NCBI RefSeq assembly: GCF_900156805.1
Contig: NZ_FTOQ01000010.1
Location: 62,001-126,000, forward strand
Length of the DNA: 64,000 nt
Direction: 5' to 3'
Origin: Roseivivax lentus
GTDB taxonomy: Bacteria; Pseudomonadota; Alphaproteobacteria; Rhodobacterales; Rhodobacteraceae
The notes under the pieces: model-generated
What the model was told of the DNA's origin: nothing
Databases searched by the model: none
The model's input: only the letters and a program-made list of their open reading frames with translations
Shown: positions 1-64,000 of the stretch, piece after piece
How positions within the stretch are numbered: position 1 is the stretch's first letter
Layout of the letters: each line of letters begins with the position of its first letter
Translations under genes and position numbers: made by a program

Positions 1-231
1 AAGCACGGCCAGCACGCTCAGGCCCCTGCCCGCGGCGCTGGTCGCGGGCTTGGACATGATGGCGGCAAGGGCCAGCGACACGGATGCCCCGATAAAAGGC
101 GCGATACCGAAGAGCGGCGTGGCAATCGGGGGATGCGGTTCGATCCCGGCATAAAGCGCGGACAACATCGTCAGCTGAAGAACGATCAGGATCGCAAGAG
201 CTGCGGCGGCATGGCGGTTGGAATTGGGCAC
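1..231 (-). CDS. Small membrane protein, N-terminal part (runs off the window)
   Basis: An open frame of 77 codons reads leftward off the window edge, so the C-terminus is missing. It starts with GTG at 229-231, preceded on its strand by a GGAG ribosome binding site about eight bases upstream. The visible part has two strongly hydrophobic segments, roughly residues 8-28 and 44-62, separated by a short loop containing GIEPHPP, which points to a multi-pass inner-membrane protein. It is divergent from the TetR regulator, and tandem inverted repeats lie between the two start codons, so it is the likely regulated target. I do not recognise the family. The hydrophobic pattern, start and ribosome binding site are seen; regulation by the TetR protein is inferred. 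Confidence 0.6.
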   Translation of the reverse strand, partial: MPNSNRHAAAALAILIVLQLTMLSALYAGIEPHPPIATPLFGIAPFIGASVSLALAAIMSKPATSAAGRGLSVLAVL

Positions 232-246
232 GGGCTTTCTCCAAAA

Positions 247-292
247 GCGTAATTGTGGTTACGGTTGCGCGTAGCCGTAATTCCAGTTACGG
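247..292. promoter_or_regulatory. Tandem TetR-type operators in the divergent promoter
   Basis: Two inverted repeats have the same architecture: GCGTAA-N6-TTACGG at 247-264 and CCGTAA-N6-TTACGG at 275-292. Their centres are 28 bp apart. They fill the gap between the left-edge membrane protein and the TetR gene. Half-sites of this kind beside a TetR gene usually bind the regulator itself. Binding is inferred. Confidence 0.6.
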
Positions 293-316
293 ATTCTGTC
301 AACGGGAGTGTGAGGC

Positions 317-934
317 ATGCGCGAAGAAAACCGGTCCATCCGCCAGCAACAGATTGAAGAAGCGGCCTATGCGCTGCTGGAGGCAAAAGGCTATGCGGGC
401 ACGTCCATGCAGGGCATCGCGAAAAAGGCCCGCGCGTCGAACGAGACGCTCTATAAGTGGTACGGCGACAAGCAGGGCCTGTTTCAGGCGCTCGTGACGC
501 GCAACGCCGCCGAGGTCAAAAGCCATCTCGAAGCGGAACTCGAGACGGATCACGACGCGCTGTCGATCCTCGGCAGCCTTGGCCCGAAGCTTCTGGACCT
601 GCTCACCGGCGACCGGGCCGTGGCGCTGAACCGCGCGGCGGCCGCCGACCCAAGCGGCGAACTCGGCGCGACGATCTCGAAGGCCGGGCGCGAAGCGGTC
701 TTTCCGCGCCTGGAGCAGGTGCTCCTGCGCGCCAGGAAAGACGCGCAACTCGCCTTCGACGAGTCCGGTGAGGCGGTGGGCCTCTATCTCGACCTGTTGA
801 TCGGCGATCTGCAAATCCGGCGCGTGATCGGTCGCCAGCCCCGTCCGTCCAAGGCATTCCGCGAGGCGCGCGCCGCGCGCGCCGTGCGCCACCTGCGGCA
901 CCTTCTGGGCGGGGACTCCGAAAGCGGGTCCTGA
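317..934 (+). CDS. TetR/AcrR family transcriptional regulator
   Basis: This is a one-component repressor of 205 residues, the usual TetR length. The N-terminal 60 residues form the helix-turn-helix domain (IRQQQIEEAAYALLEAKGY, then GTSMQGIAKKA and NETLYKWYGDKQGLF). The C-terminal 140 residues form the helical ligand-binding and dimerisation domain and resemble the AefR-like/TetR_C_7 type. The ATG at 317 follows a GGGAG-containing leader. The gene is divergent from a small membrane protein, with two inverted repeats between them, so it probably represses itself and that neighbour in the absence of a hydrophobic or toxic ligand. Family assignment is secure; ligand and target are inferred. Confidence 0.88.
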   Translation: MREENRSIRQQQIEEAAYALLEAKGYAGTSMQGIAKKARASNETLYKWYGDKQGLFQALVTRNAAEVKSHLEAELETDHDALSILGSLGPKLLDLLTGDRAVALNRAAAADPSGELGATISKAGREAVFPRLEQVLLRARKDAQLAFDESGEAVGLYLDLLIGDLQIRRVIGRQPRPSKAFREARAARAVRHLRHLLGGDSESGS

Positions 935-1394
935 CGATTTGCGCGCGTCATCTCCCGAAGGCGACTACAGCTTTGCAAGACCTCGATCACCAAGAGGCGC
1001 GATGGGACTTCAACCGAGATATTCGGAGCCGCAGCCCCCGTGATGCAGGTTCCGACGGGTCCGATCCTGCGCGGTGAGACTTAGTTCCGAACGAGCTCGG
1101 GCTCCGGTCGGGAGCGATATGTCCCGGCTACATGAACGCGCCCAAAAAGACCCCGAACAAGAGGCCAGACGACACCCCGACCGAAGTCACATCATGGTTC
1201 AGGAAAGGCTCGCCTCGGGGAATCGCATCCCCAGAAAAGGGTAGAGGCGCATGGTGCGCCTCATCCGTGTCATCGAACCGAGTCGAACGGCATTTGAAGT
1301 GTAAGGTTGCCCCTACGGATACCCCAGACGATCAAGCGACCTTCTCTGACGCGCTAAAACTACCACAGGCCGCCCCCTGCACCAAGCCAAACGA
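935..1394. other. Intergenic stretch with no supported gene
   Basis: This 460-base stretch separates the TetR gene from the 3' end of the eCIS operon; the two transcription units converge here. I see no tRNA, strong terminator with a T-run, or repeat. A short plus-strand frame starting at 1132 lacks a ribosome binding site and a natural-looking composition. A minus-strand frame of about 70 codons ending near 1130 finishes in a hydrophobic stretch but has no start codon, so at most it is a decayed remnant. Confidence 0.5.
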
Positions 1395-4289
1395 TCAGTT
1401 CGCATCGACATCGGGTGCCAGCACATAGGCGCGCACGGTGCCCGAGGTGGCGTTATCGCGCAGCTGCCAGCGGCGGTTCGGCTGGCTGCTTGTCTCGGGC
1501 CCGACGAAATACCCGTTATAGAGGCCCTCGACGCCGTTCATGCTCCAGGTCAGGTGCGCGCCGCGCCAGCCGAACTGGTAAAGGCCGTAATGCGGCCTCG
1601 GGCGGTCATTATCGCTGATCCCGCCCGGTCCGGAGATGAGGTTCTCCGACGCCGACACGCGGTCCGCATGGCCGAGGAAGATGCCGAAGGCCGATGCGGT
1701 GGTGGCCAGCGGCCGGACCTCGATGACGTTGCCGGTGATGATCGCCCGGATCACCCGGTTGTCGGGCCGCGTGTCGCGCCAGCGCGGCGGCTCGCGGTCG
1801 TTCGACGTCGAGGCCGCGATCCGGATACCGTCCGTGGCGCGGGTGATGGTGTTCCCGGAGACCTGCGCCTCGGTCACCTGCCGCCCGGCCACGACGATGC
1901 CCTGCGCCATGAAGGTTTCCTCGGCAATGGCAAGCCGGTCCATGTCGATCACCCGGCTGGTCTGCGCGCCGATGCGCACGCGCCCGTTATTGCGGATCGC
2001 GGTGCCCAGCACGTTGCGGATGTGCCGCCGCATCTCGCCGGCATCGTCGATATGGTTGGCCTCATTGCGGCGCAGTTCTGCGGCCAGCGTATCGGCGATA
2101 TCGGTGCGCAGATTGGCCGTTATGCTGCGCCCGCGCCGTTCCAGCGCGAAGGCCTCGCGGGTGACGCGGCCCCGGAGTTCGTGAAAGCCGATCCTTTGCG
2201 TGTCGCGCGGTCCGGCGCCGCGCCGTCCCTCGGGAATGACGGTCGCTTGCCCGAGATTGCCGGCCCGGTTGTCCGAGAACCACAGGATGCCCCGCGACAG
2301 CCGCGCCACCAGCACCGGGTCCGCCGTGATCCGCGAAAGGACGCCGCGGCGCCCGACATCGTCCGCCGGGCGCAGATCGTTGTCCTGCACGCGCGCGCGG
2401 GCGGCGTCGATGATGTTGATGCCGATCTGCGACTGGCCAACACGCAGCTTGCAATCGCGCACCAGCACCGAAGGGCGGCCCCGGTCGTTGCGCGTCGCGA
2501 GGCAGGCCGCCGCGCGGTCGCGCCCGTTGCGGCAGCGCAGGCGCAGCCGCTCGAAGCTGGAATCTCCGCAATCGAACGCGCTGACGGCGCCGCGCCGGCC
2601 GTCGCGCTCGCTCGCGGCATCGGTGCCGATCCGGCCGCCGTTGATCGACATGTCGGTGACCCGGACCGTGGTGCAGTCGCGAAAGAGGAAAGCGGCCTCG
2701 CTTCCGGCGACGCTGACGACGGTCTGCGGGCCGGTGCCCTCGACGGTGACGTGACCGAGGCCGGTGAATTCCAGCGTGCCCGGCAGGGCGAACTGGCCCG
2801 CGCGCAGGCAGAGTTTCACATCCCGGCCCGGCGGCAGCCCGGTCACCACGTCGATCAGCTCGGTGACATCGCCGATCACGAAGGTGCACAGCCCTGCCCC
2901 GGTGGTCTGCTGGCAGAGCGCCTCGAGCGCCTCCTGCACCGTCTCCGCGCCGAGGTTGCACATGCTGTCGTCGAACCGCACGTCCTCGGCCTCGAGGCAG
3001 ACGAGCGGCGGGATCAGCGGGCGGATATCGATGATGCCGCCTATGGTGTTGCCCTGCCGGCGGGCCAGCGCGAGGGGCGCGAAATGCCGCCCCCAGCTCA
3101 TCGGCGGCACCGGGTCGTTGGGGTTTTCGCTGGGCATCGGCGTCCAGATGATCGTGCCGGTGGCCGCGCGGGCCTCGAACATCCAGACATCGCCGACCCG
3201 GTATTCGCCGGTGGTGAAGCTTACCGTGACCCCATGCTCCAGCAGCGTCGGCGTGGCGCTGAGCGGGCGGCCGCGGTCGGACAGACCGCCATGGTCCCAG
3301 CGCCGGACGCGCGGGTTGATGAGATCGGCGAAGACCACGGCGGGATTGTCGAAGCTCACGGTGCCGTTCTGCGCCGAGATGTCGATCCGCGACAGCACGC
3401 CCACCGTTCCGAGCGCGCGGTTGCGCTCGTCGAAGACCTCGACCCAGCCGCCATTCACGAAGCCCAGATTGGCATCGTCGCGCGCGCCCCGCAGGACGAG
3501 ATCGCCATCGGTGTTCAGCGCCAGCGCGGCCTCCACATGGCCGTTCTCGCGCGACCAGACGAAGCGGGCGGCGCTGCGCGCCCCGCCCTCGACGATGGCG
3601 ATGCGGTAGAGCTGGTTCTCCTGACTGAGATACCCCGCCTCGGGCGGGATCAGGCAATCGGTCGCGTCGGCCGGATCGGCCGGGTTGGTGCCCGCCGCCA
3701 TGCGCCCGGTGCCGGGTCCCGCCGCGAAGCCGTCGGGCATCATCCCGCAGCGCGCCCGGGCGATCAGCGTCTCGCGTTCGGCATCCGTCAGCGTCACGGC
3801 GCGCACTCCGACGCGCCAGCGGGCCTTGATCCGGGTGCCGGTATCGGCGCCGGACAGGGCCGGATCGTTCAGGAGCACGTCGTCGAAGGCGTTCACATGG
3901 CCTTTCCACGCCTCCAGATAGATCAGCACCTCGTCGCCATTCGCGATGCCGTCGGAAAAGGCCGGCAGCGACAGGTCGCCCGACTGCGTGTCGTAATCGG
4001 TGATGGCCGGGTTCTCGACCTTGAGGCCGTTGACGTAGAAGGCCCCGGCCCCGATCCGGAACCCGCCCGTCCCGCCCGCGGCCGCCGCAATCGTGAAGCC
4101 CGGTCGGTCCTTCGGCGTGCCCGCGGGCCCGATCAGGTCCGCCAGCGCGGTCTCGGCCCGTTCGGTCTGGATCTGGACATTCTCGTTCCAGTCGGAATCG
4201 GTGTATAGGCGGCCCTGCTGGATGAGGACGCCGGTATAGCCCCGCGCGCGCGCATTGGTGCCGCGCCAGCGTGAAAAATCACCGTTCAT
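1395..4289 (-). CDS. eCIS DUF6519 / beta-helix protein, candidate tail-fibre or surface component
   Basis: The protein has 964 residues and is the last gene of the eCIS operon. It starts at the ATG at 4287-4289, behind a strong GGGAGG site. The N-terminus (MNGDFSRWRG, then LIQQGRLYTDSDWNENVQIQ) is the signature of the DUF6519 family found in eCIS clusters. After about residue 480 the sequence becomes a right-handed beta-helix-like region with many short polar repeats of the type GNTITRATDGIRI and DNDLRP, as in NosD-like or fibre proteins. eCIS particles need a baseplate-attached receptor-binding component, and no classical Afp13 fibre gene is present, so this protein is the best candidate. 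The family signature is seen; the adhesin or fibre role is inferred. Confidence 0.75.
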   Translation of the reverse strand: MNGDFSRWRGTNARARGYTGVLIQQGRLYTDSDWNENVQIQTERAETALADLIGPAGTPKDRPGFTIAAAAGGTGGFRIGAGAFYVNGLKVENPAITDYDTQSGDLSLPAFSDGIANGDEVLIYLEAWKGHVNAFDDVLLNDPALSGADTGTRIKARWRVGVRAVTLTDAERETLIARARCGMMPDGFAAGPGTGRMAAGTNPADPADATDCLIPPEAGYLSQENQLYRIAIVEGGARSAARFVWSRENGHVEAALALNTDGDLVLRGARDDANLGFVNGGWVEVFDERNRALGTVGVLSRIDISAQNGTVSFDNPAVVFADLINPRVRRWDHGGLSDRGRPLSATPTLLEHGVTVSFTTGEYRVGDVWMFEARAATGTIIWTPMPSENPNDPVPPMSWGRHFAPLALARRQGNTIGGIIDIRPLIPPLVCLEAEDVRFDDSMCNLGAETVQEALEALCQQTTGAGLCTFVIGDVTELIDVVTGLPPGRDVKLCLRAGQFALPGTLEFTGLGHVTVEGTGPQTVVSVAGSEAAFLFRDCTTVRVTDMSINGGRIGTDAASERDGRRGAVSAFDCGDSSFERLRLRCRNGRDRAAACLATRNDRGRPSVLVRDCKLRVGQSQIGINIIDAARARVQDNDLRPADDVGRRGVLSRITADPVLVARLSRGILWFSDNRAGNLGQATVIPEGRRGAGPRDTQRIGFHELRGRVTREAFALERRGRSITANLRTDIADTLAAELRRNEANHIDDAGEMRRHIRNVLGTAIRNNGRVRIGAQTSRVIDMDRLAIAEETFMAQGIVVAGRQVTEAQVSGNTITRATDGIRIAASTSNDREPPRWRDTRPDNRVIRAIITGNVIEVRPLATTASAFGIFLGHADRVSASENLISGPGGISDNDRPRPHYGLYQFGWRGAHLTWSMNGVEGLYNGYFVGPETSSQPNRRWQLRDNATSGTVRAYVLAPDVDAN

Positions 4290-4323
4290 GTCTTGCCCTC
4301 CCAGTGCAAGGTCGAGTCTGTGG

Positions 4324-6420
4324 CTACGTGCTGCAAAAGAGCCCGGCGGCGTGGCCGAACCGTAGGAAATCGTCGATGCTGCGGCGGATATTGTCCCGGC
4401 GCACGGTATGGGCCGCGCGGTTATAGGCGCCGATCTCGCCACGGTTCTCGGCCCCGCGCAGGATGTGGTCGCCAGTCTGCACGCGCAGCAGCATGTAATC
4501 GGGATCGGCGTAGCGCAGGCTGTCGAAGACCGGCGCCGGCCCCTCGGTGCAGCGATAGAGCCGCGGCGTGACGCTGTCGGGCGGCACATGGGAGAACCGG
4601 ATGCAGCCGACCTGACGGCGCTCGGCGCGGACCGCCGGGACGGTGTCGCTCACGAACAAGGTGTCCGAGGTGGCCAGCCGCGCCTCCGGATCGTCTTCGG
4701 AGACCGCGCCCAACCCGCCGATAGGCCGCCTGTCGCCCTCGCCGAAGGCGTCGGTCTCGACCCGGCCATGGACCGTGCAGCGGTCGAGCCGGATCACCTG
4801 GCGCAACGGCGCCCCGTTGAGGAAGATCGCCCGGTTCTGCGGCCGCATGGCATCGATGATCGTCTCGGCAAAGCAGGCATCCACCTCGGCCTCGAGGCGC
4901 ACCGGGCCGGTAATGACCCGCGCCATGTCGAGGGTGATGCCCACCGCATCGACGAAGAGCGCCGCGGCATTGGGCTGCTCCGGCGCGCCGAGCCGGTTCA
5001 GCCGCCGTCCGGGCACCAGCGTCGTGTCGGCGATGGTGGCGGTCTCTCCGGTGCCGCTGATCCGTACCGGAGCGTTGAAGATGCGCAGCCCGTTCAGCTC
5101 CAGCGTGGCCCCGTCGCCAAGCGCGAAATCGAGCTCCGAGGTCAGCCGCAGCGTCGGGAAATGCTGCGTCGCCGCGACGAGACGCAGGGCGCCGCCCGCG
5201 GGCACCGTGATCGTGCCGCCCGCGGTGTAGATGTCGGTGGCATCGAGCACGAAGAGCCCCTGCCCGCCCGCCGCGTTGATCGCCGTCGAAACCGGCGGGC
5301 CGCCCGGCGCGATCACCGTGCCCGCCGAAAGGTCATCGAGATCGCGGCTGCCATGCTCGCCGCCGCCGATCTCCAGCGGGCGGGCGAAATGACAGGTGAC
5401 GCGCAGGTCGGGATTGGCCGGATCGCCGGTGCGCAGCACAATGCGCCCAAGCTCCGGGTCGATCATGATCCGGTCGTCGCGGGGCGGATGGTTCCACGGC
5501 GGCTCCGCCCCGCCGCCGGGCTCGTCGCCCAGATGCGCCACGCAGATTTGCTCGACCGGCACCTCGGTGCCGTCGAGCATCAGCATCATTGCGCGGTTCT
5601 GGCCGTAGAAGGTGCCCGGCGCCTCGTCCATGATCCAGCGGGCGATTGGGCTCGGCAGGACGTCCTCGGTCACCGGCGTGTCGATCAAAGGCCGGTCATG
5701 GGCGCGGTCGAAGAGCTGCGCGTCGCATCCCAGAGGATGGAAGCGGAACCGCCGGTCGCCCGGCGCCTGCGTGGCGGGATGGCCGGAGATCGAATACGGG
5801 CGCAGCCGCCAGATATGGATGCCGATATTGCCGCGGTTCCACTGGCCGCCCGCGGTCTCGATGCGGCGCACTTCCACATTGCGCGAATTGCGCTCGAACG
5901 CGGTGCCGATCCGGGCCAGCGCCGCGCGGTCGCGCATGTCGACCGAGCCGCCGAAATCGGGATGCAGGAGGCGCATGGACTGGGCGTGCACGAGCCGGTT
6001 CCAGTATTCGGCGGCATAGACCGGCCAGTTCGACGCGGTGCCCGAGGCATGCTCCAGCGCCCGCAGCGTGCCCTTGCGCGCCCGCAGCGCCAGCGCATCG
6101 GCCACCCGGGCGCGCATGTCGATGCCTTCGGGGATGTCCTCCAGCCCCCGCATGCCCAGAAGATCGCCGATATAGGGAATGACCCAGGGCGCGCAGGTCT
6201 CGATGAAGGCGTTGTCGTAAAGATCGTCGAGGCTTTCGTCGACGATCTGCGCCTCGCGGGCGATCAGCGAGGCGAGTGTTCTGAGCGGTCCGAAATCCTC
6301 GATGTCGCGCGCATCGCCGGGCGCGACCCGGCCTTTCACGCGGGCGCCTTCCTCGGCATCGCGGACCCGCAGATAGGCAGGCAGCAGCTGGAACAGATCG
6401 TCGGTGGCGAAACGGGTCAT
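4324..6420 (-). CDS. eCIS tail protein I-like baseplate component (Afp12/gp7 position)
   Basis: The protein has 698 residues. The N-terminal 200 residues (LFQLLPAYLRVRDAE, then DNAFIETCAPWVIPYIGDLLG and RARKGTLRALEH) resemble the phage tail protein I fold that sits at the baseplate wedge tip. The remaining part contains a beta-rich region around residues 390-560 (GGTITVPAGGALRLVAATQHF) that looks like stacked beta-strands. Its ATG overlaps the stop of the second gp6-like gene by four bases (ATGA), so the two are probably translated together. By order it fills the Afp12/gp7 slot that links the gp6-like ring to the outer structures. Large wedge proteins of this kind are poorly conserved, so the slot assignment rests mainly on context. 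Confidence 0.7.
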   Translation of the reverse strand: MTRFATDDLFQLLPAYLRVRDAEEGARVKGRVAPGDARDIEDFGPLRTLASLIAREAQIVDESLDDLYDNAFIETCAPWVIPYIGDLLGMRGLEDIPEGIDMRARVADALALRARKGTLRALEHASGTASNWPVYAAEYWNRLVHAQSMRLLHPDFGGSVDMRDRAALARIGTAFERNSRNVEVRRIETAGGQWNRGNIGIHIWRLRPYSISGHPATQAPGDRRFRFHPLGCDAQLFDRAHDRPLIDTPVTEDVLPSPIARWIMDEAPGTFYGQNRAMMLMLDGTEVPVEQICVAHLGDEPGGGAEPPWNHPPRDDRIMIDPELGRIVLRTGDPANPDLRVTCHFARPLEIGGGEHGSRDLDDLSAGTVIAPGGPPVSTAINAAGGQGLFVLDATDIYTAGGTITVPAGGALRLVAATQHFPTLRLTSELDFALGDGATLELNGLRIFNAPVRISGTGETATIADTTLVPGRRLNRLGAPEQPNAAALFVDAVGITLDMARVITGPVRLEAEVDACFAETIIDAMRPQNRAIFLNGAPLRQVIRLDRCTVHGRVETDAFGEGDRRPIGGLGAVSEDDPEARLATSDTLFVSDTVPAVRAERRQVGCIRFSHVPPDSVTPRLYRCTEGPAPVFDSLRYADPDYMLLRVQTGDHILRGAENRGEIGAYNRAAHTVRRDNIRRSIDDFLRFGHAAGLFCST

Positions 6421-9152
6421 TGTTCGATCTCCAGCTTGAGGGCCGCCTCGCCGAGGGTCAGCAATTCCGCCGGGATCGGCAGGCCGCCCGAGAGATCGGG
6501 CTGCGCCACAGCGGCGACGAGATGCGGCTCATTCGTCTTGCCCAGGCCCAGCCGGTAGAGGAAATCGACATCGACGCCGAGCACGCCCGGCACGGCCTGC
6601 AGCGCGGCCATGGCCTCGGCGCGCGTCACCGGCTGGCCAAGACCGCGGCTGTCGAAGGAGAAGACGTCGAGCGCCTGCGCCCGTGCCGCCGCCTCGACCT
6701 CGTCGGGCACGAAGGCCGCATCGACGTAGAGCCGCGCTTCGAGGCCGAACTCGACCGGCGCGTAATTCTGCACGTAGACACGCTGATCGGCCTCCCCGGC
6801 CTCGGCGAGCGCGGCCTTGAGGTTTTGCATGTCGTCGCCGTTCTCCGCCAGCTCGACGCCGTCCTGTCCGGCGACGGTGACGTAGATCGGGCGATCGAAC
6901 CCGTCGAAGGTCCAGTCCGCCCGGGCCTTGGCCACCGATGCGAAGCCGCGGGCGAAATCCTCGTAATCGCGCAGCGACACGACGCGGCCCAGCGTCAGCA
7001 CCTTCAGGGGCGCGTTCTTCCGCGCGTCCTCCAGAACCTCCGCATCGGCCCCGCCGCCCGGCGGCAGCGGGTTGGTGACGCCCTTCAGCCCGGCGGGCTT
7101 GGCGGCGAGCAGCGTCAGCTGATGGGCCTCCAGATGCCCCGCAAGACCCGCGCCCTTGCGGTAGACCGCCTCCACGTTGTCCTGCCCGGTGGGAAGCCGC
7201 TGACCGCCGCCGAAGATGATCTGCGCGGTACCGTCCTCGGCGTGGCGCACGATGTAGACAGGGTCTTCCGGCCCCGCATCGCGGAAATCATCGACCAGCG
7301 ACCAGAGCACGCGATCGACCCGCACCTCGAGCGCCGGGAGCATGCCGCTCGCGGTCCGGGCCGAGACGTATGTGAGCGGCTTCGACGACAGCGTAAACGC
7401 CTGGAAGGGCCGCGTGGCGTCGCCATCGCCCAGGGTCTCCTGCACGGTTTCGCCATGGGTCGCGAAGGCGACATTCGCGCAGATCGTCACGCTGGCGCGG
7501 ACATAGCGGTTCGCGAAGGGCGTGGTGAAGGTCAGGATCGAATGGCCCTTGTCGAGCGTGTTCTCGGCGATCTCCAGCACTTCCGAGGCGACCACGCCGG
7601 CGAGTTCCTCGAGCTCGCCGGTGACGATCACCGTCTTGCCGGGCAGCAGCAGCAGCTCCGACGTGCCGAGTTCGACCTGGAACGTGGTGAGCGCGCCGTC
7701 GGCAGCGCCGACCGGCGCCGTGATCGGCAGGTCCGACAGGGTCAGCGCCTCGGGCATGGCAAAGACCGTGGCGGTCCGCGTCTGGAACGTCTCGAGGCTG
7801 ACCGAGGCGCCGTCCGGCCCGGTGCCACTCAGCGCCACCTCCAGCCGCGTCACCTTGGCCGACATCGAATAGCCCTCGACGCTTTGCGTTTCGGCGGCGT
7901 GAACGCTCACCCAAGCCTCGTGGGTCGCGTCGCGGATCAGGATGGTCTGCCCCGGCGTGATCTCGGTGAACTCGCGTTCGAGGTAAATGAAGCCGCGCCC
8001 CGACGAGGGCGTTCCTTCCTCGTCGATATCCCCTGCCGTGGACAGGATGTCGCTCGGCTGTTGCGTCGTGTAGCTGCCCGCCGACAGGGACGGCCCCGCA
8101 AAGATTACCGCGCCCGTCCCGGAGAGGCCCGCCGTCGTGTCGCTTTCCACCGGCGAGGTTCGCCGGGTGATCGCGATATTCCCGAAAAAGCCCGCCTGCA
8201 CCCGCATCGCATGGGGCAGGATCGGGTCCGGCGGCACGAAGACCAGCGAACTGATCGCGAGGTTGAGCGTGAAGAGTCCGATATTGTTCAGCGCCGTCGT
8301 CGTGCTGAGCGCCGAGGCCGTCCAGCTTCCGCCCGAGACCGCCGCCCCAAGATTGGCGGAATTGAGCGCCTGGTTCGCATCCCAGGCAGGAAAGACCAGC
8401 AGCGAGGCGATATAGACGTAAGGCGGGGGATTGGTCGGATCGGCCTTCAGCGCCACGATCCGCCGGCCGTCCAGCCCGGCGCTGCGATCGCTGACACGCC
8501 GCAGGAAGCCCTCGCCCTCGCCGAAGGCCACGGGCATGTTCCCGCGCATGAGCAGGATCGGATCGCCCGCATTGACCCGCGCGACATCGGCGGTCAGCGA
8601 CAGGGTCTCGCTGTCCGCGTCGAGCACCTGCGGATAGGCAAGGCGCGGCGTCAGGGCGTTCCACTCCGCCCGCGCGGTCAGCGGCTCAACCGTCTCGAAG
8701 ATCTGCGGCGTCTCGCCATCCCGCGGCACCGAGCGCACGCGCAGGCCGGGCGCGTATTCCAGCGTCTCGTCGGGCGCATCCCCGGGCTCCGCCTCGAAGG
8801 CCAGATGCACGCCCGCGGCCTTCGCCGGCGCCAGCTGGTAGCCGATCAGGTCGGCATGGGCGCGCACGCTCTCGCGCTCGGTCGCCGTCCTGAGATAGGC
8901 CTCGTTGGCGTCGCGCTCGGCATAGAAGGCGAGCGTGTGGCAGACCCCAGCCCAGGCATCGAACAGGCCCAGCGTGTAATCCCCCTCGGTCCGCGTGCGC
9001 AGGTCCGACAGGCCCGGACGGTGCGCATCGGCAAGCCGGCGCAGCATCGAGGCATAGAATTGCGAATGCGTCCCGACCCGCGTGCGGATCTCGTCGAGGC
9101 CGGGGCGGTTCTCGACGGGTTGCGGCGTCCGGATTTTCAGTGAGCGTGTCAT
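6417..9152 (-). CDS. eCIS putative baseplate assembly protein, second gp6/J-like wedge protein
   Basis: The protein has 911 residues. The N-terminal region (RPGLDEIRTRVGTHSQFYAS, then YTLGLFDAWAGVCHTLAFYA and ERDANEAYLRTATERESV) is typical of the large eCIS 'putative baseplate assembly protein' family. The C-terminal region contains the Baseplate_J-like segment (VTNPLPPGGGADAEVLEDAR, then PLKVLTLGRVVSLRDYEDFA and FASVAKARADW). It lies directly after another J-like protein and overlaps it by four bases. Two consecutive gp6-like genes are common in compact eCIS clusters and are thought to form the wedge ring around the hub. The family is clear; stoichiometry and exact position in the baseplate are inferred. 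Confidence 0.82.
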   Translation of the reverse strand: MTRSLKIRTPQPVENRPGLDEIRTRVGTHSQFYASMLRRLADAHRPGLSDLRTRTEGDYTLGLFDAWAGVCHTLAFYAERDANEAYLRTATERESVRAHADLIGYQLAPAKAAGVHLAFEAEPGDAPDETLEYAPGLRVRSVPRDGETPQIFETVEPLTARAEWNALTPRLAYPQVLDADSETLSLTADVARVNAGDPILLMRGNMPVAFGEGEGFLRRVSDRSAGLDGRRIVALKADPTNPPPYVYIASLLVFPAWDANQALNSANLGAAVSGGSWTASALSTTTALNNIGLFTLNLAISSLVFVPPDPILPHAMRVQAGFFGNIAITRRTSPVESDTTAGLSGTGAVIFAGPSLSAGSYTTQQPSDILSTAGDIDEEGTPSSGRGFIYLEREFTEITPGQTILIRDATHEAWVSVHAAETQSVEGYSMSAKVTRLEVALSGTGPDGASVSLETFQTRTATVFAMPEALTLSDLPITAPVGAADGALTTFQVELGTSELLLLPGKTVIVTGELEELAGVVASEVLEIAENTLDKGHSILTFTTPFANRYVRASVTICANVAFATHGETVQETLGDGDATRPFQAFTLSSKPLTYVSARTASGMLPALEVRVDRVLWSLVDDFRDAGPEDPVYIVRHAEDGTAQIIFGGGQRLPTGQDNVEAVYRKGAGLAGHLEAHQLTLLAAKPAGLKGVTNPLPPGGGADAEVLEDARKNAPLKVLTLGRVVSLRDYEDFARGFASVAKARADWTFDGFDRPIYVTVAGQDGVELAENGDDMQNLKAALAEAGEADQRVYVQNYAPVEFGLEARLYVDAAFVPDEVEAAARAQALDVFSFDSRGLGQPVTRAEAMAALQAVPGVLGVDVDFLYRLGLGKTNEPHLVAAVAQPDLSGGLPIPAELLTLGEAALKLEIEQ

Positions 9153-11677
9153 CGGCCTCCCTCCGCGACGATGGTCAGGCTGCCCTCGGAGGGGCGGTTG
9201 GGATCGTTCGACAGGATCGGGATCTCGCGCGGCCCGAAACTGAGCACGCCCGCATCAAGCCCTTCGTCGGTCATCCGTCCGGCGCGGCTGAACCGGGTGA
9301 TGCGCACATCCGACACGCCGTCCACCTCGAGCGCCGCCTCGTAGAGCCGGCTGAGATAGATATCGGACGAGAAGGTGATGTTGTCGGGATGGAAATAGCC
9401 GCGCCGCCCGTCGCGCATCAGCCCGGTGGAGAACCGGTCTTCCAGCGCCTCGGCGATCCGGTCGGCAAAGGCGTCGGGTTCGGCGCAGGCCTTCAGCTCG
9501 ATGGCCAGCGGCACGTAGACCGGGGCGTCGATGGCCAGGTCGTGGCCCATCATCCGGAACGGTTCGAGATAGGCCAACAGTGCACGGCGGAAGTCCGTGT
9601 CGATCTCGAGGCCGCCCACCCGGTCCACGGTCAGAAAGATCGCCGTCCACCCGCCGAGATCGCGCTTGCGCGCCTGCGCGCGCTGCACGTCGTCGCGATC
9701 CGTCAGCAGCGCCTCGTAATCGGCCAGCGTGACGGCGCGGTACTGGCGGGTGAAGGCCAAGGGCGCGCGCTGGCGGATCTCGGCGATGGTCTCGCGGTTG
9801 CGCCCGCCGGTCGCTGCAAGCGGGTTGGTCACCGAGGCGACATTCGGCGCGACGATGCCCGAGGCCGCGATATGCGCGATGGCCTCGGCCCCCACATTGC
9901 CCGCCGTGCCCGTGCCCACGCGGTAGCGCGCCTCGAAGGTCTCGCCGGGCTCAGGCGTCTTGCCGTGCAGGCCCTCGGTGCCGCCGGGCGCCGCCCAGAA
10001 GCGCAGCCGCGTGGTCCCATCCGCCTCGACTTCGGGCACGAAGGCCAGCGCGTCGGCAGCGGTGCCGATGAAATCCGCGCGCGGCGTCCATGGATCGGCT
10101 TCGGCATCGCAACTGAGCGTGATCGCCGCCACCGCATCTTCCGGCGGCACCGTCAGGTAGGCAGCGGCGGCCAGGGTGTCGGCAGGCACGAAGGGGCGCA
10201 CCGCATGGGTCAGATCGCGCCGGGACAGGTGCGGCCGGAACGAACGCGGGCGGTCGAGTGCGGAAAGCGGTGTGCCCACCGGCAGGTCCTCGGGATCGAA
10301 CAGGCCACGCGCGGCGCCCAGGGGCTCGGGCTCCGGCAGGGTGAAGCCGTGATCGGCCAGCACGATATTGCCGAGCGCGATGGCCATGGGCTCGGTCTCG
10401 CCCGGAGCCAGCCCCACATGCAGATCGAAGCCGAGCGCGTCTTCCGCCGCCCAGCGGATCCGCAGAAGCGGCAGGTCGATGGGCCCCGCGCCGATATCCA
10501 CCTGTTCCAGAGGGTCGGTCAGGACGACGGGCGCCTCGGTCAGCCGCACGGCCTGGCGGCATGCGGGATCGGCATCCGCCGCCCGCCGCGTTCCCGGGTC
10601 GCGCAGCTGCGACAGGATCAGGATATCGCCGGCCTGCAGCTGCACGTCGCTTTGCGGATTGCGCAGCCAGGCCTCGGTTGCGCCCTTGGCGAGCACCGCG
10701 TTGGGATCGCCCCAATGGTGCAGCTCGATGTCGTGGTTGGTGTCGTGCAGCGTCACCGGATCGGGCACTAGGTTACCCGTGACGGCATCCCGCACCCTCG
10801 GAGTGACCGGTTCGAAGGCCACCGCGCCGTGGCGCAGCTCGCGTTCGACCTCGGAAAGCGCGATCACCGGCTCGCGCGTGGTCCGCGACCGGGTCAGGAA
10901 GGCCACGCCGGTTTCCGGCAGCGCGAAGGGCGGCACGCCGGGCCGCAGGCGCACCTGTACGAAGGTCCGCGCGCTCACCCCGTTATGGGCGCGGTAGCCG
11001 GTCAGCCGCGCATGGCGCATGGCCGAGCTGCGCAGCCGCGCCGACCCGAGGCTGTATTCGGTGCCGACATGATCGAGCTTGTAGCTCAGCTCGTCGCCCA
11101 CGCTGGCCAGCCATTCCACCAGCGTCACGCCGAGGCTGGCGGGGTTGCGCTCGGTCCAGTCGGGCACGGTGACGGCCATCCGGTCGAGCATCATCCGCCG
11201 GTAACTCTCGTAATCGCGCGCCAGATGGTCCAGGCGCGGCTCGGTCACCGGCGGCTCCGGCGGCAGCGGCGGATCCTCGCAATCCAGATCGGTGTCGCAA
11301 TGCACCCGGAAGCGGAACTCGACGCTGCGCAGCAGGGGGTCGATGCCCGCGACGGCCTCGTCGATGCTCAGAACATAGGTCGAGAAATCGCCCACCCGGT
11401 TGACCGTGACCGTCAGCACCCGCCCGTTCGAGGCGGTGCCCAGCGGACGCACCGCCGGAAACCGGTCGCCGCCGCGAATGGTCAGATCGCCCGGCCCGAG
11501 CGCCGCGCCGCCCGACGGCCGTCCCCCGGCCTCGCCCGGCAGCGGATGCACCATCGTCACCCGAAGGATCGTCGGATCCGCCAGATCCACCTCGATCCCG
11601 GCGATGCCGTTGATATCCGCCGCCGAGGCGGCGAGCCGTTCGCGGCGCTGATCGAGAAAGCTTTCCACCCGCGCCAT
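9149..11677 (-). CDS. eCIS putative baseplate assembly protein, Afp11/gp6-like (Baseplate_J)
   Basis: The protein has 842 residues. A short N-terminal domain is followed by YRRMMLDRMAVTVPDWTERN and LGVTLVEWLASVGDELSYKL, both hallmarks of the Afp11-type wedge protein. The C-terminal third has the J-like core (VTNPLAATGGRNRETIAEIR, then QYRAVTLADYEALLTDRDDV). T4 gp6 and Afp11 homologues build the inner iris of the baseplate and change shape when the sheath contracts. The start lies three bases after the stop of the gp25-like gene. The 3' end overlaps the next gene by four bases. Seen: family motifs and operon context. Inferred: role in this particle. Confidence 0.88.
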   Translation of the reverse strand: MARVESFLDQRRERLAASAADINGIAGIEVDLADPTILRVTMVHPLPGEAGGRPSGGAALGPGDLTIRGGDRFPAVRPLGTASNGRVLTVTVNRVGDFSTYVLSIDEAVAGIDPLLRSVEFRFRVHCDTDLDCEDPPLPPEPPVTEPRLDHLARDYESYRRMMLDRMAVTVPDWTERNPASLGVTLVEWLASVGDELSYKLDHVGTEYSLGSARLRSSAMRHARLTGYRAHNGVSARTFVQVRLRPGVPPFALPETGVAFLTRSRTTREPVIALSEVERELRHGAVAFEPVTPRVRDAVTGNLVPDPVTLHDTNHDIELHHWGDPNAVLAKGATEAWLRNPQSDVQLQAGDILILSQLRDPGTRRAADADPACRQAVRLTEAPVVLTDPLEQVDIGAGPIDLPLLRIRWAAEDALGFDLHVGLAPGETEPMAIALGNIVLADHGFTLPEPEPLGAARGLFDPEDLPVGTPLSALDRPRSFRPHLSRRDLTHAVRPFVPADTLAAAAYLTVPPEDAVAAITLSCDAEADPWTPRADFIGTAADALAFVPEVEADGTTRLRFWAAPGGTEGLHGKTPEPGETFEARYRVGTGTAGNVGAEAIAHIAASGIVAPNVASVTNPLAATGGRNRETIAEIRQRAPLAFTRQYRAVTLADYEALLTDRDDVQRAQARKRDLGGWTAIFLTVDRVGGLEIDTDFRRALLAYLEPFRMMGHDLAIDAPVYVPLAIELKACAEPDAFADRIAEALEDRFSTGLMRDGRRGYFHPDNITFSSDIYLSRLYEAALEVDGVSDVRITRFSRAGRMTDEGLDAGVLSFGPREIPILSNDPNRPSEGSLTIVAEGGR

Positions 11678-11680
11678 CGC

Positions 11681-12040
11681 CTAGACCTCCCGCGAGAAGG
11701 TGTCTGTGACGCGCTCGTCCTCGCCGGTGACCACATAGGTGAGCGTGATGTTGAGCTGACCCTCGTCGCGCGCCACCTCCAGCGCCTCGATGCTGACCAC
11801 GTTGCTCAGATGCTGCTGGATCGCCGACTGGATGAGGAATTCGGCGGCGGTCTCCAGCGCCTCGTTATTGGCATCGAAGAGCATCTCGTGGATGCCCGAG
11901 CCGAAGCCCGGTCGCATCACCCGCTCGCCGGGCGCGGTGAAGAGCACCGCCTCGATCATGTCGCGCACATGGGCCTGACGGTCCTCGGTGGTCGCCGTCC
12001 GTCCGGTGCCGTCGATCCGGAATGGCTGCGAGAGATACAT
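11681..12040 (-). CDS. eCIS gp25-like baseplate wedge protein (Afp9)
   Basis: This 119-residue protein belongs to the GPW/gp25 family, the most conserved baseplate wedge protein of contractile machines. It has the expected size and motifs: the central RVMRPGFGSGIHEMLFDANN (matching the family's R-P-x-F-G-x-G-L-x-x-x-x-F core), then an amphipathic helix and a beta-strand end. The gp25 protein joins the wedge to the first sheath ring and templates sheath assembly. It lies 18 bases after the PAAR-like gene and three bases before the Afp11-like gene. The family call is secure. Confidence 0.93.
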   Translation of the reverse strand: MYLSQPFRIDGTGRTATTEDRQAHVRDMIEAVLFTAPGERVMRPGFGSGIHEMLFDANNEALETAAEFLIQSAIQQHLSNVVSIEALEVARDEGQLNITLTYVVTGEDERVTDTFSREV

Positions 12041-12058
12041 GACCGGGCCCTCCTTTCG

Positions 12059-12388
12059 CTATTGCCCGCGCACGCGGGTCTGCTGCATGACCACCTGCGG
12101 GGTGCCCTGCACGCCGAGCGGGCCGTTGCAGATCCCTTGCGAGGTCGAGAGGAGCGCCGGCTGTCCCTCGATGCGCAGCCGCGTCGCGGGCGTGGTCCAT
12201 TGCACGATCGTGCAGGGTTTCGGCGCGGGCTCCGGCGTGGTGAACGGGCATCCGGCGATCATGTAGGTATGGGCCATCGTCGTGGCCGGCTGGCCGCCCA
12301 GCTTCACCCGCAGCGAGGCGGTCGTGGGATTGGCCTGCCCGGCATGGCTGCACATGACCTGCGCCCCCTGATGCAGAAGAAAGCTCAT
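12059..12388 (-). CDS. eCIS PAAR-like spike tip protein
   Basis: The protein has 109 residues, from the ATG at 12386-12388, which overlaps the stop of the spike gene by one base. The sequence is rich in Gly, Thr, Pro and Cys (MSFLLHQGAQVMCSHAGQAN, then TYMIAGCPFTT), like PAAR and DUF4280-type proteins that form the sharp cone on top of VgrG/gp5 spikes. The Cys and His residues at the N-terminus and in the IAGCPF motif could bind a metal at the tip, as in PAAR structures. Placement directly after the gp5-like spike supports the call. Metal binding is inferred. Confidence 0.82.
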   Translation of the reverse strand: MSFLLHQGAQVMCSHAGQANPTTASLRVKLGGQPATTMAHTYMIAGCPFTTPEPAPKPCTIVQWTTPATRLRIEGQPALLSTSQGICNGPLGVQGTPQVVMQQTRVRGQ

Positions 12389-12885
12389 CACACCACCTCC
12401 AGCGCGCCGTTGTTGACGCTGACCTGCGGGCCCGAAAGCTCGATCCTGGCGCCGCTCGAGGTCTCCAGCGTGATGCCCTGCGCGGTGATCGTGATCCGGT
12501 GGCCCGCTGGCGTCTCGATGGTCACCGGCGCCGCCGGGTTCGCCTCGTCGAGGGTGACGGTCGCACCGGGCGTCTTGATGAGCTTGGTGAGCGGCAGGTT
12601 GCCCGGGCATTCGCCCTCGCCCCAGAAACAACCCGCCCAGATCGGGCTGTTGATGTCGCCCGCCTCGAACTCGACCCAGATATTGGCGCCCACCGGCGGC
12701 ATGAGGAACAGACCCTGGTCGGGCCCCGCATAGGGCACCGAGGGCATCGCCCAGTTCAGCGTGTTGGTGCCGTAGACCGAGGGCACCTGAACCTGCAGCC
12801 GCCCCTTCCGGTTCGGATCGATATTGTTCACGACGGTGCCGCGATACTTGCCGAAAAAGCCGCGGATGGTGGATTGGTCGGTCAT
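12388..12885 (-). CDS. eCIS gp5/baseplate-V-like spike protein (OB-fold plus beta-helix)
   Basis: The protein has 165 residues. Its ATG at 12883-12885 overlaps the stop of the gp27-like hub gene (ATGA). The N-terminus (GKYRGTVVNNIDPNRKGRLQ, then PYAGPDQGLFLMPPVGANIW and VEFEAGD) is the Phage_base_V/gp5 OB-fold that sits under the spike. The last 50 residues form a beta-helical needle-like segment (PVTIETPAGHRITITAQGI). In Afp, PVC and T6SS these parts are fused to the gp27 domain as one VgrG-like protein (Afp8); here hub and spike are separate genes. Domain assignment is seen; assembly as a trimer is known for the family. Confidence 0.9.
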   Translation of the reverse strand: MTDQSTIRGFFGKYRGTVVNNIDPNRKGRLQVQVPSVYGTNTLNWAMPSVPYAGPDQGLFLMPPVGANIWVEFEAGDINSPIWAGCFWGEGECPGNLPLTKLIKTPGATVTLDEANPAAPVTIETPAGHRITITAQGITLETSSGARIELSGPQVSVNNGALEVV

Positions 12886-14024
12886 GGCAACACCACGGGA
12901 ACGTTGGTGCCCGTTCCCTCCCGGTTGAGGGTGAAGGATTGCAGCCACGCGCCGCGGCTGATCTTGTGCACCACGCTCTGGACGTAATAGAGCCCGTCAT
13001 GATCGAGCCCGGCCCCGCGCATGCCCACGAGGCCGCGGGTCTGCAGCACGGCGCCGTAGCGCCCGGTATCGAGATCGCCCTTGACCGTCACGACATCCGT
13101 CGTCGCATCCGATTGCGACTGCGCCTCGCCCACGGCCTGCGCCGCGCTCTGCGCGCCGCTGGCGCGGAAGAGGTTGCGCCGGATCACCCCGGCATTGGCC
13201 AGCGCCGGGACCTGCGCCAACGGCGGCCGCTGCGGCGCCACCGATTGCACCGGAACCGACTGGCCGCTCTGCCGGTCCTGCACCTGGCCCGCCACGTTCG
13301 CGGCCTCCGACGCGGCGTTCTCGAAGCTCAGCCCGGACACGTTGTTCTCGGGGCCCATATCGGTGGTGATGGCGCGCTGCGGAACGCCGATCCGGGGCTT
13401 CGGCCCCCAATAGGCGACCGAGGTCAAGGGCGCGGGCCCCGGGATCAGCGTGAAGATGCTGTCATGGGCTTCCGCGAGCTCGCTCAGATAGGCGTAATCG
13501 GTGCCGCGCTGCATCGGCACGCGGTCGATCGGGTTGGGGCGTTCGGCGGCGCTGGGCGGGATCACCAGGGGGACCACCCCGAGCCGGGCATAGCCCAGAA
13601 GCACCAGCGCCGCGATCTCGCCCGGGCCCTGCGCCGGATGCGCCACCTCGCGTTCCTCGCGGTCCATGGCGAAGGTCAGGTCCTTGCCCCGCACATGCAG
13701 CATCGCCGGGCCATCGCCCTCGGACGGCTTGAACTCGGCGGTCTCGACGATCCCGTCCATCAGCACTTCGGGGCGGATGCCGATCACCGATGTCAGCACC
13801 ACCCGCGCGCCCGCCTTCAGCGCGGGCTCCACCATCACCGGGAAGACGCCGGCCAGGGCGGGGGACCGCACCGCGCTGAAGACCAACTCGAAACCCGACC
13901 GCTCGCTGTCGGAAATGGCGATCTCGGCGGAGACGAACTGCTCCATGATCGGCAGTGGCAGCGGGCGCGGCACGCCCTGCCCCGCCATGACCGAAAACCC
14001 TGCGCCGAGTAGATCATCGAGCAT
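12882..14024 (-). CDS. eCIS gp27-like hub protein (N-terminal half of a VgrG/Afp8 equivalent)
   Basis: The protein has 380 residues and resembles the phage late control D/gp27 hub: an N-terminal beta-barrel (PVMVEPALKAGARVVLTSVI), a central segment with TFAMDREEREVAHP, and a C-terminal region ending in GLYYVQSVVHKISRGAWLQS, a typical hub C-terminus. The hub forms the symmetry adaptor between the tube and the trimeric spike. A low-complexity Gln/Pro/Ala-rich linker occupies about residues 245-310. The gene ends with ATGA shared with the spike gene, so coupled synthesis of the two halves is expected. The split arrangement is directly visible; the functional equivalence to Afp8 is inferred from order and motifs. 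Confidence 0.85.
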   Translation of the reverse strand: MLDDLLGAGFSVMAGQGVPRPLPLPIMEQFVSAEIAISDSERSGFELVFSAVRSPALAGVFPVMVEPALKAGARVVLTSVIGIRPEVLMDGIVETAEFKPSEGDGPAMLHVRGKDLTFAMDREEREVAHPAQGPGEIAALVLLGYARLGVVPLVIPPSAAERPNPIDRVPMQRGTDYAYLSELAEAHDSIFTLIPGPAPLTSVAYWGPKPRIGVPQRAITTDMGPENNVSGLSFENAASEAANVAGQVQDRQSGQSVPVQSVAPQRPPLAQVPALANAGVIRRNLFRASGAQSAAQAVGEAQSQSDATTDVVTVKGDLDTGRYGAVLQTRGLVGMRGAGLDHDGLYYVQSVVHKISRGAWLQSFTLNREGTGTNVPVVLP

Positions 14025-14030
14025 GTCGTA

Positions 14031-14378
14031 TCACTCCCCCGGCTCGATCTGCGACAGCCTGAGCTTGCGCACCGCTCGCATCTCCGCGCGGCGCGGCGTG
14101 ACCTCGGGGATCGCGCCCTCGGTGGGGCGCGGCGTGTCGGCCAGCGTCAGCGGATCGGGATCGGGATTGGCATCCATCACCCGCCAGAAAAGGCGCGCAT
14201 CGCCATAGGCACGCTCTGCCACGAGGTCGAGCCGGTCGCCGTCCTGCACGCGGATTTCAGCGATAATGCTCTGGTTTTCAGGGATTTTCCGCCGGGCCAC
14301 ATAGCTGATCTCGCGCCCGTCGGCGTCGATATAGGTCTTGATGGGCCGATTGACGTAGCGGCTGGATCTGTCGAACAT
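14031..14378 (-). CDS. eCIS LysM-like / gp53-like small baseplate protein
   Basis: The protein has 115 residues. After an unusual N-terminus (SSRYVNRPIKTYIDADGREI) it contains a LysM/gp53-like core (QDGDRLDLVAERAYGDARLF, then WRVMDANPD). In T4, gp53 is a LysM-like wedge clamp. In AFP-like systems, a LysM domain is often the C-terminal part of Afp7. Here it is a separate gene directly after the tube-adaptor gene and before the hub. The gap to the upstream gene is 14 bases, and it lies six bases before the hub start. Binding to the cell-wall polymer is not implied: in this position the LysM fold is usually structural. Confidence 0.8.
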   Translation of the reverse strand: MFDRSSRYVNRPIKTYIDADGREISYVARRKIPENQSIIAEIRVQDGDRLDLVAERAYGDARLFWRVMDANPDPDPLTLADTPRPTEGAIPEVTPRRAEMRAVRKLRLSQIEPGE

Positions 14379-14392
14379 GACGGCGTCTCCTC

Positions 14393-15043
14393 CTACAGGA
14401 TCGCGATATCGGAGCCGAGCACGCGGCCCAGCGAATTGACCTGCCCGACCGCCGCCATCGTCTCCTTGACGATCTGGTGGCTGAGGAACATCGCGTAGCC
14501 CGGATGGCTGATCTGCAGGTCGGAAGTGCTGAGAACCGCGAGGTCCATCGCCACCTTGGCCCGGATCGGGTTCAGGTTCGGATCGAAGGCTTCCTCGGTG
14601 ATGTTCAGGCTCGAGATCCTGACAGGCAGGATCCGCGACCTGCCCCAGACGAAGACGGTGAAGAGCGCCTTGGGGGGCAGGACCTCGACCCGGCCCGCCG
14701 CCATCATGACGCTGTTCGCGATGACCGTGGCCGACAAGGGATAGATCAGCGTCTCGAACTGCGCGAGCCGCGCATGCAAGCCGATGGTGCGCGCAGTGGC
14801 ATCGTCGCGTTCCAGATCGTCGGTCGCATCGAGCACCGTCTCGATCTTGTAGGTCTCCTTCGGCGCCCCGGCGAGGCGGAAGGTCTCGGTGCCGCCCTCG
14901 CTTTCGGCGAGATTGGCCTCGACGGTGCGGCTCATGGTGTCGGGATTGATCTGGAACGGGATCACCGCCGGGATCGGCACCGGCAGGCGGAACGCGACGA
15001 TGGCGGCTTTCAACAGGCGCGGGGAGCGGGAATATCCGGTCAT
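14393..15043 (-). CDS. eCIS tube-family adaptor protein (CIS_tube/Afp7-like)
   Basis: The protein has 216 residues and matches the 'contractile injection system tube protein' type: VIPFQINPDTMSRTVEANLA near the N-terminus, YKIETVLDATDDLERDDATA and ETLIYPLSA in the middle, then VWGRSRILPVRISSLNITEE and FDPNLNPIRAKVAMDLAVL. The family forms the adaptor ring between the hub and the inner tube. It starts one base after the stop of the DUF4157 gene and is followed by the LysM-like gene, which in many clusters is fused to it. Family assignment is by motif; the adaptor role is from known relatives. Confidence 0.83.
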   Translation of the reverse strand: MTGYSRSPRLLKAAIVAFRLPVPIPAVIPFQINPDTMSRTVEANLAESEGGTETFRLAGAPKETYKIETVLDATDDLERDDATARTIGLHARLAQFETLIYPLSATVIANSVMMAAGRVEVLPPKALFTVFVWGRSRILPVRISSLNITEEAFDPNLNPIRAKVAMDLAVLSTSDLQISHPGYAMFLSHQIVKETMAAVGQVNSLGRVLGSDIAIL

Positions 15044-15044
15044 G

Positions 15045-18000
15045 TCATGTGGTCCTCACCGTGTTGATATTGTTTGAAAGCTCTTGGTAGACGGTCTCGA
15101 ATTCACTCGCGTACCGTGTCTTCAGCGTGCCGTAATCCACCGCGCCGCTGCCGGTCTTCGAGGCGAAATACTCGAAGTAGAACCGCCCGCCCTGCGCGCG
15201 GGGGCTGCGTTCTCCGCGCCAGATCGTCTCGCGGTAGAAGCTCAGGATACCGGTGCCGATCTCGTCCACCTCGCGGAAGAGCACCGTGCCGTCGGTCAGT
15301 TCCTTCTGAACGATTTCGGTCGTCAGCCTGGTGTTCCAGGTGCCATGACCGCCCTCCTGTCCGTGGATCTCGGTGCTTTGCGCACCGCCGCTGACCCGCG
15401 CGGAAATGGCGCCGGGATGGCCTTGCAGAATGCCCACCTCATCGCCTTCATGCGGACCGCCCGGCGGATACCAGGCGAAGCGTTCCTCATCCGGCAGATC
15501 GGACATCGGCGTGTCCGCATATTCCGCGCTTTCGCGGTGTTCCGGCGCCTTGTAGGTGATCGTCACCTCCTGCGCAGGAAATCCCGCGCCCGGGCGGAAG
15601 ATCAGCTTCGACGTGGGCGTGCGGACCTCGTGCTGGAACTGGATGAGTTCGAACGCCCCGGCCGCTTCGTCGAGGTTTCCGCCCGCAGCCCGGTTCGCCG
15701 CGGTCTCCACGATGGTATTGGCCAGCGTCGAGGGGATCCATTCGTGCTGGCGGCCCCTTGCGCCGCGCACCGCTTGTGCCATCCGCTCGCGGTTTTTCTG
15801 ACCCCGCTTGGAACCGGATTGACCGGCGGCATCTATGCCCACGAAGAACGTGATGGGCTTGTCGTCGCCGGTGGTGTCGCCTTCGACATTGGCGTCATCC
15901 TCGTGGGCGTATTTCCCCCATGCCTGGTTGGCGATCTCGGTCTGGAACGTGGTCAGCGTCTGCAGCGACTCGTAATAGGTGCCGGTCACCTTTTTGAACG
16001 CCTTGTCGTATTCGAGGCCGGTCCTCTCAGCCGCGAGGGTCTCGACGATGCTTCTGACCGCGTTCACCGCATTCGCGCCGACATCGCTTTCGCCGTCGAG
16101 CACCGCCACGAGCAGACTGCGCCGATGCGCGGGCGTGTTGAGCGCGGGCGTGAGCTTGCGGTCGAGGAACTGCGTGATGGCCTCTTCGGTCGGCGCCTCG
16201 CCGCGCGCGGCCTCCAGGATAGCCCCGACCGCGCTTCGGTATCCCGCCTCGTCGGCGCGCTGGATGATCCCGCCCGTGCCGCCTTCCCGCCGGGCGGCGG
16301 GGGTCAGCCAGGCGCCGGGCAATGCCGTCTCTCCGGCGATCCTCGCGCGGGCCTCGGGCCAGTCGAGCAGCGCGTAGTCGCGGGCATTCAGGTTCGGCAG
16401 CACGTTGCGCGTCAGTTGTTCGGCGACCGTCGGATGGACGTGGTCCCGGATGGCCTCGGCGTATTTCTCGGCCAGATCCGGTTCCGGGTCGATCCCGAAG
16501 AACTCCAGCACCTGCTCGAGCGCGCTCTTGGTGTCCTCGGCCTGAGCCGCGACTTCCTGGACGTCAGACTGTGCCTCGGTTTGCTCCTGCGGCGTGGCAT
16601 TCTCCTCGCCGGCCTCGTTCAGGCTGTCTTCGGCCTCTTCCGCCTCCGCGTCGAGAAGGCCCTCTTCCTCCTTGGCGCGGTCGACGAGCCGTTGCAGATC
16701 GGTGCGCTTCTGGCTGCGCACCTCGCCCTGCCACGCGTTTTCCTCGGCCACGGCGTCGAACGGCGCGCCCATCCGGGTGTCGAGCCATGTCGCAAGCGGC
16801 ATGGGCGTCGAGCGGATCATCGGCACGACCGTTTCGCCCTGATCGGCGATGGACAGCGTATGGCTCTCGCCCCCGCCCCGCACCGCGACGGGCCGCATGA
16901 TCTCGCCCGGGGCCTCGCCATCGGGCGCTGCGCCCTCCGCGCCTGCGCCCCCGCCCCTTCCGGTGAACCGCGCCACGACGCGCTGGATCAGACTGACGAT
17001 GGCATCCTCGATGGCCTGGCGCACATCGGCAATGATGCGCTGCACCCGTCCCGCCACGTTGCCGAGGCCGAGCAGCCGCGCCAGAAGGTCGATCGCAACC
17101 GGCAGAAGCCGCGCCAGCACCCGCTCGACGCCCTGCATCGCGGGATCGAGCACGCCGGTCGCGATCTCCCACATCGTGTTGATGATGGTCTCGGCGACGG
17201 CGAAGATGCGCGCCAGCTGATCCTTCAGGAACATGACGAAATTCCAGATCGTCAGCACCAGCTTGATCAGCGCCCCGACCGGGTTGAAAAGGCTCACGAG
17301 CCAGGTGATCGCGGCCATCACGATGCGCTCGACGAGGAATGTCTTGATCTGGTCCAGCACGGTGTCCTTGAGGCGGCCCAGATCCTCCTGGATCTTCTCC
17401 CAGAGTGCGGACCAGCCGCCGGTGATCAGCTCCGTCGCGTAGGAGATGAAGAACTCGATCTTCTCCACGGCGGCCTCGCCCAGAATGCGCACCGCCACCC
17501 GCCGCATCATGTCCACGGTCAGGCCGAGGATTTGTCGGGCGAGATCGAGCAGCCCCCAAAGATCCCAGCGCTCCGGCATGGTGATGCCGCCGCCGAGCGC
17601 GCCCGTCAGCCAGGAGATGATGCCCGCCTGCAGATGGGTCAGGAAATTGTCGGCGAACCGGCCGATGCCGCCGGTCACGGAATCGACGAGGTTCGACAGG
17701 AAGCCCAGCGGATCGTCGATGATCAGGTCGAGCGATTCCTCCACCCGCGCGATGATCTCGTAAAAGGCGGCGGGCTGGATGCCGAGGGCGTAGAGGATGG
17801 GCTCCAGCACCAGCTTGGCGAGCGCCGCCCAATCGCCGGTCAGCGCGGCCCGCGCGATGGCCAGCGCGGCATTCACCGCCGCCTGGTAGGCCGCGAGGAT
17901 GGCGTCGATGCCGGCGGCCAGCGCGTCGAGCAGGTTGGCGATGCCGGCCTTCAGCCCCTCGGCCACCACGTCGACGGCGGCCTGGGCCAGCTCGACAGCG

Positions 18001-20219
18001 CCGTCGATGGCGTTGTTGAGCGCCTCGGCCACTTCCGGGAAATGTTCCGCCAGCAGCGCGTTCACCGCCGATTTCAGCGCCTCGCCGAAGGTTTCGATGG
18101 CCGATTTGATGGCGTTGGCGGCAGCGTCGATCAGGGTCAGCGCGGCCTCCTTGACCGCGTCGATGATGTCCTTCACCGCCGAGCGGACCGCGTCGAAAAT
18201 GTCGTTGATGAGGCTGGTCAGCTTGTCGAACTGCTCCGCCACCCAATCGGTCGCCCGGTCCCACCAGCTCTGGTCCTCGGCCTTGTCCTCGGACTTGCGG
18301 CGTTCCTCGTCGGCCTTGCGGTTGCCTTCGGCGAGCTCGTCGTCCGCGCGCGTTTCCGCATCGTCGAAGGAGGTCGCGACCTCTGTCTCGGTCTCCGTGA
18401 CCTTGTCCTCGATCTTGCCCTCGGCCTCGACGCGGTCCAGCTCGGCCTGGGTTTCCATGTCCGCCACGTGACCGGCCTGGTCATCCACCGCCTGCTGCCG
18501 GGCGTCCTGGATGTCCTGCCGCCGGGCGCGGATCTCGTCGCGCTGATCCGCATCGGCCTCGGCGTTCAGCCGGTCGCGATCCGCCTCGGCCTGGGCCACC
18601 TTCTCGTCGCGCCCGCTGTCGCGGTCGGCCACGGCCACGTCCATTTCCTCGCGGGCCGCGGTCAGGTTCGACCTCATCGCCTCGTCGTGGTGCTGATCGA
18701 AAAGCGCCACCACGTCGGCGTCGAGCGGCTTCTGGTTGAACGCCTCGGCCCCTTCGACGGGCGCGGCATCGGTGGCGATCTCGGGCGCGGCGCGCGCATC
18801 GAGCGCGAAGGCCTCGTGCATTTCCTGCAGCTGGGCCTGCTCCGGGCCGGGGCCGTCGAGGACGCCCTGCGTGGCCTCCTCGCGCTTCAGCCGCGCCTCG
18901 TCCTTGGCGGCCCCGTCCTGCGTCGCCACCCGCTCGGGGTCGGTGTCGCCCTCCAGAGGCACATCGGGCCGGGCGCCCGCCGAGGTGTCCACCTCGTCGT
19001 CGCGCGTGCTGACCCGGTCGAAGGCCTGCCCGAGACCACCCGCATCGCCGAAGCCGAAGAAATTGGCGAGGATCGAGCGGATGTTGTCGTTCAGCTCCGC
19101 CGCGCCGGGATCGGGCGTGGGATCCACCGCCGGTTCGGGCGCGGGCGCGGGCGTGCCATCCTCGAGCACCGCCTCGGTGCCGCCGGGTGGGGCCACCGGC
19201 GCGGGCGCCTCGAGGTCGTCCTCGCCGCTCATCTCGGCATCGAAATCCGGCATCGCCGCGTCGAAACCGGCCTGCTCCTCGGCGCTCAGCCGTTCGGTCT
19301 CGCTGTCGAGGCTCGCCTGCTTCATCGCCTTGACCGAGGGCGGCGCCTCCTGCAGCGCGCCCATCAGCGCATCCGCATCCTCCGCGGCGTCGAAGGCCGC
19401 CTCGGCTTCGGCCTGCGCCGCCGCGGCGGCCTCCTCGTCGATCTCGATCTCCGGCTCGGGCGGCAATTCGAAGGTCGGAACCGGGTTCTCCTCCACGTCC
19501 GCGCCGAGATCCGGCGCCGCGATCCCGCCGGCCTCGCCCGCCTCTCCGGCTTCGGCGTTCGTCTCGACATCCGCGCCCTCCCCCTCGGCCGACCCCTGTT
19601 CGGCCTCGGGCGCGCTCTCCGCCGCATCCGGCGCGGACTCCCGGAACTCCGCCGCGGCCTCTTCCGACGGTTGGGCCACGAGCTCCGCCTCGGACACGCC
19701 GTCGGGCATGCGATAGGCCACGTCCTGAGGCCCGAGCCCGGTTCGAACCTCCGGCACCGGCACGCCCCGGGCCAGATGCCGCTCCGCCCGCGCCGCCTCC
19801 ACTTCCGCGCCCGTGCGATCCACCGGCTGGCCGTCGCGCGCTTGCAGCACATGGGTCAACTCATGCGCGACCACGTCCGGGCCGGCCGCTTCGCGCAGGA
19901 AGATCACGTCGCCATGGGTCGCGGCATCGGCCCCCTCGGCATCCAGCGCCGCGTCCACATCCGGGCCCTGCGCCGCGCGGGCAAAACCCAGATCGGTGCC
20001 GAAGAGGCCCTCCATCTCGGAGCGGAAAGGCACCGGGCCAAAGGCGAGGTCCGCAGCCGCGCGCATCTTCTCGAGCGGCAGATGATCCGGCAGCGCCTCC
20101 GCCCGGTTCCGGTCGGCCTCGGTATTGTCGACGACCACCTTCCAGCGGCGCGGCTTGGCACCCGCCTGTTCCGGCGCCTTGGACTTCGGCGCGTGGGTCC
20201 GGGCGGGGGCGCCACTCAT
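15045..20219 (-). CDS. eCIS-associated giant DUF4157 protein (candidate cargo and/or tape measure)
   Basis: The protein has 1724 residues. Residues 45-130 form the DUF4157 domain with a metalloprotease-type motif, VVAHELTHVLQ; the HELTH zinc-binding set is at 119-123. Residues 185-330 are acidic and Pro/Ala/Glu-rich. About 520-650 is a charged coiled coil, followed by roughly 450 residues of hydrophobic and amphipathic helices (for example LWGLLDLARQILGLT and ERIVMAAITWLVSLFNPVGA). The last 250 residues are a separate mixed domain with GRQHEWIPSTLANTIVETAA and a Trp/Tyr-rich end. DUF4157 is known to be enriched in eCIS cargo proteins. No other tape-measure gene is visible, so the long helical part could set tube length. 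Cargo, peptidase and tape-measure roles are all inferred; the C-terminal domain is unrecognised. Confidence 0.75.
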   Translation of the reverse strand: MSGAPARTHAPKSKAPEQAGAKPRRWKVVVDNTEADRNRAEALPDHLPLEKMRAAADLAFGPVPFRSEMEGLFGTDLGFARAAQGPDVDAALDAEGADAATHGDVIFLREAAGPDVVAHELTHVLQARDGQPVDRTGAEVEAARAERHLARGVPVPEVRTGLGPQDVAYRMPDGVSEAELVAQPSEEAAAEFRESAPDAAESAPEAEQGSAEGEGADVETNAEAGEAGEAGGIAAPDLGADVEENPVPTFELPPEPEIEIDEEAAAAAQAEAEAAFDAAEDADALMGALQEAPPSVKAMKQASLDSETERLSAEEQAGFDAAMPDFDAEMSGEDDLEAPAPVAPPGGTEAVLEDGTPAPAPEPAVDPTPDPGAAELNDNIRSILANFFGFGDAGGLGQAFDRVSTRDDEVDTSAGARPDVPLEGDTDPERVATQDGAAKDEARLKREEATQGVLDGPGPEQAQLQEMHEAFALDARAAPEIATDAAPVEGAEAFNQKPLDADVVALFDQHHDEAMRSNLTAAREEMDVAVADRDSGRDEKVAQAEADRDRLNAEADADQRDEIRARRQDIQDARQQAVDDQAGHVADMETQAELDRVEAEGKIEDKVTETETEVATSFDDAETRADDELAEGNRKADEERRKSEDKAEDQSWWDRATDWVAEQFDKLTSLINDIFDAVRSAVKDIIDAVKEAALTLIDAAANAIKSAIETFGEALKSAVNALLAEHFPEVAEALNNAIDGAVELAQAAVDVVAEGLKAGIANLLDALAAGIDAILAAYQAAVNAALAIARAALTGDWAALAKLVLEPILYALGIQPAAFYEIIARVEESLDLIIDDPLGFLSNLVDSVTGGIGRFADNFLTHLQAGIISWLTGALGGGITMPERWDLWGLLDLARQILGLTVDMMRRVAVRILGEAAVEKIEFFISYATELITGGWSALWEKIQEDLGRLKDTVLDQIKTFLVERIVMAAITWLVSLFNPVGALIKLVLTIWNFVMFLKDQLARIFAVAETIINTMWEIATGVLDPAMQGVERVLARLLPVAIDLLARLLGLGNVAGRVQRIIADVRQAIEDAIVSLIQRVVARFTGRGGGAGAEGAAPDGEAPGEIMRPVAVRGGGESHTLSIADQGETVVPMIRSTPMPLATWLDTRMGAPFDAVAEENAWQGEVRSQKRTDLQRLVDRAKEEEGLLDAEAEEAEDSLNEAGEENATPQEQTEAQSDVQEVAAQAEDTKSALEQVLEFFGIDPEPDLAEKYAEAIRDHVHPTVAEQLTRNVLPNLNARDYALLDWPEARARIAGETALPGAWLTPAARREGGTGGIIQRADEAGYRSAVGAILEAARGEAPTEEAITQFLDRKLTPALNTPAHRRSLLVAVLDGESDVGANAVNAVRSIVETLAAERTGLEYDKAFKKVTGTYYESLQTLTTFQTEIANQAWGKYAHEDDANVEGDTTGDDKPITFFVGIDAAGQSGSKRGQKNRERMAQAVRGARGRQHEWIPSTLANTIVETAANRAAGGNLDEAAGAFELIQFQHEVRTPTSKLIFRPGAGFPAQEVTITYKAPEHRESAEYADTPMSDLPDEERFAWYPPGGPHEGDEVGILQGHPGAISARVSGGAQSTEIHGQEGGHGTWNTRLTTEIVQKELTDGTVLFREVDEIGTGILSFYRETIWRGERSPRAQGGRFYFEYFASKTGSGAVDYGTLKTRYASEFETVYQELSNNINTVRTT

Positions 20220-20464
20220 GTCCAGAGCCTCCCGAACAGCGCCGCGGCCAGCGCCTGGCCGATGCCTTCGGGCGTCTTGCCCTCGGCGGGCAGGCTGCCG
20301 AGGTCGATCGCGCCGATATCCTCCGCCGCGACGCCCTCAGGCAATCCGTAGCGGTTCAGAAGCTCGCTCAGCCGGGCCTCGAACGCCTCCGCCGCGCGCC
20401 GGCCCTCGTCCAGCGTGAACCCATTCAGCGCAAGGCCGTCGATATGCACGACGCTCTCGGTCAT
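20216..20464 (-). CDS. Small eCIS operon protein of unknown function
   Basis: This 82-residue acidic protein (MTESVVHIDGLALNGFTLDE, with a helical middle EAFEARLSELLNRYGLPEG) overlaps both neighbours by four bases: its start shares ATGA with the stop of the ATPase gene, and its stop overlaps the start of the DUF4157 gene. The composition is natural and the double overlap argues it is a real gene. It has no signal peptide, membrane segment or known motif. Position suggests an assembly factor or a chaperone for the DUF4157 protein, but nothing in the sequence proves it. Confidence 0.7.
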   Translation of the reverse strand: MTESVVHIDGLALNGFTLDEGRRAAEAFEARLSELLNRYGLPEGVAAEDIGAIDLGSLPAEGKTPEGIGQALAAALFGRLWT

Positions 20465-22284
20465 CCGAAGCCCCGCAATTCGCTTTCCGACAGGGTCTTG
20501 CCGATCTTGCCGTATTCCTGCCGCGCCGCGCGCTTCAGATGCGCCATGGTGACCGGGCCGCCCGCCTCGGCGGCAAGGAACGCGGCTGTGAGCGCGATGG
20601 AGCGGATGAAGCCGCCCGAGATCGCCAGCCGCGCGAGCGCCGGATAATCGAGGTCCTCACGCGGCACGGCATCGGGAAAAACCGTCTGCCAGATCCGCGC
20701 ACGATGCACGGCGTCGGGAAAGGGGAAATCCACCACCGCCCGGAAGCGGCGCAGGAAGGCGTCGTCCACCGTGCCCTTGAGGTTGGTGGTGACGATGGCG
20801 ACGCCGGTGAAGGCCTCGAGCCGCTGCAGCAGATGCGCGGTTTCCGAGTTCGAATGCCGGTCGAGACTGTCCTTCACGTCGCTGCTGCGCTTGGAAAACA
20901 GCGCCTCGCCCTCGTCGAAGATAAGGATCGCGCCCGAATCCTCCGCCGCATCGAAGATCCGCGAGATGTTCTTCTCGGTCTCGCCGATATATTTGGAGAT
21001 CATCGACGACAGGTCGACGCGGTAGAGCCCGAGCGCACCGCGCGCCCCGCCCAGATCGCGCGCGAGGATCTCGGCGGCCATGGTCTTGCCGGTCCCGCTG
21101 GCCCCGGAAAACAGCGCCGAAAGGCCGAGCCCCCGGCTCGACTTGCCGCGGAACCCCCAATCATCCAGCACCGTGTCGCGATGCACCCGGTAGGCTGCCA
21201 GCTGGTGCAGCTGCCGCATCTGGCCCTCCGGCAGGATCAGATCGTCCCATGTGGCCTGCGGCTGGATGCGTTCCGCGAGCCCCTCGAGCGCGCGTTCCGC
21301 GCGGCTGCGCGCCAGTGTCCAGATGTCGGGCGCAAAGGCCATCCCGTGCGTCGCCTCGATATCCGCGCGGTCGACGGGCGACAGCCGGAAGGGCTCGTCG
21401 GCGGGCCGTGCTATCGGCGCGGGCCGGAAGGCGGCGACCGGGCGATGGGTTCGCGGCGGCGCGCTGCCCCACAGGAAAAGCGGCGCGCTGGTCCGGTCGG
21501 CGATCAGCCCGCCCTCGGGCGTCGCGGGCAGCAGGACCGCGCCCTCGAGCAGCACCAGATCCCGGTTCAGCCGCTCCGCGGCCTCCGCGGGACCAAGACC
21601 CGCGGGCAGAAGCGCGGGGTCGAGCGCATAGCAATGCAGGCCCAGCATCGCCGCCGCATCCGCCGCAAGCCCGCGTGCCTCGACCGGATCGTCGGTCTGG
21701 ATGCAAAGGATCGGCCGCTGCGCCCAATCGCGCGCCTTGGGCACGGCACGGGCCAGCGTCGCGGCGTCCTGCCGCCCCTCCGGAGACAGGAGCGACATCG
21801 CGGGACGCAAGGCCGCGTCGGGCTCCCCCCCGCCCCAGAGATAGGCCGTCACCGCGTCGGGCAGAACGAGCGCGCGCTGCGCAAAGCCAGAGCCCGGCTC
21901 CAGCGCGATCAGGCTGGCGCCGCGCAACCGCCCGGTGGAGAAAAGCTCGGGCGCTACTTCAGGCCCGAGCACCATCTGGACCAGCGCGGGCGTCGCCCGG
22001 CCCTTCTGCGACAGCGGATGGCCTGCAAGCGCCGTCGCGGCCTCGGGGCCAAGCTCGGGTGCGGCCACCAGCGCGAAGATATCGACCTGCCGCTCGCTCA
22101 ACCCGAACCGCTCGATCAGCGCCGCAAGCGCCACGGGCCCCAGCGCGCCGAGGCCCGCCAAAGCGCCCCGGAGCGCAGGCGCCGTCCCCTGCCCGGCCCC
22201 GAGCAGCGCCAGACAATGCCCGGCCAGCGCCTGCAGCGCGCGGGCCTGGATGGCCGCCGCCGATATCGCCTCGTGCCGGGTCAC
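20461..22284 (-). CDS. eCIS AAA+ ATPase (Afp15-like)
   Basis: The protein has 607 residues. I place the start at the GTG at 22282-22284, which overlaps the stop of the cap gene (GTGA), although the frame is open further upstream. The C-terminal 230 residues form a complete AAA+ module: Walker A GASGTGKT at about 394-401, Walker B ILIFDEGEALF at about 453-463, and a second region of homology with TTNLKGTVDDAFLRRF including a candidate arginine finger. The N-terminal 300 residues are a less conserved helical domain. Afp15/Pvc15 ATPases are needed for assembly or cargo loading of the particle, not for firing. Enzyme class is secure; the exact step is inferred. Confidence 0.9.
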   Translation of the reverse strand: MTRHEAISAAAIQARALQALAGHCLALLGAGQGTAPALRGALAGLGALGPVALAALIERFGLSERQVDIFALVAAPELGPEAATALAGHPLSQKGRATPALVQMVLGPEVAPELFSTGRLRGASLIALEPGSGFAQRALVLPDAVTAYLWGGGEPDAALRPAMSLLSPEGRQDAATLARAVPKARDWAQRPILCIQTDDPVEARGLAADAAAMLGLHCYALDPALLPAGLGPAEAAERLNRDLVLLEGAVLLPATPEGGLIADRTSAPLFLWGSAPPRTHRPVAAFRPAPIARPADEPFRLSPVDRADIEATHGMAFAPDIWTLARSRAERALEGLAERIQPQATWDDLILPEGQMRQLHQLAAYRVHRDTVLDDWGFRGKSSRGLGLSALFSGASGTGKTMAAEILARDLGGARGALGLYRVDLSSMISKYIGETEKNISRIFDAAEDSGAILIFDEGEALFSKRSSDVKDSLDRHSNSETAHLLQRLEAFTGVAIVTTNLKGTVDDAFLRRFRAVVDFPFPDAVHRARIWQTVFPDAVPREDLDYPALARLAISGGFIRSIALTAAFLAAEAGGPVTMAHLKRAARQEYGKIGKTLSESELRGFG

Positions 22285-23594
22285 GGGCCCAGATCGACGA
22301 CGGGCGAGTCGAAACCCGAAGGCCCGAGACCAAGCTGGCTGGCCGCGCCGTCGATCTCGACCCGTATGAGGTATACCGCAGCCGGAACCCCGGCGAGGTC
22401 GGCAACCACCTGCGTTCCGGTCGCCGCCACCCGGCGGCAGCGGACCGAAAACGCGGGCTCCGGCGCGCCGGGCACAGGATTGAACAGCAGCGCCGCGACC
22501 TGATCGGTCAGAACCGGATGCGCGAGATCGACGGTCACCGTGCCGGTGAAGGTGCCGTTCGTCACGCTGCCCGATGGCGTTGCCGTGGTCATCACGGGGG
22601 CAATCGGGAAGGCCAGCGCGTTCGACATCTCCCAGACCCGGATATCGCCGTTTCCGGGATCGAAAAGATGCTCCACGCTGAGTGCCGCGAAGCCCGCGGG
22701 CACGTCGGCGGGCAGCGCCACGTCGATGCGCGTGTTGCGCAGATCGGCCGCCGCGACCGCCAGTTCGCGCAGGCCCAGCATCACCCGCATGTTCTCGGAA
22801 ACGAGCGCGGTGCCTTCCATCGCCACGACGCCGCCCGCGAGGATCGGGGCCACCGGGTCCGGCAGGCTGCCCGCCCCGCCCGGCAGCGCGCGGATCCGCG
22901 TCACCCGCGGCGCGCGCAGCGGCGCCACGCGGCCCCCTATGCTCAGGACCGGCAGGGAGGATCGGACCGGCGTGCGGTTTTCGATCAGCACGCAATTCAC
23001 CTGGTAGAAGGCCGATGCGCGCAGGGCGGAGGAAAAGCTCGACCAGATGTTGCTCAGCACTTCCACGCGCCGCTGCGGATCGGGGTCGAGACTGGCCGGC
23101 GTGATCCGGATCTGCTCGAACTGGTCGGCCAGATCGGTGGCCGCGAGGAACCGGCGCGCGGGCGGCAGGATGTCGGCATCGACCGGCGCCGTGCCGCCCA
23201 GGGCCTCCCGGATCGCCTCGCGCGTGAGAACCGGCGTCTCGTGCAGAAGCTGCATACCGTATCCGAGCAGGATTTCCGAACTCAGCTCGTCCGCGCCGGT
23301 GGCGGTCAGCACGTAATGCAGATCGAGCGCGAGAAACGGCCCGTCGATCCGCGCGCCATCGGCGCTGCGCGCGGGCAGCCGTTCGTTGGACCAGGCCGGA
23401 TTGCGCGTGGCGTTCCACATGTAGATGTTGAGCCGGTTGATCTGATCCGCATCGTCTTCGGGTTCCAGCGCGTCGACCGGGCGCGAGGACACGGTGAATT
23501 GCCCGATCTGATCGACATTGTTGTTGATCAGCCCCTCGTTGAGGAGGTCTCTGAGAACGGCGGTGACGCCGGCGATGGCGAGGGCGTTGGCCAT
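22281..23594 (-). CDS. eCIS tube/sheath terminator (cap) protein with DUF4255 domain (Afp16-like)
   Basis: The protein has 437 residues. The N-terminal 190 residues are a DUF4255 (Pvc16 N-terminal) domain: VTAVLRDLLNEGL, then LNIYMWNATRNPAW, LDLHYVLTATG, and SSEILLGYGMQLLHETPVL. In Afp and PVC, this protein caps the distal end of tube and sheath and fixes the length. The C-terminal half is beta-rich (VVADLAGVPAAVYLIRVEID) and looks like one or two Ig-like domains, an extension not present in the shortest cap proteins. The start overlaps the stop of the proline-rich gene by one base. Family is secure; the function of the extension is unknown. Confidence 0.88.
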   Translation of the reverse strand: MANALAIAGVTAVLRDLLNEGLINNNVDQIGQFTVSSRPVDALEPEDDADQINRLNIYMWNATRNPAWSNERLPARSADGARIDGPFLALDLHYVLTATGADELSSEILLGYGMQLLHETPVLTREAIREALGGTAPVDADILPPARRFLAATDLADQFEQIRITPASLDPDPQRRVEVLSNIWSSFSSALRASAFYQVNCVLIENRTPVRSSLPVLSIGGRVAPLRAPRVTRIRALPGGAGSLPDPVAPILAGGVVAMEGTALVSENMRVMLGLRELAVAAADLRNTRIDVALPADVPAGFAALSVEHLFDPGNGDIRVWEMSNALAFPIAPVMTTATPSGSVTNGTFTGTVTVDLAHPVLTDQVAALLFNPVPGAPEPAFSVRCRRVAATGTQVVADLAGVPAAVYLIRVEIDGAASQLGLGPSGFDSPVVDLGP

Positions 23595-24370
23595 CAGCGT
23601 TTCTTCCAGCCAAGGTAATCGGTCAGCCCGCCGGACCGGGGCGCGGCGCGGGCCACGGGCGCGCGGGCCGGTGCGGCGGGGGCCGGCGGCGGTGGTGCGG
23701 GCCGTTCGGGCGGCGGCGCGGTCACCTCGACCTTGCCGATCCGCACGCTGACCGTTGGTTTCTGTGGCGCGGGCATGGCATCCGCCCGGTCGTTCGGGCC
23801 GTCCACGGCCCTGCGCGCCTCGATCATCGGGGGTGCGGGTGGTGGCCCGTCTGGTGCAGGCACGGACCGGGTTTCAATGACGTGGCGCTCGGTCTCGTGG
23901 ATGGTCACGCGCTCAGAGGGACGCGCGGCCTCGGGGCCATGGTCCGTCCGGTCGATGTGCCGTTCGACCTCCGGCGGCGCCGGAGGTTCGGGCGGCGTCG
24001 CGCGTCGGGTCTCGGCCTGTTCCGACGGTGGTGCGGGTTCTTGGGGACGGGCCGGCGCCTCAGAACTCCGAAAGGGCCCTGACACCGGTCGGTCCACGTC
24101 CGCCCCCCGTGCCCGCCCAGGCTCAGTGGGATCCACCGGCCCCGTAGCCCGCGACCGCGCCTCCGGCCGGACGGGATCGCCCCCCGCGCTGCGGCTCTGA
24201 CGGGTGGAGGGCGCGGGCGGTGCCGGTGGCTCCGCGCGCCGCTCGGCGGATTCCTCGCGCAGACCCTCGTCGCCGGGCGCCTCCTCGAACCGGCCCTGGG
24301 CCCGGGGCAGGATCGCCGGGCGCGTCGTCGCCGAAAACCGGTCGGCGATGCGATCGAAAAGCCCGCTCAT
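23594..24370 (-). CDS. Proline-rich eCIS operon protein, function unknown
   Basis: The protein has 258 residues, from the ATG at 24368-24370 that shares ATGA with the stop of the upstream gene. The frame is also open further upstream, but that part is a shadow of the previous gene. The N-terminus (MSGLFDRIADRFSATTRPA) and C-terminus (SGGLTDYLGWKKR) look ordered and may be binding motifs. Nearly everything between is low complexity, dominated by Pro, Ala, Arg and Glu, with several PPAPP-like runs. It is probably a disordered linker or scaffold used in assembly. I do not recognise a family. Confidence 0.72.
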   Translation of the reverse strand: MSGLFDRIADRFSATTRPAILPRAQGRFEEAPGDEGLREESAERRAEPPAPPAPSTRQSRSAGGDPVRPEARSRATGPVDPTEPGRARGADVDRPVSGPFRSSEAPARPQEPAPPSEQAETRRATPPEPPAPPEVERHIDRTDHGPEAARPSERVTIHETERHVIETRSVPAPDGPPPAPPMIEARRAVDGPNDRADAMPAPQKPTVSVRIGKVEVTAPPPERPAPPPPAPAAPARAPVARAAPRSGGLTDYLGWKKR

Positions 24371-25023
24371 CGCTCCAGCGCCTCGAGATAGAGGCCCCGG
24401 CGCAGCGCGGACATCGCGAGGATGTCCGCCTCGCGCCAGCCATAGCCCCGCGCGAGTGCGACGACATCCGCCACGACGCGCCGCGCCGCCGCCTCGAACT
24501 CGCCCCAGACGAAGGCCAGGGCATCGAAGGCGGGCGTGGCCTGGGCGCCGCAAGCCTCGCAGCGGAACCCCAGCGTCATGGCAAGCGCCGGATCGGCCTC
24601 CTCGATGCGGGCCTCCGCCGCCGCCCGGAAGGCCGGATCGTCCCAGGGCGCCTCCGGTGCCAGCGCCACGAGGTCGAGCCCCGCGCGCGTCACGTGGCGC
24701 AGGGTCGGAAGACGCACCGCGATGTCGCGCCCGGCATGGGTCACGGTCACCTCCGAGACCGCGCGCCGCTCAGGCAGGCCGAATGCGCGCGGGATCTCGA
24801 ATTCCAGCCGGGTGCCGCAGCCGGGACAGGTCGTCGTGGCCTCCGCCGCAGTGTCGAGAAGCGTTCCGCGCAGCGCCCAGACCGCCCGGTCGAGATCGCC
24901 GATCGGCGCCTCCTCGGCCCGGTCCCCGAGGGCGGCCTTGCCCAGCAGGCGGGCCCGCTCCAGGGGACCGCCATCCTTGCCACGCTCGTAGAGCCGCAGC
25001 AGGTCTTCGCTGCCGAAGGCCAC
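24367..25023 (-). CDS. eCIS hub assembly chaperone-like protein with a split zinc ribbon
   Basis: The protein has 218 residues and sits directly after the tube gene, the usual place of the T4-like baseplate hub assembly chaperone family in eCIS operons. It carries two CxxC pairs: CPGC at residues 66-69 and CEAC at 155-158, which together could bind one zinc ion. The C-terminal helix (EADILAMSALRRGLYLEALE) resembles the end of gp26-like proteins. The gene starts four bases after the tube stop and shares ATGA with the proline-rich gene. The Cys pairs and context are seen; chaperone function and zinc binding are inferred. Confidence 0.7.
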   Translation of the reverse strand: MAFGSEDLLRLYERGKDGGPLERARLLGKAALGDRAEEAPIGDLDRAVWALRGTLLDTAAEATTTCPGCGTRLEFEIPRAFGLPERRAVSEVTVTHAGRDIAVRLPTLRHVTRAGLDLVALAPEAPWDDPAFRAAAEARIEEADPALAMTLGFRCEACGAQATPAFDALAFVWGEFEAAARRVVADVVALARGYGWREADILAMSALRRGLYLEALER

Positions 25024-25027
25024 GGCC

Positions 25028-25555
25028 CTACACGGCAGGTTCGAGGAAGGAAATCTCGGCAGGCTCGACCGCGTCGTAATCCCGTTCCCAGCCCTCGTTC
25101 TCGATCTTGATCATCTGGATCGCCACCGCGTTGGCATTCGCGTCCAGCTCCGGCATGGCCTGGTATTCCGACACCCAGCAGCGGAAGATGCGATAGCTGA
25201 GCGCCAGCTGCCCGGCCTCGTTGTAGAGGTCGAGCACGAGGTCCTTGCGGAAATCCTGCAGGCTGACCTCGGCGCCGAGGGCCGAGCCGTAATTCCAGAC
25301 CTTGTTCGCCCATTGCTCGAACTCGACGTCATGGGTCACGCCGCGTTCCAGCGTGATGCCCTCGAACATCGTGCGGCCCGGGCTTTTGCGCGGGGTCGAG
25401 GCGTCGCCCCCCTCGCGATGCTCGACGATCTCGGTCGTGCGCTTCAGCGGGCTGACCTTGGAGATGCCGGCCACGTAGCGGTTGTCCCATTTCACTCGGA
25501 ACTTGAAGTTCTTGTAGGGATCGAAACGGTTCGCGTTGACGGTGAATTGTGCCAT
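25028..25555 (-). CDS. eCIS inner tube protein (gp19-like)
   Basis: The protein has 175 residues, from the ATG at 25553-25555, 17 bases after the sheath stop; a longer upstream frame overlaps the sheath gene and is not used. The sequence (MAQFTVNANRFDPYKNFKFR, then WDNRYVAGISKVSPLKRTTE, FEGITLERGVTHDVEFEQWA and YRIFRCWVSEYQAMPELDAN) matches the tail tube family (gp19, Afp1/Afp5). Tube subunits form hexameric rings inside the sheath and carry cargo. Only one tube gene is present, unlike AFP and PVC, which have two. Family is secure. Confidence 0.94.
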   Translation of the reverse strand: MAQFTVNANRFDPYKNFKFRVKWDNRYVAGISKVSPLKRTTEIVEHREGGDASTPRKSPGRTMFEGITLERGVTHDVEFEQWANKVWNYGSALGAEVSLQDFRKDLVLDLYNEAGQLALSYRIFRCWVSEYQAMPELDANANAVAIQMIKIENEGWERDYDAVEPAEISFLEPAV

Positions 25556-25572
25556 GGTTTCGGCCCCTTGAT

Positions 25573-27546
25573 TCAGTTGGACTGCATGAGCTGCTGGAAC
25601 TTCAGCACGACGAATTCCGCCGGACGCACCGGGGCGAAACCCACATAGATGTTCAGGATGCCGAGGTTGATGTCGGCCTGCGTCGTCGTCTCGCTGTCGC
25701 ATTTGACGAGATAGGCATCGCGCGCCGAGGCCCCCTGGAACGCGCCCTGCCGGTGCAGTTGCGACATGAAGGCGTTCACGTTCAGCCGCACGTTGGACCA
25801 CAGCGGCTCGTCATTGGGCTCGAAGACGACCCATTGCAGCCCGCGGAACAGCGAATGCTCTATGAACAGCGCCAGCCGCCGGACCGGGATGTAGCGCCAT
25901 TCCGAGGCCAGCGCGTCCGCGCCATCGAGCGTGCGCGCCCCCCAGATCACCGAATTGTAGACCGGGAAGGTCCGGATTGCGTTGATGCCCTGCTGGTTCA
26001 GCGGGCCCTGCTGGCGGTTGGTCATCACATCGACGGGCGTGCCCCCCGCGATCCCCGCCGCGGTGCCCGCAGGCGCCTTCCAGACGCCGCGCGCCGCATC
26101 GGTCCGGGCATAGAGCCCGGCGGCGATGCCGCTTGTGGGCATCACCCGGGGCGTGGCGGGGTTGGCCACATCCGGCCCCGTCACCTTGGGATAATAGAGC
26201 GCCGCGTTGCGCCGCACGGTGCCGCCCAGCTGCCCTGTCCAGGCGAGGATGTTGGTGCGGTCCGTGCCCTCGGGCACATCGACGATCAGGAAGGCGAAGT
26301 TCCGCGTGCAATAGGCATGGGCCGCCTGGTAGACCTGCGCCGCGTTCGCCATCCGGGTGTGATCGAGCGCCGAGAGATCCGGCAGGCACATCAGGTTGAA
26401 GACGTCCGGCACGATGGCATCGAGGGCGAAGATCCCCTCGCCCGCGGCCTCGTCGCCGCCGATCGCGTCGATCACCGCGTCGCGCCAGGCGTCGGTATTG
26501 CCGGGCAGCGTGCCGTCATTGCCGCCGCCGAGCTGCGCCAGATCGTCCGCCGGCGCTTCGAGCAGCGCGTTGAAATCCGCCGCCGCACCCGCACCGGTGA
26601 CGACCGTGCGCTCGGGCAAGGTGCCGTCCTGGTGCTGCACGGTGATCATCTCGCTTTCGGCGGCCACCACCGTCTCGACGTATCGCGCATCGCCCGCATT
26701 GATGGTCACGCCGAGATGCGCCTCCTCGCGGATCACCTCGGTGCCCTCGAATTCCCGCACCACCAGATCGAAGCTCGTGGCCCCGGCCCCGGCATGGGCG
26801 ATGCCCACGCGCAGCGTGTCGCCCCACGACCCGACGGAGGACGCCGCGACCGTCAGGGATGCCGCAGCGGCACCTTCGGTGTCGATCTCCACCGAGGCGG
26901 CGGCGATGCCTCCGCCCGCCAGCGCCAGCAATTCGCCCGGCGTGGCGGCCTCGATCTCGGCCTGGTTCGTGGCGGGCGACCCGCCCACATCGAACCGCGC
27001 CGGCAGCGACCCGTCCGCATGCTGGACGCGCACCAGCGTGCTGCCCGCATTGACGATGGTTTCCACATGCTGCGCATTGGCCGCATCGGTCGAGAGGTTG
27101 TCGAAAAACTCCTCGGTCGCGACCGTGGTGCCATCGGCCTCGAATGCGCGGACCAGCATCTGGAACGTGTCGGTCGCGGCGTCGGCATGGGCGATGCCCA
27201 CGGCGATCCGGTTTCCGTCCGCGCCCGGGGCCACCGCCGTCACGGTCATCGCGACGCCGTTTGTGTCCACATCGGCCGCCGCAATGCCTCCCGCCGCGAC
27301 CCGGACGATGAACGCGACATTGCCGCCATTGAGGAAGTAATGGCGCACCGCGTAGGACGCTTCGGAGCCCGCGAACACGCCACCGAAGATGCGCTCGAAC
27401 TCGCCGAAGGAGGTGACGCGCGTGGCTTCGTTCAGCGGCCCTCGGGCAAAGACGCCGACGAAGGCGGTATTCGAGGTCGCGACCCCGGATATCGACCGGA
27501 CACCGGACGGAATTTCACGGACATAGACGCCTGGGGTATCGAACAT
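25573..27546 (-). CDS. eCIS contractile sheath protein with a duplicated inserted domain
   Basis: The protein has 657 residues. The N-terminus (MFDTPGVYVREIPSGVRSIS) and the C-terminal 300 residues (NVRLNVNAFMSQLHRQGAF, with QADINLGILNIYVGFAPVRP AEFV at the end) are classic tail sheath. This single gene provides all sheath subunits. Between them, residues 86-342 hold two related copies of a domain of about 126-130 residues (shared elements GGIAAA, VGIAHA, VETIV/VETVV, and VQHADGSLP/VQHQDGTLP), likely displayed on the outer surface. The ATG at 27544-27546 has an AGAGGT ribosome binding site that lies in a potential stem. As first gene of the operon it sets expression of the whole particle. Family is secure; surface exposure of the insert is inferred. 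Confidence 0.94.
   Translation of the reverse strand: MFDTPGVYVREIPSGVRSISGVATSNTAFVGVFARGPLNEATRVTSFGEFERIFGGVFAGSEASYAVRHYFLNGGNVAFIVRVAAGGIAAADVDTNGVAMTVTAVAPGADGNRIAVGIAHADAATDTFQMLVRAFEADGTTVATEEFFDNLSTDAANAQHVETIVNAGSTLVRVQHADGSLPARFDVGGSPATNQAEIEAATPGELLALAGGGIAAASVEIDTEGAAAASLTVAASSVGSWGDTLRVGIAHAGAGATSFDLVVREFEGTEVIREEAHLGVTINAGDARYVETVVAAESEMITVQHQDGTLPERTVVTGAGAAADFNALLEAPADDLAQLGGGNDGTLPGNTDAWRDAVIDAIGGDEAAGEGIFALDAIVPDVFNLMCLPDLSALDHTRMANAAQVYQAAHAYCTRNFAFLIVDVPEGTDRTNILAWTGQLGGTVRRNAALYYPKVTGPDVANPATPRVMPTSGIAAGLYARTDAARGVWKAPAGTAAGIAGGTPVDVMTNRQQGPLNQQGINAIRTFPVYNSVIWGARTLDGADALASEWRYIPVRRLALFIEHSLFRGLQWVVFEPNDEPLWSNVRLNVNAFMSQLHRQGAFQGASARDAYLVKCDSETTTQADINLGILNIYVGFAPVRPAEFVVLKFQQLMQSN
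26521..27291 (-). repeat. Tandem domain duplication inside the sheath gene
   Basis: Residues 86-211 and 212-342 of the sheath protein are diverged copies of one domain. Shared landmarks in the same order are GGIAAA, VGIAHA, VR-FE, VET-V and VQH-DG-LP. Identity is moderate by eye, so the duplication is old. The flanking sequence on both sides is ordinary sheath. Confidence 0.75.
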
Positions 27547-27550
27547 GGCA

Positions 27551-27616
27551 AGACCTCTGCTCAGTCATGGGGCGCGAAAATACGCGCGCGGAACCGCGGC
27601 GACGGATCAGAGGTCT
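27551..27616 (-). promoter_or_regulatory. Inverted repeat that could hide the sheath ribosome binding site
   Basis: A perfect 9-bp inverted repeat, AGACCTCTG at 27551-27559 and CAGAGGTCT at 27608-27616, flanks a 48-base GC-rich loop. On the mRNA the downstream arm contains the AGAGGT ribosome binding site of the sheath gene and ends four bases before its ATG. Pairing would block translation of the first eCIS gene. Pairing in the cell is inferred. Confidence 0.5.
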
Positions 27617-27745
27617 GCAGAGGGATGGACGGGGCGGGCAGTGTTCAAATGGGTCGCGCCGTGCCGGAAAAGAAACATAAAATAATGAAAAATCAAACGC
27701 TTGGGAAAATCTCGCAGAGGCCAAAAATCACGTAACCATTTTGTG

Positions 27746-27774
27746 AGTGTAACAACCGCGACCGCTTGCCGCAA
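27746..27774 (-). promoter_or_regulatory. Possible sigma-70-like promoter of the eCIS operon
   Basis: Reading leftward, TTGCGG at 27774-27769 and TACACT at 27751-27746 are separated by exactly 17 bases, within the AT-rich block upstream of the sheath gene. Matches to consensus are three and four of six. The resulting leader would be about 195 bases long. This is only a candidate. Confidence 0.3.
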
Positions 27775-28027
27775 CGTAAATCACTTCCGCGATGTCGCGA
27801 TGGGCAGGCTTTCGCACCGTCCGCGCCACCGTATCCACGGGGCTCAGGCGGCGTATCTTGCCCGGGCTATGATCGCCTGTCCGTTGCCGTCAAAGGACCG
27901 GCGCGATGCGCGGCATTCCGAGTGCTTGGCTTCGGCGAGAGGGCGTACCGGCCGATCCAAGATGCGCCCCCATTGCGAACCGGATCTCTGCCCGTCGCGC
28001 CCGCCGGGACGCTGACCGGGACGCGCC

Positions 28028-28951
28028 TCACTCCCCCGCAACCGCCTTGTTGTCCGCTTGCAGACCCGCCTCCCGCTCCATCCGCGCGGCCCAGGCATCG
28101 GCGAGGTCGATCAGGATGGTCCTGAATTGCGGCCCGGCCATGGTCGCGAACAGCCACCGCGACAGGGCGTTGCCTTTCAGCCGGGCCGTGATGTCGATCT
28201 CGAAGGCCGCGCCCTCCGGGTGATCCTCGACGCGCCAGCGTCCCGAGAGATCCGCGAAAGGATAGGGATAGTCCGCGGCCTCGGTATGAACGCGGAACCC
28301 GTAGGCTTGGCCGGGCTCGAATAGATCGCAGGTCTCCGTCCAGCTTTCGCCCTTGGGCCCATGGCACCGCCGCGTCATCCCCAGCCCGTCACCCGACAGC
28401 ACCTCGACCTTCGAGAGATTGTCCGCGACATCCGCATAGCCCGGATGATCGGTCATCACGTCCCACACGGTCGCGACCGGCGCGCGCACGCGGCGCTTGA
28501 CAATGGCATGAAGCGTTCCGTCCCGCATCTCCACCCGGGCCACCGGGACAGGCCTTTCGATCCGGGCCGCGGACAGGAACTGGGAGATTGCGAAGAACGC
28601 CACGACCAGCGCTACCGCAGCCACGATCGCGACGCCCGTCGCGGTCAGAACCTGCCCGAAGGCGGCGATCAGCACGACGCTGCCGATGATCCACAGCACG
28701 TCCAGAAAGACGATCTCATGGACCATGGCGCGGGATACGAACCGGTATCGCGACAGCGCGTAAACCAGCCCCGCAAAGCCCAGCAGACCGATCCCCAACC
28801 CGCGCAGCGCCATGGCGGCCCAGTCCACGGGGACGGCGAAAAGCAGCGGCGCAACCATGCCGGCCGCCAGAAGAAGGGGCGCGGCGGTGAGCACCGAAAA
28901 CAGGCTGTTCATCTTGAGGAAGCGTCGCGCGGCATTGGCTGAACTTGACAT
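28028..28951 (-). CDS. Membrane protein with C-terminal SRPBCC (START-like) domain
   Basis: The protein has 307 residues from the ATG at 28949-28951, chosen because of the AGAGGT site five bases upstream; the frame stays open further but without a start signal. Residues 18-150 contain four hydrophobic segments (LLLAAGMVAPLLFAVP, then GIGLLGFAGLVYAL, VLWIIGSVVLIAAFG and IVAAVALVVAFFAISQ). The last 150 residues form an SRPBCC polyketide cyclase-like ligand-binding domain (RRVRAPVATVWDVMTDHPGY). It may sense or bind a hydrophobic ligand at the membrane. It is divergent from an HTH/MmyB-type regulator, its probable controller. Ligand and pathway are unknown. Confidence 0.72.
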   Translation of the reverse strand: MSSSANAARRFLKMNSLFSVLTAAPLLLAAGMVAPLLFAVPVDWAAMALRGLGIGLLGFAGLVYALSRYRFVSRAMVHEIVFLDVLWIIGSVVLIAAFGQVLTATGVAIVAAVALVVAFFAISQFLSAARIERPVPVARVEMRDGTLHAIVKRRVRAPVATVWDVMTDHPGYADVADNLSKVEVLSGDGLGMTRRCHGPKGESWTETCDLFEPGQAYGFRVHTEAADYPYPFADLSGRWRVEDHPEGAAFEIDITARLKGNALSRWLFATMAGPQFRTILIDLADAWAARMEREAGLQADNKAVAGE

Positions 28952-29012
28952 GTGGTACCTCTGGCAGGTTGATGTTTCCCGGCCATGAGAACCATCCGGC
29001 GCGCAGGCCTCA

Positions 29013-29029
29013 ATTACCTCCGGAGTAAT
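29013..29029. promoter_or_regulatory. Candidate operator between the SRPBCC gene and the HTH regulator
   Basis: An inverted repeat, ATTAC-N7-GTAAT, with CTCCGGA in the centre, lies in the divergent gap between the start codons at 28951 and 29063. Sites like this next to an XRE-type regulator are often its own operator. Binding is inferred. Confidence 0.45.
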
Positions 29030-29062
29030 GGCGGCGGGCCCGACCAAGGGGCAAAAGGGGGC

Positions 29063-29860
29063 ATGACATTCGTGATGAACCGGCCCCAGGACGCCTTCGG
29101 CCCTTTGCTGAAATGGTGGCGCACGAGACGGCGGCTGAGCCAGTTCGACCTCGCGCTCGAGGCCGGCATGTCGCAGCGCCATGTCAGCTTTCTCGAGACC
29201 GGACGCGCCAAGCCCAGCCGCTACGCCGTCGGGCAGATCTGCGCGGCGCTGGAGATGCCCGCGGCGGAACGCGACGTGATGCTGGTCTCCGCCGGGTTTG
29301 CCCCGCAATCGGTCGATACGCCCTGGAGCGCCGAGGTCCGGGCGGCCGTCGATGCCTCCATCGCGCATGTCCTGACCGGCCACGAACCCTTCCCCGCCGT
29401 CTCAATCGATCGCATCTGGAACCTGCAACGGGCCAATGAAAGCGCGCGGGCGTTCTTCGCCGTCGCGGGCGGTACCGGGCAACCCAACCTCTTGCGCGAG
29501 TTGTTTTCGCCCGGAGCGCTGCGCGGCAACATTCGCAACTGGCCCGAGGTCGCCCGCGCCCTCTTCCGGCTCCTCGATCTCGAAGTTGCGCGCCGGCCCC
29601 ATGACGCAGAGGCGAAGGCGCTGCTGGAGGAGTTGACGGAGCTTCCCGGCGTCGCCGAGGCGGTCGCGGACCGGGTCAGCGCGCATCCCGCGCCGGTCCT
29701 GTCCATCGACGTCACCATCGAAGGCGCCGAGTTGCGGCTGTTCTCGCTGATCGCCACCGTGGGCATGACCATGGACGCCACCCTGGACGATCTGCGGATC
29801 GAGACCTTGCTGCCCGCCAACGAGGCGACGCGCCGCTGGTTCATGGACTTGCGGCGCTGA
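29063..29860 (+). CDS. XRE-type HTH regulator with MmyB-like ligand-binding domain
   Basis: The protein has 265 residues from the ATG at 29063, preceded by AAAGGGGGC; an upstream in-frame ATG at 28985 has no such site. Residues 10-75 hold the XRE helix-turn-helix (LLKWWRTRRRLSQFDLALEA, then GMSQRHVSFLETGRAKPSRY). The remainder is the MmyB-like transcription regulator ligand-binding domain (IDRIWNLQRANESARAFFAV, and LRGNIRNWPEVARALFRLLD). Such regulators usually control a neighbouring oxidoreductase or transporter gene. Here the divergent neighbour is an SRPBCC membrane protein. Family is secure; ligand is unknown. Confidence 0.87.
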   Translation: MTFVMNRPQDAFGPLLKWWRTRRRLSQFDLALEAGMSQRHVSFLETGRAKPSRYAVGQICAALEMPAAERDVMLVSAGFAPQSVDTPWSAEVRAAVDASIAHVLTGHEPFPAVSIDRIWNLQRANESARAFFAVAGGTGQPNLLRELFSPGALRGNIRNWPEVARALFRLLDLEVARRPHDAEAKALLEELTELPGVAEAVADRVSAHPAPVLSIDVTIEGAELRLFSLIATVGMTMDATLDDLRIETLLPANEATRRWFMDLRR

Positions 29861-29933
29861 CGGGGCCTTGGGCGGGTGCCGGCGCCCGGGCGCCGCAAGA
29901 GCGGGCCTCCGGACAGCCTCTGCCGTTCCAGCC

Positions 29934-30455
29934 TCAGACCGGTTCGCCCTGCCCCGACATCGCCCGCTCGGCCCAGCGGAGAAGTGCAGCCGGCTCGGGC
30001 GGCAGGGCCACCGCCTCCCCGCCCACGAATGCCGCGAACGCCTCCGCGTTGAGACCGTTCAGACCCACGAGGACCGGCACGTCCAGCGCAAGCGCCTCGG
30101 CGATCACGCCGCGAAAACCGCGGCCCGCGGCCTCGTGCTTGCCGAACTTGTTGACGATCAGAAGGTCCACACCGAGATCGAGCCGCGCCGCCACCATCCC
30201 CACCGCGTTTTCCAGCGCCTCGGGATCGAGACGGCACCCGCGAGCCGACGGCCCGAGATCCTGGCTGATGCGCAGCACCGGCCCGTCCGGCAGGACCTTC
30301 ACGTCCATGTCGCAAGGCCCGGCATGCGGGGCCGCCGTGTTGATCTGCACCGTTCCGGCGACCCGCAGGCCCCGGGCGGCCAAGTCCCGGGCCAGACCGG
30401 CGAGGATCAGGTCCATGTCGCCGCGTCCGGGCGCCATCGTATAGGCAAGTTTCAT
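29934..30455 (-). CDS. DUF2478 family protein, probable molybdenum-linked nucleotide-binding protein
   Basis: The protein has 173 residues from the ATG at 30453-30455. It matches the DUF2478 family: an N-terminal glycine-rich turn (MAPGRGDMDLILAGLARDLA), GCRLDPEALENAVG, then DLLIVNKFGKHEAAGRGFRG, the family's most conserved stretch. Relatives are found near molybdate transport and nitrate reductase genes and have a P-loop-like fold, although the N-terminal turn here lacks the Lys of a Walker A motif. It is the last gene of the run that begins at narK1, so a role in supplying molybdenum or its cofactor to NarG is plausible. The function is not established. Confidence 0.75.
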   Translation of the reverse strand: MKLAYTMAPGRGDMDLILAGLARDLAARGLRVAGTVQINTAAPHAGPCDMDVKVLPDGPVLRISQDLGPSARGCRLDPEALENAVGMVAARLDLGVDLLIVNKFGKHEAAGRGFRGVIAEALALDVPVLVGLNGLNAEAFAAFVGGEAVALPPEPAALLRWAERAMSGQGEPV

Positions 30456-30465
30456 GTCTCGGTCC

Positions 30466-30765
30466 TCACGCTTCTTGGAATGGTAAAAATTCGACCGGCG
30501 CACCGGCTGGCAGTTGATCGGTCTCGGCGTGCAGAAAGACCAACCCGTCCGCCAGGGCCACCCTTCCGATACGCCCGGAATGCGTGTCCGCTTCGATCTG
30601 CGCGACCTCGCCACCGAGGGCATCGAAGCCGATCAGGGCGACGGGCCGGATTTCGCAGCGCCCGGCCTTGCGGCGGAGCGCCTCGTCGATCCCGATCAGC
30701 GTCGCGAGGTGGCCCGGCGCATCGCAGCCCCAGCCATCAGTGGTGATCTTTCGCTGAATGGTCAT
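30466..30765 (-). CDS. Stand-alone protein resembling the C-terminal domain of MoeA
   Basis: This is a 99-residue protein starting at the ATG at 30763-30765, which shares ATGA with the stop of the carbonic anhydrase gene. The last 35 residues (RVALADGLVFLHAETDQLPA then GAPVEFLPF) resemble the end of MoeA, where a similar motif forms domain IV. No catalytic MoeA domains are present in the window. The first 60 residues (DGWGCDAPGHLATLIGIDEA) are not recognised. Placement between carbonic anhydrase and a DUF2478 gene in a nitrate reductase operon fits a molybdenum cofactor role, but similarity is short and the call is tentative. Confidence 0.5.
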   Translation of the reverse strand: MTIQRKITTDGWGCDAPGHLATLIGIDEALRRKAGRCEIRPVALIGFDALGGEVAQIEADTHSGRIGRVALADGLVFLHAETDQLPAGAPVEFLPFQEA

Positions 30766-31379
30766 TCCGCAACCTCCCTTTGGAAATGGCCCGGCCCGAT
30801 CGAGCAATCGAGATTGCGCAGCCGTCCGTCCTTCAGCCCGTAGATCAGCCCGTGGACGCGGATATCGGCGCGGCGCAGCCAGGCTTTCTGCAGGATCGGT
30901 GTTTCGGCCACGCGCTGAACACCCTCGATGACGTTCAACTCGGCCAGCATGTCCCGCCGCGCGCCGATATCCGCGCACCGCGAGAGATCGACCGCCCGGC
31001 TTCGGGCCAGCCGCCGGATCGGTTCCAGCCAGTGATCCGCGAGCCCGTGGGGCATGTCCTCGGTCGCGGCCTTCACGCCGCCGCAGCCGTAATGTCCGCA
31101 GACGATGATCTCGCGCACGTGCAGCGCCTCGACCGCGAATTCCAGCGCCGAGAGCAGGTTCATGTCGCTGGAATGGACCACGTTGGCGACGTTGCGGTGC
31201 ACGAAGACCTCGCCCGGATCGAGGCCCGCGACGACATTGGCGGGCACGCGGCTGTCCGAACATCCGATCCAGAAAAACTCCGGCGCCTGTTGCGCGGCCA
31301 GCCGGGCGAAATAGGCCGGGTCGGCGGCGCGCCGGGCCTCGGACCAGTGGCGGTTGCGGTCGATGAGGTCACTGAGCAT
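30762..31379 (-). CDS. Beta-class carbonic anhydrase
   Basis: This enzyme of 205 residues interconverts CO2 and bicarbonate. The zinc ligands are in the two signature motifs: IGCSDSR (Cys 40, Asp 42, Arg 44) and CGHYGCGG (His and Cys). The helical N-terminus (RNRHWSEARRAADPAYFARL) is typical of bacterial beta enzymes. It overlaps the hemerythrin gene by 11 bases upstream and the MoeA-like gene by four bases downstream, so it belongs to the nar-linked operon. A carbonic anhydrase in a nitrate reductase operon could balance pH or supply bicarbonate, but this is inference. Enzyme class is secure. Confidence 0.93.
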   Translation of the reverse strand: MLSDLIDRNRHWSEARRAADPAYFARLAAQQAPEFFWIGCSDSRVPANVVAGLDPGEVFVHRNVANVVHSSDMNLLSALEFAVEALHVREIIVCGHYGCGGVKAATEDMPHGLADHWLEPIRRLARSRAVDLSRCADIGARRDMLAELNVIEGVQRVAETPILQKAWLRRADIRVHGLIYGLKDGRLRNLDCSIGPGHFQREVAE

Positions 31380-31944
31380 CGGGTTCCTCCATGGATCGCG
31401 CGAGCCCCCGGCGCTGCATCATGCACAGCCGCAGCGTTTCGAGGTCCTGCGCGGTCAGGCGCAGCCGGGCGAAGGGCAGGATGATCGCGTTTTCGAGGAT
31501 CAGATGCCGGCGGGCATCAGTGACGAACCGCGCGAAGCGCCCGCGCATCTGCGGCGACAGGGTGCTGCCCCCTTCCGCAAGGCGCGTCAGAGCGGCGATA
31601 ACAAGCGGGATGTCTTTGTCCGTATGCCGGTGATCGCTGGCCAGCCGGGCAATGGCCTTGCCGATCTCGTCCTCGGGCGCGCAGCGGCGCCGCAGAAGCG
31701 GAAACAGGTCGTCTTCCTCGTCTTCGAGATGCAGCGGCAGCTCGTCCCTGAGATAGGCGAGGATGCCCGCCACGATGTCCGCATCGGGCGCCCCGGTCGC
31801 GGCCAGCGCATCGAGTTCGACGCAGATCCGGCGTTCGCGCAAATGCTCCTCGTGCAGGTAGTCCAGCGGTTGCGCGAGCAGCGCGGGATGCGTCGGTGAC
31901 AGGCCCTGCCCCGGTCTCAGGCCCTGCTGCGCATGCTCGCTCAT
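31369..31944 (-). CDS. Hemerythrin domain-containing protein
   Basis: This 191-residue protein carries the HHE di-iron motif set: LDYLHEEHLRERRICVELDA, ELPLHLEDEEDDLFPLL, then SDHRHTDKDI and ARRHLILENAIILPFARL. The four-helix bundle binds oxygen or nitric oxide, or protects iron-sulfur centres. The start at 31942-31944 follows the parvulin gene by 19 bases; its end overlaps the carbonic anhydrase start. A hemerythrin in a nitrate respiration operon suggests protection from nitric oxide or oxygen. The fold is clear; the ligand is inferred. Confidence 0.87.
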   Translation of the reverse strand: MSEHAQQGLRPGQGLSPTHPALLAQPLDYLHEEHLRERRICVELDALAATGAPDADIVAGILAYLRDELPLHLEDEEDDLFPLLRRRCAPEDEIGKAIARLASDHRHTDKDIPLVIAALTRLAEGGSTLSPQMRGRFARFVTDARRHLILENAIILPFARLRLTAQDLETLRLCMMQRRGLARSMEEPDAQ

Positions 31945-31963
31945 TGGCCCGCCCCCCGCCGCG

Positions 31964-32770
31964 TCAGACCGGGCGCAGGTCCGCGCCGGAAATCTCGGCG
32001 GACGCGACAAGCTCATTGACGAAATCGCGGGCGGCGCGGGCCCAGGACGCCTTCTCCATGGCGTCGGACACCTTCCCGCGCACCGCATCGAAGGGCAGCA
32101 CCGCGCCCTCGGCGACCGCATCCATCCGGATGACATGCCAGCCATGGCGCGTGAGCACCGGAGCGTCGGTGATCGCGCCTTCCGGCAGACTGCGCAGGAC
32201 GGCCTCGAATTCCGGCACGGTATCGCCGGGGCCGAGCTGCCCCAATGCACCGCCCGAAACCTTCGAGCTGCAATCGCTGTGCTCCGTCGCGAGCGTCGCG
32301 AAACCGCGGGGATTGGCGCGGGCCTTTTCCGTCAAAGCGATGGCCCGCGCCTGCGCGCCGTCCTTCGCGGCGCTGTCGCGCCGATCGCAGGCGCACAGGA
32401 TATGCGACACCTCCCAGAGAGGCGGGGCGCGGAAGCGTTCGGGCGCACGCGCCCATTCGGCCCGCAGGGCCTCTTCCGAAGGCGGCGGCACATCCACCGC
32501 GATCTCGAGAAGGCCCCGGATCAGGGCCTCCTCGTCAGTCTCGAAGCGCCCGGGCGCGCGCTCTTCGGGCAAAGGCTGCAGACCGCGCCGGCGCGCCTCC
32601 TGCAAGAGCAGGGTCCGGACCGCGACGGCATTCATCGCTTTCCGCCAGGCGATCCCCGGCTTGCCGCCCGGAGCCGCGTGGTTCTGCGTCTCGCGCGCGA
32701 TCACCGCCTGCGGGACGGTTTCGCCGTTGACCACGAGGTCGGGAAAAAGGGCCGCGCTCATCAGGCTCAC
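31964..32770 (-). CDS. Parvulin-type peptidyl-prolyl isomerase (PpiC/NifM-like)
   Basis: The protein has 268 residues from the GTG at 32768-32770, whose GTGA overlaps the narI stop; an ATG three codons later is an alternative. A helical N-terminus of 120 residues precedes the PpiC rotamase domain (WEVSHILCACDRRDSAAKD, then SGGALGQLGPGDTVPEFEAV and HGWHVIRMDA). There is no signal peptide, so it acts in the cytoplasm. Parvulins of this type often follow narI in alphaproteobacterial and other clusters and are thought to help fold or mature the NarGHI complex, as NifM does for NifH. Role inferred from context. Confidence 0.86.
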   Translation of the reverse strand: MSLMSAALFPDLVVNGETVPQAVIARETQNHAAPGGKPGIAWRKAMNAVAVRTLLLQEARRRGLQPLPEERAPGRFETDEEALIRGLLEIAVDVPPPSEEALRAEWARAPERFRAPPLWEVSHILCACDRRDSAAKDGAQARAIALTEKARANPRGFATLATEHSDCSSKVSGGALGQLGPGDTVPEFEAVLRSLPEGAITDAPVLTRHGWHVIRMDAVAEGAVLPFDAVRGKVSDAMEKASWARAARDFVNELVASAEISGADLRPV

Positions 32771-33579
32771 TCCGCCGGGTTCGCGATGGAGGCTTCGGGC
32801 CGCCCCATGGCGCGCGGCGGGACCGCCGCGTGCGTTGTCGCACTGACCGGGCCGCTAGGGGCGGGCAGCGCGCTTTTGCGTCGCGAGCGCACGATCTGGT
32901 AGCCCGGTCGCCCCAGCAGGTAGCGGAGCGGCGCGGCGAACCCCGACCAGATGTGCACGAGCCGCGTGAACGGGAACAGCATGGTGATGATGAGCCCGAG
33001 GAAGATGTGCAGCTTGTAGAGCCAGTGCACGTCCACGACGGTGACCCAGGCGTTCAGGTTCCAGGTCACCACGCTTTGCGACCAGGTCATGAAGCGCACC
33101 ATCTCCGAGCCGTCCATGTGCTGCAAGGTCTGCGTGATCGTCAGCAGACCGATCGCAAGCTGCAGCCAGATCAGCCCCAAGATGGCGATGTCGGCATAGC
33201 TCGAGGTGACGCGGATGCGCGGATCGGAGAGACGCCGGTGCAGAAGCATCGTCGCCCCGATCAGCGCGGCGATCCCCGCCGGGCCGCCGATCAGGACCGC
33301 CATCCATTGCTTGAGCGCATAGGGAATGCCGAACGCGTCGAGCACCCGGACGGGCGTGAAGAGACCGATGAGGTGGCCGAAGAACACGGTCAGGATGCCG
33401 ACGTGAAACAGGATCGACCCCCAGATCAGCTGCTTGCGCCGCAAAAGCTGGCTCGAGGAGCTTTTCCAGGTGAAGGGATCGCGCTCGTACCGGGCGATGG
33501 AGCCCACCAGGAAGATCGTCAGCGCGACATAGGGCATCACGCCGAACAGGACGAAGTTGATATCGAAATTAGCGAACAT
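32767..33579 (-). CDS. narI: Respiratory nitrate reductase gamma subunit, cytochrome b
   Basis: NarI anchors NarGH at the inner membrane and passes electrons from quinol through two b hemes. The protein has five predicted transmembrane helices (FVLFGVMPYVALTIFLVGS, FHVGILTVFFGHLIGLF, and others), with His residues in helices two and five (GHLIGL and HWLYKLHIFLG) as heme ligands. At 270 residues it is longer than the E. coli protein, due to a C-terminal Pro/Ala/Ser-rich tail of about 35 residues. It starts 12 bases after the narJ stop and overlaps the parvulin gene at the end. Confidence 0.96.
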   Translation of the reverse strand: MFANFDINFVLFGVMPYVALTIFLVGSIARYERDPFTWKSSSSQLLRRKQLIWGSILFHVGILTVFFGHLIGLFTPVRVLDAFGIPYALKQWMAVLIGGPAGIAALIGATMLLHRRLSDPRIRVTSSYADIAILGLIWLQLAIGLLTITQTLQHMDGSEMVRFMTWSQSVVTWNLNAWVTVVDVHWLYKLHIFLGLIITMLFPFTRLVHIWSGFAAPLRYLLGRPGYQIVRSRRKSALPAPSGPVSATTHAAVPPRAMGRPEASIANPAE

Positions 33580-33591
33580 GACTCGGATCTC

Positions 33592-34305
33592 CTATTCGGC
33601 CGCGTGCTGCGGGGCGGGCGGGACAGGCGGAGCGGGCGCGTCCATCCGCGCGAGGATATCGCGCGAGACGGGACAGCCGGCATTCGGGTCGGGCCCGAAG
33701 CGGACCTCGCTTTCCTCCCAGACCTCGTCCAGCGCCACAAGGTCGTCGGGGTCCGTCTCAGGCTCGTGCAGAAGCGCGGCCACCGCCGCCGGATCGGCCC
33801 TGGCGCCGGAAAGCTGCAGAAGCGCGGCGAAGACCGCGCCATAGGGACTTTCCCGCCGGACAAGCCGCGCGTTCAACGCCTCGAAGATATGCGCCGCATC
33901 CGCCAGAACGTCCCGCGCCTCGGCGCAGGAACGCATGGACAGGAATTCGAGCAGCACCGGCAGGTGATCTGGCAGTTCCGAGGTGACGGGTTCGAACCCG
34001 CCCGCGCGATAGGTTTCGAGCAGGGACACCATGGCGCCCCCCCTGTCCCGGCTCTCGCCGTGGACATGCTCGAAAAGGTTCAGCGACAGGGTCCGCGACC
34101 GGTCGAAAAGCATCACGTATTGCTCTGCGAGCGCGTAGATGTCGCGGCCGCCCAGCTCCTCCAGAAGCGGCCGCAGGGCCCGGCGCGCGGCGGCGGTCAG
34201 CCGGGTATCGGCGGCCAGAACGCCCCCGATCTCCGGCATGGCCGCCTGCAATGCGCGGGTCGGGTAGCTCAGAACGAGCGACAGGGCCTTGAGCGTGCGG
34301 TCCAT
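33592..34305 (-). CDS. narJ: Nitrate reductase molybdenum cofactor assembly chaperone
   Basis: NarJ is the cytoplasmic chaperone that holds NarGH while the molybdenum cofactor is inserted. The protein has 237 residues from the ATG at 34303-34305, which overlaps the last base of the narH stop; an in-frame start further upstream lies within narH. Motifs are LSLVLSYPTRALQAAMPEIG, YVMLFDRSRTLSLNLFEHVH and GGAMVSLLETY, the characteristic redox-enzyme chaperone set. Position between narH and narI is standard. Family is secure. Confidence 0.95.
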   Translation of the reverse strand: MDRTLKALSLVLSYPTRALQAAMPEIGGVLAADTRLTAAARRALRPLLEELGGRDIYALAEQYVMLFDRSRTLSLNLFEHVHGESRDRGGAMVSLLETYRAGGFEPVTSELPDHLPVLLEFLSMRSCAEARDVLADAAHIFEALNARLVRRESPYGAVFAALLQLSGARADPAAVAALLHEPETDPDDLVALDEVWEESEVRFGPDPNAGCPVSRDILARMDAPAPPVPPAPQHAAE

Positions 34306-35828
34306 CACATCACCTCCGTGGGCATTTTCAGGGGTTTCTTCGAGCCGCCGAAAAGCGAGCCCTTGGAGATGCCGCTGGAGCATCCGTTGCCGTCGGTGAA
34401 GCCGCAGCCGCCGCGCAGGTCATAGGCCTCCTCGACCTGTTCGCGATGCGTCGTGGGGATCACGAACCGGTCCTCGTAATCGGCCAGCGCCATGATCCGG
34501 TACATGTCCTCGATGACGCGGCCCGACAGGCCGACCCGGGCGGCGATGGCCTCGTCGCGCACGCCGTCGATGGTCTTGGCGCGCATATAGGCGCGCATGG
34601 CCAGCATCCGCTCCAGCGCCTGCGCGACCGGGGCTTCGTCACCCGCGGTCAGCATGTTGGCGAGATAGCGCAGCGGGATCCGCAGGTTCTTCACGTCCGG
34701 CATCGCGCCGTCCATGCCGATGGCGCCGGCCTCGGCCGCGTTCTGGATCGGGCTCAGCGGCGGGATGTACCACACCATCGGCAGCGTCCGGTATTCGGGA
34801 TGCAGCGGGAAGGCGACCTTCCATTCCATCGCCATCTTCCAGACCGGGCTTTCCTGCGCGGCCCGGATCCAGTCTTCGGGGATGCCGTCGGCGCGCGCCG
34901 TCTCGATGATCACCGGATCGGTCGGATCGAGGAACACGCCCAGCTGCGCATCGTAAAGATCGGTCGTTTCGGGCGCGTTCGCCGCCTCCTCGATCCGGTC
35001 GGCATCATAGAGCATCACGCCGATATAGCGGATGCGACCGACGCAGGTTTCGGAGCAGACCGTGGGATTGCCGGATTCGATCCGCGGATAGCACAGGGTG
35101 CATTTCTCGGATTTGCCGGTCGACCAGTTGTAATAGACCTTCTTGTAAGGGCAGCCCGAGACGCACATCCGCCAGCCGCGGCATTTCTCCTGGTCGATCA
35201 GGACGATCCCGTCCTCCTCGCGCTTGTAGATCGCGCCCGAGGGGCACGACGCGGCGCAGGCGGGATTCAGGCAATGCTCGCAGAGCCGGGGGAGATACAT
35301 CATGAAGGTGTTCTCGTATTCCCCGTAGATCTGCTTCTGCACGCCCTCGAAGTTGTAATCCTGGCTGCGCTTGGAGAATTCCCCGCCGAGGATCTCCTCC
35401 CAGTTCGGGCCCTTCTCGATCTTCTCGATCCGCTCGCCGGTGATCTTCGAGCGCGGGCGCGCGGTCGGGAAGGCCTCCAGTTCGGGGGCGGATTTCAGGT
35501 GGTCGTAGTCGAAATCGAACGGCTCGTAGTAATCGTCGATCTCGGGCAGGTCGGGATTGGCGAAGATGTTCGCCAGGATCCGCCACTTGGCACCCTGCTT
35601 GGGCTGCAGCTTGCCGGCCCTGGTGCGTTCCCAGCCGCCCTTCCAGCGGTCCTGGTTTTCCCAATCGGTCGGATAACCGGTGCCGGGCTTGGTCTCGACA
35701 TTGTTGAACCAAGCGTATTCGACGCCTTCGCGGCTGGTCCAGACGTTCTTGCAGGTGACAGAGCAGGTGTGACACCCGATGCATTTGTCGAGGTTCAGCA
35801 CCATGCCGATTTGCGCACGAATTCTCAT
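34305..35828 (-). CDS. narH: Respiratory nitrate reductase beta subunit, iron-sulfur protein
   Basis: NarH carries electrons from the NarI hemes to NarG. The 507-residue protein has the four cysteine groups of the family: CIGCHTCSVTC near the N-terminus, CEHCLNPACAASC, CRGWRMCVSGC and CTLCYPRIESGNPTVCSETC. The third has a Trp in place of one Cys, which is the normal mark of the [3Fe-4S] cluster in NarH. The ATG overlaps the narG stop (ATGA) and the end overlaps narJ. Length and order match the family exactly. Confidence 0.97.
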   Translation of the reverse strand: MRIRAQIGMVLNLDKCIGCHTCSVTCKNVWTSREGVEYAWFNNVETKPGTGYPTDWENQDRWKGGWERTRAGKLQPKQGAKWRILANIFANPDLPEIDDYYEPFDFDYDHLKSAPELEAFPTARPRSKITGERIEKIEKGPNWEEILGGEFSKRSQDYNFEGVQKQIYGEYENTFMMYLPRLCEHCLNPACAASCPSGAIYKREEDGIVLIDQEKCRGWRMCVSGCPYKKVYYNWSTGKSEKCTLCYPRIESGNPTVCSETCVGRIRYIGVMLYDADRIEEAANAPETTDLYDAQLGVFLDPTDPVIIETARADGIPEDWIRAAQESPVWKMAMEWKVAFPLHPEYRTLPMVWYIPPLSPIQNAAEAGAIGMDGAMPDVKNLRIPLRYLANMLTAGDEAPVAQALERMLAMRAYMRAKTIDGVRDEAIAARVGLSGRVIEDMYRIMALADYEDRFVIPTTHREQVEEAYDLRGGCGFTDGNGCSSGISKGSLFGGSKKPLKMPTEVM

Positions 35829-38800
35829 TCCGCTGCCTCCTGTGCAGGGGCTTTCCAGCTCTTTTCGCGGTCGAGCCAGTCCACCTTCTTCATCTTCCTG
35901 ACGACGACGAATTCGTCCCGGTTGGCACCCACGGTGCCGTAATAGTTGAAGCCGTAGGATTGCTGGGCGTAGCCGCCGATCATGTGGGTGGGTTTGGGCA
36001 CCGCGCGGGTGACCGAGTTGTGGATGCCGCCCCGCTTGCAGGTCTTCTCGGAGCCGGGCGTGTTCACGATCTTCTCCTGGGCGTGGTACATGAAGGTCGT
36101 GCCGTCCTTGATGCGCTGGCTCACCACCGCCCGGGCGGTCAGCGCGCCGTTGGCGTTGTAAAGCTCCACCCAGTCGTTATCGACGATGCCGGCGGATCGG
36201 GCGTCGTTCTCGGAAATCCAGATCACCGGACCGCCGCGATTGAGCGTCAGCATCAGCAGGTTGTCGCTGTAGGTCGAATGGATGCCCCATTTCTGGTGCG
36301 GCGTGATGAAGTTCAGAACGAGGCTGTCGCCCGCATCCCGCACCTCCTTCGTGATGGTCTTGAGGTCGACCGGGGGCCGGTAGGACACGAAGCCCTCGCC
36401 GAAGGCCCGCATCCAAAGGTGATCCTGATAGAGCTGCTGGCGGCCGGTCAGCGTGCGCCACGGGATCAGCTCATGCACGTTGGTGTAGCCGGCATTGTAG
36501 CAGACATGCTCGGATTCGAGCCCGGACCAGGTGGGCGACGAGATGATCTTGCGCGGTTGCGCCGCGATATCGCGGAAGCGGATCTTCTCGTCCGCCTTGG
36601 GCCGGGCGAGATGCGTGTGATCCCGCCCGGTGGCCTTCGACAGCGCCTCCCACGCCTTCACAGCGACAGCGCCATTGGTCTCCGGCGCCAGCATCAGCAC
36701 GACCTCGGTCGCGTCGATATCGGTGACGATCCGGGCGCAGCCCTTGGCCGGGCCGTCCTCCCAGACACCGTTGAGATCGCGCAGGTGCTGCACCTCGGAA
36801 CCGGTCTTCCACGCGATGCCCTTGCCGCCGTTGCCGAGCTTGTCCATGAGCGGCCCGAGCGCACAGAAGCGGTCGCCGATGGCGGTGTAATCCCGTTCGA
36901 CCGCGATGAAGTTCGGCGCGGTCTTGCCGGGGATCAGATCGCATTCGCCCGCCTTCCAGTCCCGCACCTGGTCCTGGGCAAGCTCGCCCGGCGTGTCGTG
37001 CAGGATCGGCAGCGCGACGATGTCGGTTTCCTTGCCGAGGATTTCCGGCGCGACCTGCTGCACCTTGTAGGCGATGGCCTTGAAGATCTCCCAGTCGGAC
37101 TTGCTTTCGTAGGCCGGATCGACGGCGGCCTGCAGCGGGTGGATGAACGGATGCATGTCCGAGGTGTTGAGATCGTTCTTCTCGTACCACGAGGCCGTGG
37201 GCAGGACGATGTCGGAATAGACCGCGGTTGTGGACATGCGGAAATCGATGGTCACCAGCAGGTCGAGCTTGCCGCGCGGAGCGTTCTCGTGCCAGCGCGC
37301 CTCTTTCGGCTTCGCGCGCCCCTCCTCGCCCAGATCCCGGCCCAGAACGCCGTGATCGGTGCCGAGCAGGTGCTTGAGGAAGTATTCGTGCCCCTTGCCG
37401 CTCGATCCCAAAAGGTTCGAGCGCCAGACAAAGAGGTTGCGCGGCCAGTTCTCCGGCGCGTCCGGATCCTCGCAGGACATCTCGAGATCGCCGGATTTGA
37501 GCTGTTCGGCCACATAGTCTGGGATCTCGCGGCCCGCGGCTTTCGCCGCCTTGGCCACCTCCAGCGGATTGGTCTTGAGCTGCGGCGCGGAGGGCAGCCA
37601 GCCCATCCGCTCGGCGCGGATGTTGTAGTCGATCAGGCTGATGTCCCAATCGCCGTCCGGCGCCGTGGGCGACAGGATCTCGCCCGCCGTCAGGGTTTCG
37701 TAGCGCCACTGGTCGGTATGGGCGTACCAGGCGCTGGTCGAGTTCATGTGGCGCGGCGGACGGCCCCAATCGAGCGCGAAGGCCAGCGGCAGCCAGCCGG
37801 TCTGCGGGCGCAGCTTCTCCTGGCCCACATAATGCGCCCAGCCGCCGCCCGACTGGCCCACGCAACCGCACATCACCAGCATGTTGATGACGCCGCGGTA
37901 GTTCATGTCCATGTGGTACCAATGGTTCATCGCGGCTCCGATGATGATCATCGACTTGCCGTTCGTCTTCTCGGCGGTCTGCGCGAATTCGCGCGCGACA
38001 TGGACGATCTTGTCGGCCCTCACGCCGGTGATCTTCTCGGCCCATTTCGGGGTGCCGGGCACGTCCTCGTCGTAGTGCCGGGCCACCCAGTCGCCGCCGA
38101 GCCCCCGATCGAGCCCGTAATTGGCGCAGAAGAGGTCGAAAACCGTGGCCACGGCCACCTCCCCCTCCGCCGTCTGGATGCGCCTGACCGGCACGTTGCG
38201 GGTCAGGACGTTGGGGCGGCGGTCGCCGGCGTCGAAGGCCTCGGTCGCGTCGGCTCCGAAATAGGGGAAATCCACGCCGATCACCTCGTCGTGGTCCTCG
38301 TCGAGGATCTGCGACATGCGCAGCGCGATCTCGGCGCCCGCGGCCTTCTCCTCGAGGTTCCATTCGCCGTCCTCGCCCCAGCGGTAGCCGATCGAGCCGT
38401 TGGGCGCGACGAGCGCGCCGGAGGTTTCGTCGAGCGCGACGGTCTTCCATTCGGGATTGTTCGCCTGCCCGAGCTTGCCGTCGAGATCGTCGGCGCGCAG
38501 GAAGCGGCCCGGGATCATCCGGCCGTCCTTGTCCTCGATCTTCACCAGCATCGGGAAGTCGGAATATTTGCGGCAATATTCCTCGAAATACTCGGCCTGC
38601 CAGTCGAGGTGGAACTCGCGCAGGATGACGTGGCCGAAGGCCATGGCCAGCGCCGCATCGGTGCCCTGCTTCGCGTTCAGCCAGACATCGCCGAATTTCG
38701 CGGCTTCCGAATAATCCGGGCAGATGACGGCGGACTTGGTGCCGCGATAGCGCGCCTCGGTGTAGAAATGCGCGTCCGGCGTCCGCGTCTGCGGCACGTT

Positions 38801-39565
38801 CGAGCCCCAGAGCAGCAGGTAGCCCGCATTGTACCAATCCGCCGATTCCGGCACGTCGGTCTGCTCGCCCCAGGTCATCGGCGAGGCCGGCGGCAGGTCG
38901 CAATACCAGTCGTAGAACGACATGCAGACACCGCCCATGAGCGACAGGTAGCGCGAGCCCGCGGCGTAGGAGATCATCGACATCGCCGGAATGGGCGAGA
39001 AGCCGAAGATCCGGTCCGGGCCGTAGGTCCTGGCCGTGTAGGCATTGGCGGCAGCGGTGATCTCGGTCGCCTCGTCCCAGCTTGCGCGGACGAAGCCGCC
39101 CTTGCCTCGGGTCTCCACATAGGACGCGCGCAGGATGGGGTCGTTCTGGAGCGCGGTCCAGGCCTCGATCGGGGTCATGGTCTCGCGCATCTTGCGCCAG
39201 GCCTTCATCAGCCGCCCGCGCACCAGCGGGTTCTTCACCCGGTTGGCGGAATAGAGATACCAGCTGTAGGAGGCGCCCCGCGCACAGCCGCGCGGCTCGT
39301 GGTTGGGCAGGTCGGGCCGCATGCGCGGGTAATCCGTCTGCTGCGTCTCCCAGGTGACGATGCCGGACTTGACGTAGATCTTCCAGCTGCACGAGCCGGT
39401 GCAATTCACCCCGTGGGTCGAGCGCACGATCTTGTCGTGCCGCCAGCGGTTTCGATAGGTCTCCTCCCAGTCGCGGCTCTCGCGCGTGACCTGGCCGTGG
39501 CCGTTGGAGAACCGTTCCAGCTCCTTGGACTGGAGGAAGTTCATTCTGTCGAGCAGGTGGCTCAT
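35825..39565 (-). CDS. narG: Respiratory nitrate reductase alpha subunit, molybdenum enzyme
   Basis: NarG reduces nitrate to nitrite in the cytoplasm at a bis-MGD molybdenum centre. The protein has 1246 residues from the ATG at 39563-39565, behind an AGGAGA site; the extra upstream codons are not needed. The N-terminus has THGVNCTGSCSWKIYVKSGI, with the His and Cys ligands of the [4Fe-4S] FS0 centre. YDWYCDLPPASPMTWGEQTD holds the Asp that ligates molybdenum. The absence of a twin-arginine signal fits a membrane-bound, cytoplasm-facing Nar enzyme rather than Nap. It lies downstream of narK2 and overlaps narH by four bases. Confidence 0.97.
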   Translation of the reverse strand: MSHLLDRMNFLQSKELERFSNGHGQVTRESRDWEETYRNRWRHDKIVRSTHGVNCTGSCSWKIYVKSGIVTWETQQTDYPRMRPDLPNHEPRGCARGASYSWYLYSANRVKNPLVRGRLMKAWRKMRETMTPIEAWTALQNDPILRASYVETRGKGGFVRASWDEATEITAAANAYTARTYGPDRIFGFSPIPAMSMISYAAGSRYLSLMGGVCMSFYDWYCDLPPASPMTWGEQTDVPESADWYNAGYLLLWGSNVPQTRTPDAHFYTEARYRGTKSAVICPDYSEAAKFGDVWLNAKQGTDAALAMAFGHVILREFHLDWQAEYFEEYCRKYSDFPMLVKIEDKDGRMIPGRFLRADDLDGKLGQANNPEWKTVALDETSGALVAPNGSIGYRWGEDGEWNLEEKAAGAEIALRMSQILDEDHDEVIGVDFPYFGADATEAFDAGDRRPNVLTRNVPVRRIQTAEGEVAVATVFDLFCANYGLDRGLGGDWVARHYDEDVPGTPKWAEKITGVRADKIVHVAREFAQTAEKTNGKSMIIIGAAMNHWYHMDMNYRGVINMLVMCGCVGQSGGGWAHYVGQEKLRPQTGWLPLAFALDWGRPPRHMNSTSAWYAHTDQWRYETLTAGEILSPTAPDGDWDISLIDYNIRAERMGWLPSAPQLKTNPLEVAKAAKAAGREIPDYVAEQLKSGDLEMSCEDPDAPENWPRNLFVWRSNLLGSSGKGHEYFLKHLLGTDHGVLGRDLGEEGRAKPKEARWHENAPRGKLDLLVTIDFRMSTTAVYSDIVLPTASWYEKNDLNTSDMHPFIHPLQAAVDPAYESKSDWEIFKAIAYKVQQVAPEILGKETDIVALPILHDTPGELAQDQVRDWKAGECDLIPGKTAPNFIAVERDYTAIGDRFCALGPLMDKLGNGGKGIAWKTGSEVQHLRDLNGVWEDGPAKGCARIVTDIDATEVVLMLAPETNGAVAVKAWEALSKATGRDHTHLARPKADEKIRFRDIAAQPRKIISSPTWSGLESEHVCYNAGYTNVHELIPWRTLTGRQQLYQDHLWMRAFGEGFVSYRPPVDLKTITKEVRDAGDSLVLNFITPHQKWGIHSTYSDNLLMLTLNRGGPVIWISENDARSAGIVDNDWVELYNANGALTARAVVSQRIKDGTTFMYHAQEKIVNTPGSEKTCKRGGIHNSVTRAVPKPTHMIGGYAQQSYGFNYYGTVGANRDEFVVVRKMKKVDWLDREKSWKAPAQEAAE

Positions 39566-39624
39566 GTCATTTCTCCTGTGGCGGGCCGGGCGCGCGGGAT
39601 CGCGCACCCGGGGGCGTTACGGGC

Positions 39625-41022
39625 TCAGCAGGGAACAGGTGCGTTCTTGCGGCTGTAGAAAATCCAGGTGATCGCGATGCAGAGCACGTAGAAGGCGAGG
39701 AAGGCCCAGAGCGCGCCATTGGGCGCCCCGGTCACGCTGATCGACGTGCCGTAGGCCTTGGGGATGAAGAAGGCGCCATAGGCCGCGATGGCCGAGGTGA
39801 AGGCGATGATCGCGGCGCTTTCCCGCTCGGACTGCTTCAACGTCGCGGCTGCGTCCAGCTCCGGCATCAGCCGGGGCACTTCCTGGCGCATGATCGACGG
39901 GATCATCTGGAAGGTCGACGCGTTGCCGACACCGGTCAGGAAGAACAGCGCCATGAAACAGGCGAAGAAGCCCCAGAAATTGCCGGCGGGACTTGCCCCC
40001 GAGGGCAGGAATTGCAGCACGCTCCAGACCGCGACGATCATGCCGAGGAAGGTCCAGAAGGTCACGCGGCCGCCGCCGAACCGGTCCGAGACCCAGCCCG
40101 TCGCGGCACGGCTCAACGCGCCCACGAGCGGGCCGAGAAAGGCGTAGCGCAGCACGTCGACCTCGGGAAACTGGGTCTTCATCAGCAGCGGAAAGCCCGC
40201 CGCATAGCCGATGAAGCTGCCGAACGTGCCGGTATAGAGAAGGCACATGATCCAGGTGTGCCGGCGCGTGAAGATGATCGACTGCTCCTTGAACGAGGCC
40301 TTGGCGTCGGCGATGTCGTTCATGCCGAACCACGCCGCGATGGCGGAAAGCGCGATGAACGGCACCCAGACGAAGCCCGCGTTCTGGATCCAGAGCTGGC
40401 TGCCGTCCTCCAGCGTGACGGGCGCGCCCCCGATGGCGCCGAAGACGCCCGCGGTGATGACCATCGGCACGACGAATTGCATGACCGATACGCCGAGATT
40501 GCCGAGCCCCGCATTCAGCGCCAGCGCGTTGCCCTTGGTCTTCTTGGGGTAGAAATACGCGATATTGGCCATGGAGGAGGCGAAGTTGCCGCCGCCGAAG
40601 CCGCACATCAGCGCCAGCGCCAGGAAAATCCAATAAGGCGTGTCGGGGTTCTGCACCGCGAAACCGATGCCGAGCGCCGGCAGCAGCAGCGACGCCGTCG
40701 AAAGCGCGGTCCATTTGCGGCCGCCGAAGATCGGGATCATGAAGCTGTAGAAGATCCGCAGCGTCGCGCCGGAGAGCCCCGGCAGCGCCGCCAGCCAGAA
40801 CAGCTGGCCGGTCGCATAGTCGAAGCCGATGGCGGGCAGCTTGGCCACCACGACCGACCAGACCATCCAGACGGAGAAGGCTAGGAGAAGGTTCGGGATC
40901 GAGATCCACAGGTTGCGGGTGGCAATCGCGCGGCCGTGCTCTTTCCAGAATTGCGGATCCTCGGGGTGCCAGTCGATGAGCGTGTGCCCCTGCTGTCCGG
41001 GGTGAGTGGCTGTGGTCGCCAT
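39625..41022 (-). CDS. narK2: NarK2-type nitrate/nitrite transporter
   Basis: This is a 465-residue MFS protein with about 12 transmembrane helices. The N-terminal extension (GHTLIDWHPEDPQFWKEHGR AIATRNLWIS) is the mark of NarK2-type nitrate/nitrite antiporters, which bring nitrate in and nitrite out. Conserved glycine-rich motifs MCGFGGGNFASSMANIAYFY and NAGLGNLGVSVMQFVVPMVI are the nitrate signatures. It is followed by narG after 59 bases. In Paracoccus NarK1 and NarK2 are one fused protein; here they are two genes, 60 bases apart. Confidence 0.93.
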   Translation of the reverse strand: MATTATHPGQQGHTLIDWHPEDPQFWKEHGRAIATRNLWISIPNLLLAFSVWMVWSVVVAKLPAIGFDYATGQLFWLAALPGLSGATLRIFYSFMIPIFGGRKWTALSTASLLLPALGIGFAVQNPDTPYWIFLALALMCGFGGGNFASSMANIAYFYPKKTKGNALALNAGLGNLGVSVMQFVVPMVITAGVFGAIGGAPVTLEDGSQLWIQNAGFVWVPFIALSAIAAWFGMNDIADAKASFKEQSIIFTRRHTWIMCLLYTGTFGSFIGYAAGFPLLMKTQFPEVDVLRYAFLGPLVGALSRAATGWVSDRFGGGRVTFWTFLGMIVAVWSVLQFLPSGASPAGNFWGFFACFMALFFLTGVGNASTFQMIPSIMRQEVPRLMPELDAAATLKQSERESAAIIAFTSAIAAYGAFFIPKAYGTSISVTGAPNGALWAFLAFYVLCIAITWIFYSRKNAPVPC

Positions 41023-41082
41023 GGAAGCCTCCCTTGCGGCGGTGTGGTGGGGCGGGCCGCGACCGGGCGGCCCGCATGCATG

Positions 41083-42450
41083 TCATTCGGCGGGCTGCGG
41101 CGCCGGGGTACCGGTCGCGGGCCGATGGCGCTCTGCCGGGGCGGGATGCGGCTCTTGCGGCACGTCGGAGAGGTATCTCTCGTCCGCGAGGCCGGGGTGA
41201 CGGGCGCGCTCCATCCGGCGGATCGCGACGTGCATCCAGATCGTGGAGACGGCGACGATCGCGAAGAGCAGCATGAAGGGCGCGGTCCAGATGCCGGTGA
41301 GGTCGAGCAGGACGCCGAAGGCGATGGGCAGGAAGAACCCGCCGAGACCGCCGATCATGCCCACGAGCCCGCCGACCGAGCCCACGTGATGCGGGTAATA
41401 GACCGGGATGTGCTTGTAGACGGCGGCCTTGCCGAGGCTCATCAGGAACCCTAAGACGATGGTCATCGCCACGAAGACGCCGACGGAGAGACCGAAATCG
41501 AAGGTGATCGGCCCGGTGATGCCCTGCACGACATAGCCGGTCTCGGGATAGCTCATCACGAACAGGATCACGAGCGAGCCGATGAACGTCACGTACATGA
41601 CGAAGCGCGCGCCCCACTTGTCCGACATCCAGCCGCCAAGCGCGCGGAAGACCGAACCGGGCAGCGAATAGAGACCGGCAAAGACGCCCGCGGTGGTCAG
41701 CTCGAGCCCGTAGGCGCCGACATAGTAGCGCGGCAGGAAGCTCGCGAGCGCGACGAAGGCGCCGAAGACGAAGAAGTAATAGGTGGCGAAGCGCCAGACC
41801 TGGATGTTCTTCAGCGGCTCCAGCATCGAGCCTGCGGAGACCGGGCCCGCGCCGCTGCGCTTGCGTTCTTCCTGCACGGGGTCGGTCTTGGCCAGCAGGT
41901 AGAACAGAACCGCGACCACCGCGAGCACGATGGCGTAGATGCGCGCCGTCCCCTCCCAACCGAGCGCCACGACGAGGAAGGGCGCCGCGAAATTGGTGAC
42001 CGCCGCGCCGACATTGCCGGCACCGAAAATGCCGAGGGCCGTGCCTTGATGTTCCTTGTCGAACCAGCGCGAGGTATAGGCCACGCCCACGATGAACGAC
42101 CCGCCGGCAAGTCCGAGGCCGAGTGCCGCGAGCAGGAAGATCTCGTAGGTCTCGACGCTGGTCAGCAACCAGACCGCGACCGCGGTGATGAGCATCTGCA
42201 GCGGGAACATGATCCGCCCGCCGAACTGCTCGGTCCAGACGCCGAGGAAGATCCGGCTGATCGAACCGGTCAGGATCGGGGTCGCCACCAGCAGGCCGAA
42301 CTGCGTGTCGTTCAGCCCGAGGTCCTGTTTGATCTGAACCCCGATGATGGAAAAGATCGTCCAAACCGCAAAGCAGACCGTGAACGCGAAGGTGCTGAGC
42401 CCCAGGGCCCGGTACTGGTCCGAGCGTGAGACGCCGTCGAGTGCGTGCAT
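41083..42450 (-). CDS. narK1: NarK1-type nitrate/proton symporter
   Basis: The protein has 455 residues and belongs to the MFS, from the ATG at 42448-42450 with a GGAGGG site. About 12 helices are seen; GIFGAGNVGAAVTNFAAPFL and MIGGLGGFFLPIAFGVLLDL are the conserved nitrate signature loops. The lack of the long N-terminal extension and the short C-terminal hydrophilic tail mark the NarK1 type, thought to import nitrate with protons to start respiration. It is the first gene of the nar operon, about 85 bases downstream of a perfect FNR-type box. Confidence 0.93.
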   Translation of the reverse strand: MHALDGVSRSDQYRALGLSTFAFTVCFAVWTIFSIIGVQIKQDLGLNDTQFGLLVATPILTGSISRIFLGVWTEQFGGRIMFPLQMLITAVAVWLLTSVETYEIFLLAALGLGLAGGSFIVGVAYTSRWFDKEHQGTALGIFGAGNVGAAVTNFAAPFLVVALGWEGTARIYAIVLAVVAVLFYLLAKTDPVQEERKRSGAGPVSAGSMLEPLKNIQVWRFATYYFFVFGAFVALASFLPRYYVGAYGLELTTAGVFAGLYSLPGSVFRALGGWMSDKWGARFVMYVTFIGSLVILFVMSYPETGYVVQGITGPITFDFGLSVGVFVAMTIVLGFLMSLGKAAVYKHIPVYYPHHVGSVGGLVGMIGGLGGFFLPIAFGVLLDLTGIWTAPFMLLFAIVAVSTIWMHVAIRRMERARHPGLADERYLSDVPQEPHPAPAERHRPATGTPAPQPAE

Positions 42451-42534
42451 GCGCTGTCCCTCCAAGATTCCGCATCGGCTTGGCGCCAATGACGGGCTTG
42501 GCCGCAAAATGCGGACCGGGCGGGCGATTTGGGG

Positions 42535-42548
42535 TTGATCCAGATCAA
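42535..42548. promoter_or_regulatory. Perfect FNR-type box between narK1 and the NarR-like regulator
   Basis: TTGATCCAGATCAA matches TTGAT-N4-ATCAA at all ten specified positions. Its centre at 42541.5 places a class II start (-41.5) at about 42500 for narK1 and about 42583 for the divergent regulator, with -10-like CATTTT and AATAAA elements near the expected positions. Activation by the NarR/DNR-like protein or FnrL is inferred. Confidence 0.82.
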
Positions 42549-42670
42549 AACACCGGGAAACTCGTTTGAAATAAATGACTTGCCAAAATTTGTCAGAACG
42601 GCGCGCGCAGGCTATCAAGAAGGCGCGGGACAGCGATCAGTCGGGGCCTTGTTTTTGGTCAATCGACTGC

Positions 42671-42684
42671 CTGATAAATATCAA
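42671..42684 (+). promoter_or_regulatory. Near-perfect FNR-type box just upstream of the regulator start
   Basis: CTGATAAATATCAA matches the box at nine of ten positions (the reverse strand reads TTGATATTTATCAG). It overlaps the AAGGGGG ribosome binding site of the regulator, so binding here would more likely repress than activate. This is a candidate autoregulatory site; binding is inferred. Confidence 0.55.
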
Positions 42685-42695
42685 GGGGGTGGATA

Positions 42696-43403
42696 TTGCG
42701 CTTAGGGATGCCCGAGTCGGACTACCCGGACATCCGGGGGCTGCATCTTTTCCACGAGATGGCGGATGAGCATTTCACCGCGCTCATGCGCGGCGCCTAT
42801 GTGCAGAACTTCCCGCCCCAGATCGAATTGATCACCGAAGGCGAACCCAGCGACTTCCTGCATGTGGTGCTGTCGGGCGCGGTCGAGTTGTTCTCTCACT
42901 GGAACGGCCGCGAATCCAGCATGGCTGCGGTCCGGCCCATCTCGACCTTCATCCTCGCCGCGACCATCAAGGACGCCGCTTACCTGATGTCGGCGCGCAC
43001 GCTGGAAAAAAGCCGGATCGCCCTGATCCCCAGCCAGGACGTGCGCGCGGTCTTCGATGCCGACAACGATTTCGCCCGGGCCATCGTGACGGAGCTGGCC
43101 CAGTGCTACCGCTCGGTCATCAAGGCGCAGAAAGACCTCAAGCTTCGAACCTCGCTCGAACGGCTCGCCAATTACCTGCTGAGGCAGCACAAGAACGCTT
43201 CCGGGACCGAGTTCGACCTGCCGTTCGAAAAGCGCAGGCTCGCCTCGTTCCTGGGCATGACCCCCGAGAACCTGAGCCGGGCGTTCAAGAGCCTTCAGCC
43301 CTACGGCGTTTCGGTGACCGGCACGCGGATCCGGATCGACGATCCCACGAACCTCGTGGCTTTCGCGAAGCCCGACCCGTTGATCGACGATTTCGCGACA
43401 TAA
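42696..43403 (+). CDS. Crp/Fnr family regulator, NarR/DNR-like
   Basis: The protein has 235 residues, from the TTG at 42696, preceded by AAGGGGG six bases upstream; an ATG at 42708 is the alternative start, giving 231 residues. Residues 20-140 form the cyclic-nucleotide-type sensor domain (ELITEGEPSDFLHVVLSGAV). The C-terminal HTH has LASFLGMTPENLSRAFKSLQ. No cysteines are present where FNR binds its iron-sulfur cluster, so this is the NarR/DNR/NnrR type, which responds to nitrate, nitrite or nitric oxide. It is divergent from narK1 and the likely activator of the nar operon. Family is secure; the exact signal is inferred. Confidence 0.87.
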   Translation: MRLGMPESDYPDIRGLHLFHEMADEHFTALMRGAYVQNFPPQIELITEGEPSDFLHVVLSGAVELFSHWNGRESSMAAVRPISTFILAATIKDAAYLMSARTLEKSRIALIPSQDVRAVFDADNDFARAIVTELAQCYRSVIKAQKDLKLRTSLERLANYLLRQHKNASGTEFDLPFEKRRLASFLGMTPENLSRAFKSLQPYGVSVTGTRIRIDDPTNLVAFAKPDPLIDDFAT

Positions 43404-43451
43404 AGCGCCGGACAGGGCCTGACCGAGACCCACTTCGGCCTGCCGGGCGGT

Positions 43452-43748
43452 CTAGCTGACGGGCATGTCTGCGCGCCCGTCCGCGCGCAGCGACGCGATG
43501 AGATCCCGGTTCGGGCAGAAGCGCGGCGGCGTCTCGCCCCTCTGCCCCGCGCCCAGCCATGCCGCGCAGGACCCGTCGGCATCGCAGGACACGCAGGTTT
43601 CCACGCTGCGCCGGGCTGCGGCATCGAGATCCTGGGCCGCATGCAACGCCGCGACGCTCACACCGCATTGCGCGAACATGCGCCGTCTCAGCCGCATTCT
43701 CTCTTCGAAGGCGTCGATGGTCAGGGTATCGGGGGACAAGGCGGGCAT
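43452..43748 (-). CDS. Small cysteine-rich protein, DUF6455-like
   Basis: The protein has 98 residues. The middle and end hold five Cys in a pattern VETCVSCDADGSCAAWL, then RFCPNRD, which resembles the DUF6455 family of alphaproteobacteria and could bind a metal or iron-sulfur centre. The N-terminal half is helical (DAFEERMRLRRRMFAQCGVS). It converges with the NarR-like gene and lies near NnrU/NnrS, so a role in nitrogen oxide metabolism is possible. The DUF assignment is from memory of the pattern and is moderate; metal binding is inferred. Confidence 0.6.
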   Translation of the reverse strand: MPALSPDTLTIDAFEERMRLRRRMFAQCGVSVAALHAAQDLDAAARRSVETCVSCDADGSCAAWLGAGQRGETPPRFCPNRDLIASLRADGRADMPVS

Positions 43749-43830
43749 GGCAGAGCTCCGGAACAGTGGTCAAATGATAGCATGGGCGGTCTTTTCTGTC
43801 ACGCGTCAGCGCTCCCAAAACCGGCCTCGG

Positions 43831-44499
43831 TCACGCCAAGGGATCGACGCCGAAGAGCCACGGGTGCAGCCACAGAAGCGTTGCATACAGCGCGACCCCG
43901 AGGGCCAGCCGGGCCGCCGCGCTGCCCCGGGACAGGGGCCGCGGCACCATGGGCGCCTGCGCCACACGCGCGCGCATCCGCTGCCAGTCCGGGCCCATTT
44001 CCCATGCCTTGCGGCGGTCGATCAGGCGTCCGCCGAGCGCGGCAAACCCCGCGAATGTGGCGAAGAGGATCACATGCGCAAGATCGCCGTTCGGCACCAG
44101 ATGCGCCGCCGCCCAGAGCGCGAGCGCCAGCAGCAGCGGATGGCGCGAGACCCGGACGATACCGGGCCGGGCCGGATCGAAGCGCGCATTGTGCGCACCG
44201 CCAAAGGAAAACGGGTTCGGCCCAGCGATGGCGAGCGCGAGGATCAGACAGACCGGCAGCATCAGCGCCAGCACCACGTGCGTCTGCCATGGCGCACGGC
44301 TCCAGAGCGGCACCACCGGCGCGCGTCCCGCCGCCGCGATCACCCAGCTCAGCGCCGCGAGCGAGACCAGCGAATAGAGCACCGTGAACCCGGTGGCCCC
44401 GAGACGCGCCTGAAGCCAGCGCTTGACCGCAGGGCGCACCGGCAGCGCATGCGACAGGAAGAAGGTGGCAAAGGCCGCGATGAATTCGATCCAGCCCAT
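43831..44499 (-). CDS. NnrU family integral membrane protein
   Basis: The protein has 222 residues, from the ATG at 44497-44499 with a GGAGGG site four bases upstream. It has about six transmembrane helices and the NnrU hallmark GPNPFSFGG, followed by GIVRVSRHPLLLALALWAAA HL, which is shared with methyltransferase-type membrane proteins. NnrU relatives are linked to denitrification and nitric oxide metabolism but have no proven reaction. It is 11 bases downstream of the nnrS stop, so the two are co-transcribed. Family is secure; function is only associated. Confidence 0.87.
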   Translation of the reverse strand: MGWIEFIAAFATFFLSHALPVRPAVKRWLQARLGATGFTVLYSLVSLAALSWVIAAAGRAPVVPLWSRAPWQTHVVLALMLPVCLILALAIAGPNPFSFGGAHNARFDPARPGIVRVSRHPLLLALALWAAAHLVPNGDLAHVILFATFAGFAALGGRLIDRRKAWEMGPDWQRMRARVAQAPMVPRPLSRGSAAARLALGVALYATLLWLHPWLFGVDPLA

Positions 44500-44510
44500 G
44501 GTTCCCTCCG

Positions 44511-45719
44511 TCAAAGACGCTTCGCCGCGGGTCGGCGCAGCAGCGCCGGGCCGTAGAACACCGCGAAACCGGCGAAGGCCGCGACCCACGCCCCTCCGGA
44601 GACCGCATGGAGCGCAGGCGCCGCCGCGGGCCATGCCCCCGCCACAACCCGGAGAAGGACGGCCAGCAGCAGGGCCGCATAGATCGCGACCGTCCCTGCG
44701 CCGGCCCGCAGCGCCAGACCCGTATGCCCGAGCGTCGCCCGGGTCATAACGGCCAGCGTCATCAGCCCGATGGCGCCCCCCATCCAGAGATGCTGCGCCG
44801 CCCCCATGCCGAGCAGACCGGGTGCGACGATCTCCGCACCGAGCGCCAGCGCCCCGAGCGGCAGAAGCGCATAGGCCACATGCAGCACCGTCACGAGCGG
44901 CTCCGCCAGGGTCCGGTGCCCCGCCCATCGCGCCAGCCGGATGAGATGGCAGAGCCCGGCGCCTCCGAGGGCCAGGCCCGTGGCCATATCCGCCGGACGC
45001 AGCACCCACAGGAGCGACGCGAAAAGAAGCACGAGCAGCGCGATCCGGTCGAAGCGCTGCATGGGGGGCGTGGGCAGACGCCCGCCTCCCTGCTTGACCA
45101 GCCAGTTGCGGGTGAAGGACGGCACGATGCGCCCGCCGATGACCGCGATCATCATGATCGCCGCGGCGACGCCCAGCCGCAGCCCCATGCCCTGCGCGGC
45201 GAAGACGCCCCGCGCGGCCTCCCAGTGGAACAGCGCATTGCCCGCCGCGAAAGCGCCCAGCATCCCCAGCACCGTGAGATTGCGCCAGTTCTTCCCCACG
45301 AAGATTTCGCGCCCGATGACCAGCGCGAGGACCGCCGGAAACGCGAGGTCAATGAGCGCGATCGGAAGCGGTTTCAGGCCCCCCGACAGGGTCACCGCAA
45401 CGCGCCCGGCGAGCCAGATGGCCGCCAGCGCCCCGAGCGGCCAGCCGACGATCGGCAACCGTCCCGTCCAGTTCGGAACCGCCGTCAGCAGGAAGCCCGC
45501 GACCACGGCGCCCAGATAGCCGAACAGGAATTCGTGGGCGTGCCAGCTCACCGCATCGAAGGCGGTGGGCAGCCGCAGCGATCCGGTCAGCACCCCGATC
45601 CACACCACCATCGCAACGGCCGCCCAGAGGGTGGCCCCGAGAAAGAAAGGCCGGAACCCGTAGGTCAGGATCGCGGGGCCGATCCAGGCACGCATCTGTC
45701 GGGCGGTCGTTTCGGTCAT
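44511..45719 (-). CDS. NnrS family heme-copper membrane protein
   Basis: NnrS is a polytopic protein with about 12 transmembrane helices that lessens nitrosative stress. Here it has 402 residues from the ATG at 45717-45719 (a TTG six codons upstream is possible). Family motifs are FRPFFLGATLWAA near the N-terminus, SWHAHEFLFGYLGAVVAGFL LTAVPNWTG, and GGRIVPSFTRNWL; the His residues could bind heme and copper. It is divergent from NsrR, with two identical palindromes in between. NnrU follows. Family is secure. Confidence 0.92.
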   Translation of the reverse strand: MTETTARQMRAWIGPAILTYGFRPFFLGATLWAAVAMVVWIGVLTGSLRLPTAFDAVSWHAHEFLFGYLGAVVAGFLLTAVPNWTGRLPIVGWPLGALAAIWLAGRVAVTLSGGLKPLPIALIDLAFPAVLALVIGREIFVGKNWRNLTVLGMLGAFAAGNALFHWEAARGVFAAQGMGLRLGVAAAIMMIAVIGGRIVPSFTRNWLVKQGGGRLPTPPMQRFDRIALLVLLFASLLWVLRPADMATGLALGGAGLCHLIRLARWAGHRTLAEPLVTVLHVAYALLPLGALALGAEIVAPGLLGMGAAQHLWMGGAIGLMTLAVMTRATLGHTGLALRAGAGTVAIYAALLLAVLLRVVAGAWPAAAPALHAVSGGAWVAAFAGFAVFYGPALLRRPAAKRL

Positions 45720-45794
45720 CGGGATCAGCCCCTCCAAGGGCGGTCCGAGGCGCCGTCGGAACGATGTCGTCTGCGGCGCCGTCCGGAAGATACG

Positions 45795-45837
45795 AATACG
45801 TATTTGATTTACCGATTAGACCCATTTAATACGTATT
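45795..45837. promoter_or_regulatory. Twin AATACGTATT palindromes between nnrS and nsrR
   Basis: Two identical perfect 10-bp palindromes, AATACGTATT at 45795-45804 and 45828-45837, are 33 bp apart, close to three DNA turns. They lie 27 bases from the nsrR start and about 76 bases from that of nnrS. They are likely operators, probably for NsrR, although the sequence differs from the well-known NsrR consensus. Binding is inferred. Confidence 0.6.
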
Positions 45838-45863
45838 GCAAATACCAAATCAGGATCGCGCCC

Positions 45864-46277
45864 ATGCGTCTCACCTCCTTCACCGATTACGGATTGCGCG
45901 TGCTGATGCGCATGGCCGGCGCGCCCGACCGCGCCTTCACCGCTGCCGACCTCGCCGCGGAGTTCGGAATATCCCGCAATCACCTGGCCAAGGTGATCTC
46001 GGCGCTTGCCAACGCGGGCTATCTCGGGACCCGCCGCGGCGGCGGCGGCGGCGCGTTCCTGGCCCGCCCCGCCGAGGATATCCGGCTTGGGGACGTCATC
46101 GCCGAGCTGGAAGCCGACCAGGTGCTGGTGGAATGCTTCGCCCCGGCGGGCAATGCCTGCACCCTCACGCCCCGATGCCGCCTCAAGGCGCGGCTGGCCC
46201 ATGCGGAGGCGGCCTTCGTCGCCGAGCTCAATCGCAGCACGCTGGCAGACTGCATCTACCGCCCCGAACGCGCCTGA
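45864..46277 (+). CDS. nsrR: NsrR-like Rrf2 family nitric oxide-sensing repressor
   Basis: NsrR is an iron-sulfur repressor that releases DNA when its cluster reacts with nitric oxide. The 137-residue protein begins MRLTSFTDYGLRVLMRMAG and has GISRNHLAKVISALANAGYL, the typical NsrR recognition region. Three cysteines at 91, 99 and 105 sit in a segment ending LTPRCRLK, as in NsrR, although the first spacing is wider than in E. coli. The end LADCIYRP resembles NsrR. It is divergent from nnrS. The NsrR call rests on motifs and neighbour; an IscR/RirA-type relative is less likely. Confidence 0.88.
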   Translation: MRLTSFTDYGLRVLMRMAGAPDRAFTAADLAAEFGISRNHLAKVISALANAGYLGTRRGGGGGAFLARPAEDIRLGDVIAELEADQVLVECFAPAGNACTLTPRCRLKARLAHAEAAFVAELNRSTLADCIYRPERA

Positions 46278-46344
46278 CGCGGGGCGGCGCTCGCCCCGAT
46301 CGCGGGCCCTTCGTGCCGACAGCCCGGCAGCCCGGCGGTGCGCC

Positions 46345-47121
46345 TCAGCCCAGGGCGTGCAGGATCGCGTCCAGACCGTCGGTCAGCGCGGCGGGGCCGG
46401 GCTGCAGGATCAGCGGCGACTTGATCTCGGTGATGCGGCCCTCGCGAACGGCCGGGATGCGGTCCCATCCCGGTCGGGCCGCGATCTTTTCGGGACGCAC
46501 CTTCTTGCCGCACCACGAGGCGATGATGACATCCGGCTGCGCCGCGATCACCTGTTCCGAGGTCACGATGCGCCTGACCGCCGACGGCTCTTTCGCGATT
46601 TCCGGAAAGGCCTCCTGCCCGCCCGCGATTTCCACCAGTTCCGACACCCAGCGGATCCCGGAGATCATCGGGTCGTCCCATTCCTCGAAATACACCTTCG
46701 GGCGCGGCTTGCCCTCTGCCGCGCGGGTGCATTGCGCCAGCCGCGCACGGTACTCGGCCACGATCTCCGCCGCGCGGTCCGCGCGATCCACCAGAGCGCC
46801 GAGATGTCGGATCATCGCGAAGATGCCCGCGATGTCGCGCTGGTTGAAGCCCGTCACGGCGATGCCCGCGCGCAGGAGATCGGCCGCGATATCGGCCTGA
46901 AGGTCCGAGAAGGTCAGGACGAGATCGGGCTCCAGCGCCTTTATCTTTTCCAGATCGGCGGAGGTGAAGGCGCCGACGCGCGGCTTTTCCCGCCGCACGC
47001 GGGCGGGTCTGACCGCGTAGCCCGTGACGCCGACGATGCGGTCTTGCGCACCGAGAAGGTACAGCGTCTCGACGGTCTCCTCGGTGAGGCAGACGATGCG
47101 TTCGGGCGGGAAGACGCGCAT
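46345..47121 (-). CDS. BtuF-like cobalamin-binding protein without signal peptide
   Basis: The protein has 258 residues from the ATG at 47119-47121, chosen because an AAGGGG site lies nine bases upstream; an in-frame start at 47226 adds a basic, signal-less leader. Motifs RIVCLTEETVETLYLLGAQD, VGVTGYAVRP, and LEPDLVLTFSDLQADIAADL, and later AQPDVIIASWCGKKVRPE, match the periplasmic substrate-binding fold used for cobalamin and iron complexes. No lipobox or hydrophobic leader is visible, and no ABC permease is adjacent, so the protein seems cytoplasmic. I see no cobalamin riboswitch motif upstream. The ligand is inferred. Confidence 0.7.
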   Translation of the reverse strand: MRVFPPERIVCLTEETVETLYLLGAQDRIVGVTGYAVRPARVRREKPRVGAFTSADLEKIKALEPDLVLTFSDLQADIAADLLRAGIAVTGFNQRDIAGIFAMIRHLGALVDRADRAAEIVAEYRARLAQCTRAAEGKPRPKVYFEEWDDPMISGIRWVSELVEIAGGQEAFPEIAKEPSAVRRIVTSEQVIAAQPDVIIASWCGKKVRPEKIAARPGWDRIPAVREGRITEIKSPLILQPGPAALTDGLDAILHALG

Positions 47122-47357
47122 GGTTCGCACCCCTTTCGGTCGGCCCCCGAAGGGCGGCGGCGTGAGCGTTGCGCGATATCTGGCCCGGATCGACGCCGGT
47201 GTCGACCGGGGAACGGTCGCGCGCATGCCAACGCGTGCAGAAGCGCTGCATGGAGGGTCGGGTCTGTCAAAGGTGCGAAGATCGGGGATGCGCCGGTGCG
47301 CGTGCCATCGTCAGGCCATGCTGGCCGCGCCGCAGCGCGACCAGCTTTGTCTTGGCG

Positions 47358-48884
47358 TCACTCGGCGGGCTGGGCCCGTCCGGACGGTGCGCTGTCGAGT
47401 CCCTCAAAGCCGTGATCGCTGAGGTCCTTAATCGCCTCGCCGCTATCCTTCCAGCCCTGGATTTCCTCGGGCGTGGCCTTGGGCGAGAAGAGACCCGTGA
47501 CGGCGTAGATGATGCCGATCACCGGTGCCAGCCAGCAGGCGAAAGCCAGCGGGATGTAGAGCAGGTTCTCGACATTGCCGTCCGCCACGCCGAGCGCCAG
47601 CGCGCTGATGACGAAGGCCCCGCCTGCGTTCCACGGGATAAGTGGCGACATCAGCGTGCCGCCTTCCTCGATGGCGCGGCTGAGGTTCAGCGTCGAGTAG
47701 CCCATGCCGCGATAGACCGGCGCGTACATGCGGCCCGGCAGCGCGATCGAGAGGTAGGGATCGCCCGCGACGAGGTTGGTGGCGACCGAGGTGCCGATGG
47801 CCGAGGTCTGGATCCCCGCGAAGCTCGTGACCTTGGTCATGATCGCGTTGATGATCGTCTCGAGGCAGCCCGTGCGCTCCAGCGCGCCGCCGAAGCCGAG
47901 CGCGATCAGGACGAGGCTGATGGTCCACATCATCGACTGGATGCCGCCGCGATTGAGCAGGCTGTCGATCTCGGACACGCCGGTATCGATGGAATAGCCG
48001 CTATTGGCGAAGGTGAACACGTCGTGCAGCCCCGCGCCCTGAAAGCCGATGGCCATCAGGCCGCCGACGACGACGCCCGCGAAAAGCGACGGGATCGGCG
48101 GCTTCTTGGTGACCGCCAGCGCGATGACGAGAAGCGCCGGGATCAGCAGCCAGGGCGAGATCCAGAAGTTCTCCTGCAGCGCCACGGTGATGCTTTCGAT
48201 CCGCTCGAACGAGGTGTCGCCATCGCCCACCATCGAGAAGCCGGCCCAGGTATAGATGGCCAGCGCGATCAGCATCGCCGGGACCGTGGTCGGCATCATG
48301 TTCTTGATGTGGTCGAAAAGGTTGGTGCCGGTCACCGCCGGGGCGAGGTTGGTGGTGTCGGACAGGGGCGAGATCTTGTCGCCGAAGAAGGCGCCCGAGA
48401 CCACCGCGCCGGCGGTCCAGTACATCGGGATGTCGAAGCCCGCGCCGATCCCCATGAGCGCGAGGCCCACGGTACCGACCGTGCCCCAGGACGTGCCCAG
48501 CGACAGCGAGACGATGGCACAGAGGATCATCGCCGCGGCGAGGAAGATCTGCGGCGACAACAGCACCAGGCCGTAATAGATCAGCGTCGGCACCGTGCCC
48601 GAGGCGATCCAGACGCCGATGATCATCCCCACCGTGATCAGCACCGACACCGATGGCAGCGACACGTTGATGACGTGGAAGACGCCGTCCTGGATGTTGG
48701 GCCACGAATGCCCGAGATAGACCCCCACGATCGAGGTGATCGCGAGACCGATGGAAAGCGGAATATGCGGTGTGAAATCGTCGAAATAGAATAGCTGCAC
48801 GCCCAGCACCGCCAGGGTCAGCACGACGGGAACGAGTGCCAGACCGAGCGATGGCGCGCGCGGTTCCTTCGTATCAGATGACAT
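47358..48884 (-). CDS. nhaC: NhaC family Na+/H+ antiporter
   Basis: The protein has 508 residues and about 12 transmembrane helices. Conserved NhaC features are TSWGTVGTVGLALMGIGAGF, then FGDKISPLSDTTNLAPAVTG, the family's central signature with charged residues inside the membrane. It starts behind an AGGGGG site and lies 87 bases downstream of putA on the same strand. Members of the NhaC family may instead move organic anions or amino acids. The co-occurrence with PutA raises that possibility here. Family is secure; substrate is not. Confidence 0.88.
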   Translation of the reverse strand: MSSDTKEPRAPSLGLALVPVVLTLAVLGVQLFYFDDFTPHIPLSIGLAITSIVGVYLGHSWPNIQDGVFHVINVSLPSVSVLITVGMIIGVWIASGTVPTLIYYGLVLLSPQIFLAAAMILCAIVSLSLGTSWGTVGTVGLALMGIGAGFDIPMYWTAGAVVSGAFFGDKISPLSDTTNLAPAVTGTNLFDHIKNMMPTTVPAMLIALAIYTWAGFSMVGDGDTSFERIESITVALQENFWISPWLLIPALLVIALAVTKKPPIPSLFAGVVVGGLMAIGFQGAGLHDVFTFANSGYSIDTGVSEIDSLLNRGGIQSMMWTISLVLIALGFGGALERTGCLETIINAIMTKVTSFAGIQTSAIGTSVATNLVAGDPYLSIALPGRMYAPVYRGMGYSTLNLSRAIEEGGTLMSPLIPWNAGGAFVISALALGVADGNVENLLYIPLAFACWLAPVIGIIYAVTGLFSPKATPEEIQGWKDSGEAIKDLSDHGFEGLDSAPSGRAQPAE

Positions 48885-48971
48885 GGGATATCCCCCTGTT
48901 TTCAGGTTCCGTATTATCGTTTTGGAATGCGAATGCCGGCTGGGCCCGCCTTGTTGGGCGGGCCCGACCGC

Positions 48972-51900
48972 TTATTCCGCGCTCGCAAGGAGGCTCGCAT
49001 TGCCTCCCGCGGCGGTCGTGTCGATGCAGAGGTGCCGCTCCACCACGAAGCGCTCGGGGCAGATAACCTGCGTCTCGAGCGGCACGATCGGCCCCTCGCG
49101 TTGCGCCAGCGCCAGACGCAAGTCCCGCGTCCAGTCGGAGGCGCCTGCGGCGGCGACCGCCGCGATGCCGTCCAGCGTCGTCAGGGTCTCCGGCGCGACG
49201 ATGCCATCGAGGGCCGCGACCGGCGCGCCCGCATCGACGAGCGGCTGCGCGGCCTCCTTCGCGCCGGGCGCCACGATGACCACGCCGCACCCGGCACCGA
49301 GCGCCTGCACGGCCTGGGCCAGCGCCAGCTCGACCGTCGGGCCGAGGCACAACACCTTGCCCTTGGGATACATGCCGAGGCGGTTGCTCTCGCCAGTGGG
49401 TCCTGGCAGCGTCTGGGGCGTCATGTCGAAGGCCGCCGTCTCGTTCAGCGCGCGGCGGATCTCGCCCTTGGAGCCCGACAGCGCCTTGCGCAGCACCGAG
49501 ACCCGGTCATCCACGCGCGCCGCCCAGTTGCGGGCATCGAGCTTCGCGATGGCCTTGCCGAGACCCGCGGCATCGACCGCGTCGCCCTTGGGCGCGTCGT
49601 AGCTTCCGACCTTGCCGGTGCGCCGGAAGCGCGTCAGGTAAAGCGGCCCGCCCGCCTTGGGCCCGGTGCCCGACAGACCCTCGCCGCCGAAGGGCTGGGA
49701 GCCCACGATGGCGCCAATCTGGTTGCGGTTCACGTAGGTGTTGCCGACCTCGATACGCTCCACGATCTGCTGCACGCGGTCGTCGATCCGGGTATGCAGG
49801 CCGAAGGTCAGGCCGTAGCCGCGGGCGTTGATCGCATCCACGACCTTGTCGATCTGCGACGCCTTGAAGGTGGCGACATGCAGCACCGGGCCGAAGATTT
49901 CGCGTTCGAGATCGCCGATCCCGTCCACCTTCACGACCGCGGGCTGCACGTAGGAGCCTTTTTCGGGCGCGGGCAGCGTCTTCAGCACGCGTCCGGCCTT
50001 TTCCTGCGCCGCGACATAGTCCGTGATGCCCTTGCGCGCCTCCTCGTCGATGACCGGCGAGACATCGGTGTCGATGTTCCACGGATCGCCGATGCTGAGC
50101 GCGTCCATCGCGCCATAAAGCATATCGAGCAGCCGCTCGCGCGCCTCTTCCTGCACGTAGAGCATGCGCAGCGCCGAACAGCGCTGCCCCGCGGACTGGA
50201 AGGACGAGATCAGGATATCCCGCACCGCCTGTTCCGTCAGCGCGGTGGAATCTACGATCATCGCATTGAGACCGCCGGTCTCGGCGATCAGCACGGCGTC
50301 GGGCCCGGCATTCTTGACGAGCGCCTTGTGGATGATCTGCGCCACCTCGGTCGAGCCGGTGAAGCACACGCCCGCGATCCGCGGATCGCTGGTCAGCGGG
50401 CCGCCCACGGTCGGGCCGTCGCCGGGCAGAAGCTGCAGCGCGCCTTCCGGCAGACCGGCCTCGCGCATCATCTGAACGGCGCGCGCGGCGATCATCGGCG
50501 TCTGTTCGGCCGGTTTCGCAAGCACCGCGTTACCCGCGGCAAGCGCCGCCGCGATCTGGCCGGTGAAGATCGCCAGCGGGAAGTTCCACGGGCTGATGCA
50601 GACGAAGATGCCGCGGGCCTGGCCCGGCTCCTCCTCTTCCAGACGCTCCGCCTCGTTGGCGTAGAAGCGCAGGAAATCGACCGCCTCGCGGACCTCGGCG
50701 ATGCCGTCGAGCAAGGTCTTGCCCGCCTCGCGCGTGGTGATCGCGCAGAGCTCCGCGATGTTTTCCTCGTAGAGATCGGCGACCTTGCGCAGGATATCCG
50801 CCCGCTCCGAGACGGGCCGCGCGGACCATTCCTCGAAGCCGGGGCCCGCGGCATCGAGCGCGGCGGCGACCTCCTCGGAGGTGGCCTCGTGCACGGTGCC
50901 GACGACATGGGTCAGATCGGCGGGCGACAGCGCGTCGCGTGCCTCGCCCTTGGGTGCGGGGTTGCCCACCAGCATCGGTGCGGCGCTCCAGGTCTTGTCG
51001 GACCAGGCCTCGCGCGCGGCCAGAAGCGGCAGGATCGAGGCGGGCTCGTTGATGCGGAAGCCGCGCGAATTGCGCCGGTCGGGGAACAACTCTCCGGGCA
51101 GGCGGATCGTCGGATTGGCGATCTGGTCGAGCTTTTGCACCTCGCTCACCGGGTCGCGCGAGATCTCCTCGGAGGGGATGCTTTCATCGACGATCTGGTT
51201 CACGAAGGACGAGTTCGCGCCGTTCTCCAGCAGCCGCCGCACGAGATAGGCCAGAAGGTCGCGATGCGCGCCCACCGGGGCGTAGATGCGGCAGCGCGTG
51301 TCTTCGGATTGCTTGACGATGCCGTGCAGCGACTCGCCCATGCCATGCAGGCGCTGGAATTCGAAACTGTCCTTGTCGTTGCCTGCCATCGCGATCACGG
51401 CGGCGCAGGTATGCGCGTTATGCGTGGCGAATTGCGGATAGATCCGGTCGCGCCGGTCCATCAGCATGCGCGCGCAGGCCATGTAGCTCACATCGGTATT
51501 GGCCTTGCGGGTGAAAACCGGGAAGCGCTCCACGCCCATTTCCTGCGCGAGCTTGATCTCGGTGTCCCAGTAGGCGCCCTTGACGAGGCGGACCATGATC
51601 TTGCGGTCCAGCCGCTCGGCCAGATCGTAGAGGTATTCGATCACCGGTGCGGCACGGCGCCCGTAGGCCTGCACCACGACGCCGAAGCCGTCCCAGCCTT
51701 CCAGCTCGGGATCCGAGAGCAGCTCCTCGATGATGTCGAGCGACAGATCGAGGCGGTCCTGTTCCTCGGCGTCGATGTTGAAGCCGATATTGGCCTTAGC
51801 GGCCTGCCGCACGAGTTCCTTGGCGCGCGGCACCAGCTCGGACATCACCGTCTCTTTGTGGGTGTATTCATAGCGCGGATGCAGCGCCGACAGCTTCACC

Positions 51901-52634
51901 GAAATGCCGGGGCTGGAGCGCACGTCGCCCTTGGCCTGCTTGGCAATCGCGGTGATCGCCTTGGCATAGGCCTTCTGGTAGCGCACGGCGTCCTCGTCCG
52001 TGCGTGCCGCCTCGCCCAGCATGTCGTAGGAATAGGTATAGCCCTTCTTTTCCAGCTCGCGGGCGTTCTTCATGCCTTCTTCGATGGTCTGGCCCAGCAC
52101 GAATTGCCGGCCGAGAATCCGCATCGACTGGCCGACGGCGGTGCGCACCACCGGCTCGCCCATCCGGCGCACAAGGCCGCGCAGCGCGCGGGTCGGACCC
52201 TTGGGATCGTCATCGAGCACCTTGCCCGTGAGCATCAGCGCCCAGGTCGAGGCGTTCACCAGCGAGGACGACGAATGGCCCAGATGCGCGCCCCAGTTCG
52301 AGGGCTCGATCTTGTCGTGGATCAGATCGTCGATGGTCTCGGCATCGGGCACGCGCAGAAGCGCCTCGGCAAGGCACATGAGGCCCACGCCTTCCTCGGT
52401 CGAGAGGCCGTATTCGGCGAGAAACGCCTCCATCATCGAGGGCGAGGTTTCCTTGCGGACGCGGTCGACATATTGCGCGCCGACGCTGGCGATCTTGCGG
52501 CGCTCGTCTTCTGAGAGATTGCACCGCTCGATCAGCGCGCGCAGGACCTCGGCTTCATCCGAAGTGTAATTTTCGCGGACCTTGGTTCGAAACGCGCCAG
52601 GATCGGTTTGATCAACTGGTGTTAGCTCGTTCAT
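48972..52634 (-). CDS. putA: Bifunctional proline dehydrogenase / L-glutamate-semialdehyde dehydrogenase
   Basis: PutA oxidises proline to glutamate in two steps with FAD and NAD. The 1220-residue protein begins directly with the helical PutA domain, without the ribbon-helix-helix DNA-binding domain of the E. coli protein, so it is not its own repressor. The proline dehydrogenase barrel covers about residues 130-480 (GISVKLSALHPRYEY, and MVRLVKGAYWDTEIK). The aldehyde dehydrogenase covers about 550-1000, with FQSAGQRCSALR holding the catalytic Cys and ISPWNFPLAIFTGQIAAAL the nucleotide-binding start. The extra C-terminal 150-200 residues match the long PutA class. ATG behind GGGAGG. Confidence 0.96.
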   Translation of the reverse strand: MNELTPVDQTDPGAFRTKVRENYTSDEAEVLRALIERCNLSEDERRKIASVGAQYVDRVRKETSPSMMEAFLAEYGLSTEEGVGLMCLAEALLRVPDAETIDDLIHDKIEPSNWGAHLGHSSSSLVNASTWALMLTGKVLDDDPKGPTRALRGLVRRMGEPVVRTAVGQSMRILGRQFVLGQTIEEGMKNARELEKKGYTYSYDMLGEAARTDEDAVRYQKAYAKAITAIAKQAKGDVRSSPGISVKLSALHPRYEYTHKETVMSELVPRAKELVRQAAKANIGFNIDAEEQDRLDLSLDIIEELLSDPELEGWDGFGVVVQAYGRRAAPVIEYLYDLAERLDRKIMVRLVKGAYWDTEIKLAQEMGVERFPVFTRKANTDVSYMACARMLMDRRDRIYPQFATHNAHTCAAVIAMAGNDKDSFEFQRLHGMGESLHGIVKQSEDTRCRIYAPVGAHRDLLAYLVRRLLENGANSSFVNQIVDESIPSEEISRDPVSEVQKLDQIANPTIRLPGELFPDRRNSRGFRINEPASILPLLAAREAWSDKTWSAAPMLVGNPAPKGEARDALSPADLTHVVGTVHEATSEEVAAALDAAGPGFEEWSARPVSERADILRKVADLYEENIAELCAITTREAGKTLLDGIAEVREAVDFLRFYANEAERLEEEEPGQARGIFVCISPWNFPLAIFTGQIAAALAAGNAVLAKPAEQTPMIAARAVQMMREAGLPEGALQLLPGDGPTVGGPLTSDPRIAGVCFTGSTEVAQIIHKALVKNAGPDAVLIAETGGLNAMIVDSTALTEQAVRDILISSFQSAGQRCSALRMLYVQEEARERLLDMLYGAMDALSIGDPWNIDTDVSPVIDEEARKGITDYVAAQEKAGRVLKTLPAPEKGSYVQPAVVKVDGIGDLEREIFGPVLHVATFKASQIDKVVDAINARGYGLTFGLHTRIDDRVQQIVERIEVGNTYVNRNQIGAIVGSQPFGGEGLSGTGPKAGGPLYLTRFRRTGKVGSYDAPKGDAVDAAGLGKAIAKLDARNWAARVDDRVSVLRKALSGSKGEIRRALNETAAFDMTPQTLPGPTGESNRLGMYPKGKVLCLGPTVELALAQAVQALGAGCGVVIVAPGAKEAAQPLVDAGAPVAALDGIVAPETLTTLDGIAAVAAAGASDWTRDLRLALAQREGPIVPLETQVICPERFVVERHLCIDTTAAGGNASLLASAE

Positions 52635-53064
52635 GTGGGCCTCCCGAAGGCTTGCAGGTGAAGTCTTTCCGCCCGGGCACCGAGTAACGCTTAATTGGTA
52701 TATTTTTCAAATTCTTACAGGTGATCGCGGCGGCTTTTCGTCGTGATTTCAGAAGCTGACAGCAAAACTGATATTACCTTGGGCGTCAACCGTGGACCCG
52801 AGAGAGTCCCTGTTTTGCCCGGCAGGTCCGATGCGAAACGCGTCAATCGAAGGCATCGGCGGCGGTTGCGATGGCGGTCGCGCCCCGCGCATTTTCCTTG
52901 CGCCGGTCGACAGCCCCCTTCGCCACCGCCATCGGGACCGCACGGCCTTGCGATTGCCGCTCGGCCGCCGGATCCGATTGCGCGGCCTGTCATCGACGCC
53001 GCGCGTCCTGCCCGCCCCTCCGGCGAAGCGCGCCATACCGACCCCCCGGACCGCGCCCACGCGT
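52635..53064. other. Intergenic region upstream of putA
   Basis: No supported gene is present in these 430 bases. The stretch at 52690-52740 is AT-rich (contains TTGGTATATTTTTCAAATTC) and is the probable putA promoter, perhaps an Lrp-type binding region. No divergent Lrp-like regulator is adjacent, unlike in many relatives. The part at 52790-53064 is GC-rich and holds only unsupported frames. Confidence 0.45.
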
Positions 53065-54363
53065 TCAGTCGCGCTGCGTCAATCTGACCCGGCGCATCTC
53101 GATGCGGTCGCCGGTCCCGTCCGGCTGGGTCCAGGCGATGAAGACATCGCGGCCCCGTCGCACCATTCGGGGAAAGTTCACCGACGCGCCGGCCCTGTTC
53201 GTGGCCAGCACCGCCGGGGCCGAACACCCCGCACCCGGTTCCACCCGGCACAGCATCAGGTCCTCGCCCTCCGCGCGCCAGGCGACCCAGGACACCAGCG
53301 CGCTGCCATCCCCGAGCAGCGCGACATCGACCCGGCCCACCGGATCGCCGCCACCGACACCGCCATCGTCGCCGCCATCGACGCGGACCGGCGCGCCGAA
53401 GCTGCGCCCGCCATCTTCCGAGAAGGCCAGTTTCACCGCCGCCACGCCCTCGGCCCCGGTGAACCACGCGACCACCGCGCGATGGCCATCGGCGCCGATG
53501 GCCGGGCCGTTGACCGGGCATCCGTCGATAAGCCAGCCATCAGCATGGACCGGCACCGGCGCCTGCCATCCCTCCGCCGTCCACCGCGCGACGGAGATAT
53601 CCCGGATTTCGCCATCCGTCCGGTCCCGGTAGGCCGCGAGGATCGTGCCCGTCCCGGTCGCGGCAAGGCTGGTCTGGCAGCACGAACAGGTCTGCAGATC
53701 GACCGCGACGTCCTCTCCCAGCGCCCCGTCGCCGGTCAATGTCGTCGCCCGCAACTGCATCGCGGGCACGGCGGATGCCTCTTCGCGCGCGTCCAGCCAG
53801 ATCACCGCCAGCCCGCCTGCACCGGTCGGCTGCATCGACACGAAGCCGTGCTGCCCGGGCGACCGGTCGCCATGGGGGATCAGCGGCGGGACCCAGCTCA
53901 TACCGTCGTCGCGCGACAACGCGATCTCCACCCGGTAGTCGAAATAGGATGGGCCGGATCGGGCCAGCCAGTGCACGGCAATCGTGCCGTCGTCGAGGAT
54001 GGCGATGCCGGGAAAATCCGCCCAGTTCACGAAGAGATCGGTGCCCTCGTGGACGACGCGCGGCGCCGACCAGCCCTCCGCGGACAGGATGGCCATCATC
54101 ACGCGCGTGCGCTCGCCCGCAGGCGCGAGCCAGCTCATGTAGACGGCGCCCTTATGCAGGGCGAGCGACGGCTCATGCGCGCCCGGCGGCGCCGGCACGG
54201 CGATCTCTTCGATCTGCGCGACAAGTTTGGCCCCCGCCTGCGCAGCGCCGGAATGGGGGGGCCAAAGCAGGAGCGCCGCCATCAGAAGACCAAGGAGGCC
54301 CGCCTTCCCGCCAAGCCGGCCAGCGCGGCGCGCAATGTCTTCGGGTGTCGGGCGCTTGCTCAT
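53065..54363 (-). CDS. Secreted BNR-repeat (sialidase-like fold) protein
   Basis: The protein has 432 residues from the ATG at 54361-54363. Residues 16-40 (LGGKAGLLGLLMAALLLWPP then SGAAQA) form a signal peptide. The rest is a beta-propeller with sialidase-like blades (ALSRDDGMSWVPPL, KLAFSEDGGRSFGAPV). A CSCC cluster lies in the middle (LQTCSCCQTS), which could bind copper or another metal. No catalytic sialidase residues are apparent, so enzyme function is unlikely or unknown. Its nearest neighbours, TVP38 and a DUF411 copper protein, are on the opposite strand. The fold is clear; the function is not. Confidence 0.72.
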   Translation of the reverse strand: MSKRPTPEDIARRAGRLGGKAGLLGLLMAALLLWPPHSGAAQAGAKLVAQIEEIAVPAPPGAHEPSLALHKGAVYMSWLAPAGERTRVMMAILSAEGWSAPRVVHEGTDLFVNWADFPGIAILDDGTIAVHWLARSGPSYFDYRVEIALSRDDGMSWVPPLIPHGDRSPGQHGFVSMQPTGAGGLAVIWLDAREEASAVPAMQLRATTLTGDGALGEDVAVDLQTCSCCQTSLAATGTGTILAAYRDRTDGEIRDISVARWTAEGWQAPVPVHADGWLIDGCPVNGPAIGADGHRAVVAWFTGAEGVAAVKLAFSEDGGRSFGAPVRVDGGDDGGVGGGDPVGRVDVALLGDGSALVSWVAWRAEGEDLMLCRVEPGAGCSAPAVLATNRAGASVNFPRMVRRGRDVFIAWTQPDGTGDRIEMRRVRLTQRD

Positions 54364-54558
54364 GCGGCGAAGATTAGGCCCATCTTTCGCCGAAGGCCCG
54401 CACTTCCTTGGTCGGAGATCGGATAAATGCGGGGGTGGGCCTTGACCCTCCAGCCGCTGGAAGCCCCATCTGACCCATATGAGCTCCGCAACACCCCTTC
54501 CCATGCCCCGGTTACCGGCTGCGACCCACCGCGTCGCGCTGTCCGCGAGGTCCGCGTG

Positions 54559-55215
54559 ATGCGTCTGCTTGGCCTCGTGCTCGTCCTGCTGCTGATCCTC
54601 GCCCTCGCCTGGCATGACGCGCTGGGGATCGAGCTTGCGCTGCCGGGCCGCGAGGATCTCGACGGATGGATCGAGGCGGCGGGCCTCTTCGGCCCGGTTC
54701 TGGTGGTCGTGCTGATGACGCTTGCGATCGTGGCGAGCCCCCTGCCCTCGGCCCCGATCGCGCTGGCAGCGGGGGCGGCCTATGGTCACACGTTCGGGAC
54801 GATCCTCGTGGTGCTCGGCGCAGAGATCGGCGCGCTGGCGGCCTTTCTGCTTGCACGCGCGCTGGGCCGTCCCTTCGTCGAACGGCATCTCGGGCAAAAA
54901 CTCGGGGCCGGGTTCCTCGGCTCGCAGAACGCGCTGATGCTTCTGGTCTTCGCCAGCCGCTTGCTGCCGTTCCTGTCCTTCGACATGGTGAGCTACGCTG
55001 CGGGCCTCAGCAATTTGCGGCTGTGGCGTTTCGCCGTCGCGACCCTGGCCGGGATCATCCCGGCAAGCTTTCTGCTCGCCCACCTCGGCAGCGAGGCGAT
55101 GAACGGCGACGCGCGCACGGCCACATGGACCGCAATCGCGCTGGGCGGGTTCACCGCGCTGTCCTTTCTGGTCGCGGTCTGGCGCGACCGCCACACCGCC
55201 CGCAAGGATGGCTGA
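54559..55215 (+). CDS. TVP38/TMEM64 family membrane protein
   Basis: The protein has 218 residues, from the ATG at 54559. It has about six transmembrane segments and the SNARE-associated/DedA-like core: SPLPSAPIALAAGAAYGHTF, FLLARALGRPFVERHLG and FASRLLPFLSFDMVSYAAGL SNLRLWRF. Family members act in lipid scrambling, and some bacterial ones lie next to mercury or copper genes. It is 79 bases upstream of the DUF411 metal protein. Family is secure; role unclear. Confidence 0.86.
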   Translation: MRLLGLVLVLLLILALAWHDALGIELALPGREDLDGWIEAAGLFGPVLVVVLMTLAIVASPLPSAPIALAAGAAYGHTFGTILVVLGAEIGALAAFLLARALGRPFVERHLGQKLGAGFLGSQNALMLLVFASRLLPFLSFDMVSYAAGLSNLRLWRFAVATLAGIIPASFLLAHLGSEAMNGDARTATWTAIALGGFTALSFLVAVWRDRHTARKDG

Positions 55216-55294
55216 CATGATGACCCCAACCCGCGGCCCTTGCGGCCAAGCCACCGCCGCGACATACGATTTCAAGACCGATAGGAGACCCAAG

Positions 55295-55744
55295 ATGAAC
55301 AGACGCGCTTTCCTCTATTCCGGCGCCGCCGTCCTTCTCGCCCACCCGCTGCGCGCCGAGGCCGCACCGGTCATCCGGGTCGCGAAAACGCCCACCTGCG
55401 GCTGCTGCACCGCCTGGGTCGAGCATGTCCGGCAGGCCGGTTTTGCGGTCGAGGCGCAGGATATCGACCAGGAGGCGCTCTACGCGCTCAAGAGCCGGTT
55501 GCAGATCGCCCCGGAGCTTGCCGGGTGTCACACGGCCATCGTGGGCGATTACTTCATCGAAGGCCATGTGCCGGCGCCCGATATCGCGCGCCTTCTGGCG
55601 GAGCAGCCGGCGGCGCGGGGCCTGACCGTGCCCGGCATGCCGATGAGTTCGCCCGGCATGGCCGGCCCGGGCGCGGGCGACCGGTTCGACACCTTGCTTG
55701 TCGGGACGGACGGCGCGACCTCGGTCTTCGCCAGCCACAGCTAA
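55295..55744 (+). CDS. DUF411 family metal-binding protein, exported
   Basis: The protein has 149 residues from the ATG at 55295, behind AGGAGA. An N-terminal signal (MNRRAFLYSGAAVLLAHPLR AEA) with a twin-arginine-like start suggests export. The DUF411 motif VAKTPTCGCCTAWVEHVRQA holds the C-x-C-C copper-binding set, followed by LAGCHTAIVGDYFIEGHVP with another Cys/His pair. The end is Met/Gly/Pro-rich (VPGMPMSSPGMAGPG), which could also bind copper. Such proteins carry copper or cadmium in the periplasm. Family secure; metal inferred. Confidence 0.87.
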   Translation: MNRRAFLYSGAAVLLAHPLRAEAAPVIRVAKTPTCGCCTAWVEHVRQAGFAVEAQDIDQEALYALKSRLQIAPELAGCHTAIVGDYFIEGHVPAPDIARLLAEQPAARGLTVPGMPMSSPGMAGPGAGDRFDTLLVGTDGATSVFASHS

Positions 55745-55931
55745 GCGGCTCCGGCGTCGCGGGGCCATCCTGTCCGCGGCGCCCTTGGGGTCACGGCGCA
55801 CGTGCCGCCGGGCGATCCGCGCGCGCCCGGCGGTGGCCCATCCCGTGCGCGCCCCAAGCCGCACCATGCCGCGCTTTGCGCTCGACACCGTCCGCCGCAG
55901 AAGCCACCTTCGCGCCGAGGAGGACACCCCG

Positions 55932-56618
55932 ATGAAACGCTCGCGCATCAACGACATCATGGCCGCCGCGGACGAGATGATCCGCGCCCATGGCTTCGCC
56001 CTGCCGCCCTTCGCCTATTGGTCGCCCGACACGTTCCGGTCGCGCGAGGATGCGGCGCGGCACATCATCGACGTGCGCTGCGGCTGGGACATCACCGATT
56101 ACGGGCGCGGCCGGTTCGACGAGATGGGGCTGTTCCTGTTCACCCTGCGCAACGGCCTGCTGGCGGACCTGCAAGCCGGGCGCGGCATGTGTTATGCCGA
56201 GAAGCTCTTGATCTCGCGGCAGGATCAGCTGTCGCCGATGCACACCCACGCGCTCAAGGCCGAGGATATCATCAATCGCGGCGGCGCGACGCTGGTGATC
56301 GAGCTTTACGGCTCCGACGATGCGGGCGCCTTCGCCGAGGATCGCGGCGGCACGGTCTGGCTCGACGGTCTCCGGCACGATTACGCGCCCGGCGAAAAGC
56401 TGCGCCTCAAGCCCGGCGAAAGCGTCACACTGCGCCCGGGCGACTGGCACGCCTTCTGGGGTGAAGGCGGCGATGTGCTGATCGGCGAGGTCTCGACCGT
56501 CAACGACGACGAGACCGACAACATCTTTCGCGAACCCATCGGCCGCTTCGCCGAGATCGAGGAGGATTGCGCCCCGCGGCACCTTCTGGTCAGCGATTAT
56601 CCGACCGTTTTCGGCTGA
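55932..56618 (+). CDS. D-lyxose/D-mannose ketol-isomerase family protein
   Basis: The protein has 228 residues, the usual length of bacterial D-lyxose isomerases, from the ATG at 55932; the longer open frame upstream is not needed. The cupin metal site is visible: SPMHTHALKAEDIINRGGAT, with its two His and Glu, and the later HAFWGE. These enzymes interconvert D-lyxose and D-xylulose or D-mannose and D-fructose. The next gene, glycerate kinase, starts three bases after the stop, so the two are one operon. Family is secure; the true sugar is unknown. Confidence 0.88.
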   Translation: MKRSRINDIMAAADEMIRAHGFALPPFAYWSPDTFRSREDAARHIIDVRCGWDITDYGRGRFDEMGLFLFTLRNGLLADLQAGRGMCYAEKLLISRQDQLSPMHTHALKAEDIINRGGATLVIELYGSDDAGAFAEDRGGTVWLDGLRHDYAPGEKLRLKPGESVTLRPGDWHAFWGEGGDVLIGEVSTVNDDETDNIFREPIGRFAEIEEDCAPRHLLVSDYPTVFG

Positions 56619-56621
56619 TCC

Positions 56622-57893
56622 ATGACACCCGCCGTCACCGAGCCCCGCGCCTTCCTCACGCACCTCTTCGAAATCGCCGTGGCCGAGGCCGACCCGATGC
56701 GCGTCATCGCGGACGCGCTGCCCGACCGGCCTTCGGGCCGGACCTTGGTGATCGGCGCGGGCAAGGCGAGCGCGCGCATGGCCGAGGCGGTTGAGGCCGC
56801 CTGGGGGCCCTGCGACGGTTTCGTCATCACGCGGTACGGCTACGGGCGGCCCTGCGCCGGGATCGAGATCGCCGAGGCGTCCCATCCCGTGCCCGACGCC
56901 GCGGGCGAGGCCGCCACGCGCCGCCTGCTTTCCCTCGTGGCGGGGCTCGGGCCGGACGACCTGGTGCTGGCGCTGATCTCGGGCGGCGGCTCGGCGCTTC
57001 TCTGCGCGCCGCGCGACGGGATCAGCCTCGACGACAAGATGGCCGTGAACCGCGCGCTTCTGGCCTCGGGCGCGCCCATCGGCGAGATGAACGTGGTGCG
57101 CAAGCATCTGAGCCGGGTCAAGGGCGGCCAGCTTGCGGCGGCCCGTCACCCGGCGCGGCTCTGCACGCTTCTGATCTCGGACGTGCCGGGCGATGATCCG
57201 GGCATGATTGCCTCCGGCCCCACGGTGGGCGAGGCCAGCACGCCGGACGATGCCCGCGCGATCCTGGCCAAACGGCATGTCAAAGTGCCCGGCAGCGTGC
57301 GCAGGATGCTGGAGCAGCCCGGCGTCGTCATCGCCCCGGGCGATCCGCGCCTCGCGCGGGCGGAGACCCATATCATTGCCGCGCCCTCGCAATCCCTGGC
57401 CGCCGCGAGCGCCGTGGCGCGGGAGGCCGGCTGCGAGGTGCGCATTCTCGGCGACGCGCTGGAAGGCGAGGCCCGCGATCTGGCCGCGGCGCAGGCCCGC
57501 ATGGCGATGGATTTGGCGGGCGATGTCCGGCGCGCGGGCAGGCCCATGCTCCTGCTCTCGGGCGGCGAATGCACCGTGACGCGGCGCGGCGACGGCTCCG
57601 GCGGGCCCAACGCGGAATACGTGCTGGCGGCGATGATCGCGCTCGACGGGCATACGGGCATCCATGTGCTGGCCTGCGATACCGACGGGGTCGACGGCGC
57701 CGCCGAGGTCGCGGGGGCCTATGCCGGGCCGGAGAGCCTGGCGCTTGCGGCAAAGCGCGGCGTCGATCCGGCAGAGGCGCTTGCCCGCAACGACGCGCAT
57801 GGTTTTTTCGGCGCGCTCGGTGCGCAGATCGTGCCCGGCCCGAGCCTGACCAACGTCAACGACTTCCGCGCTATCCTGATCCTGCCGGACTAG
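56622..57893 (+). CDS. Glycerate 2-kinase (MOFRL family)
   Basis: This enzyme of 423 residues phosphorylates D-glycerate at position 2 and feeds it to glycolysis. N-terminal and middle motifs are VIGAGKASARMAEAVEAAW, LISGGGSALLCAPRDGISL and LISDVPGDDPGMIASGPTVG. The C-terminal MOFRL domain has GGPNAEYVLAAMIALDGHTG and ACDTDGVDGAAEVAGAYAG. Its adjacency to a D-lyxose isomerase implies a sugar or sugar-acid pathway. It ends 17 bases before the convergent permease stop. The alternative old annotation, hydroxypyruvate reductase TtuD, refers to the same family. Confidence 0.92.
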   Translation: MTPAVTEPRAFLTHLFEIAVAEADPMRVIADALPDRPSGRTLVIGAGKASARMAEAVEAAWGPCDGFVITRYGYGRPCAGIEIAEASHPVPDAAGEAATRRLLSLVAGLGPDDLVLALISGGGSALLCAPRDGISLDDKMAVNRALLASGAPIGEMNVVRKHLSRVKGGQLAAARHPARLCTLLISDVPGDDPGMIASGPTVGEASTPDDARAILAKRHVKVPGSVRRMLEQPGVVIAPGDPRLARAETHIIAAPSQSLAAASAVAREAGCEVRILGDALEGEARDLAAAQARMAMDLAGDVRRAGRPMLLLSGGECTVTRRGDGSGGPNAEYVLAAMIALDGHTGIHVLACDTDGVDGAAEVAGAYAGPESLALAAKRGVDPAEALARNDAHGFFGALGAQIVPGPSLTNVNDFRAILILPD

Positions 57894-57909
57894 CGGCGCC
57901 TGCCGCGGG

Positions 57910-59133
57910 TCATCCCAGCAGCCAAATGCCCATCCCGACGATGAGCGCCAGAACCGCAAGCGCCGCCACGCCGTCCTGCAGGGACAGGCCGCTTCCGTTC
58001 CCGTGGTCATGGTCGTGGTCATGGCCGTCATCGCCCTCCTCGAAGGCGGCGCGCCTGCGCGACAGCCATGTGAGCCCCGCAACGGCCATAAGCGCGACGA
58101 TGTTCAGCCAGAAGGTGTAGTCGATGGCGAAGGTCGCGACATCCCCCGCCCGGCGGGTGCTTTCCGGCAACATGCCCGCGAAGTCGAAGCCGTAATGCAG
58201 GATGATGGCGGTGGCCACGATGCTCACATACATGACCGCCGCGATGTAGAGCGCGACGCGCCAGCCGTAATACTTGGCGTTCACCTTCACCAGCGGCGGC
58301 ACCATCAGGTCCGAATAGATGAAGCCCATGATCCCCGCGAAGAGCACGCCGGAGGAGGCGAGGATCGTCGCGAGGGGGATGTTGCCCATGGAACCGATGA
58401 AGGTCGCCGCGGCCACGAAGGGCGCGACCATGGCGTTCTGCAGGACCAGCAGGAAGCCCGCCTCGCCGCCCTGCGCCTGCTCGGCGAGGAAAATCGCCTT
58501 CCAGACGCTGTCGGGCACGAAGACCGCGATGAAGCCCGCCAGCGTGAAGCCGATCAGGATTTCCTGCCACACCATCTGCCATTCCATGACGAAACCGCGC
58601 CCGACCCGCGTCCAGCCGTCGAGCGAGGTGATGCGCTGCCGCCAGTCGAAGCTCTCGGCCTCGTCCGGGGCCTCCTGTTCGGCGCTCTCGCGGGCGGCCT
58701 CGATCCAGGAGCGGGGATAGCTCAGCCGGATGAGCACGCTGCTGACGGCGATCAGGATCACCCCGCCGATCACCTCGGCCACAAGGAATTGCCAGCCCAG
58801 AAAGATGAAGATCAGTATGCCAAGCTCGATCACGAGGTTGGTGGAGGCAAACATGAACGCCACCGTGGCCACGAAATGCGCGCCCTTCGCCAGCAGCGAC
58901 CGTGCCGCCGCCAGCGCCGCGAAGGAGCAGGAGCTGGAGATCGCCCCGAAAAGGCTCGCGATGCCGACGCTGCGCAGGCCTGGCGTGCCGATCTGGCGGG
59001 TCAGCTGGGCTTTCGGCATGAAGGCCTGGATCATCGCGCTGATCGTGTAGCCGAGCACGAAGGCCCAGCCCGATTTCCAGAAGAATCCGATCGCGGTCTT
59101 GGCCGCCTGGCCGAATGTCTCGACGAGCTCCAT
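57910..59133 (-). CDS. Permease (UPF0718/DUF318 family) with a His-rich loop
   Basis: The protein has 407 residues from the ATG at 59131-59133 with GGAG six bases upstream; an in-frame GTG at 59163 would add ten residues. It has about 10 transmembrane helices in two similar halves, each with a glycine/serine-rich loop (FGAISSSCSFAALAAARSLL, and MGNIPLATILASSGVL). Near the C-terminus a His/Asp loop, EGDDGHDHDHDHGNG, is a clear metal-binding feature. Family relatives export organoarsenicals or are of unknown role. It is downstream of copA-cueR on the same strand, 129 bases after cueR, so a metal role is plausible. The substrate is not known. Confidence 0.78.
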   Translation of the reverse strand: MELVETFGQAAKTAIGFFWKSGWAFVLGYTISAMIQAFMPKAQLTRQIGTPGLRSVGIASLFGAISSSCSFAALAAARSLLAKGAHFVATVAFMFASTNLVIELGILIFIFLGWQFLVAEVIGGVILIAVSSVLIRLSYPRSWIEAARESAEQEAPDEAESFDWRQRITSLDGWTRVGRGFVMEWQMVWQEILIGFTLAGFIAVFVPDSVWKAIFLAEQAQGGEAGFLLVLQNAMVAPFVAAATFIGSMGNIPLATILASSGVLFAGIMGFIYSDLMVPPLVKVNAKYYGWRVALYIAAVMYVSIVATAIILHYGFDFAGMLPESTRRAGDVATFAIDYTFWLNIVALMAVAGLTWLSRRRAAFEEGDDGHDHDHDHGNGSGLSLQDGVAALAVLALIVGMGIWLLG

Positions 59134-59262
59134 GCTGATCTCCGATACGGGGGTGCCGGACACGTCCTGCGGACATGCCGTGCCGATTGGTGTATGGAAG
59201 AAACAGCATTCCGGCGCGGGAAGGTTCCGGCCGGGTCCGGATAATTTTCGCGGACCTGCGGC

Positions 59263-59652
59263 TCAGCCCGATTGCGCGAGGTCGCGCAGGATCGGGCAAT
59301 CGGGCCGGTCATCGCCGTGACAGGACCGTACCAGATGCGACAGCGTCGCGCGCATCTCCTCGAGCTGGGCGATCTTGTCGTTGATCGCCTGCAGATGTTC
59401 CTCGGCCAGCGCCTTGACCTGCGCGCTCTCGCGGCTTTCGTCCTCGTAGAGATCCATCAGCGTGCGGCAATCCTCGATGGAAAAGCCGAGCGCCCGGGCG
59501 CGCCCCAGAAAGCGCAGCTTGTGCAGGTCCCGGTCGCGGAACCGGCGATAGCCGTTGGGCATGCGTTCGGGCCGCACGAGGCCGATCTCCTCGTAGTAGC
59601 GGATGGTCTTGGGCGGCAGGCCGGCCCGCTCGGCGACGTCCCCGATATTCAT
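59263..59652 (-). CDS. cueR: Copper-responsive MerR family regulator
   Basis: The protein has 129 residues. The N-terminal winged helix (MNIGDVAERAGLPPKTIRYY) is of the MerR type, followed by a coiled coil and a C-terminal loop SCHGDDRPDCPIL. The two Cys at 111 and 119 have the exact CueR arrangement for one Cu(I) ion. It begins 13 bases after the copA stop, so copA and cueR form an operon, controlled at the promoter upstream of copA. Copper specificity is strongly supported by the Cys loop. Confidence 0.93.
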   Translation of the reverse strand: MNIGDVAERAGLPPKTIRYYEEIGLVRPERMPNGYRRFRDRDLHKLRFLGRARALGFSIEDCRTLMDLYEDESRESAQVKALAEEHLQAINDKIAQLEEMRATLSHLVRSCHGDDRPDCPILRDLAQSG

Positions 59653-59665
59653 GGCGCCTCTCCTT

Positions 59666-62191
59666 TCATTCCGCGGGTTGCGGGCGCGGCGCGGCCTTGG
59701 CGGCGTCCGGCTTGGACCGCGCCGGTCCCTGCGGATCGGCCAGCGCGGGCCGCAGCCGCCGCAGGCGCAGCGCGTTGGTCAGGACCGACACCGAGGACAG
59801 CGCCATCGCCCCCGCCGCGAAGACCGGCGACAGCAGGATGCCGAAGGCGGGATAGAGCACGCCCGCTGCCACCGGAATGAGCGCGACGTTGTAGCCGAAG
59901 GCCCAGACCAGGTTCTGCCGGATGTTCCGCATCGTGGCGCGCGAGACCTCGACCGCGTTCACGACCCCGCTCAGCGCGCCCGACATCAGCACCACGTCGG
60001 CGGAATCGATGGCGATGTCGGTGCCCGTTCCGATCGCGATGCCCACATCCGCATGGGCGAGCGCGGGCGCGTCGTTGATCCCGTCGCCGACAAAGGCGAT
60101 CCGGCCGCCCTGCCCCCGCAGATCGTCGAGCGCGGCGACCTTGCCGTCGGGCAGAACCCCCGCGATCACTGTGTCGATCCCGGTCTCCCGCGCGATGGCC
60201 TCGGCGGTCTCGCGCTTGTCGCCGGTGATCATCGCCACCTTGATCCCGCGCGCCCGAAGCGCCGCGATGGCCGCCCGGCTGTCGGCCTTGACCGGGTCCG
60301 CGACCGCGATCACCGCGGCGATCCGCCCGTCGATGGCCGCGTAAAGCGCCGTGCGCCCGCGTGCCGCGAGGTCGCGTTCGGCCTCGGCCAGCGGCGCGGT
60401 GTCGATGCCTTCGCGCTCCATGAAACGGTCGGCGCCGACAAGCACCGTCTGACCGCCGACTTCGGCGGCCACCCCGTAGCCCGTGACCGACCGGAAGCCC
60501 GTTGCGTTCGGCAGATCCAGCCCCTCGGCCTGGGCGGAAGCGACGATGGAGACGGCGATGGGATGCTCCGACTGCGCCTCGACGGCGGCGACCTTCGCCA
60601 GCACGTCGGCCCGCGTCGCGCCCTCGGCCAGCACCACATCGGTCAGGCGCGGACGCCCCTCGGTCACCGTGCCGGTCTTGTCGAGGGCCACCAGAGTGAC
60701 ATCCGACAGCGCCTGCAGTGCATCCCCCTTGCGGAAGAGCACGCCCATCTCCGCCGCGCGCCCCGTGCCGACCATGATCGAGGTCGGCGTCGCGAGGCCC
60801 ATGGCGCAGGGACAGGCGATGATCAGCACCGACACGCCCGCCACGAGGGCCAGCGTCAGCGCCGGGTCGGGGCCGACGAGAAGCCAGACAGCCACCGTCA
60901 GAAGGGCCGCCGCCATGACCGCGGGCACGAACCACAGCGTGACGCGGTCCACGAGCCCCTGAATCGGCAGCTTGGCGCCCTGCGCCTCCTCGACCATGCG
61001 GATGATCTGCGCGAGCGTGGTGTCGGTGCCCACGCGGGTCGCGCGGAAGGTCAGGCTGCCGGTGCCGTTGACCGTGCCGCCCGTGACCGGATCGCCCGCG
61101 CCCTTGGGCACCGCCAGCGGCTCGCCGGTGATCATGCTTTCGTCGACATGGCTTTCGCCTTCGGTCACCGAGCCGTCCACCGGTAGCCGTTCGCCGGGCC
61201 GCACCTGGATCAGGTCGCCGACCTTCAGCGCCTCGATCTCGACCTCCTGCGCCACGCCGTTGCGCAGAACCCGCGCCGTGCGCACCTGCAGGCCCATCAG
61301 AGCCTCGATCGCGGCCCCGGTGCGGCCCTTGGCCCGCGCCTCGAGCCAGCGGCCGATGAGGATCAGCACGACGATCACCGCGGCGGCCTCGAAATAGACC
61401 GCGCGCACACCCTCGGGCAAGGCGCCCGGCAGGAAGGTCGCGATCACCGAATATCCCCAGGCAGCCCCGGTGCCGACCGCCACCAGGCTGTTCATGTCCG
61501 GCGCGCCGCGCATCAGCGCGGGCAGGCCCGCCGCGAAGAAATGCCGCCCCGGGCCGAACAGCACGAGGCTCGTGAGCACGAACTGGAGCACCCAGGAGGC
61601 CTGCATGCCGATGGTGCCCGCGATCAATGTATGCATGCCGGGGATCACATGCGCACCCATCTCGAGGATGAAGACCGGCAGGGCCAGCGCCGCGGCGAAG
61701 GCCACGCGGCGCGACAGATCGCGCGCCTCGTCCGCCTTGCGCGCCACGCGCGAGGCCGATTGCTGCGCCTCCGCGATCTCGGCGGGATAGCCCGCATCGC
61801 CGGCCGCGGCGATCAGGTCGCCCGGCGTGAACGCCCCTTCCAGGAAGTCGACCGTCGCGGTCTCGGCGGCGAGGTTCACGTTGACCGCGACCACCCCCGG
61901 CACGGCCGCCAGCGCCTTGTCGACCCGTCCCACGCAGGAGGCGCAGGACATCGAGGCCACGTTCAGCACGACCCGGTTCTGCCGCGCAGGGTAGCCGAGC
62001 GTGCTCAGCGCATCGACCGCCGCCGCGAGGGCCGCCGCATCCGCAACCGCGATCCGCGCGCTTTCTGCGGCGAGGTTGACCGAGACGTCCGAGACGCCGT
62101 CGAGTTCGTTCAAGGCCCGGTCGACCCGCCCCACGCAAGAGGCGCAGGACATGTTGTCGACGGACAGGGTGACGTGCGTGGCTGCGGTCAT
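59666..62191 (-). CDS. copA: Copper-exporting P-type ATPase
   Basis: CopA pumps Cu(I) out of the cytoplasm. The 841-residue protein starts at the ATG at 62189-62191, behind AGGAGG. Two heavy-metal domains with MSCASC lie in the first 140 residues. Eight membrane helices follow, with the CPC motif ([13 protein letters not shown]). Phosphorylation (DKTGTVTEG), TGE ([11 protein letters not shown]) and hinge motifs ([17 protein letters not shown]) are all intact. It is directly downstream of a CueR-type promoter and upstream of cueR. Both N-terminal domains carry the complete CxxC. Family and copper role are secure. Confidence 0.95.
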
Positions 62192-62219
62192 GGCAGACCT
62201 CCTGATCGGTGTTACCGCT

Positions 62220-62250
62220 GATATAGGGGTTCCAGCCACTGGAAGCTCAA
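62220..62250 (-). promoter_or_regulatory. CueR-type promoter of copA with 19-bp spacer
   Basis: Reading leftward, the -35 element TTGAGC (62250-62245) and the -10 element TATATC (62225-62220) are separated by exactly 19 bases, the over-long spacing typical of MerR-controlled promoters. The spacer contains the palindrome TTCCAG-TGG-CTGGAA, the CueR/MerR-type operator. It is 29 bases upstream of the copA ATG. CueR-dependent control is inferred but strongly suggested. Confidence 0.9.
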
Positions 62251-62329
62251 GGCCCGCGCGAAAAATTCCTCGGGCGCAGCAGTGCCGCGCGCCGCACGGC
62301 CCGTCCGAGCGGCCGCAGCCGCCGCGCGG

Positions 62330-63169
62330 TCAGCCGTCCGCCACCACCTCCTGGCGCTGCAGGCCCAGACCGGCGATGCCCGCCTCGACCACGTCGCCCG
62401 GCTTCAGGAAACGCGGCGGCTTCATGCCGAGCCCGACGCCCGGCGGCGTGCCGGTCGCGATCACGTCCCCGGGGTAGAGCGTCAGGAACTGGCTCAGGTA
62501 GCTGACGATGTGATGGGTGTTGAAGATCATCGTCCCGGTCGTGCCCGATTGCATCCGCTCGCCGTTGACGTCGAGCCAGATATCGAGCGCCTGCACATCG
62601 CCCAGCTCGTCCGGGGTCACGAGCCACGGGCCCAGCGGGCCGAAGCCATCGCAGGACTTGCCCTTGGTCCACTGCCCGCCGCGTTCCAGCTGGAAGCTGC
62701 GCTCGCTGACGTCATTGGCGATGCAATAGCCCGCGATATGGGCGGGCGCTTCTTCCTCGCTGACATATTTCGCCGTCCGGCCGATGACGATGGCCAGTTC
62801 CACCTCCCAATCGACCTTCTCGGCGCCGCGCGGGATCACGATGGCGTCGTTGGCCCCGGAAATGGCCGAGGTCGCCTTCATGAACATCACCGGCTCGCCG
62901 GGCAGATCCCATCCGCCCTCGGCGGCGTGATCGGCGTAGTTGAGCCCGATGCAAAGGAATTTGCCCGTCCCGCCCACGCAGGGACCGAGACGCGGCGTGC
63001 CCGGCACGGGCGGCAGCGTCGTGGCGGCACGGTCGCCGAACTGCGCAAGATCACCGAGGGCGTCACCCGCCAGATCGTCGATCACCCCCGACAGATCGCG
63101 CAGCGTGCCGGTGTCGTCCAGAAGGCCCGGTGTCTCTGCGCCCGGTGCGCCGAAGCGGACGAATTTCAT
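62330..63169 (-). CDS. Fumarylacetoacetate hydrolase family protein
   Basis: The protein has 279 residues. The C-terminal 200 residues form the hydrolase fold: LCIGLNYADHAAEGG, then KVDWEVELAIVIGRTAKYVS with the metal-binding Glu pair, GYCIANDVSERSFQLERGGQ, and FLTLYPGDVIATGTPPGVGL. Members hydrolyse or decarboxylate 2-oxo acids such as ureidoglycolate, fumarylpyruvate or oxaloacetate; the sequence does not tell which. It has its own position between the copA promoter and a small lipoprotein gene. Family secure, substrate unknown. Confidence 0.9.
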   Translation of the reverse strand: MKFVRFGAPGAETPGLLDDTGTLRDLSGVIDDLAGDALGDLAQFGDRAATTLPPVPGTPRLGPCVGGTGKFLCIGLNYADHAAEGGWDLPGEPVMFMKATSAISGANDAIVIPRGAEKVDWEVELAIVIGRTAKYVSEEEAPAHIAGYCIANDVSERSFQLERGGQWTKGKSCDGFGPLGPWLVTPDELGDVQALDIWLDVNGERMQSGTTGTMIFNTHHIVSYLSQFLTLYPGDVIATGTPPGVGLGMKPPRFLKPGDVVEAGIAGLGLQRQEVVADG

Positions 63170-63269
63170 GGCATGTCTCCCTTTGGATACGTCTTGGATG
63201 CGTCTCGAGGGGCAGACAACCGGAACCGGCGGGGATTGTGAAGCCGAAATGGCCGCGCGCGACCGGGTG

Positions 63270-63422
63270 TCAGGGTTGCGGTGCGCAATCGGCGATCACG
63301 ACGTCCTGCACCGGATCGTCGGGCCCGCAGCTGTCACCGGAAAGCGGATAGGTGTCGGGATCGGTGCATCCCGCCAGCAAGAGACAGATCGGAACAAGTA
63401 ACAGGGAAACGGTCAGGCGCAT
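63270..63422 (-). CDS. Small lipoprotein, 50 residues
   Basis: The start at the ATG at 63420-63422 follows AAGGA. A hydrophobic leader (MRLTVSLLLVPICLLLAGC) ends in a perfect lipobox LLAGC, so the mature chain is about 32 residues (CTDPDTYPLSGDSCGPDD then further acidic residues). Three Cys remain, including the lipidated one; the other two may form a disulfide. The family is unknown. It lies between a fumarylacetoacetase-family gene and the phasin gene, all on the minus strand. Confidence 0.75.
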   Translation of the reverse strand: MRLTVSLLLVPICLLLAGCTDPDTYPLSGDSCGPDDPVQDVVIADCAPQP

Positions 63423-63510
63423 GGGATATCCTTGCATTTGGCAGATGAAAACGGCCCCGGGCACGGCAACGCGTCCACGCCGGGACAAAGCGACGAGGCC
63501 TGTGCTGCGC

Positions 63511-63861
63511 TCAGTTCGCGGTTTCTTTCTTGGCCGTCTCATCGGCCTTTTCGAACAGCGATGTGCTGATTTCGAGCAGTTTTCCGGACTCGGCCTGGTA
63601 TTGCTCGATGGCGCGCTGGGTGAACCGTATCTGCAGCGCCTGCAACTCGCCGAGATCGCGGCAGTTCCGCAACTCCTGCTGCAGCTTCGCGTCCTCTTTC
63701 AGACGCTCGCCGATGAAATCGACGAATTCCGCGCTCATGCGGCTCATCGCTTCCATCCAGCTCTGGCTCATGCCCATGAAATCGCCAAAGCCCGCATCCT
63801 GCAGCTTGGCGAAGGGGTTGGCATCGCCCGGGGACGCGCCGGATTGGCGTTTTGCACTCAT
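63511..63861 (-). CDS. Phasin family protein
   Basis: The 116-residue protein has no signal peptide and is almost wholly helical: DAGFGDFMGMSQSWMEAMSR, then MSAEFVDFIGERLKEDAKLQ, LQALQIRFTQRAIEQYQAES and GKLLEISTSLFEKADE. This pattern of amphipathic helices is typical of phasins that coat polyhydroxyalkanoate granules. The ATG at 63859-63861 follows AAAGGTGAGG. A perfect FNR-type box lies 59 bases upstream, over the end of the preceding gene. Family assignment is good; control by oxygen is inferred. Confidence 0.82.
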   Translation of the reverse strand: MSAKRQSGASPGDANPFAKLQDAGFGDFMGMSQSWMEAMSRMSAEFVDFIGERLKEDAKLQQELRNCRDLGELQALQIRFTQRAIEQYQAESGKLLEISTSLFEKADETAKKETAN

Positions 63862-63919
63862 GGCCTCACCTTTCCTGTGAAGTGATGTCCCATGATGCCC
63901 CCGGGCCGGAGCCTGCGAC

Positions 63920-63933
63920 TTGATGCCGATCAA
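63920..63933 (-). promoter_or_regulatory. Perfect FNR-type box upstream of the phasin gene
   Basis: TTGATGCCGATCAA matches TTGAT-N4-ATCAA at all ten specified positions. Its centre at 63926.5 would place a class II start at about 63885, with CATCAT (four of six to the -10 consensus) at the expected position and a 24-base leader before the phasin ATG. It overlaps the stop codon of the preceding gene. Binding is inferred. Confidence 0.65.
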
Positions 63934-64000
63934 TCACCCTTCCGCACCGGCGGTTTTTCGCTGCGCAGCGCGGCCAGGTCGTCGGGCCCGAGACACAAGC
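63930..64000 (-). CDS. C-terminal end of an upstream gene (cut by window edge)
   Basis: A minus-strand frame enters from the right edge and ends with TGA at 63930-63932, giving the 22 last residues (LGPDDLAALRSEKPPVRKGD and before it LC). The composition looks natural for this genome, while the other two frames on that strand are Arg/Cys-rich and unlike coding. Its position, 68 bases before the phasin start, could fit a polyhydroxyalkanoate gene, but the fragment is too short to identify. Confidence 0.4.
   Translation of the reverse strand, partial: LCLGPDDLAALRSEKPPVRKGD

What the first reader, a model, noticed from the sequence alone, without database searches (positions are those of the whole stretch)
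1395..27546. Complete 18-gene extracellular contractile injection system in one operon
Sheath, tube, cap, AAA+ ATPase, hub, spike, PAAR-like tip, gp25, two J-like wedges and a tail protein I-like protein are all present on one strand, with gaps or overlaps of a few bases. There is no capsid, terminase, lysis or T6SS membrane-complex gene. There is one sheath and one tube gene, while AFP and PVC have several. This compact form resembles the subtype II eCIS known from actinobacteria and others. Its target and cargo in a Rhodobacterales-like host are open questions.
Basis: partly seen in the sequence, partly recalled or inferred. Interest (0 to 1): 0.75.

Follow-up and report, generated by a model that had tools for sequence, protein, structure and literature searches.

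The report
Phage-tail-like injection system with tape-measure-like cargo
A Rhodobacteraceae-type bacterium carries a complete set of genes for a phage-tail-like syringe of a known kind, with one giant protein that probably both sets the syringe's length and carries a business end that matches none of the family libraries searched.

Summary
Confirmed: 18 minus-strand genes (1395-27546), junctions from 4-base overlaps to a 34-base gap, encode a contractile injection system; none of 29 scanned flanking ORFs is a capsid or terminase gene. It is a known kind. Gene order matches a Streptomyces plasmid cluster, and two Rhodobacteraceae-family genomes carry co-linear clusters (17 of 18 genes detected in each). 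Among solved structures the sheath is nearest to Streptomyces CIS. The last gene is DUF6519, a published fibre anchor (eBAP5).

The finding did not name the most informative gene. The 1724-aa protein at 15045-20219 carries eCIS_core (HELTH), an acidic stretch, a helical trunk with hydrophobic segments, and a variable C-terminus, like Tme, the tape-measure-related effector of Streptomyces davawensis. Its trunk is 49% identical over 803 positions to a Chloroflexus protein that ends in an EndA-type nuclease instead. The genome has no match to the Afp14-type tape measure, so this protein may be ruler and cargo at once. The cargo region matches no Pfam, NCBIfam or PADLOC family; I saw it in four genomes. 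The sheath has a duplicated domain, single in the two relatives compared.

The parts
25573..27546 (-). gene 1, sheath (657 aa)
   Evidence: Phage_sheath_1 45.8 bits and Phage_sheath_1C 40.3 bits; best solved match Streptomyces CIS sheath 8bky, 3.5e-70
26971..27309 (-). sheath domain repeat, copy A (residues 80-192)
   Evidence: local alignment score 214 against copy B, highest of 200 shuffles 65; single copy in L043 and L070, L069 not compared
26584..26931 (-). sheath domain repeat, copy B (residues 206-321)
   Evidence: as copy A
25028..25555 (-). gene 2, inner tube (175 aa)
   Evidence: Phage_T4_gp19 2e-42; best segments 64-94% identical in the fetched eCIS loci where found
24367..25023 (-). 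gene 3, cysteine-rich protein, role unknown (218 aa)
   Evidence: weak zinc-ribbon match below cut-off; matched in many fetched eCIS loci
23594..24370 (-). gene 4, Pro-rich protein (258 aa), weakest gene call
   Evidence: open frame; no family; same slot in NBC_00299
   Evidence: Pvc16_N 2.5e-35
20461..22284 (-). gene 6, AAA+ ATPase (607 aa)
   Evidence: AAA 2.4e-20; alignment with relatives
20216..20464 (-). gene 7, small conserved protein (82 aa), candidate loading factor
   Evidence: scores 93 and 105 against the Chloroflexus proteins in the same slot, shuffle maxima 58 and 43; NBC_00299 protein in the same slot not similar
15045..20219 (-). gene 8, giant tape-measure-like effector (1724 aa)
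   Evidence: eCIS_core 1.7e-13; one HExxH at residue 119; relatives
19830..20033 (-). eCIS_core domain of gene 8 (residues 63-130)
   Evidence: Pfam PF13699
16947..19343 (-). trunk of gene 8 (residues 293-1091), hydrophobic segments within 960-1052
   Evidence: 49% identity over 803 positions to Chloroflexus islandicus; hydropathy
16800..16946 (-). junction of gene 8 (residues 1092-1140) with GGGESHTL
   Evidence: motif G-x(1-4)-H-x-[LI] in 18 of 26 trunk carriers after exact duplicates were removed, shuffle mean 1.4, max 5
15045..16082 (-). cargo region of gene 8 (residues 1380-1724)
   Evidence: no match in Pfam, NCBIfam, PADLOC, plasmids or phages; shared HEW, VRT.T and LQ.H motifs in four relatives
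14393..15043 (-). gene 9, CIS_tube family, possible tube initiator (216 aa)
   Evidence: CIS_tube 2.5e-09
14031..14378 (-). gene 10, tail protein X/LysM-like (115 aa)
   Evidence: Phage_tail_X 22.5 bits, cut-off 22; phrog_7145 baseplate wedge
12882..14024 (-). gene 11, hub by position (380 aa)
   Evidence: no Pfam match; 78% and 70% identical in L043 and L042, 33-39% in four plasmid-borne eCIS
12388..12885 (-). gene 12, spike OB-fold protein (165 aa)
   Evidence: Phage_base_V 2.4e-22
12059..12388 (-). gene 13, PAAR-like tip (109 aa)
   Evidence: DUF4280 21.0 bits, below cut-off 26.3; syntenic
11681..12040 (-). gene 14, gp25 (119 aa)
   Evidence: GPW_gp25 8.4e-16
9149..11677 (-). gene 15, baseplate J-like 1 (842 aa)
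   Evidence: Baseplate_J 2.4e-07; TIGR02243 6.7e-67
6417..9152 (-). gene 16, baseplate J-like 2 (911 aa)
   Evidence: TIGR02243 1.5e-60, over cut-off
4324..6420 (-). gene 17, Tail_P2_I-like fibre adaptor (698 aa)
   Evidence: Tail_P2_I 0.0035, below cut-off
1395..4289 (-). gene 18, DUF6519 (eBAP5) tail fibre (964 aa)
   Evidence: DUF6519 7.9e-27; Beta_helix only at E 0.015, below cut-off, in the C-terminal part; 54% and 49% identical along nearly the full length in G001 and G125

Best explanation
The operon builds a phage-tail-like contractile particle of the kind with a Tail_P2_I adaptor and a DUF6519 fibre. Its cargo is the giant gene-8 protein. Shown by sequence: the set of sheath, tube, cap, ATPase, baseplate, spike and fibre genes; a gene-8 protein made of eCIS_core, acidic stretch, helical trunk and variable C-terminus; and no match to the Afp14-type tape measure in the genome. 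Inferred: gene 8 binds the spike complex through its eCIS_core end; its trunk lies inside the tube and sets its length, with the AAA+ ATPase and the 82-aa protein helping to load it. The fibre then binds a target surface, the sheath contracts, the trunk's hydrophobic helices enter the target membrane, and the C-terminal domain (an unknown activity, probably enzymatic) acts there. Release from the producer must use something outside the cluster. Extracellular action is favoured (about 0.6) because of the fibre gene.
For: Family matches for the structural genes. Same gene order in Streptomyces sp. NBC_00299: 18 of 18 by position, of which 14 also match by tblastn, genes 8 and 18 share a domain, and genes 4 and 7 match by position only. 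Co-linear clusters in G001 and G125 with 17 of 18 genes detected in each. CIS_TMP not found in this genome but found in 5 of 24 genomes or records searched the same way. Gene 8 is the largest ORF and lies just upstream of the baseplate genes, as Tme does in PMC11126660 (sections 6, 9, 10, 12 read). The trunk is conserved across phyla while the end is swapped: 49% identity over 803 positions with Chloroflexus, whose C-terminus is Endonuclea_NS_2; identity 60-83% for residues 650-1091 against 33-38% for residues 1451-1724 among three close relatives. The fibre is conserved and DUF6519 is a fibre marker in PMC12923769 (passages).
Against: No experiment and no structure model. Pfam's lambda tape-measure model reached only E = 4 on the trunk, so the tape-measure tie rests on position, size, helix-like composition and Tme, not on a family match. 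The protein in the same slot in NBC_00299 shares the eCIS_core domain and a short post-trunk stretch (E 0.008) but not the trunk, and no gene-8 match at all was found in the three rhizobial megaplasmid clusters, so the trunk is not universal in this gene order. The sheath is nearest to Streptomyces CIS, which PMC10066040 reports as cytoplasmic, and no lysis gene was seen in the cluster.
Confidence: 0.75

Rival explanations
1. It is a cytoplasmic CIS: particles stay in the producer and act on the producer's own membrane under stress, as proposed for Streptomyces and for the Chloroflexota/Deinococcota lineage.
For: The two best solved sheath matches are the Streptomyces cytoplasmic CIS (PMC10066040 passages). 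Chloroflexota and Deinococcota CIS of lineage IId lie free in the cytoplasm (PMC12998442, section 23 and passages). No lysis family was matched among the 18 genes, and no separate gene sits between effector and baseplate genes that could be an immunity gene.
Against: A full-length DUF6519 fibre gene is present and conserved in two relatives. PMC10066040 says the Streptomyces clusters lack a conventional fibre.
Confidence: 0.3
2. It is a decayed prophage tail or a tailocin that kills by puncture alone, and gene 8 is only its tape measure.
For: All structural parts descend from phage tails; phage sheath families match.
Against: All 18 frames are open; Pvc16_N cap, AAA+ ATPase and eCIS_core are eCIS markers (PMC8213781 passages). 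No TerL; sheath closer to CIS than to phages. Gene 8 carries a variable end beyond the trunk, replaced by a nuclease domain in some relatives.
Confidence: 0.04
3. Gene 8 is an effector but not the ruler; length is set by another protein such as gene 3 or gene 4, or is not fixed.
For: In S. lividans a tape-measure-like effector pair can be deleted without apparent structural defects (PMC13277306, section 5). The Streptomyces clusters of PMC10066040 also lack a typical Afp14 tape measure (passage).
Against: Gene 8 is long, helix-like in composition and in the tape-measure slot; the helical part of its trunk is the best conserved part.
Confidence: 0.35

Closest known systems
Streptomyces davawensis CIS with Tme (PMC11126660)
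   Same: DUF4157 (eCIS_core) giant as largest ORF immediately upstream of the baseplate genes; hydrophobic helices; C-terminal cargo. That group's sheath clade is reported in Proteobacteria, Chloroflexota and Actinobacteria.
   Different: Tme is 2247 aa with an EndA-type endonuclease end; here the end matches no family. The S. davawensis sequences were not among the loci I obtained, so identity was not measured.
Streptomyces sp. NBC_00299 plasmid cluster (NZ_CP108040.1)
   Same: Same 18-gene order by position, including an 82-aa gene and the DUF6519 fibre; with L048 the nearest outside group in the tree, SH-aLRT 89.
   Different: Its eCIS_core protein is 1164 aa and shares little beyond that domain with gene 8.
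Chloroflexus CIS (L117, L118)
   Same: Sheath, tube, cap, ATPase, 82-aa-type gene and the gene-8 trunk in the same order.
   Different: C-terminus is Endonuclea_NS_2; not in the window's clade.
eBAP5 group of eCIS (PMC12923769)
   Same: DUF6519 N-terminal fibre domain after a Tail_P2_I gene; faint beta-helix hint in the C-terminal part.
   Different: The paper ties eBAP5 mainly to Actinobacteriota and says such systems largely lack Afp12 homologues; here two J-like proteins are present, and whether the second is an Afp12 homologue was not tested.
Afp and PVC (subtype Ia)
   Same: Same core parts.
   Different: One sheath gene here where Afp and PVC have three solved sheath chains each; no Afp14-type tape measure found; effector in-line rather than at the 3' end (recalled for Afp/PVC).

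Membership tests
eCIS | core set: sheath, tube, Pvc16-type cap, AAA+ ATPase, gp25, J, spike, PAAR-like tip close together | tested here: met
   PAAR-like tip only by DUF4280 below cut-off and position
eCIS | eCIS_core (DUF4157) in the cluster | tested here: met
   PF13699 51 bits, cut-off 22; one match in the genome
eCIS | no capsid or terminase beside it | tested here: met
   TerL_nuclease 0 in the genome, controls 3 of 14; none among 29 flanking ORFs scanned of 60 called. Capsid families were not searched genome-wide.
eCIS | assembled particle released and acting on other cells | not testable with these tools
   needs microscopy
Tme-bearing CIS group | relatively long ORF with N-terminal DUF4157 and conserved place in the cluster (as defined in PMC11126660) | tested here: met
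Tme-bearing CIS group | sheath in the S. davawensis clade | not tested
   that sheath was not among the loci I obtained
Tme-bearing CIS group | EndA-type C-terminal nuclease | tested here: not met
   no Pfam match up to E = 10; hhalign to EndA-type ends probability 0.1% with shallow alignments. The published group definition does not require this end.
eBAP5 (DUF6519) eCIS | DUF6519 fibre following Tail_P2_I | tested here: met
   DUF6519 94.5 bits, cut-off 22.4; Tail_P2_I 17.7 bits, below its cut-off 20.6
eCIS subtype II / IId | place in the dbeCIS tree | tested here: inconclusive
   nearest solved sheaths are Streptomyces CIS, lineage IId by PMC12998442; no dbeCIS reference tree available
Afp/PVC (Ia) | several sheath paralogues and Afp14-type tape measure | tested here: not met
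   one sheath match in the genome; CIS_TMP not found, with working control
T6SS | TssJLM membrane complex and ClpV | tested here: not met
   none among the 18 genes by Pfam; rest of the genome not searched for them

The most novel reading that the evidence does not exclude
Gene 8 is one of a cross-phylum series of self-measuring cartridges: a conserved trunk that sets tube length, a fixed GxxHxL junction, and interchangeable ends. Here the end is a new effector family that enters target cells from an extracellular particle made by a Rhodobacteraceae-type bacterium.
Probability: 0.35. Interest if true: 0.6.

Novelty: new member of a known kind. Interest (0 to 1): 0.42.

Why it matters
Of 1130 predicted eCIS effectors with DUF4157, 983 had no other annotated domain (PMC11297309, passage), and the targets of most systems are unknown. 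This cluster gives a compact, intact case in which ruler and cargo may be one protein, with close relatives that share trunk and fibre but differ more in the end, and a Chloroflexus relative with the same trunk and a nuclease end. That makes a direct test possible of whether the effector's length sets the particle's length.

Tried and rejected
Prophage or tailocin: rejected. Clean insertion site: in the 8 other same-genus genomes the flanking TetR gene has only weak matches (8 of 8) and the gene at 28028-28912 only weak matches (3 of 8), so no empty site could be drawn. Ruler check against published Roseiflexus particle length (217 nm, PMC12998442 passage): dropped, because the genomes in that order are unnamed and I could not tell which is Roseiflexus; 17 of 82 genomes there match the trunk. 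Relatives of the cargo: none in plasmids or phages; 28 pattern matches in viral contigs, none confirmed; 1 of 385 class genomes, its own (query residues 1090-1724); 4 of 295 family genomes: its own, G001, G125, and G018, a weak 64-residue match (E 2.2e-4) in a stretch whose listed ORFs look unrelated. I treated G018 as chance without resolving it; my notebook's word 'antisense' for it is not established. Structure of the cargo: 18 attempts met a full queue, so no model and no fold search. 82-aa protein as immunity protein: disfavoured, because a similar protein sits in the same slot in Chloroflexus with a different effector end, though the NBC_00299 protein in that slot is not measurably similar (score 30, shuffle maximum 51).

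Rows dropped: the tree used 83 rows of 100 candidates (99 loci plus window): 16 loci lacked one of three genes and L042 was left out as a duplicate of L070. The junction count used 26 of 38 trunk rows (37 plus window), leaving out exact duplicates and fragments; 8 of those 26 lack the motif, and several of the 26 are close relatives. PHROGs were run on 10 of the 18 genes. Of the 40 other family genomes with eCIS_core I fetched a locus from 20.
Full report
Observation. Eighteen open frames lie on the minus strand from 27546 down to 1395. Junctions run from 4-base overlaps to a 34-base gap. Pfam and NCBIfam identify sheath, tube, Pvc16-type cap, AAA+ ATPase, eCIS_core, CIS_tube, tail protein X, spike OB protein, gp25, two J-like proteins and DUF6519 above their cut-offs, and DUF4280 and Tail_P2_I below them. 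The hub is named by position only; it matches no family. My codon-based caller recovered 17 of the 18, missing the Pro-rich gene 4.

Surroundings. Upstream of the sheath are a polyketide-cyclase-like gene, an MmyB-like regulator, then nar, nnrS and other cellular genes; on the other side is a TetR regulator. Of 33 genes called in the window flanks 21 were scanned; one, 53065-54363, has no family and one is DUF2478. Beyond the window, 8 scanned ORFs of 27 called are enzymes, transporters and sensor kinases. The genome has one Phage_sheath_1 match, one eCIS_core match, no CIS_TMP match and no TerL_nuclease match.

Distribution. Of 9 same-genus genomes only this one has a strong match to the ATPase; the others show 29-33% matches of the generic AAA kind. 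eCIS_core occurs in 41 of 295 family genomes, this one included. I fetched one locus from each of 20 of the other 40; two of them (G001 and G125) hold this cluster type, and four more hold other eCIS with the same core genes. The G001 and G125 clusters are co-linear, and 17 of the 18 genes are found in each by tblastn, all but the Pro-rich gene 4. The tube is therefore common in eCIS of many phyla. In a tree of sheath, tube and ATPase (83 rows, quick search, SH-aLRT only) the window joins L043, L069 and L070 at 100, and this group joins L048 and the Streptomyces plasmid L066 at 89, the latter two on a long branch; the tree mixes phyla, which fits frequent horizontal transfer. FastTree gave the same sister with 0.88.

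Kind of system. Gene order equals that of the Streptomyces sp. NBC_00299 plasmid, 18 of 18 by position; 14 genes also match by tblastn, two more share a domain, and genes 4 and 7 rest on position. Co-linear clusters sit on Rhizobium, Ensifer and Ciceribacter megaplasmids, where I detected 15 of the 18 genes in each of the three loci tested (L065, L067, L068); genes 4, 7 and 8 were not detected there. Among solved structures the sheath is nearest to 8bky and 8bl4 (240 and 231 bits), then 9ezm (222 bits, source not identified), Pvc2 (162) and Afp3 (151); PMC10066040 gives 8BKY and 8BL4 as its Streptomyces CIS models (passages read). Hub and cap had no PDB match by sequence. DUF6519 is called eBAP5, a fibre anchor, in PMC12923769 (passages read). 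So the machine is a known kind.

The cargo. Gene 8 has eCIS_core at residues 63-130 with HELTH at 119, an acidic stretch, a trunk at 293-1091 with three hydrophobic segments between 960 and 1052, a short junction, and a C-terminal region. With Chloroflexus islandicus the trunk shares 390 of 803 aligned positions, while residues 1451-1724 share 1-5% with the two Chloroflexus proteins in full-length alignments and the Chloroflexus end is Endonuclea_NS_2 at 2.7e-10. In a scan of ten ends, Endonuclea_NS_2 was over cut-off in L045 and L118, below cut-off in L050 and L122, and absent in L051, L052, L053, L054, L069 and L070. Directly after the trunk, G-x(1-4)-H-x-[LI] occurs in 18 of 26 carriers against a shuffle mean of 1.4 and maximum of 5; the motif was chosen after seeing the sequences and several carriers are close kin, so this is descriptive. 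Among three close relatives identity is 60-83% in residues 650-1091 and 33-38% in residues 1451-1724, whereas the fibre keeps 49-54% along its length in two of them. The cargo region conserves HEW, VRT.T and LQ.H motifs in four proteins and matches nothing in Pfam, NCBIfam, PADLOC, phages or plasmids; the PDB search up to E = 1 gave only one match, at 0.51.

Comparison with Tme. PMC11126660 (sections 6, 9, 10, 12 read) describes BN159_7576 of S. davawensis: DUF4157 at the N-terminus, largest ORF, just upstream of baseplate genes, hydrophobic helices, remote homology to phage tape measures, an EndA-type end that cuts DNA, and co-elution with tagged tip together with spike and tube-initiator proteins; its group spans several phyla. 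Gene 8 meets the stated group definition but not the nuclease end. I could not compare the sequences themselves. PMC13277306 (abstract, section 5) shows a split version in S. lividans. PMC8213781 (passages) notes DUF4157 proteins with linkers occasionally over 1000 aa before toxin domains, which the trunk here probably is. From PMC10598620, PMC8651086 and PMC11297309 I saw passages only.

Mechanism. Shown: gene content, order, module conservation, no CIS_TMP match. Inferred: loading by the ATPase and the 82-aa protein, ruler role, fibre-triggered contraction, membrane insertion, cargo activity. The 82-aa protein is measurably similar to the Chloroflexus proteins in the same slot (scores 93 and 105, shuffle maxima 58 and 43) but not to the NBC_00299 one. 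Whether the particle acts outside or inside the producer is open.

A local feature. The sheath carries a tandem copy of a domain of about 115 residues (score 214, shuffle maximum 65); L043 and L070 have one copy, and L069 was not resolved in that script. It may enlarge the outer face of the sheath (inference).

Print check. Searches for Tme-type effector wording returned five papers; DUF4157 with Rhodobacteraceae returned none; a search with Roseovarius and Rhodobacter terms listed, by title, no paper on such a system in its first 15 of 416. Only the open-licence PMC library was searched.

Noticed in passing
window 26584-27309: Tandem duplication of a domain of about 115 residues in the sheath, single in L043 and L070.
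   Followed up: partly
window 16800-16946 and the same place in 17 other trunk carriers: A G-x(1-4)-H-x-[LI] motif, often followed by a hydrophobic strand and AS.P or RSTP-like letters, soon after the effector trunk; looks like a fixed junction before interchangeable ends.
   Followed up: partly
window 20216-20464; L117, L118, L043, L069, L070: A small gene between ATPase and giant effector, kept in Chloroflexus as well as in the close relatives.
   Followed up: partly
G001 contig C12 around 112340: G001 carries CIS_TMP on another contig than the present cluster, suggesting a second eCIS of another type in the same genome.
   Followed up: no
window about 32878-45702: nar and nnrS region at about 77-81% DNA identity to plasmid-borne nar clusters of Fuscovulum, Pontibrevibacter and Thioclava.
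   Followed up: no
L171 / L183 (G746): A trunk-bearing gene in the Chloroflexus order is interrupted by a stop codon.
   Followed up: no
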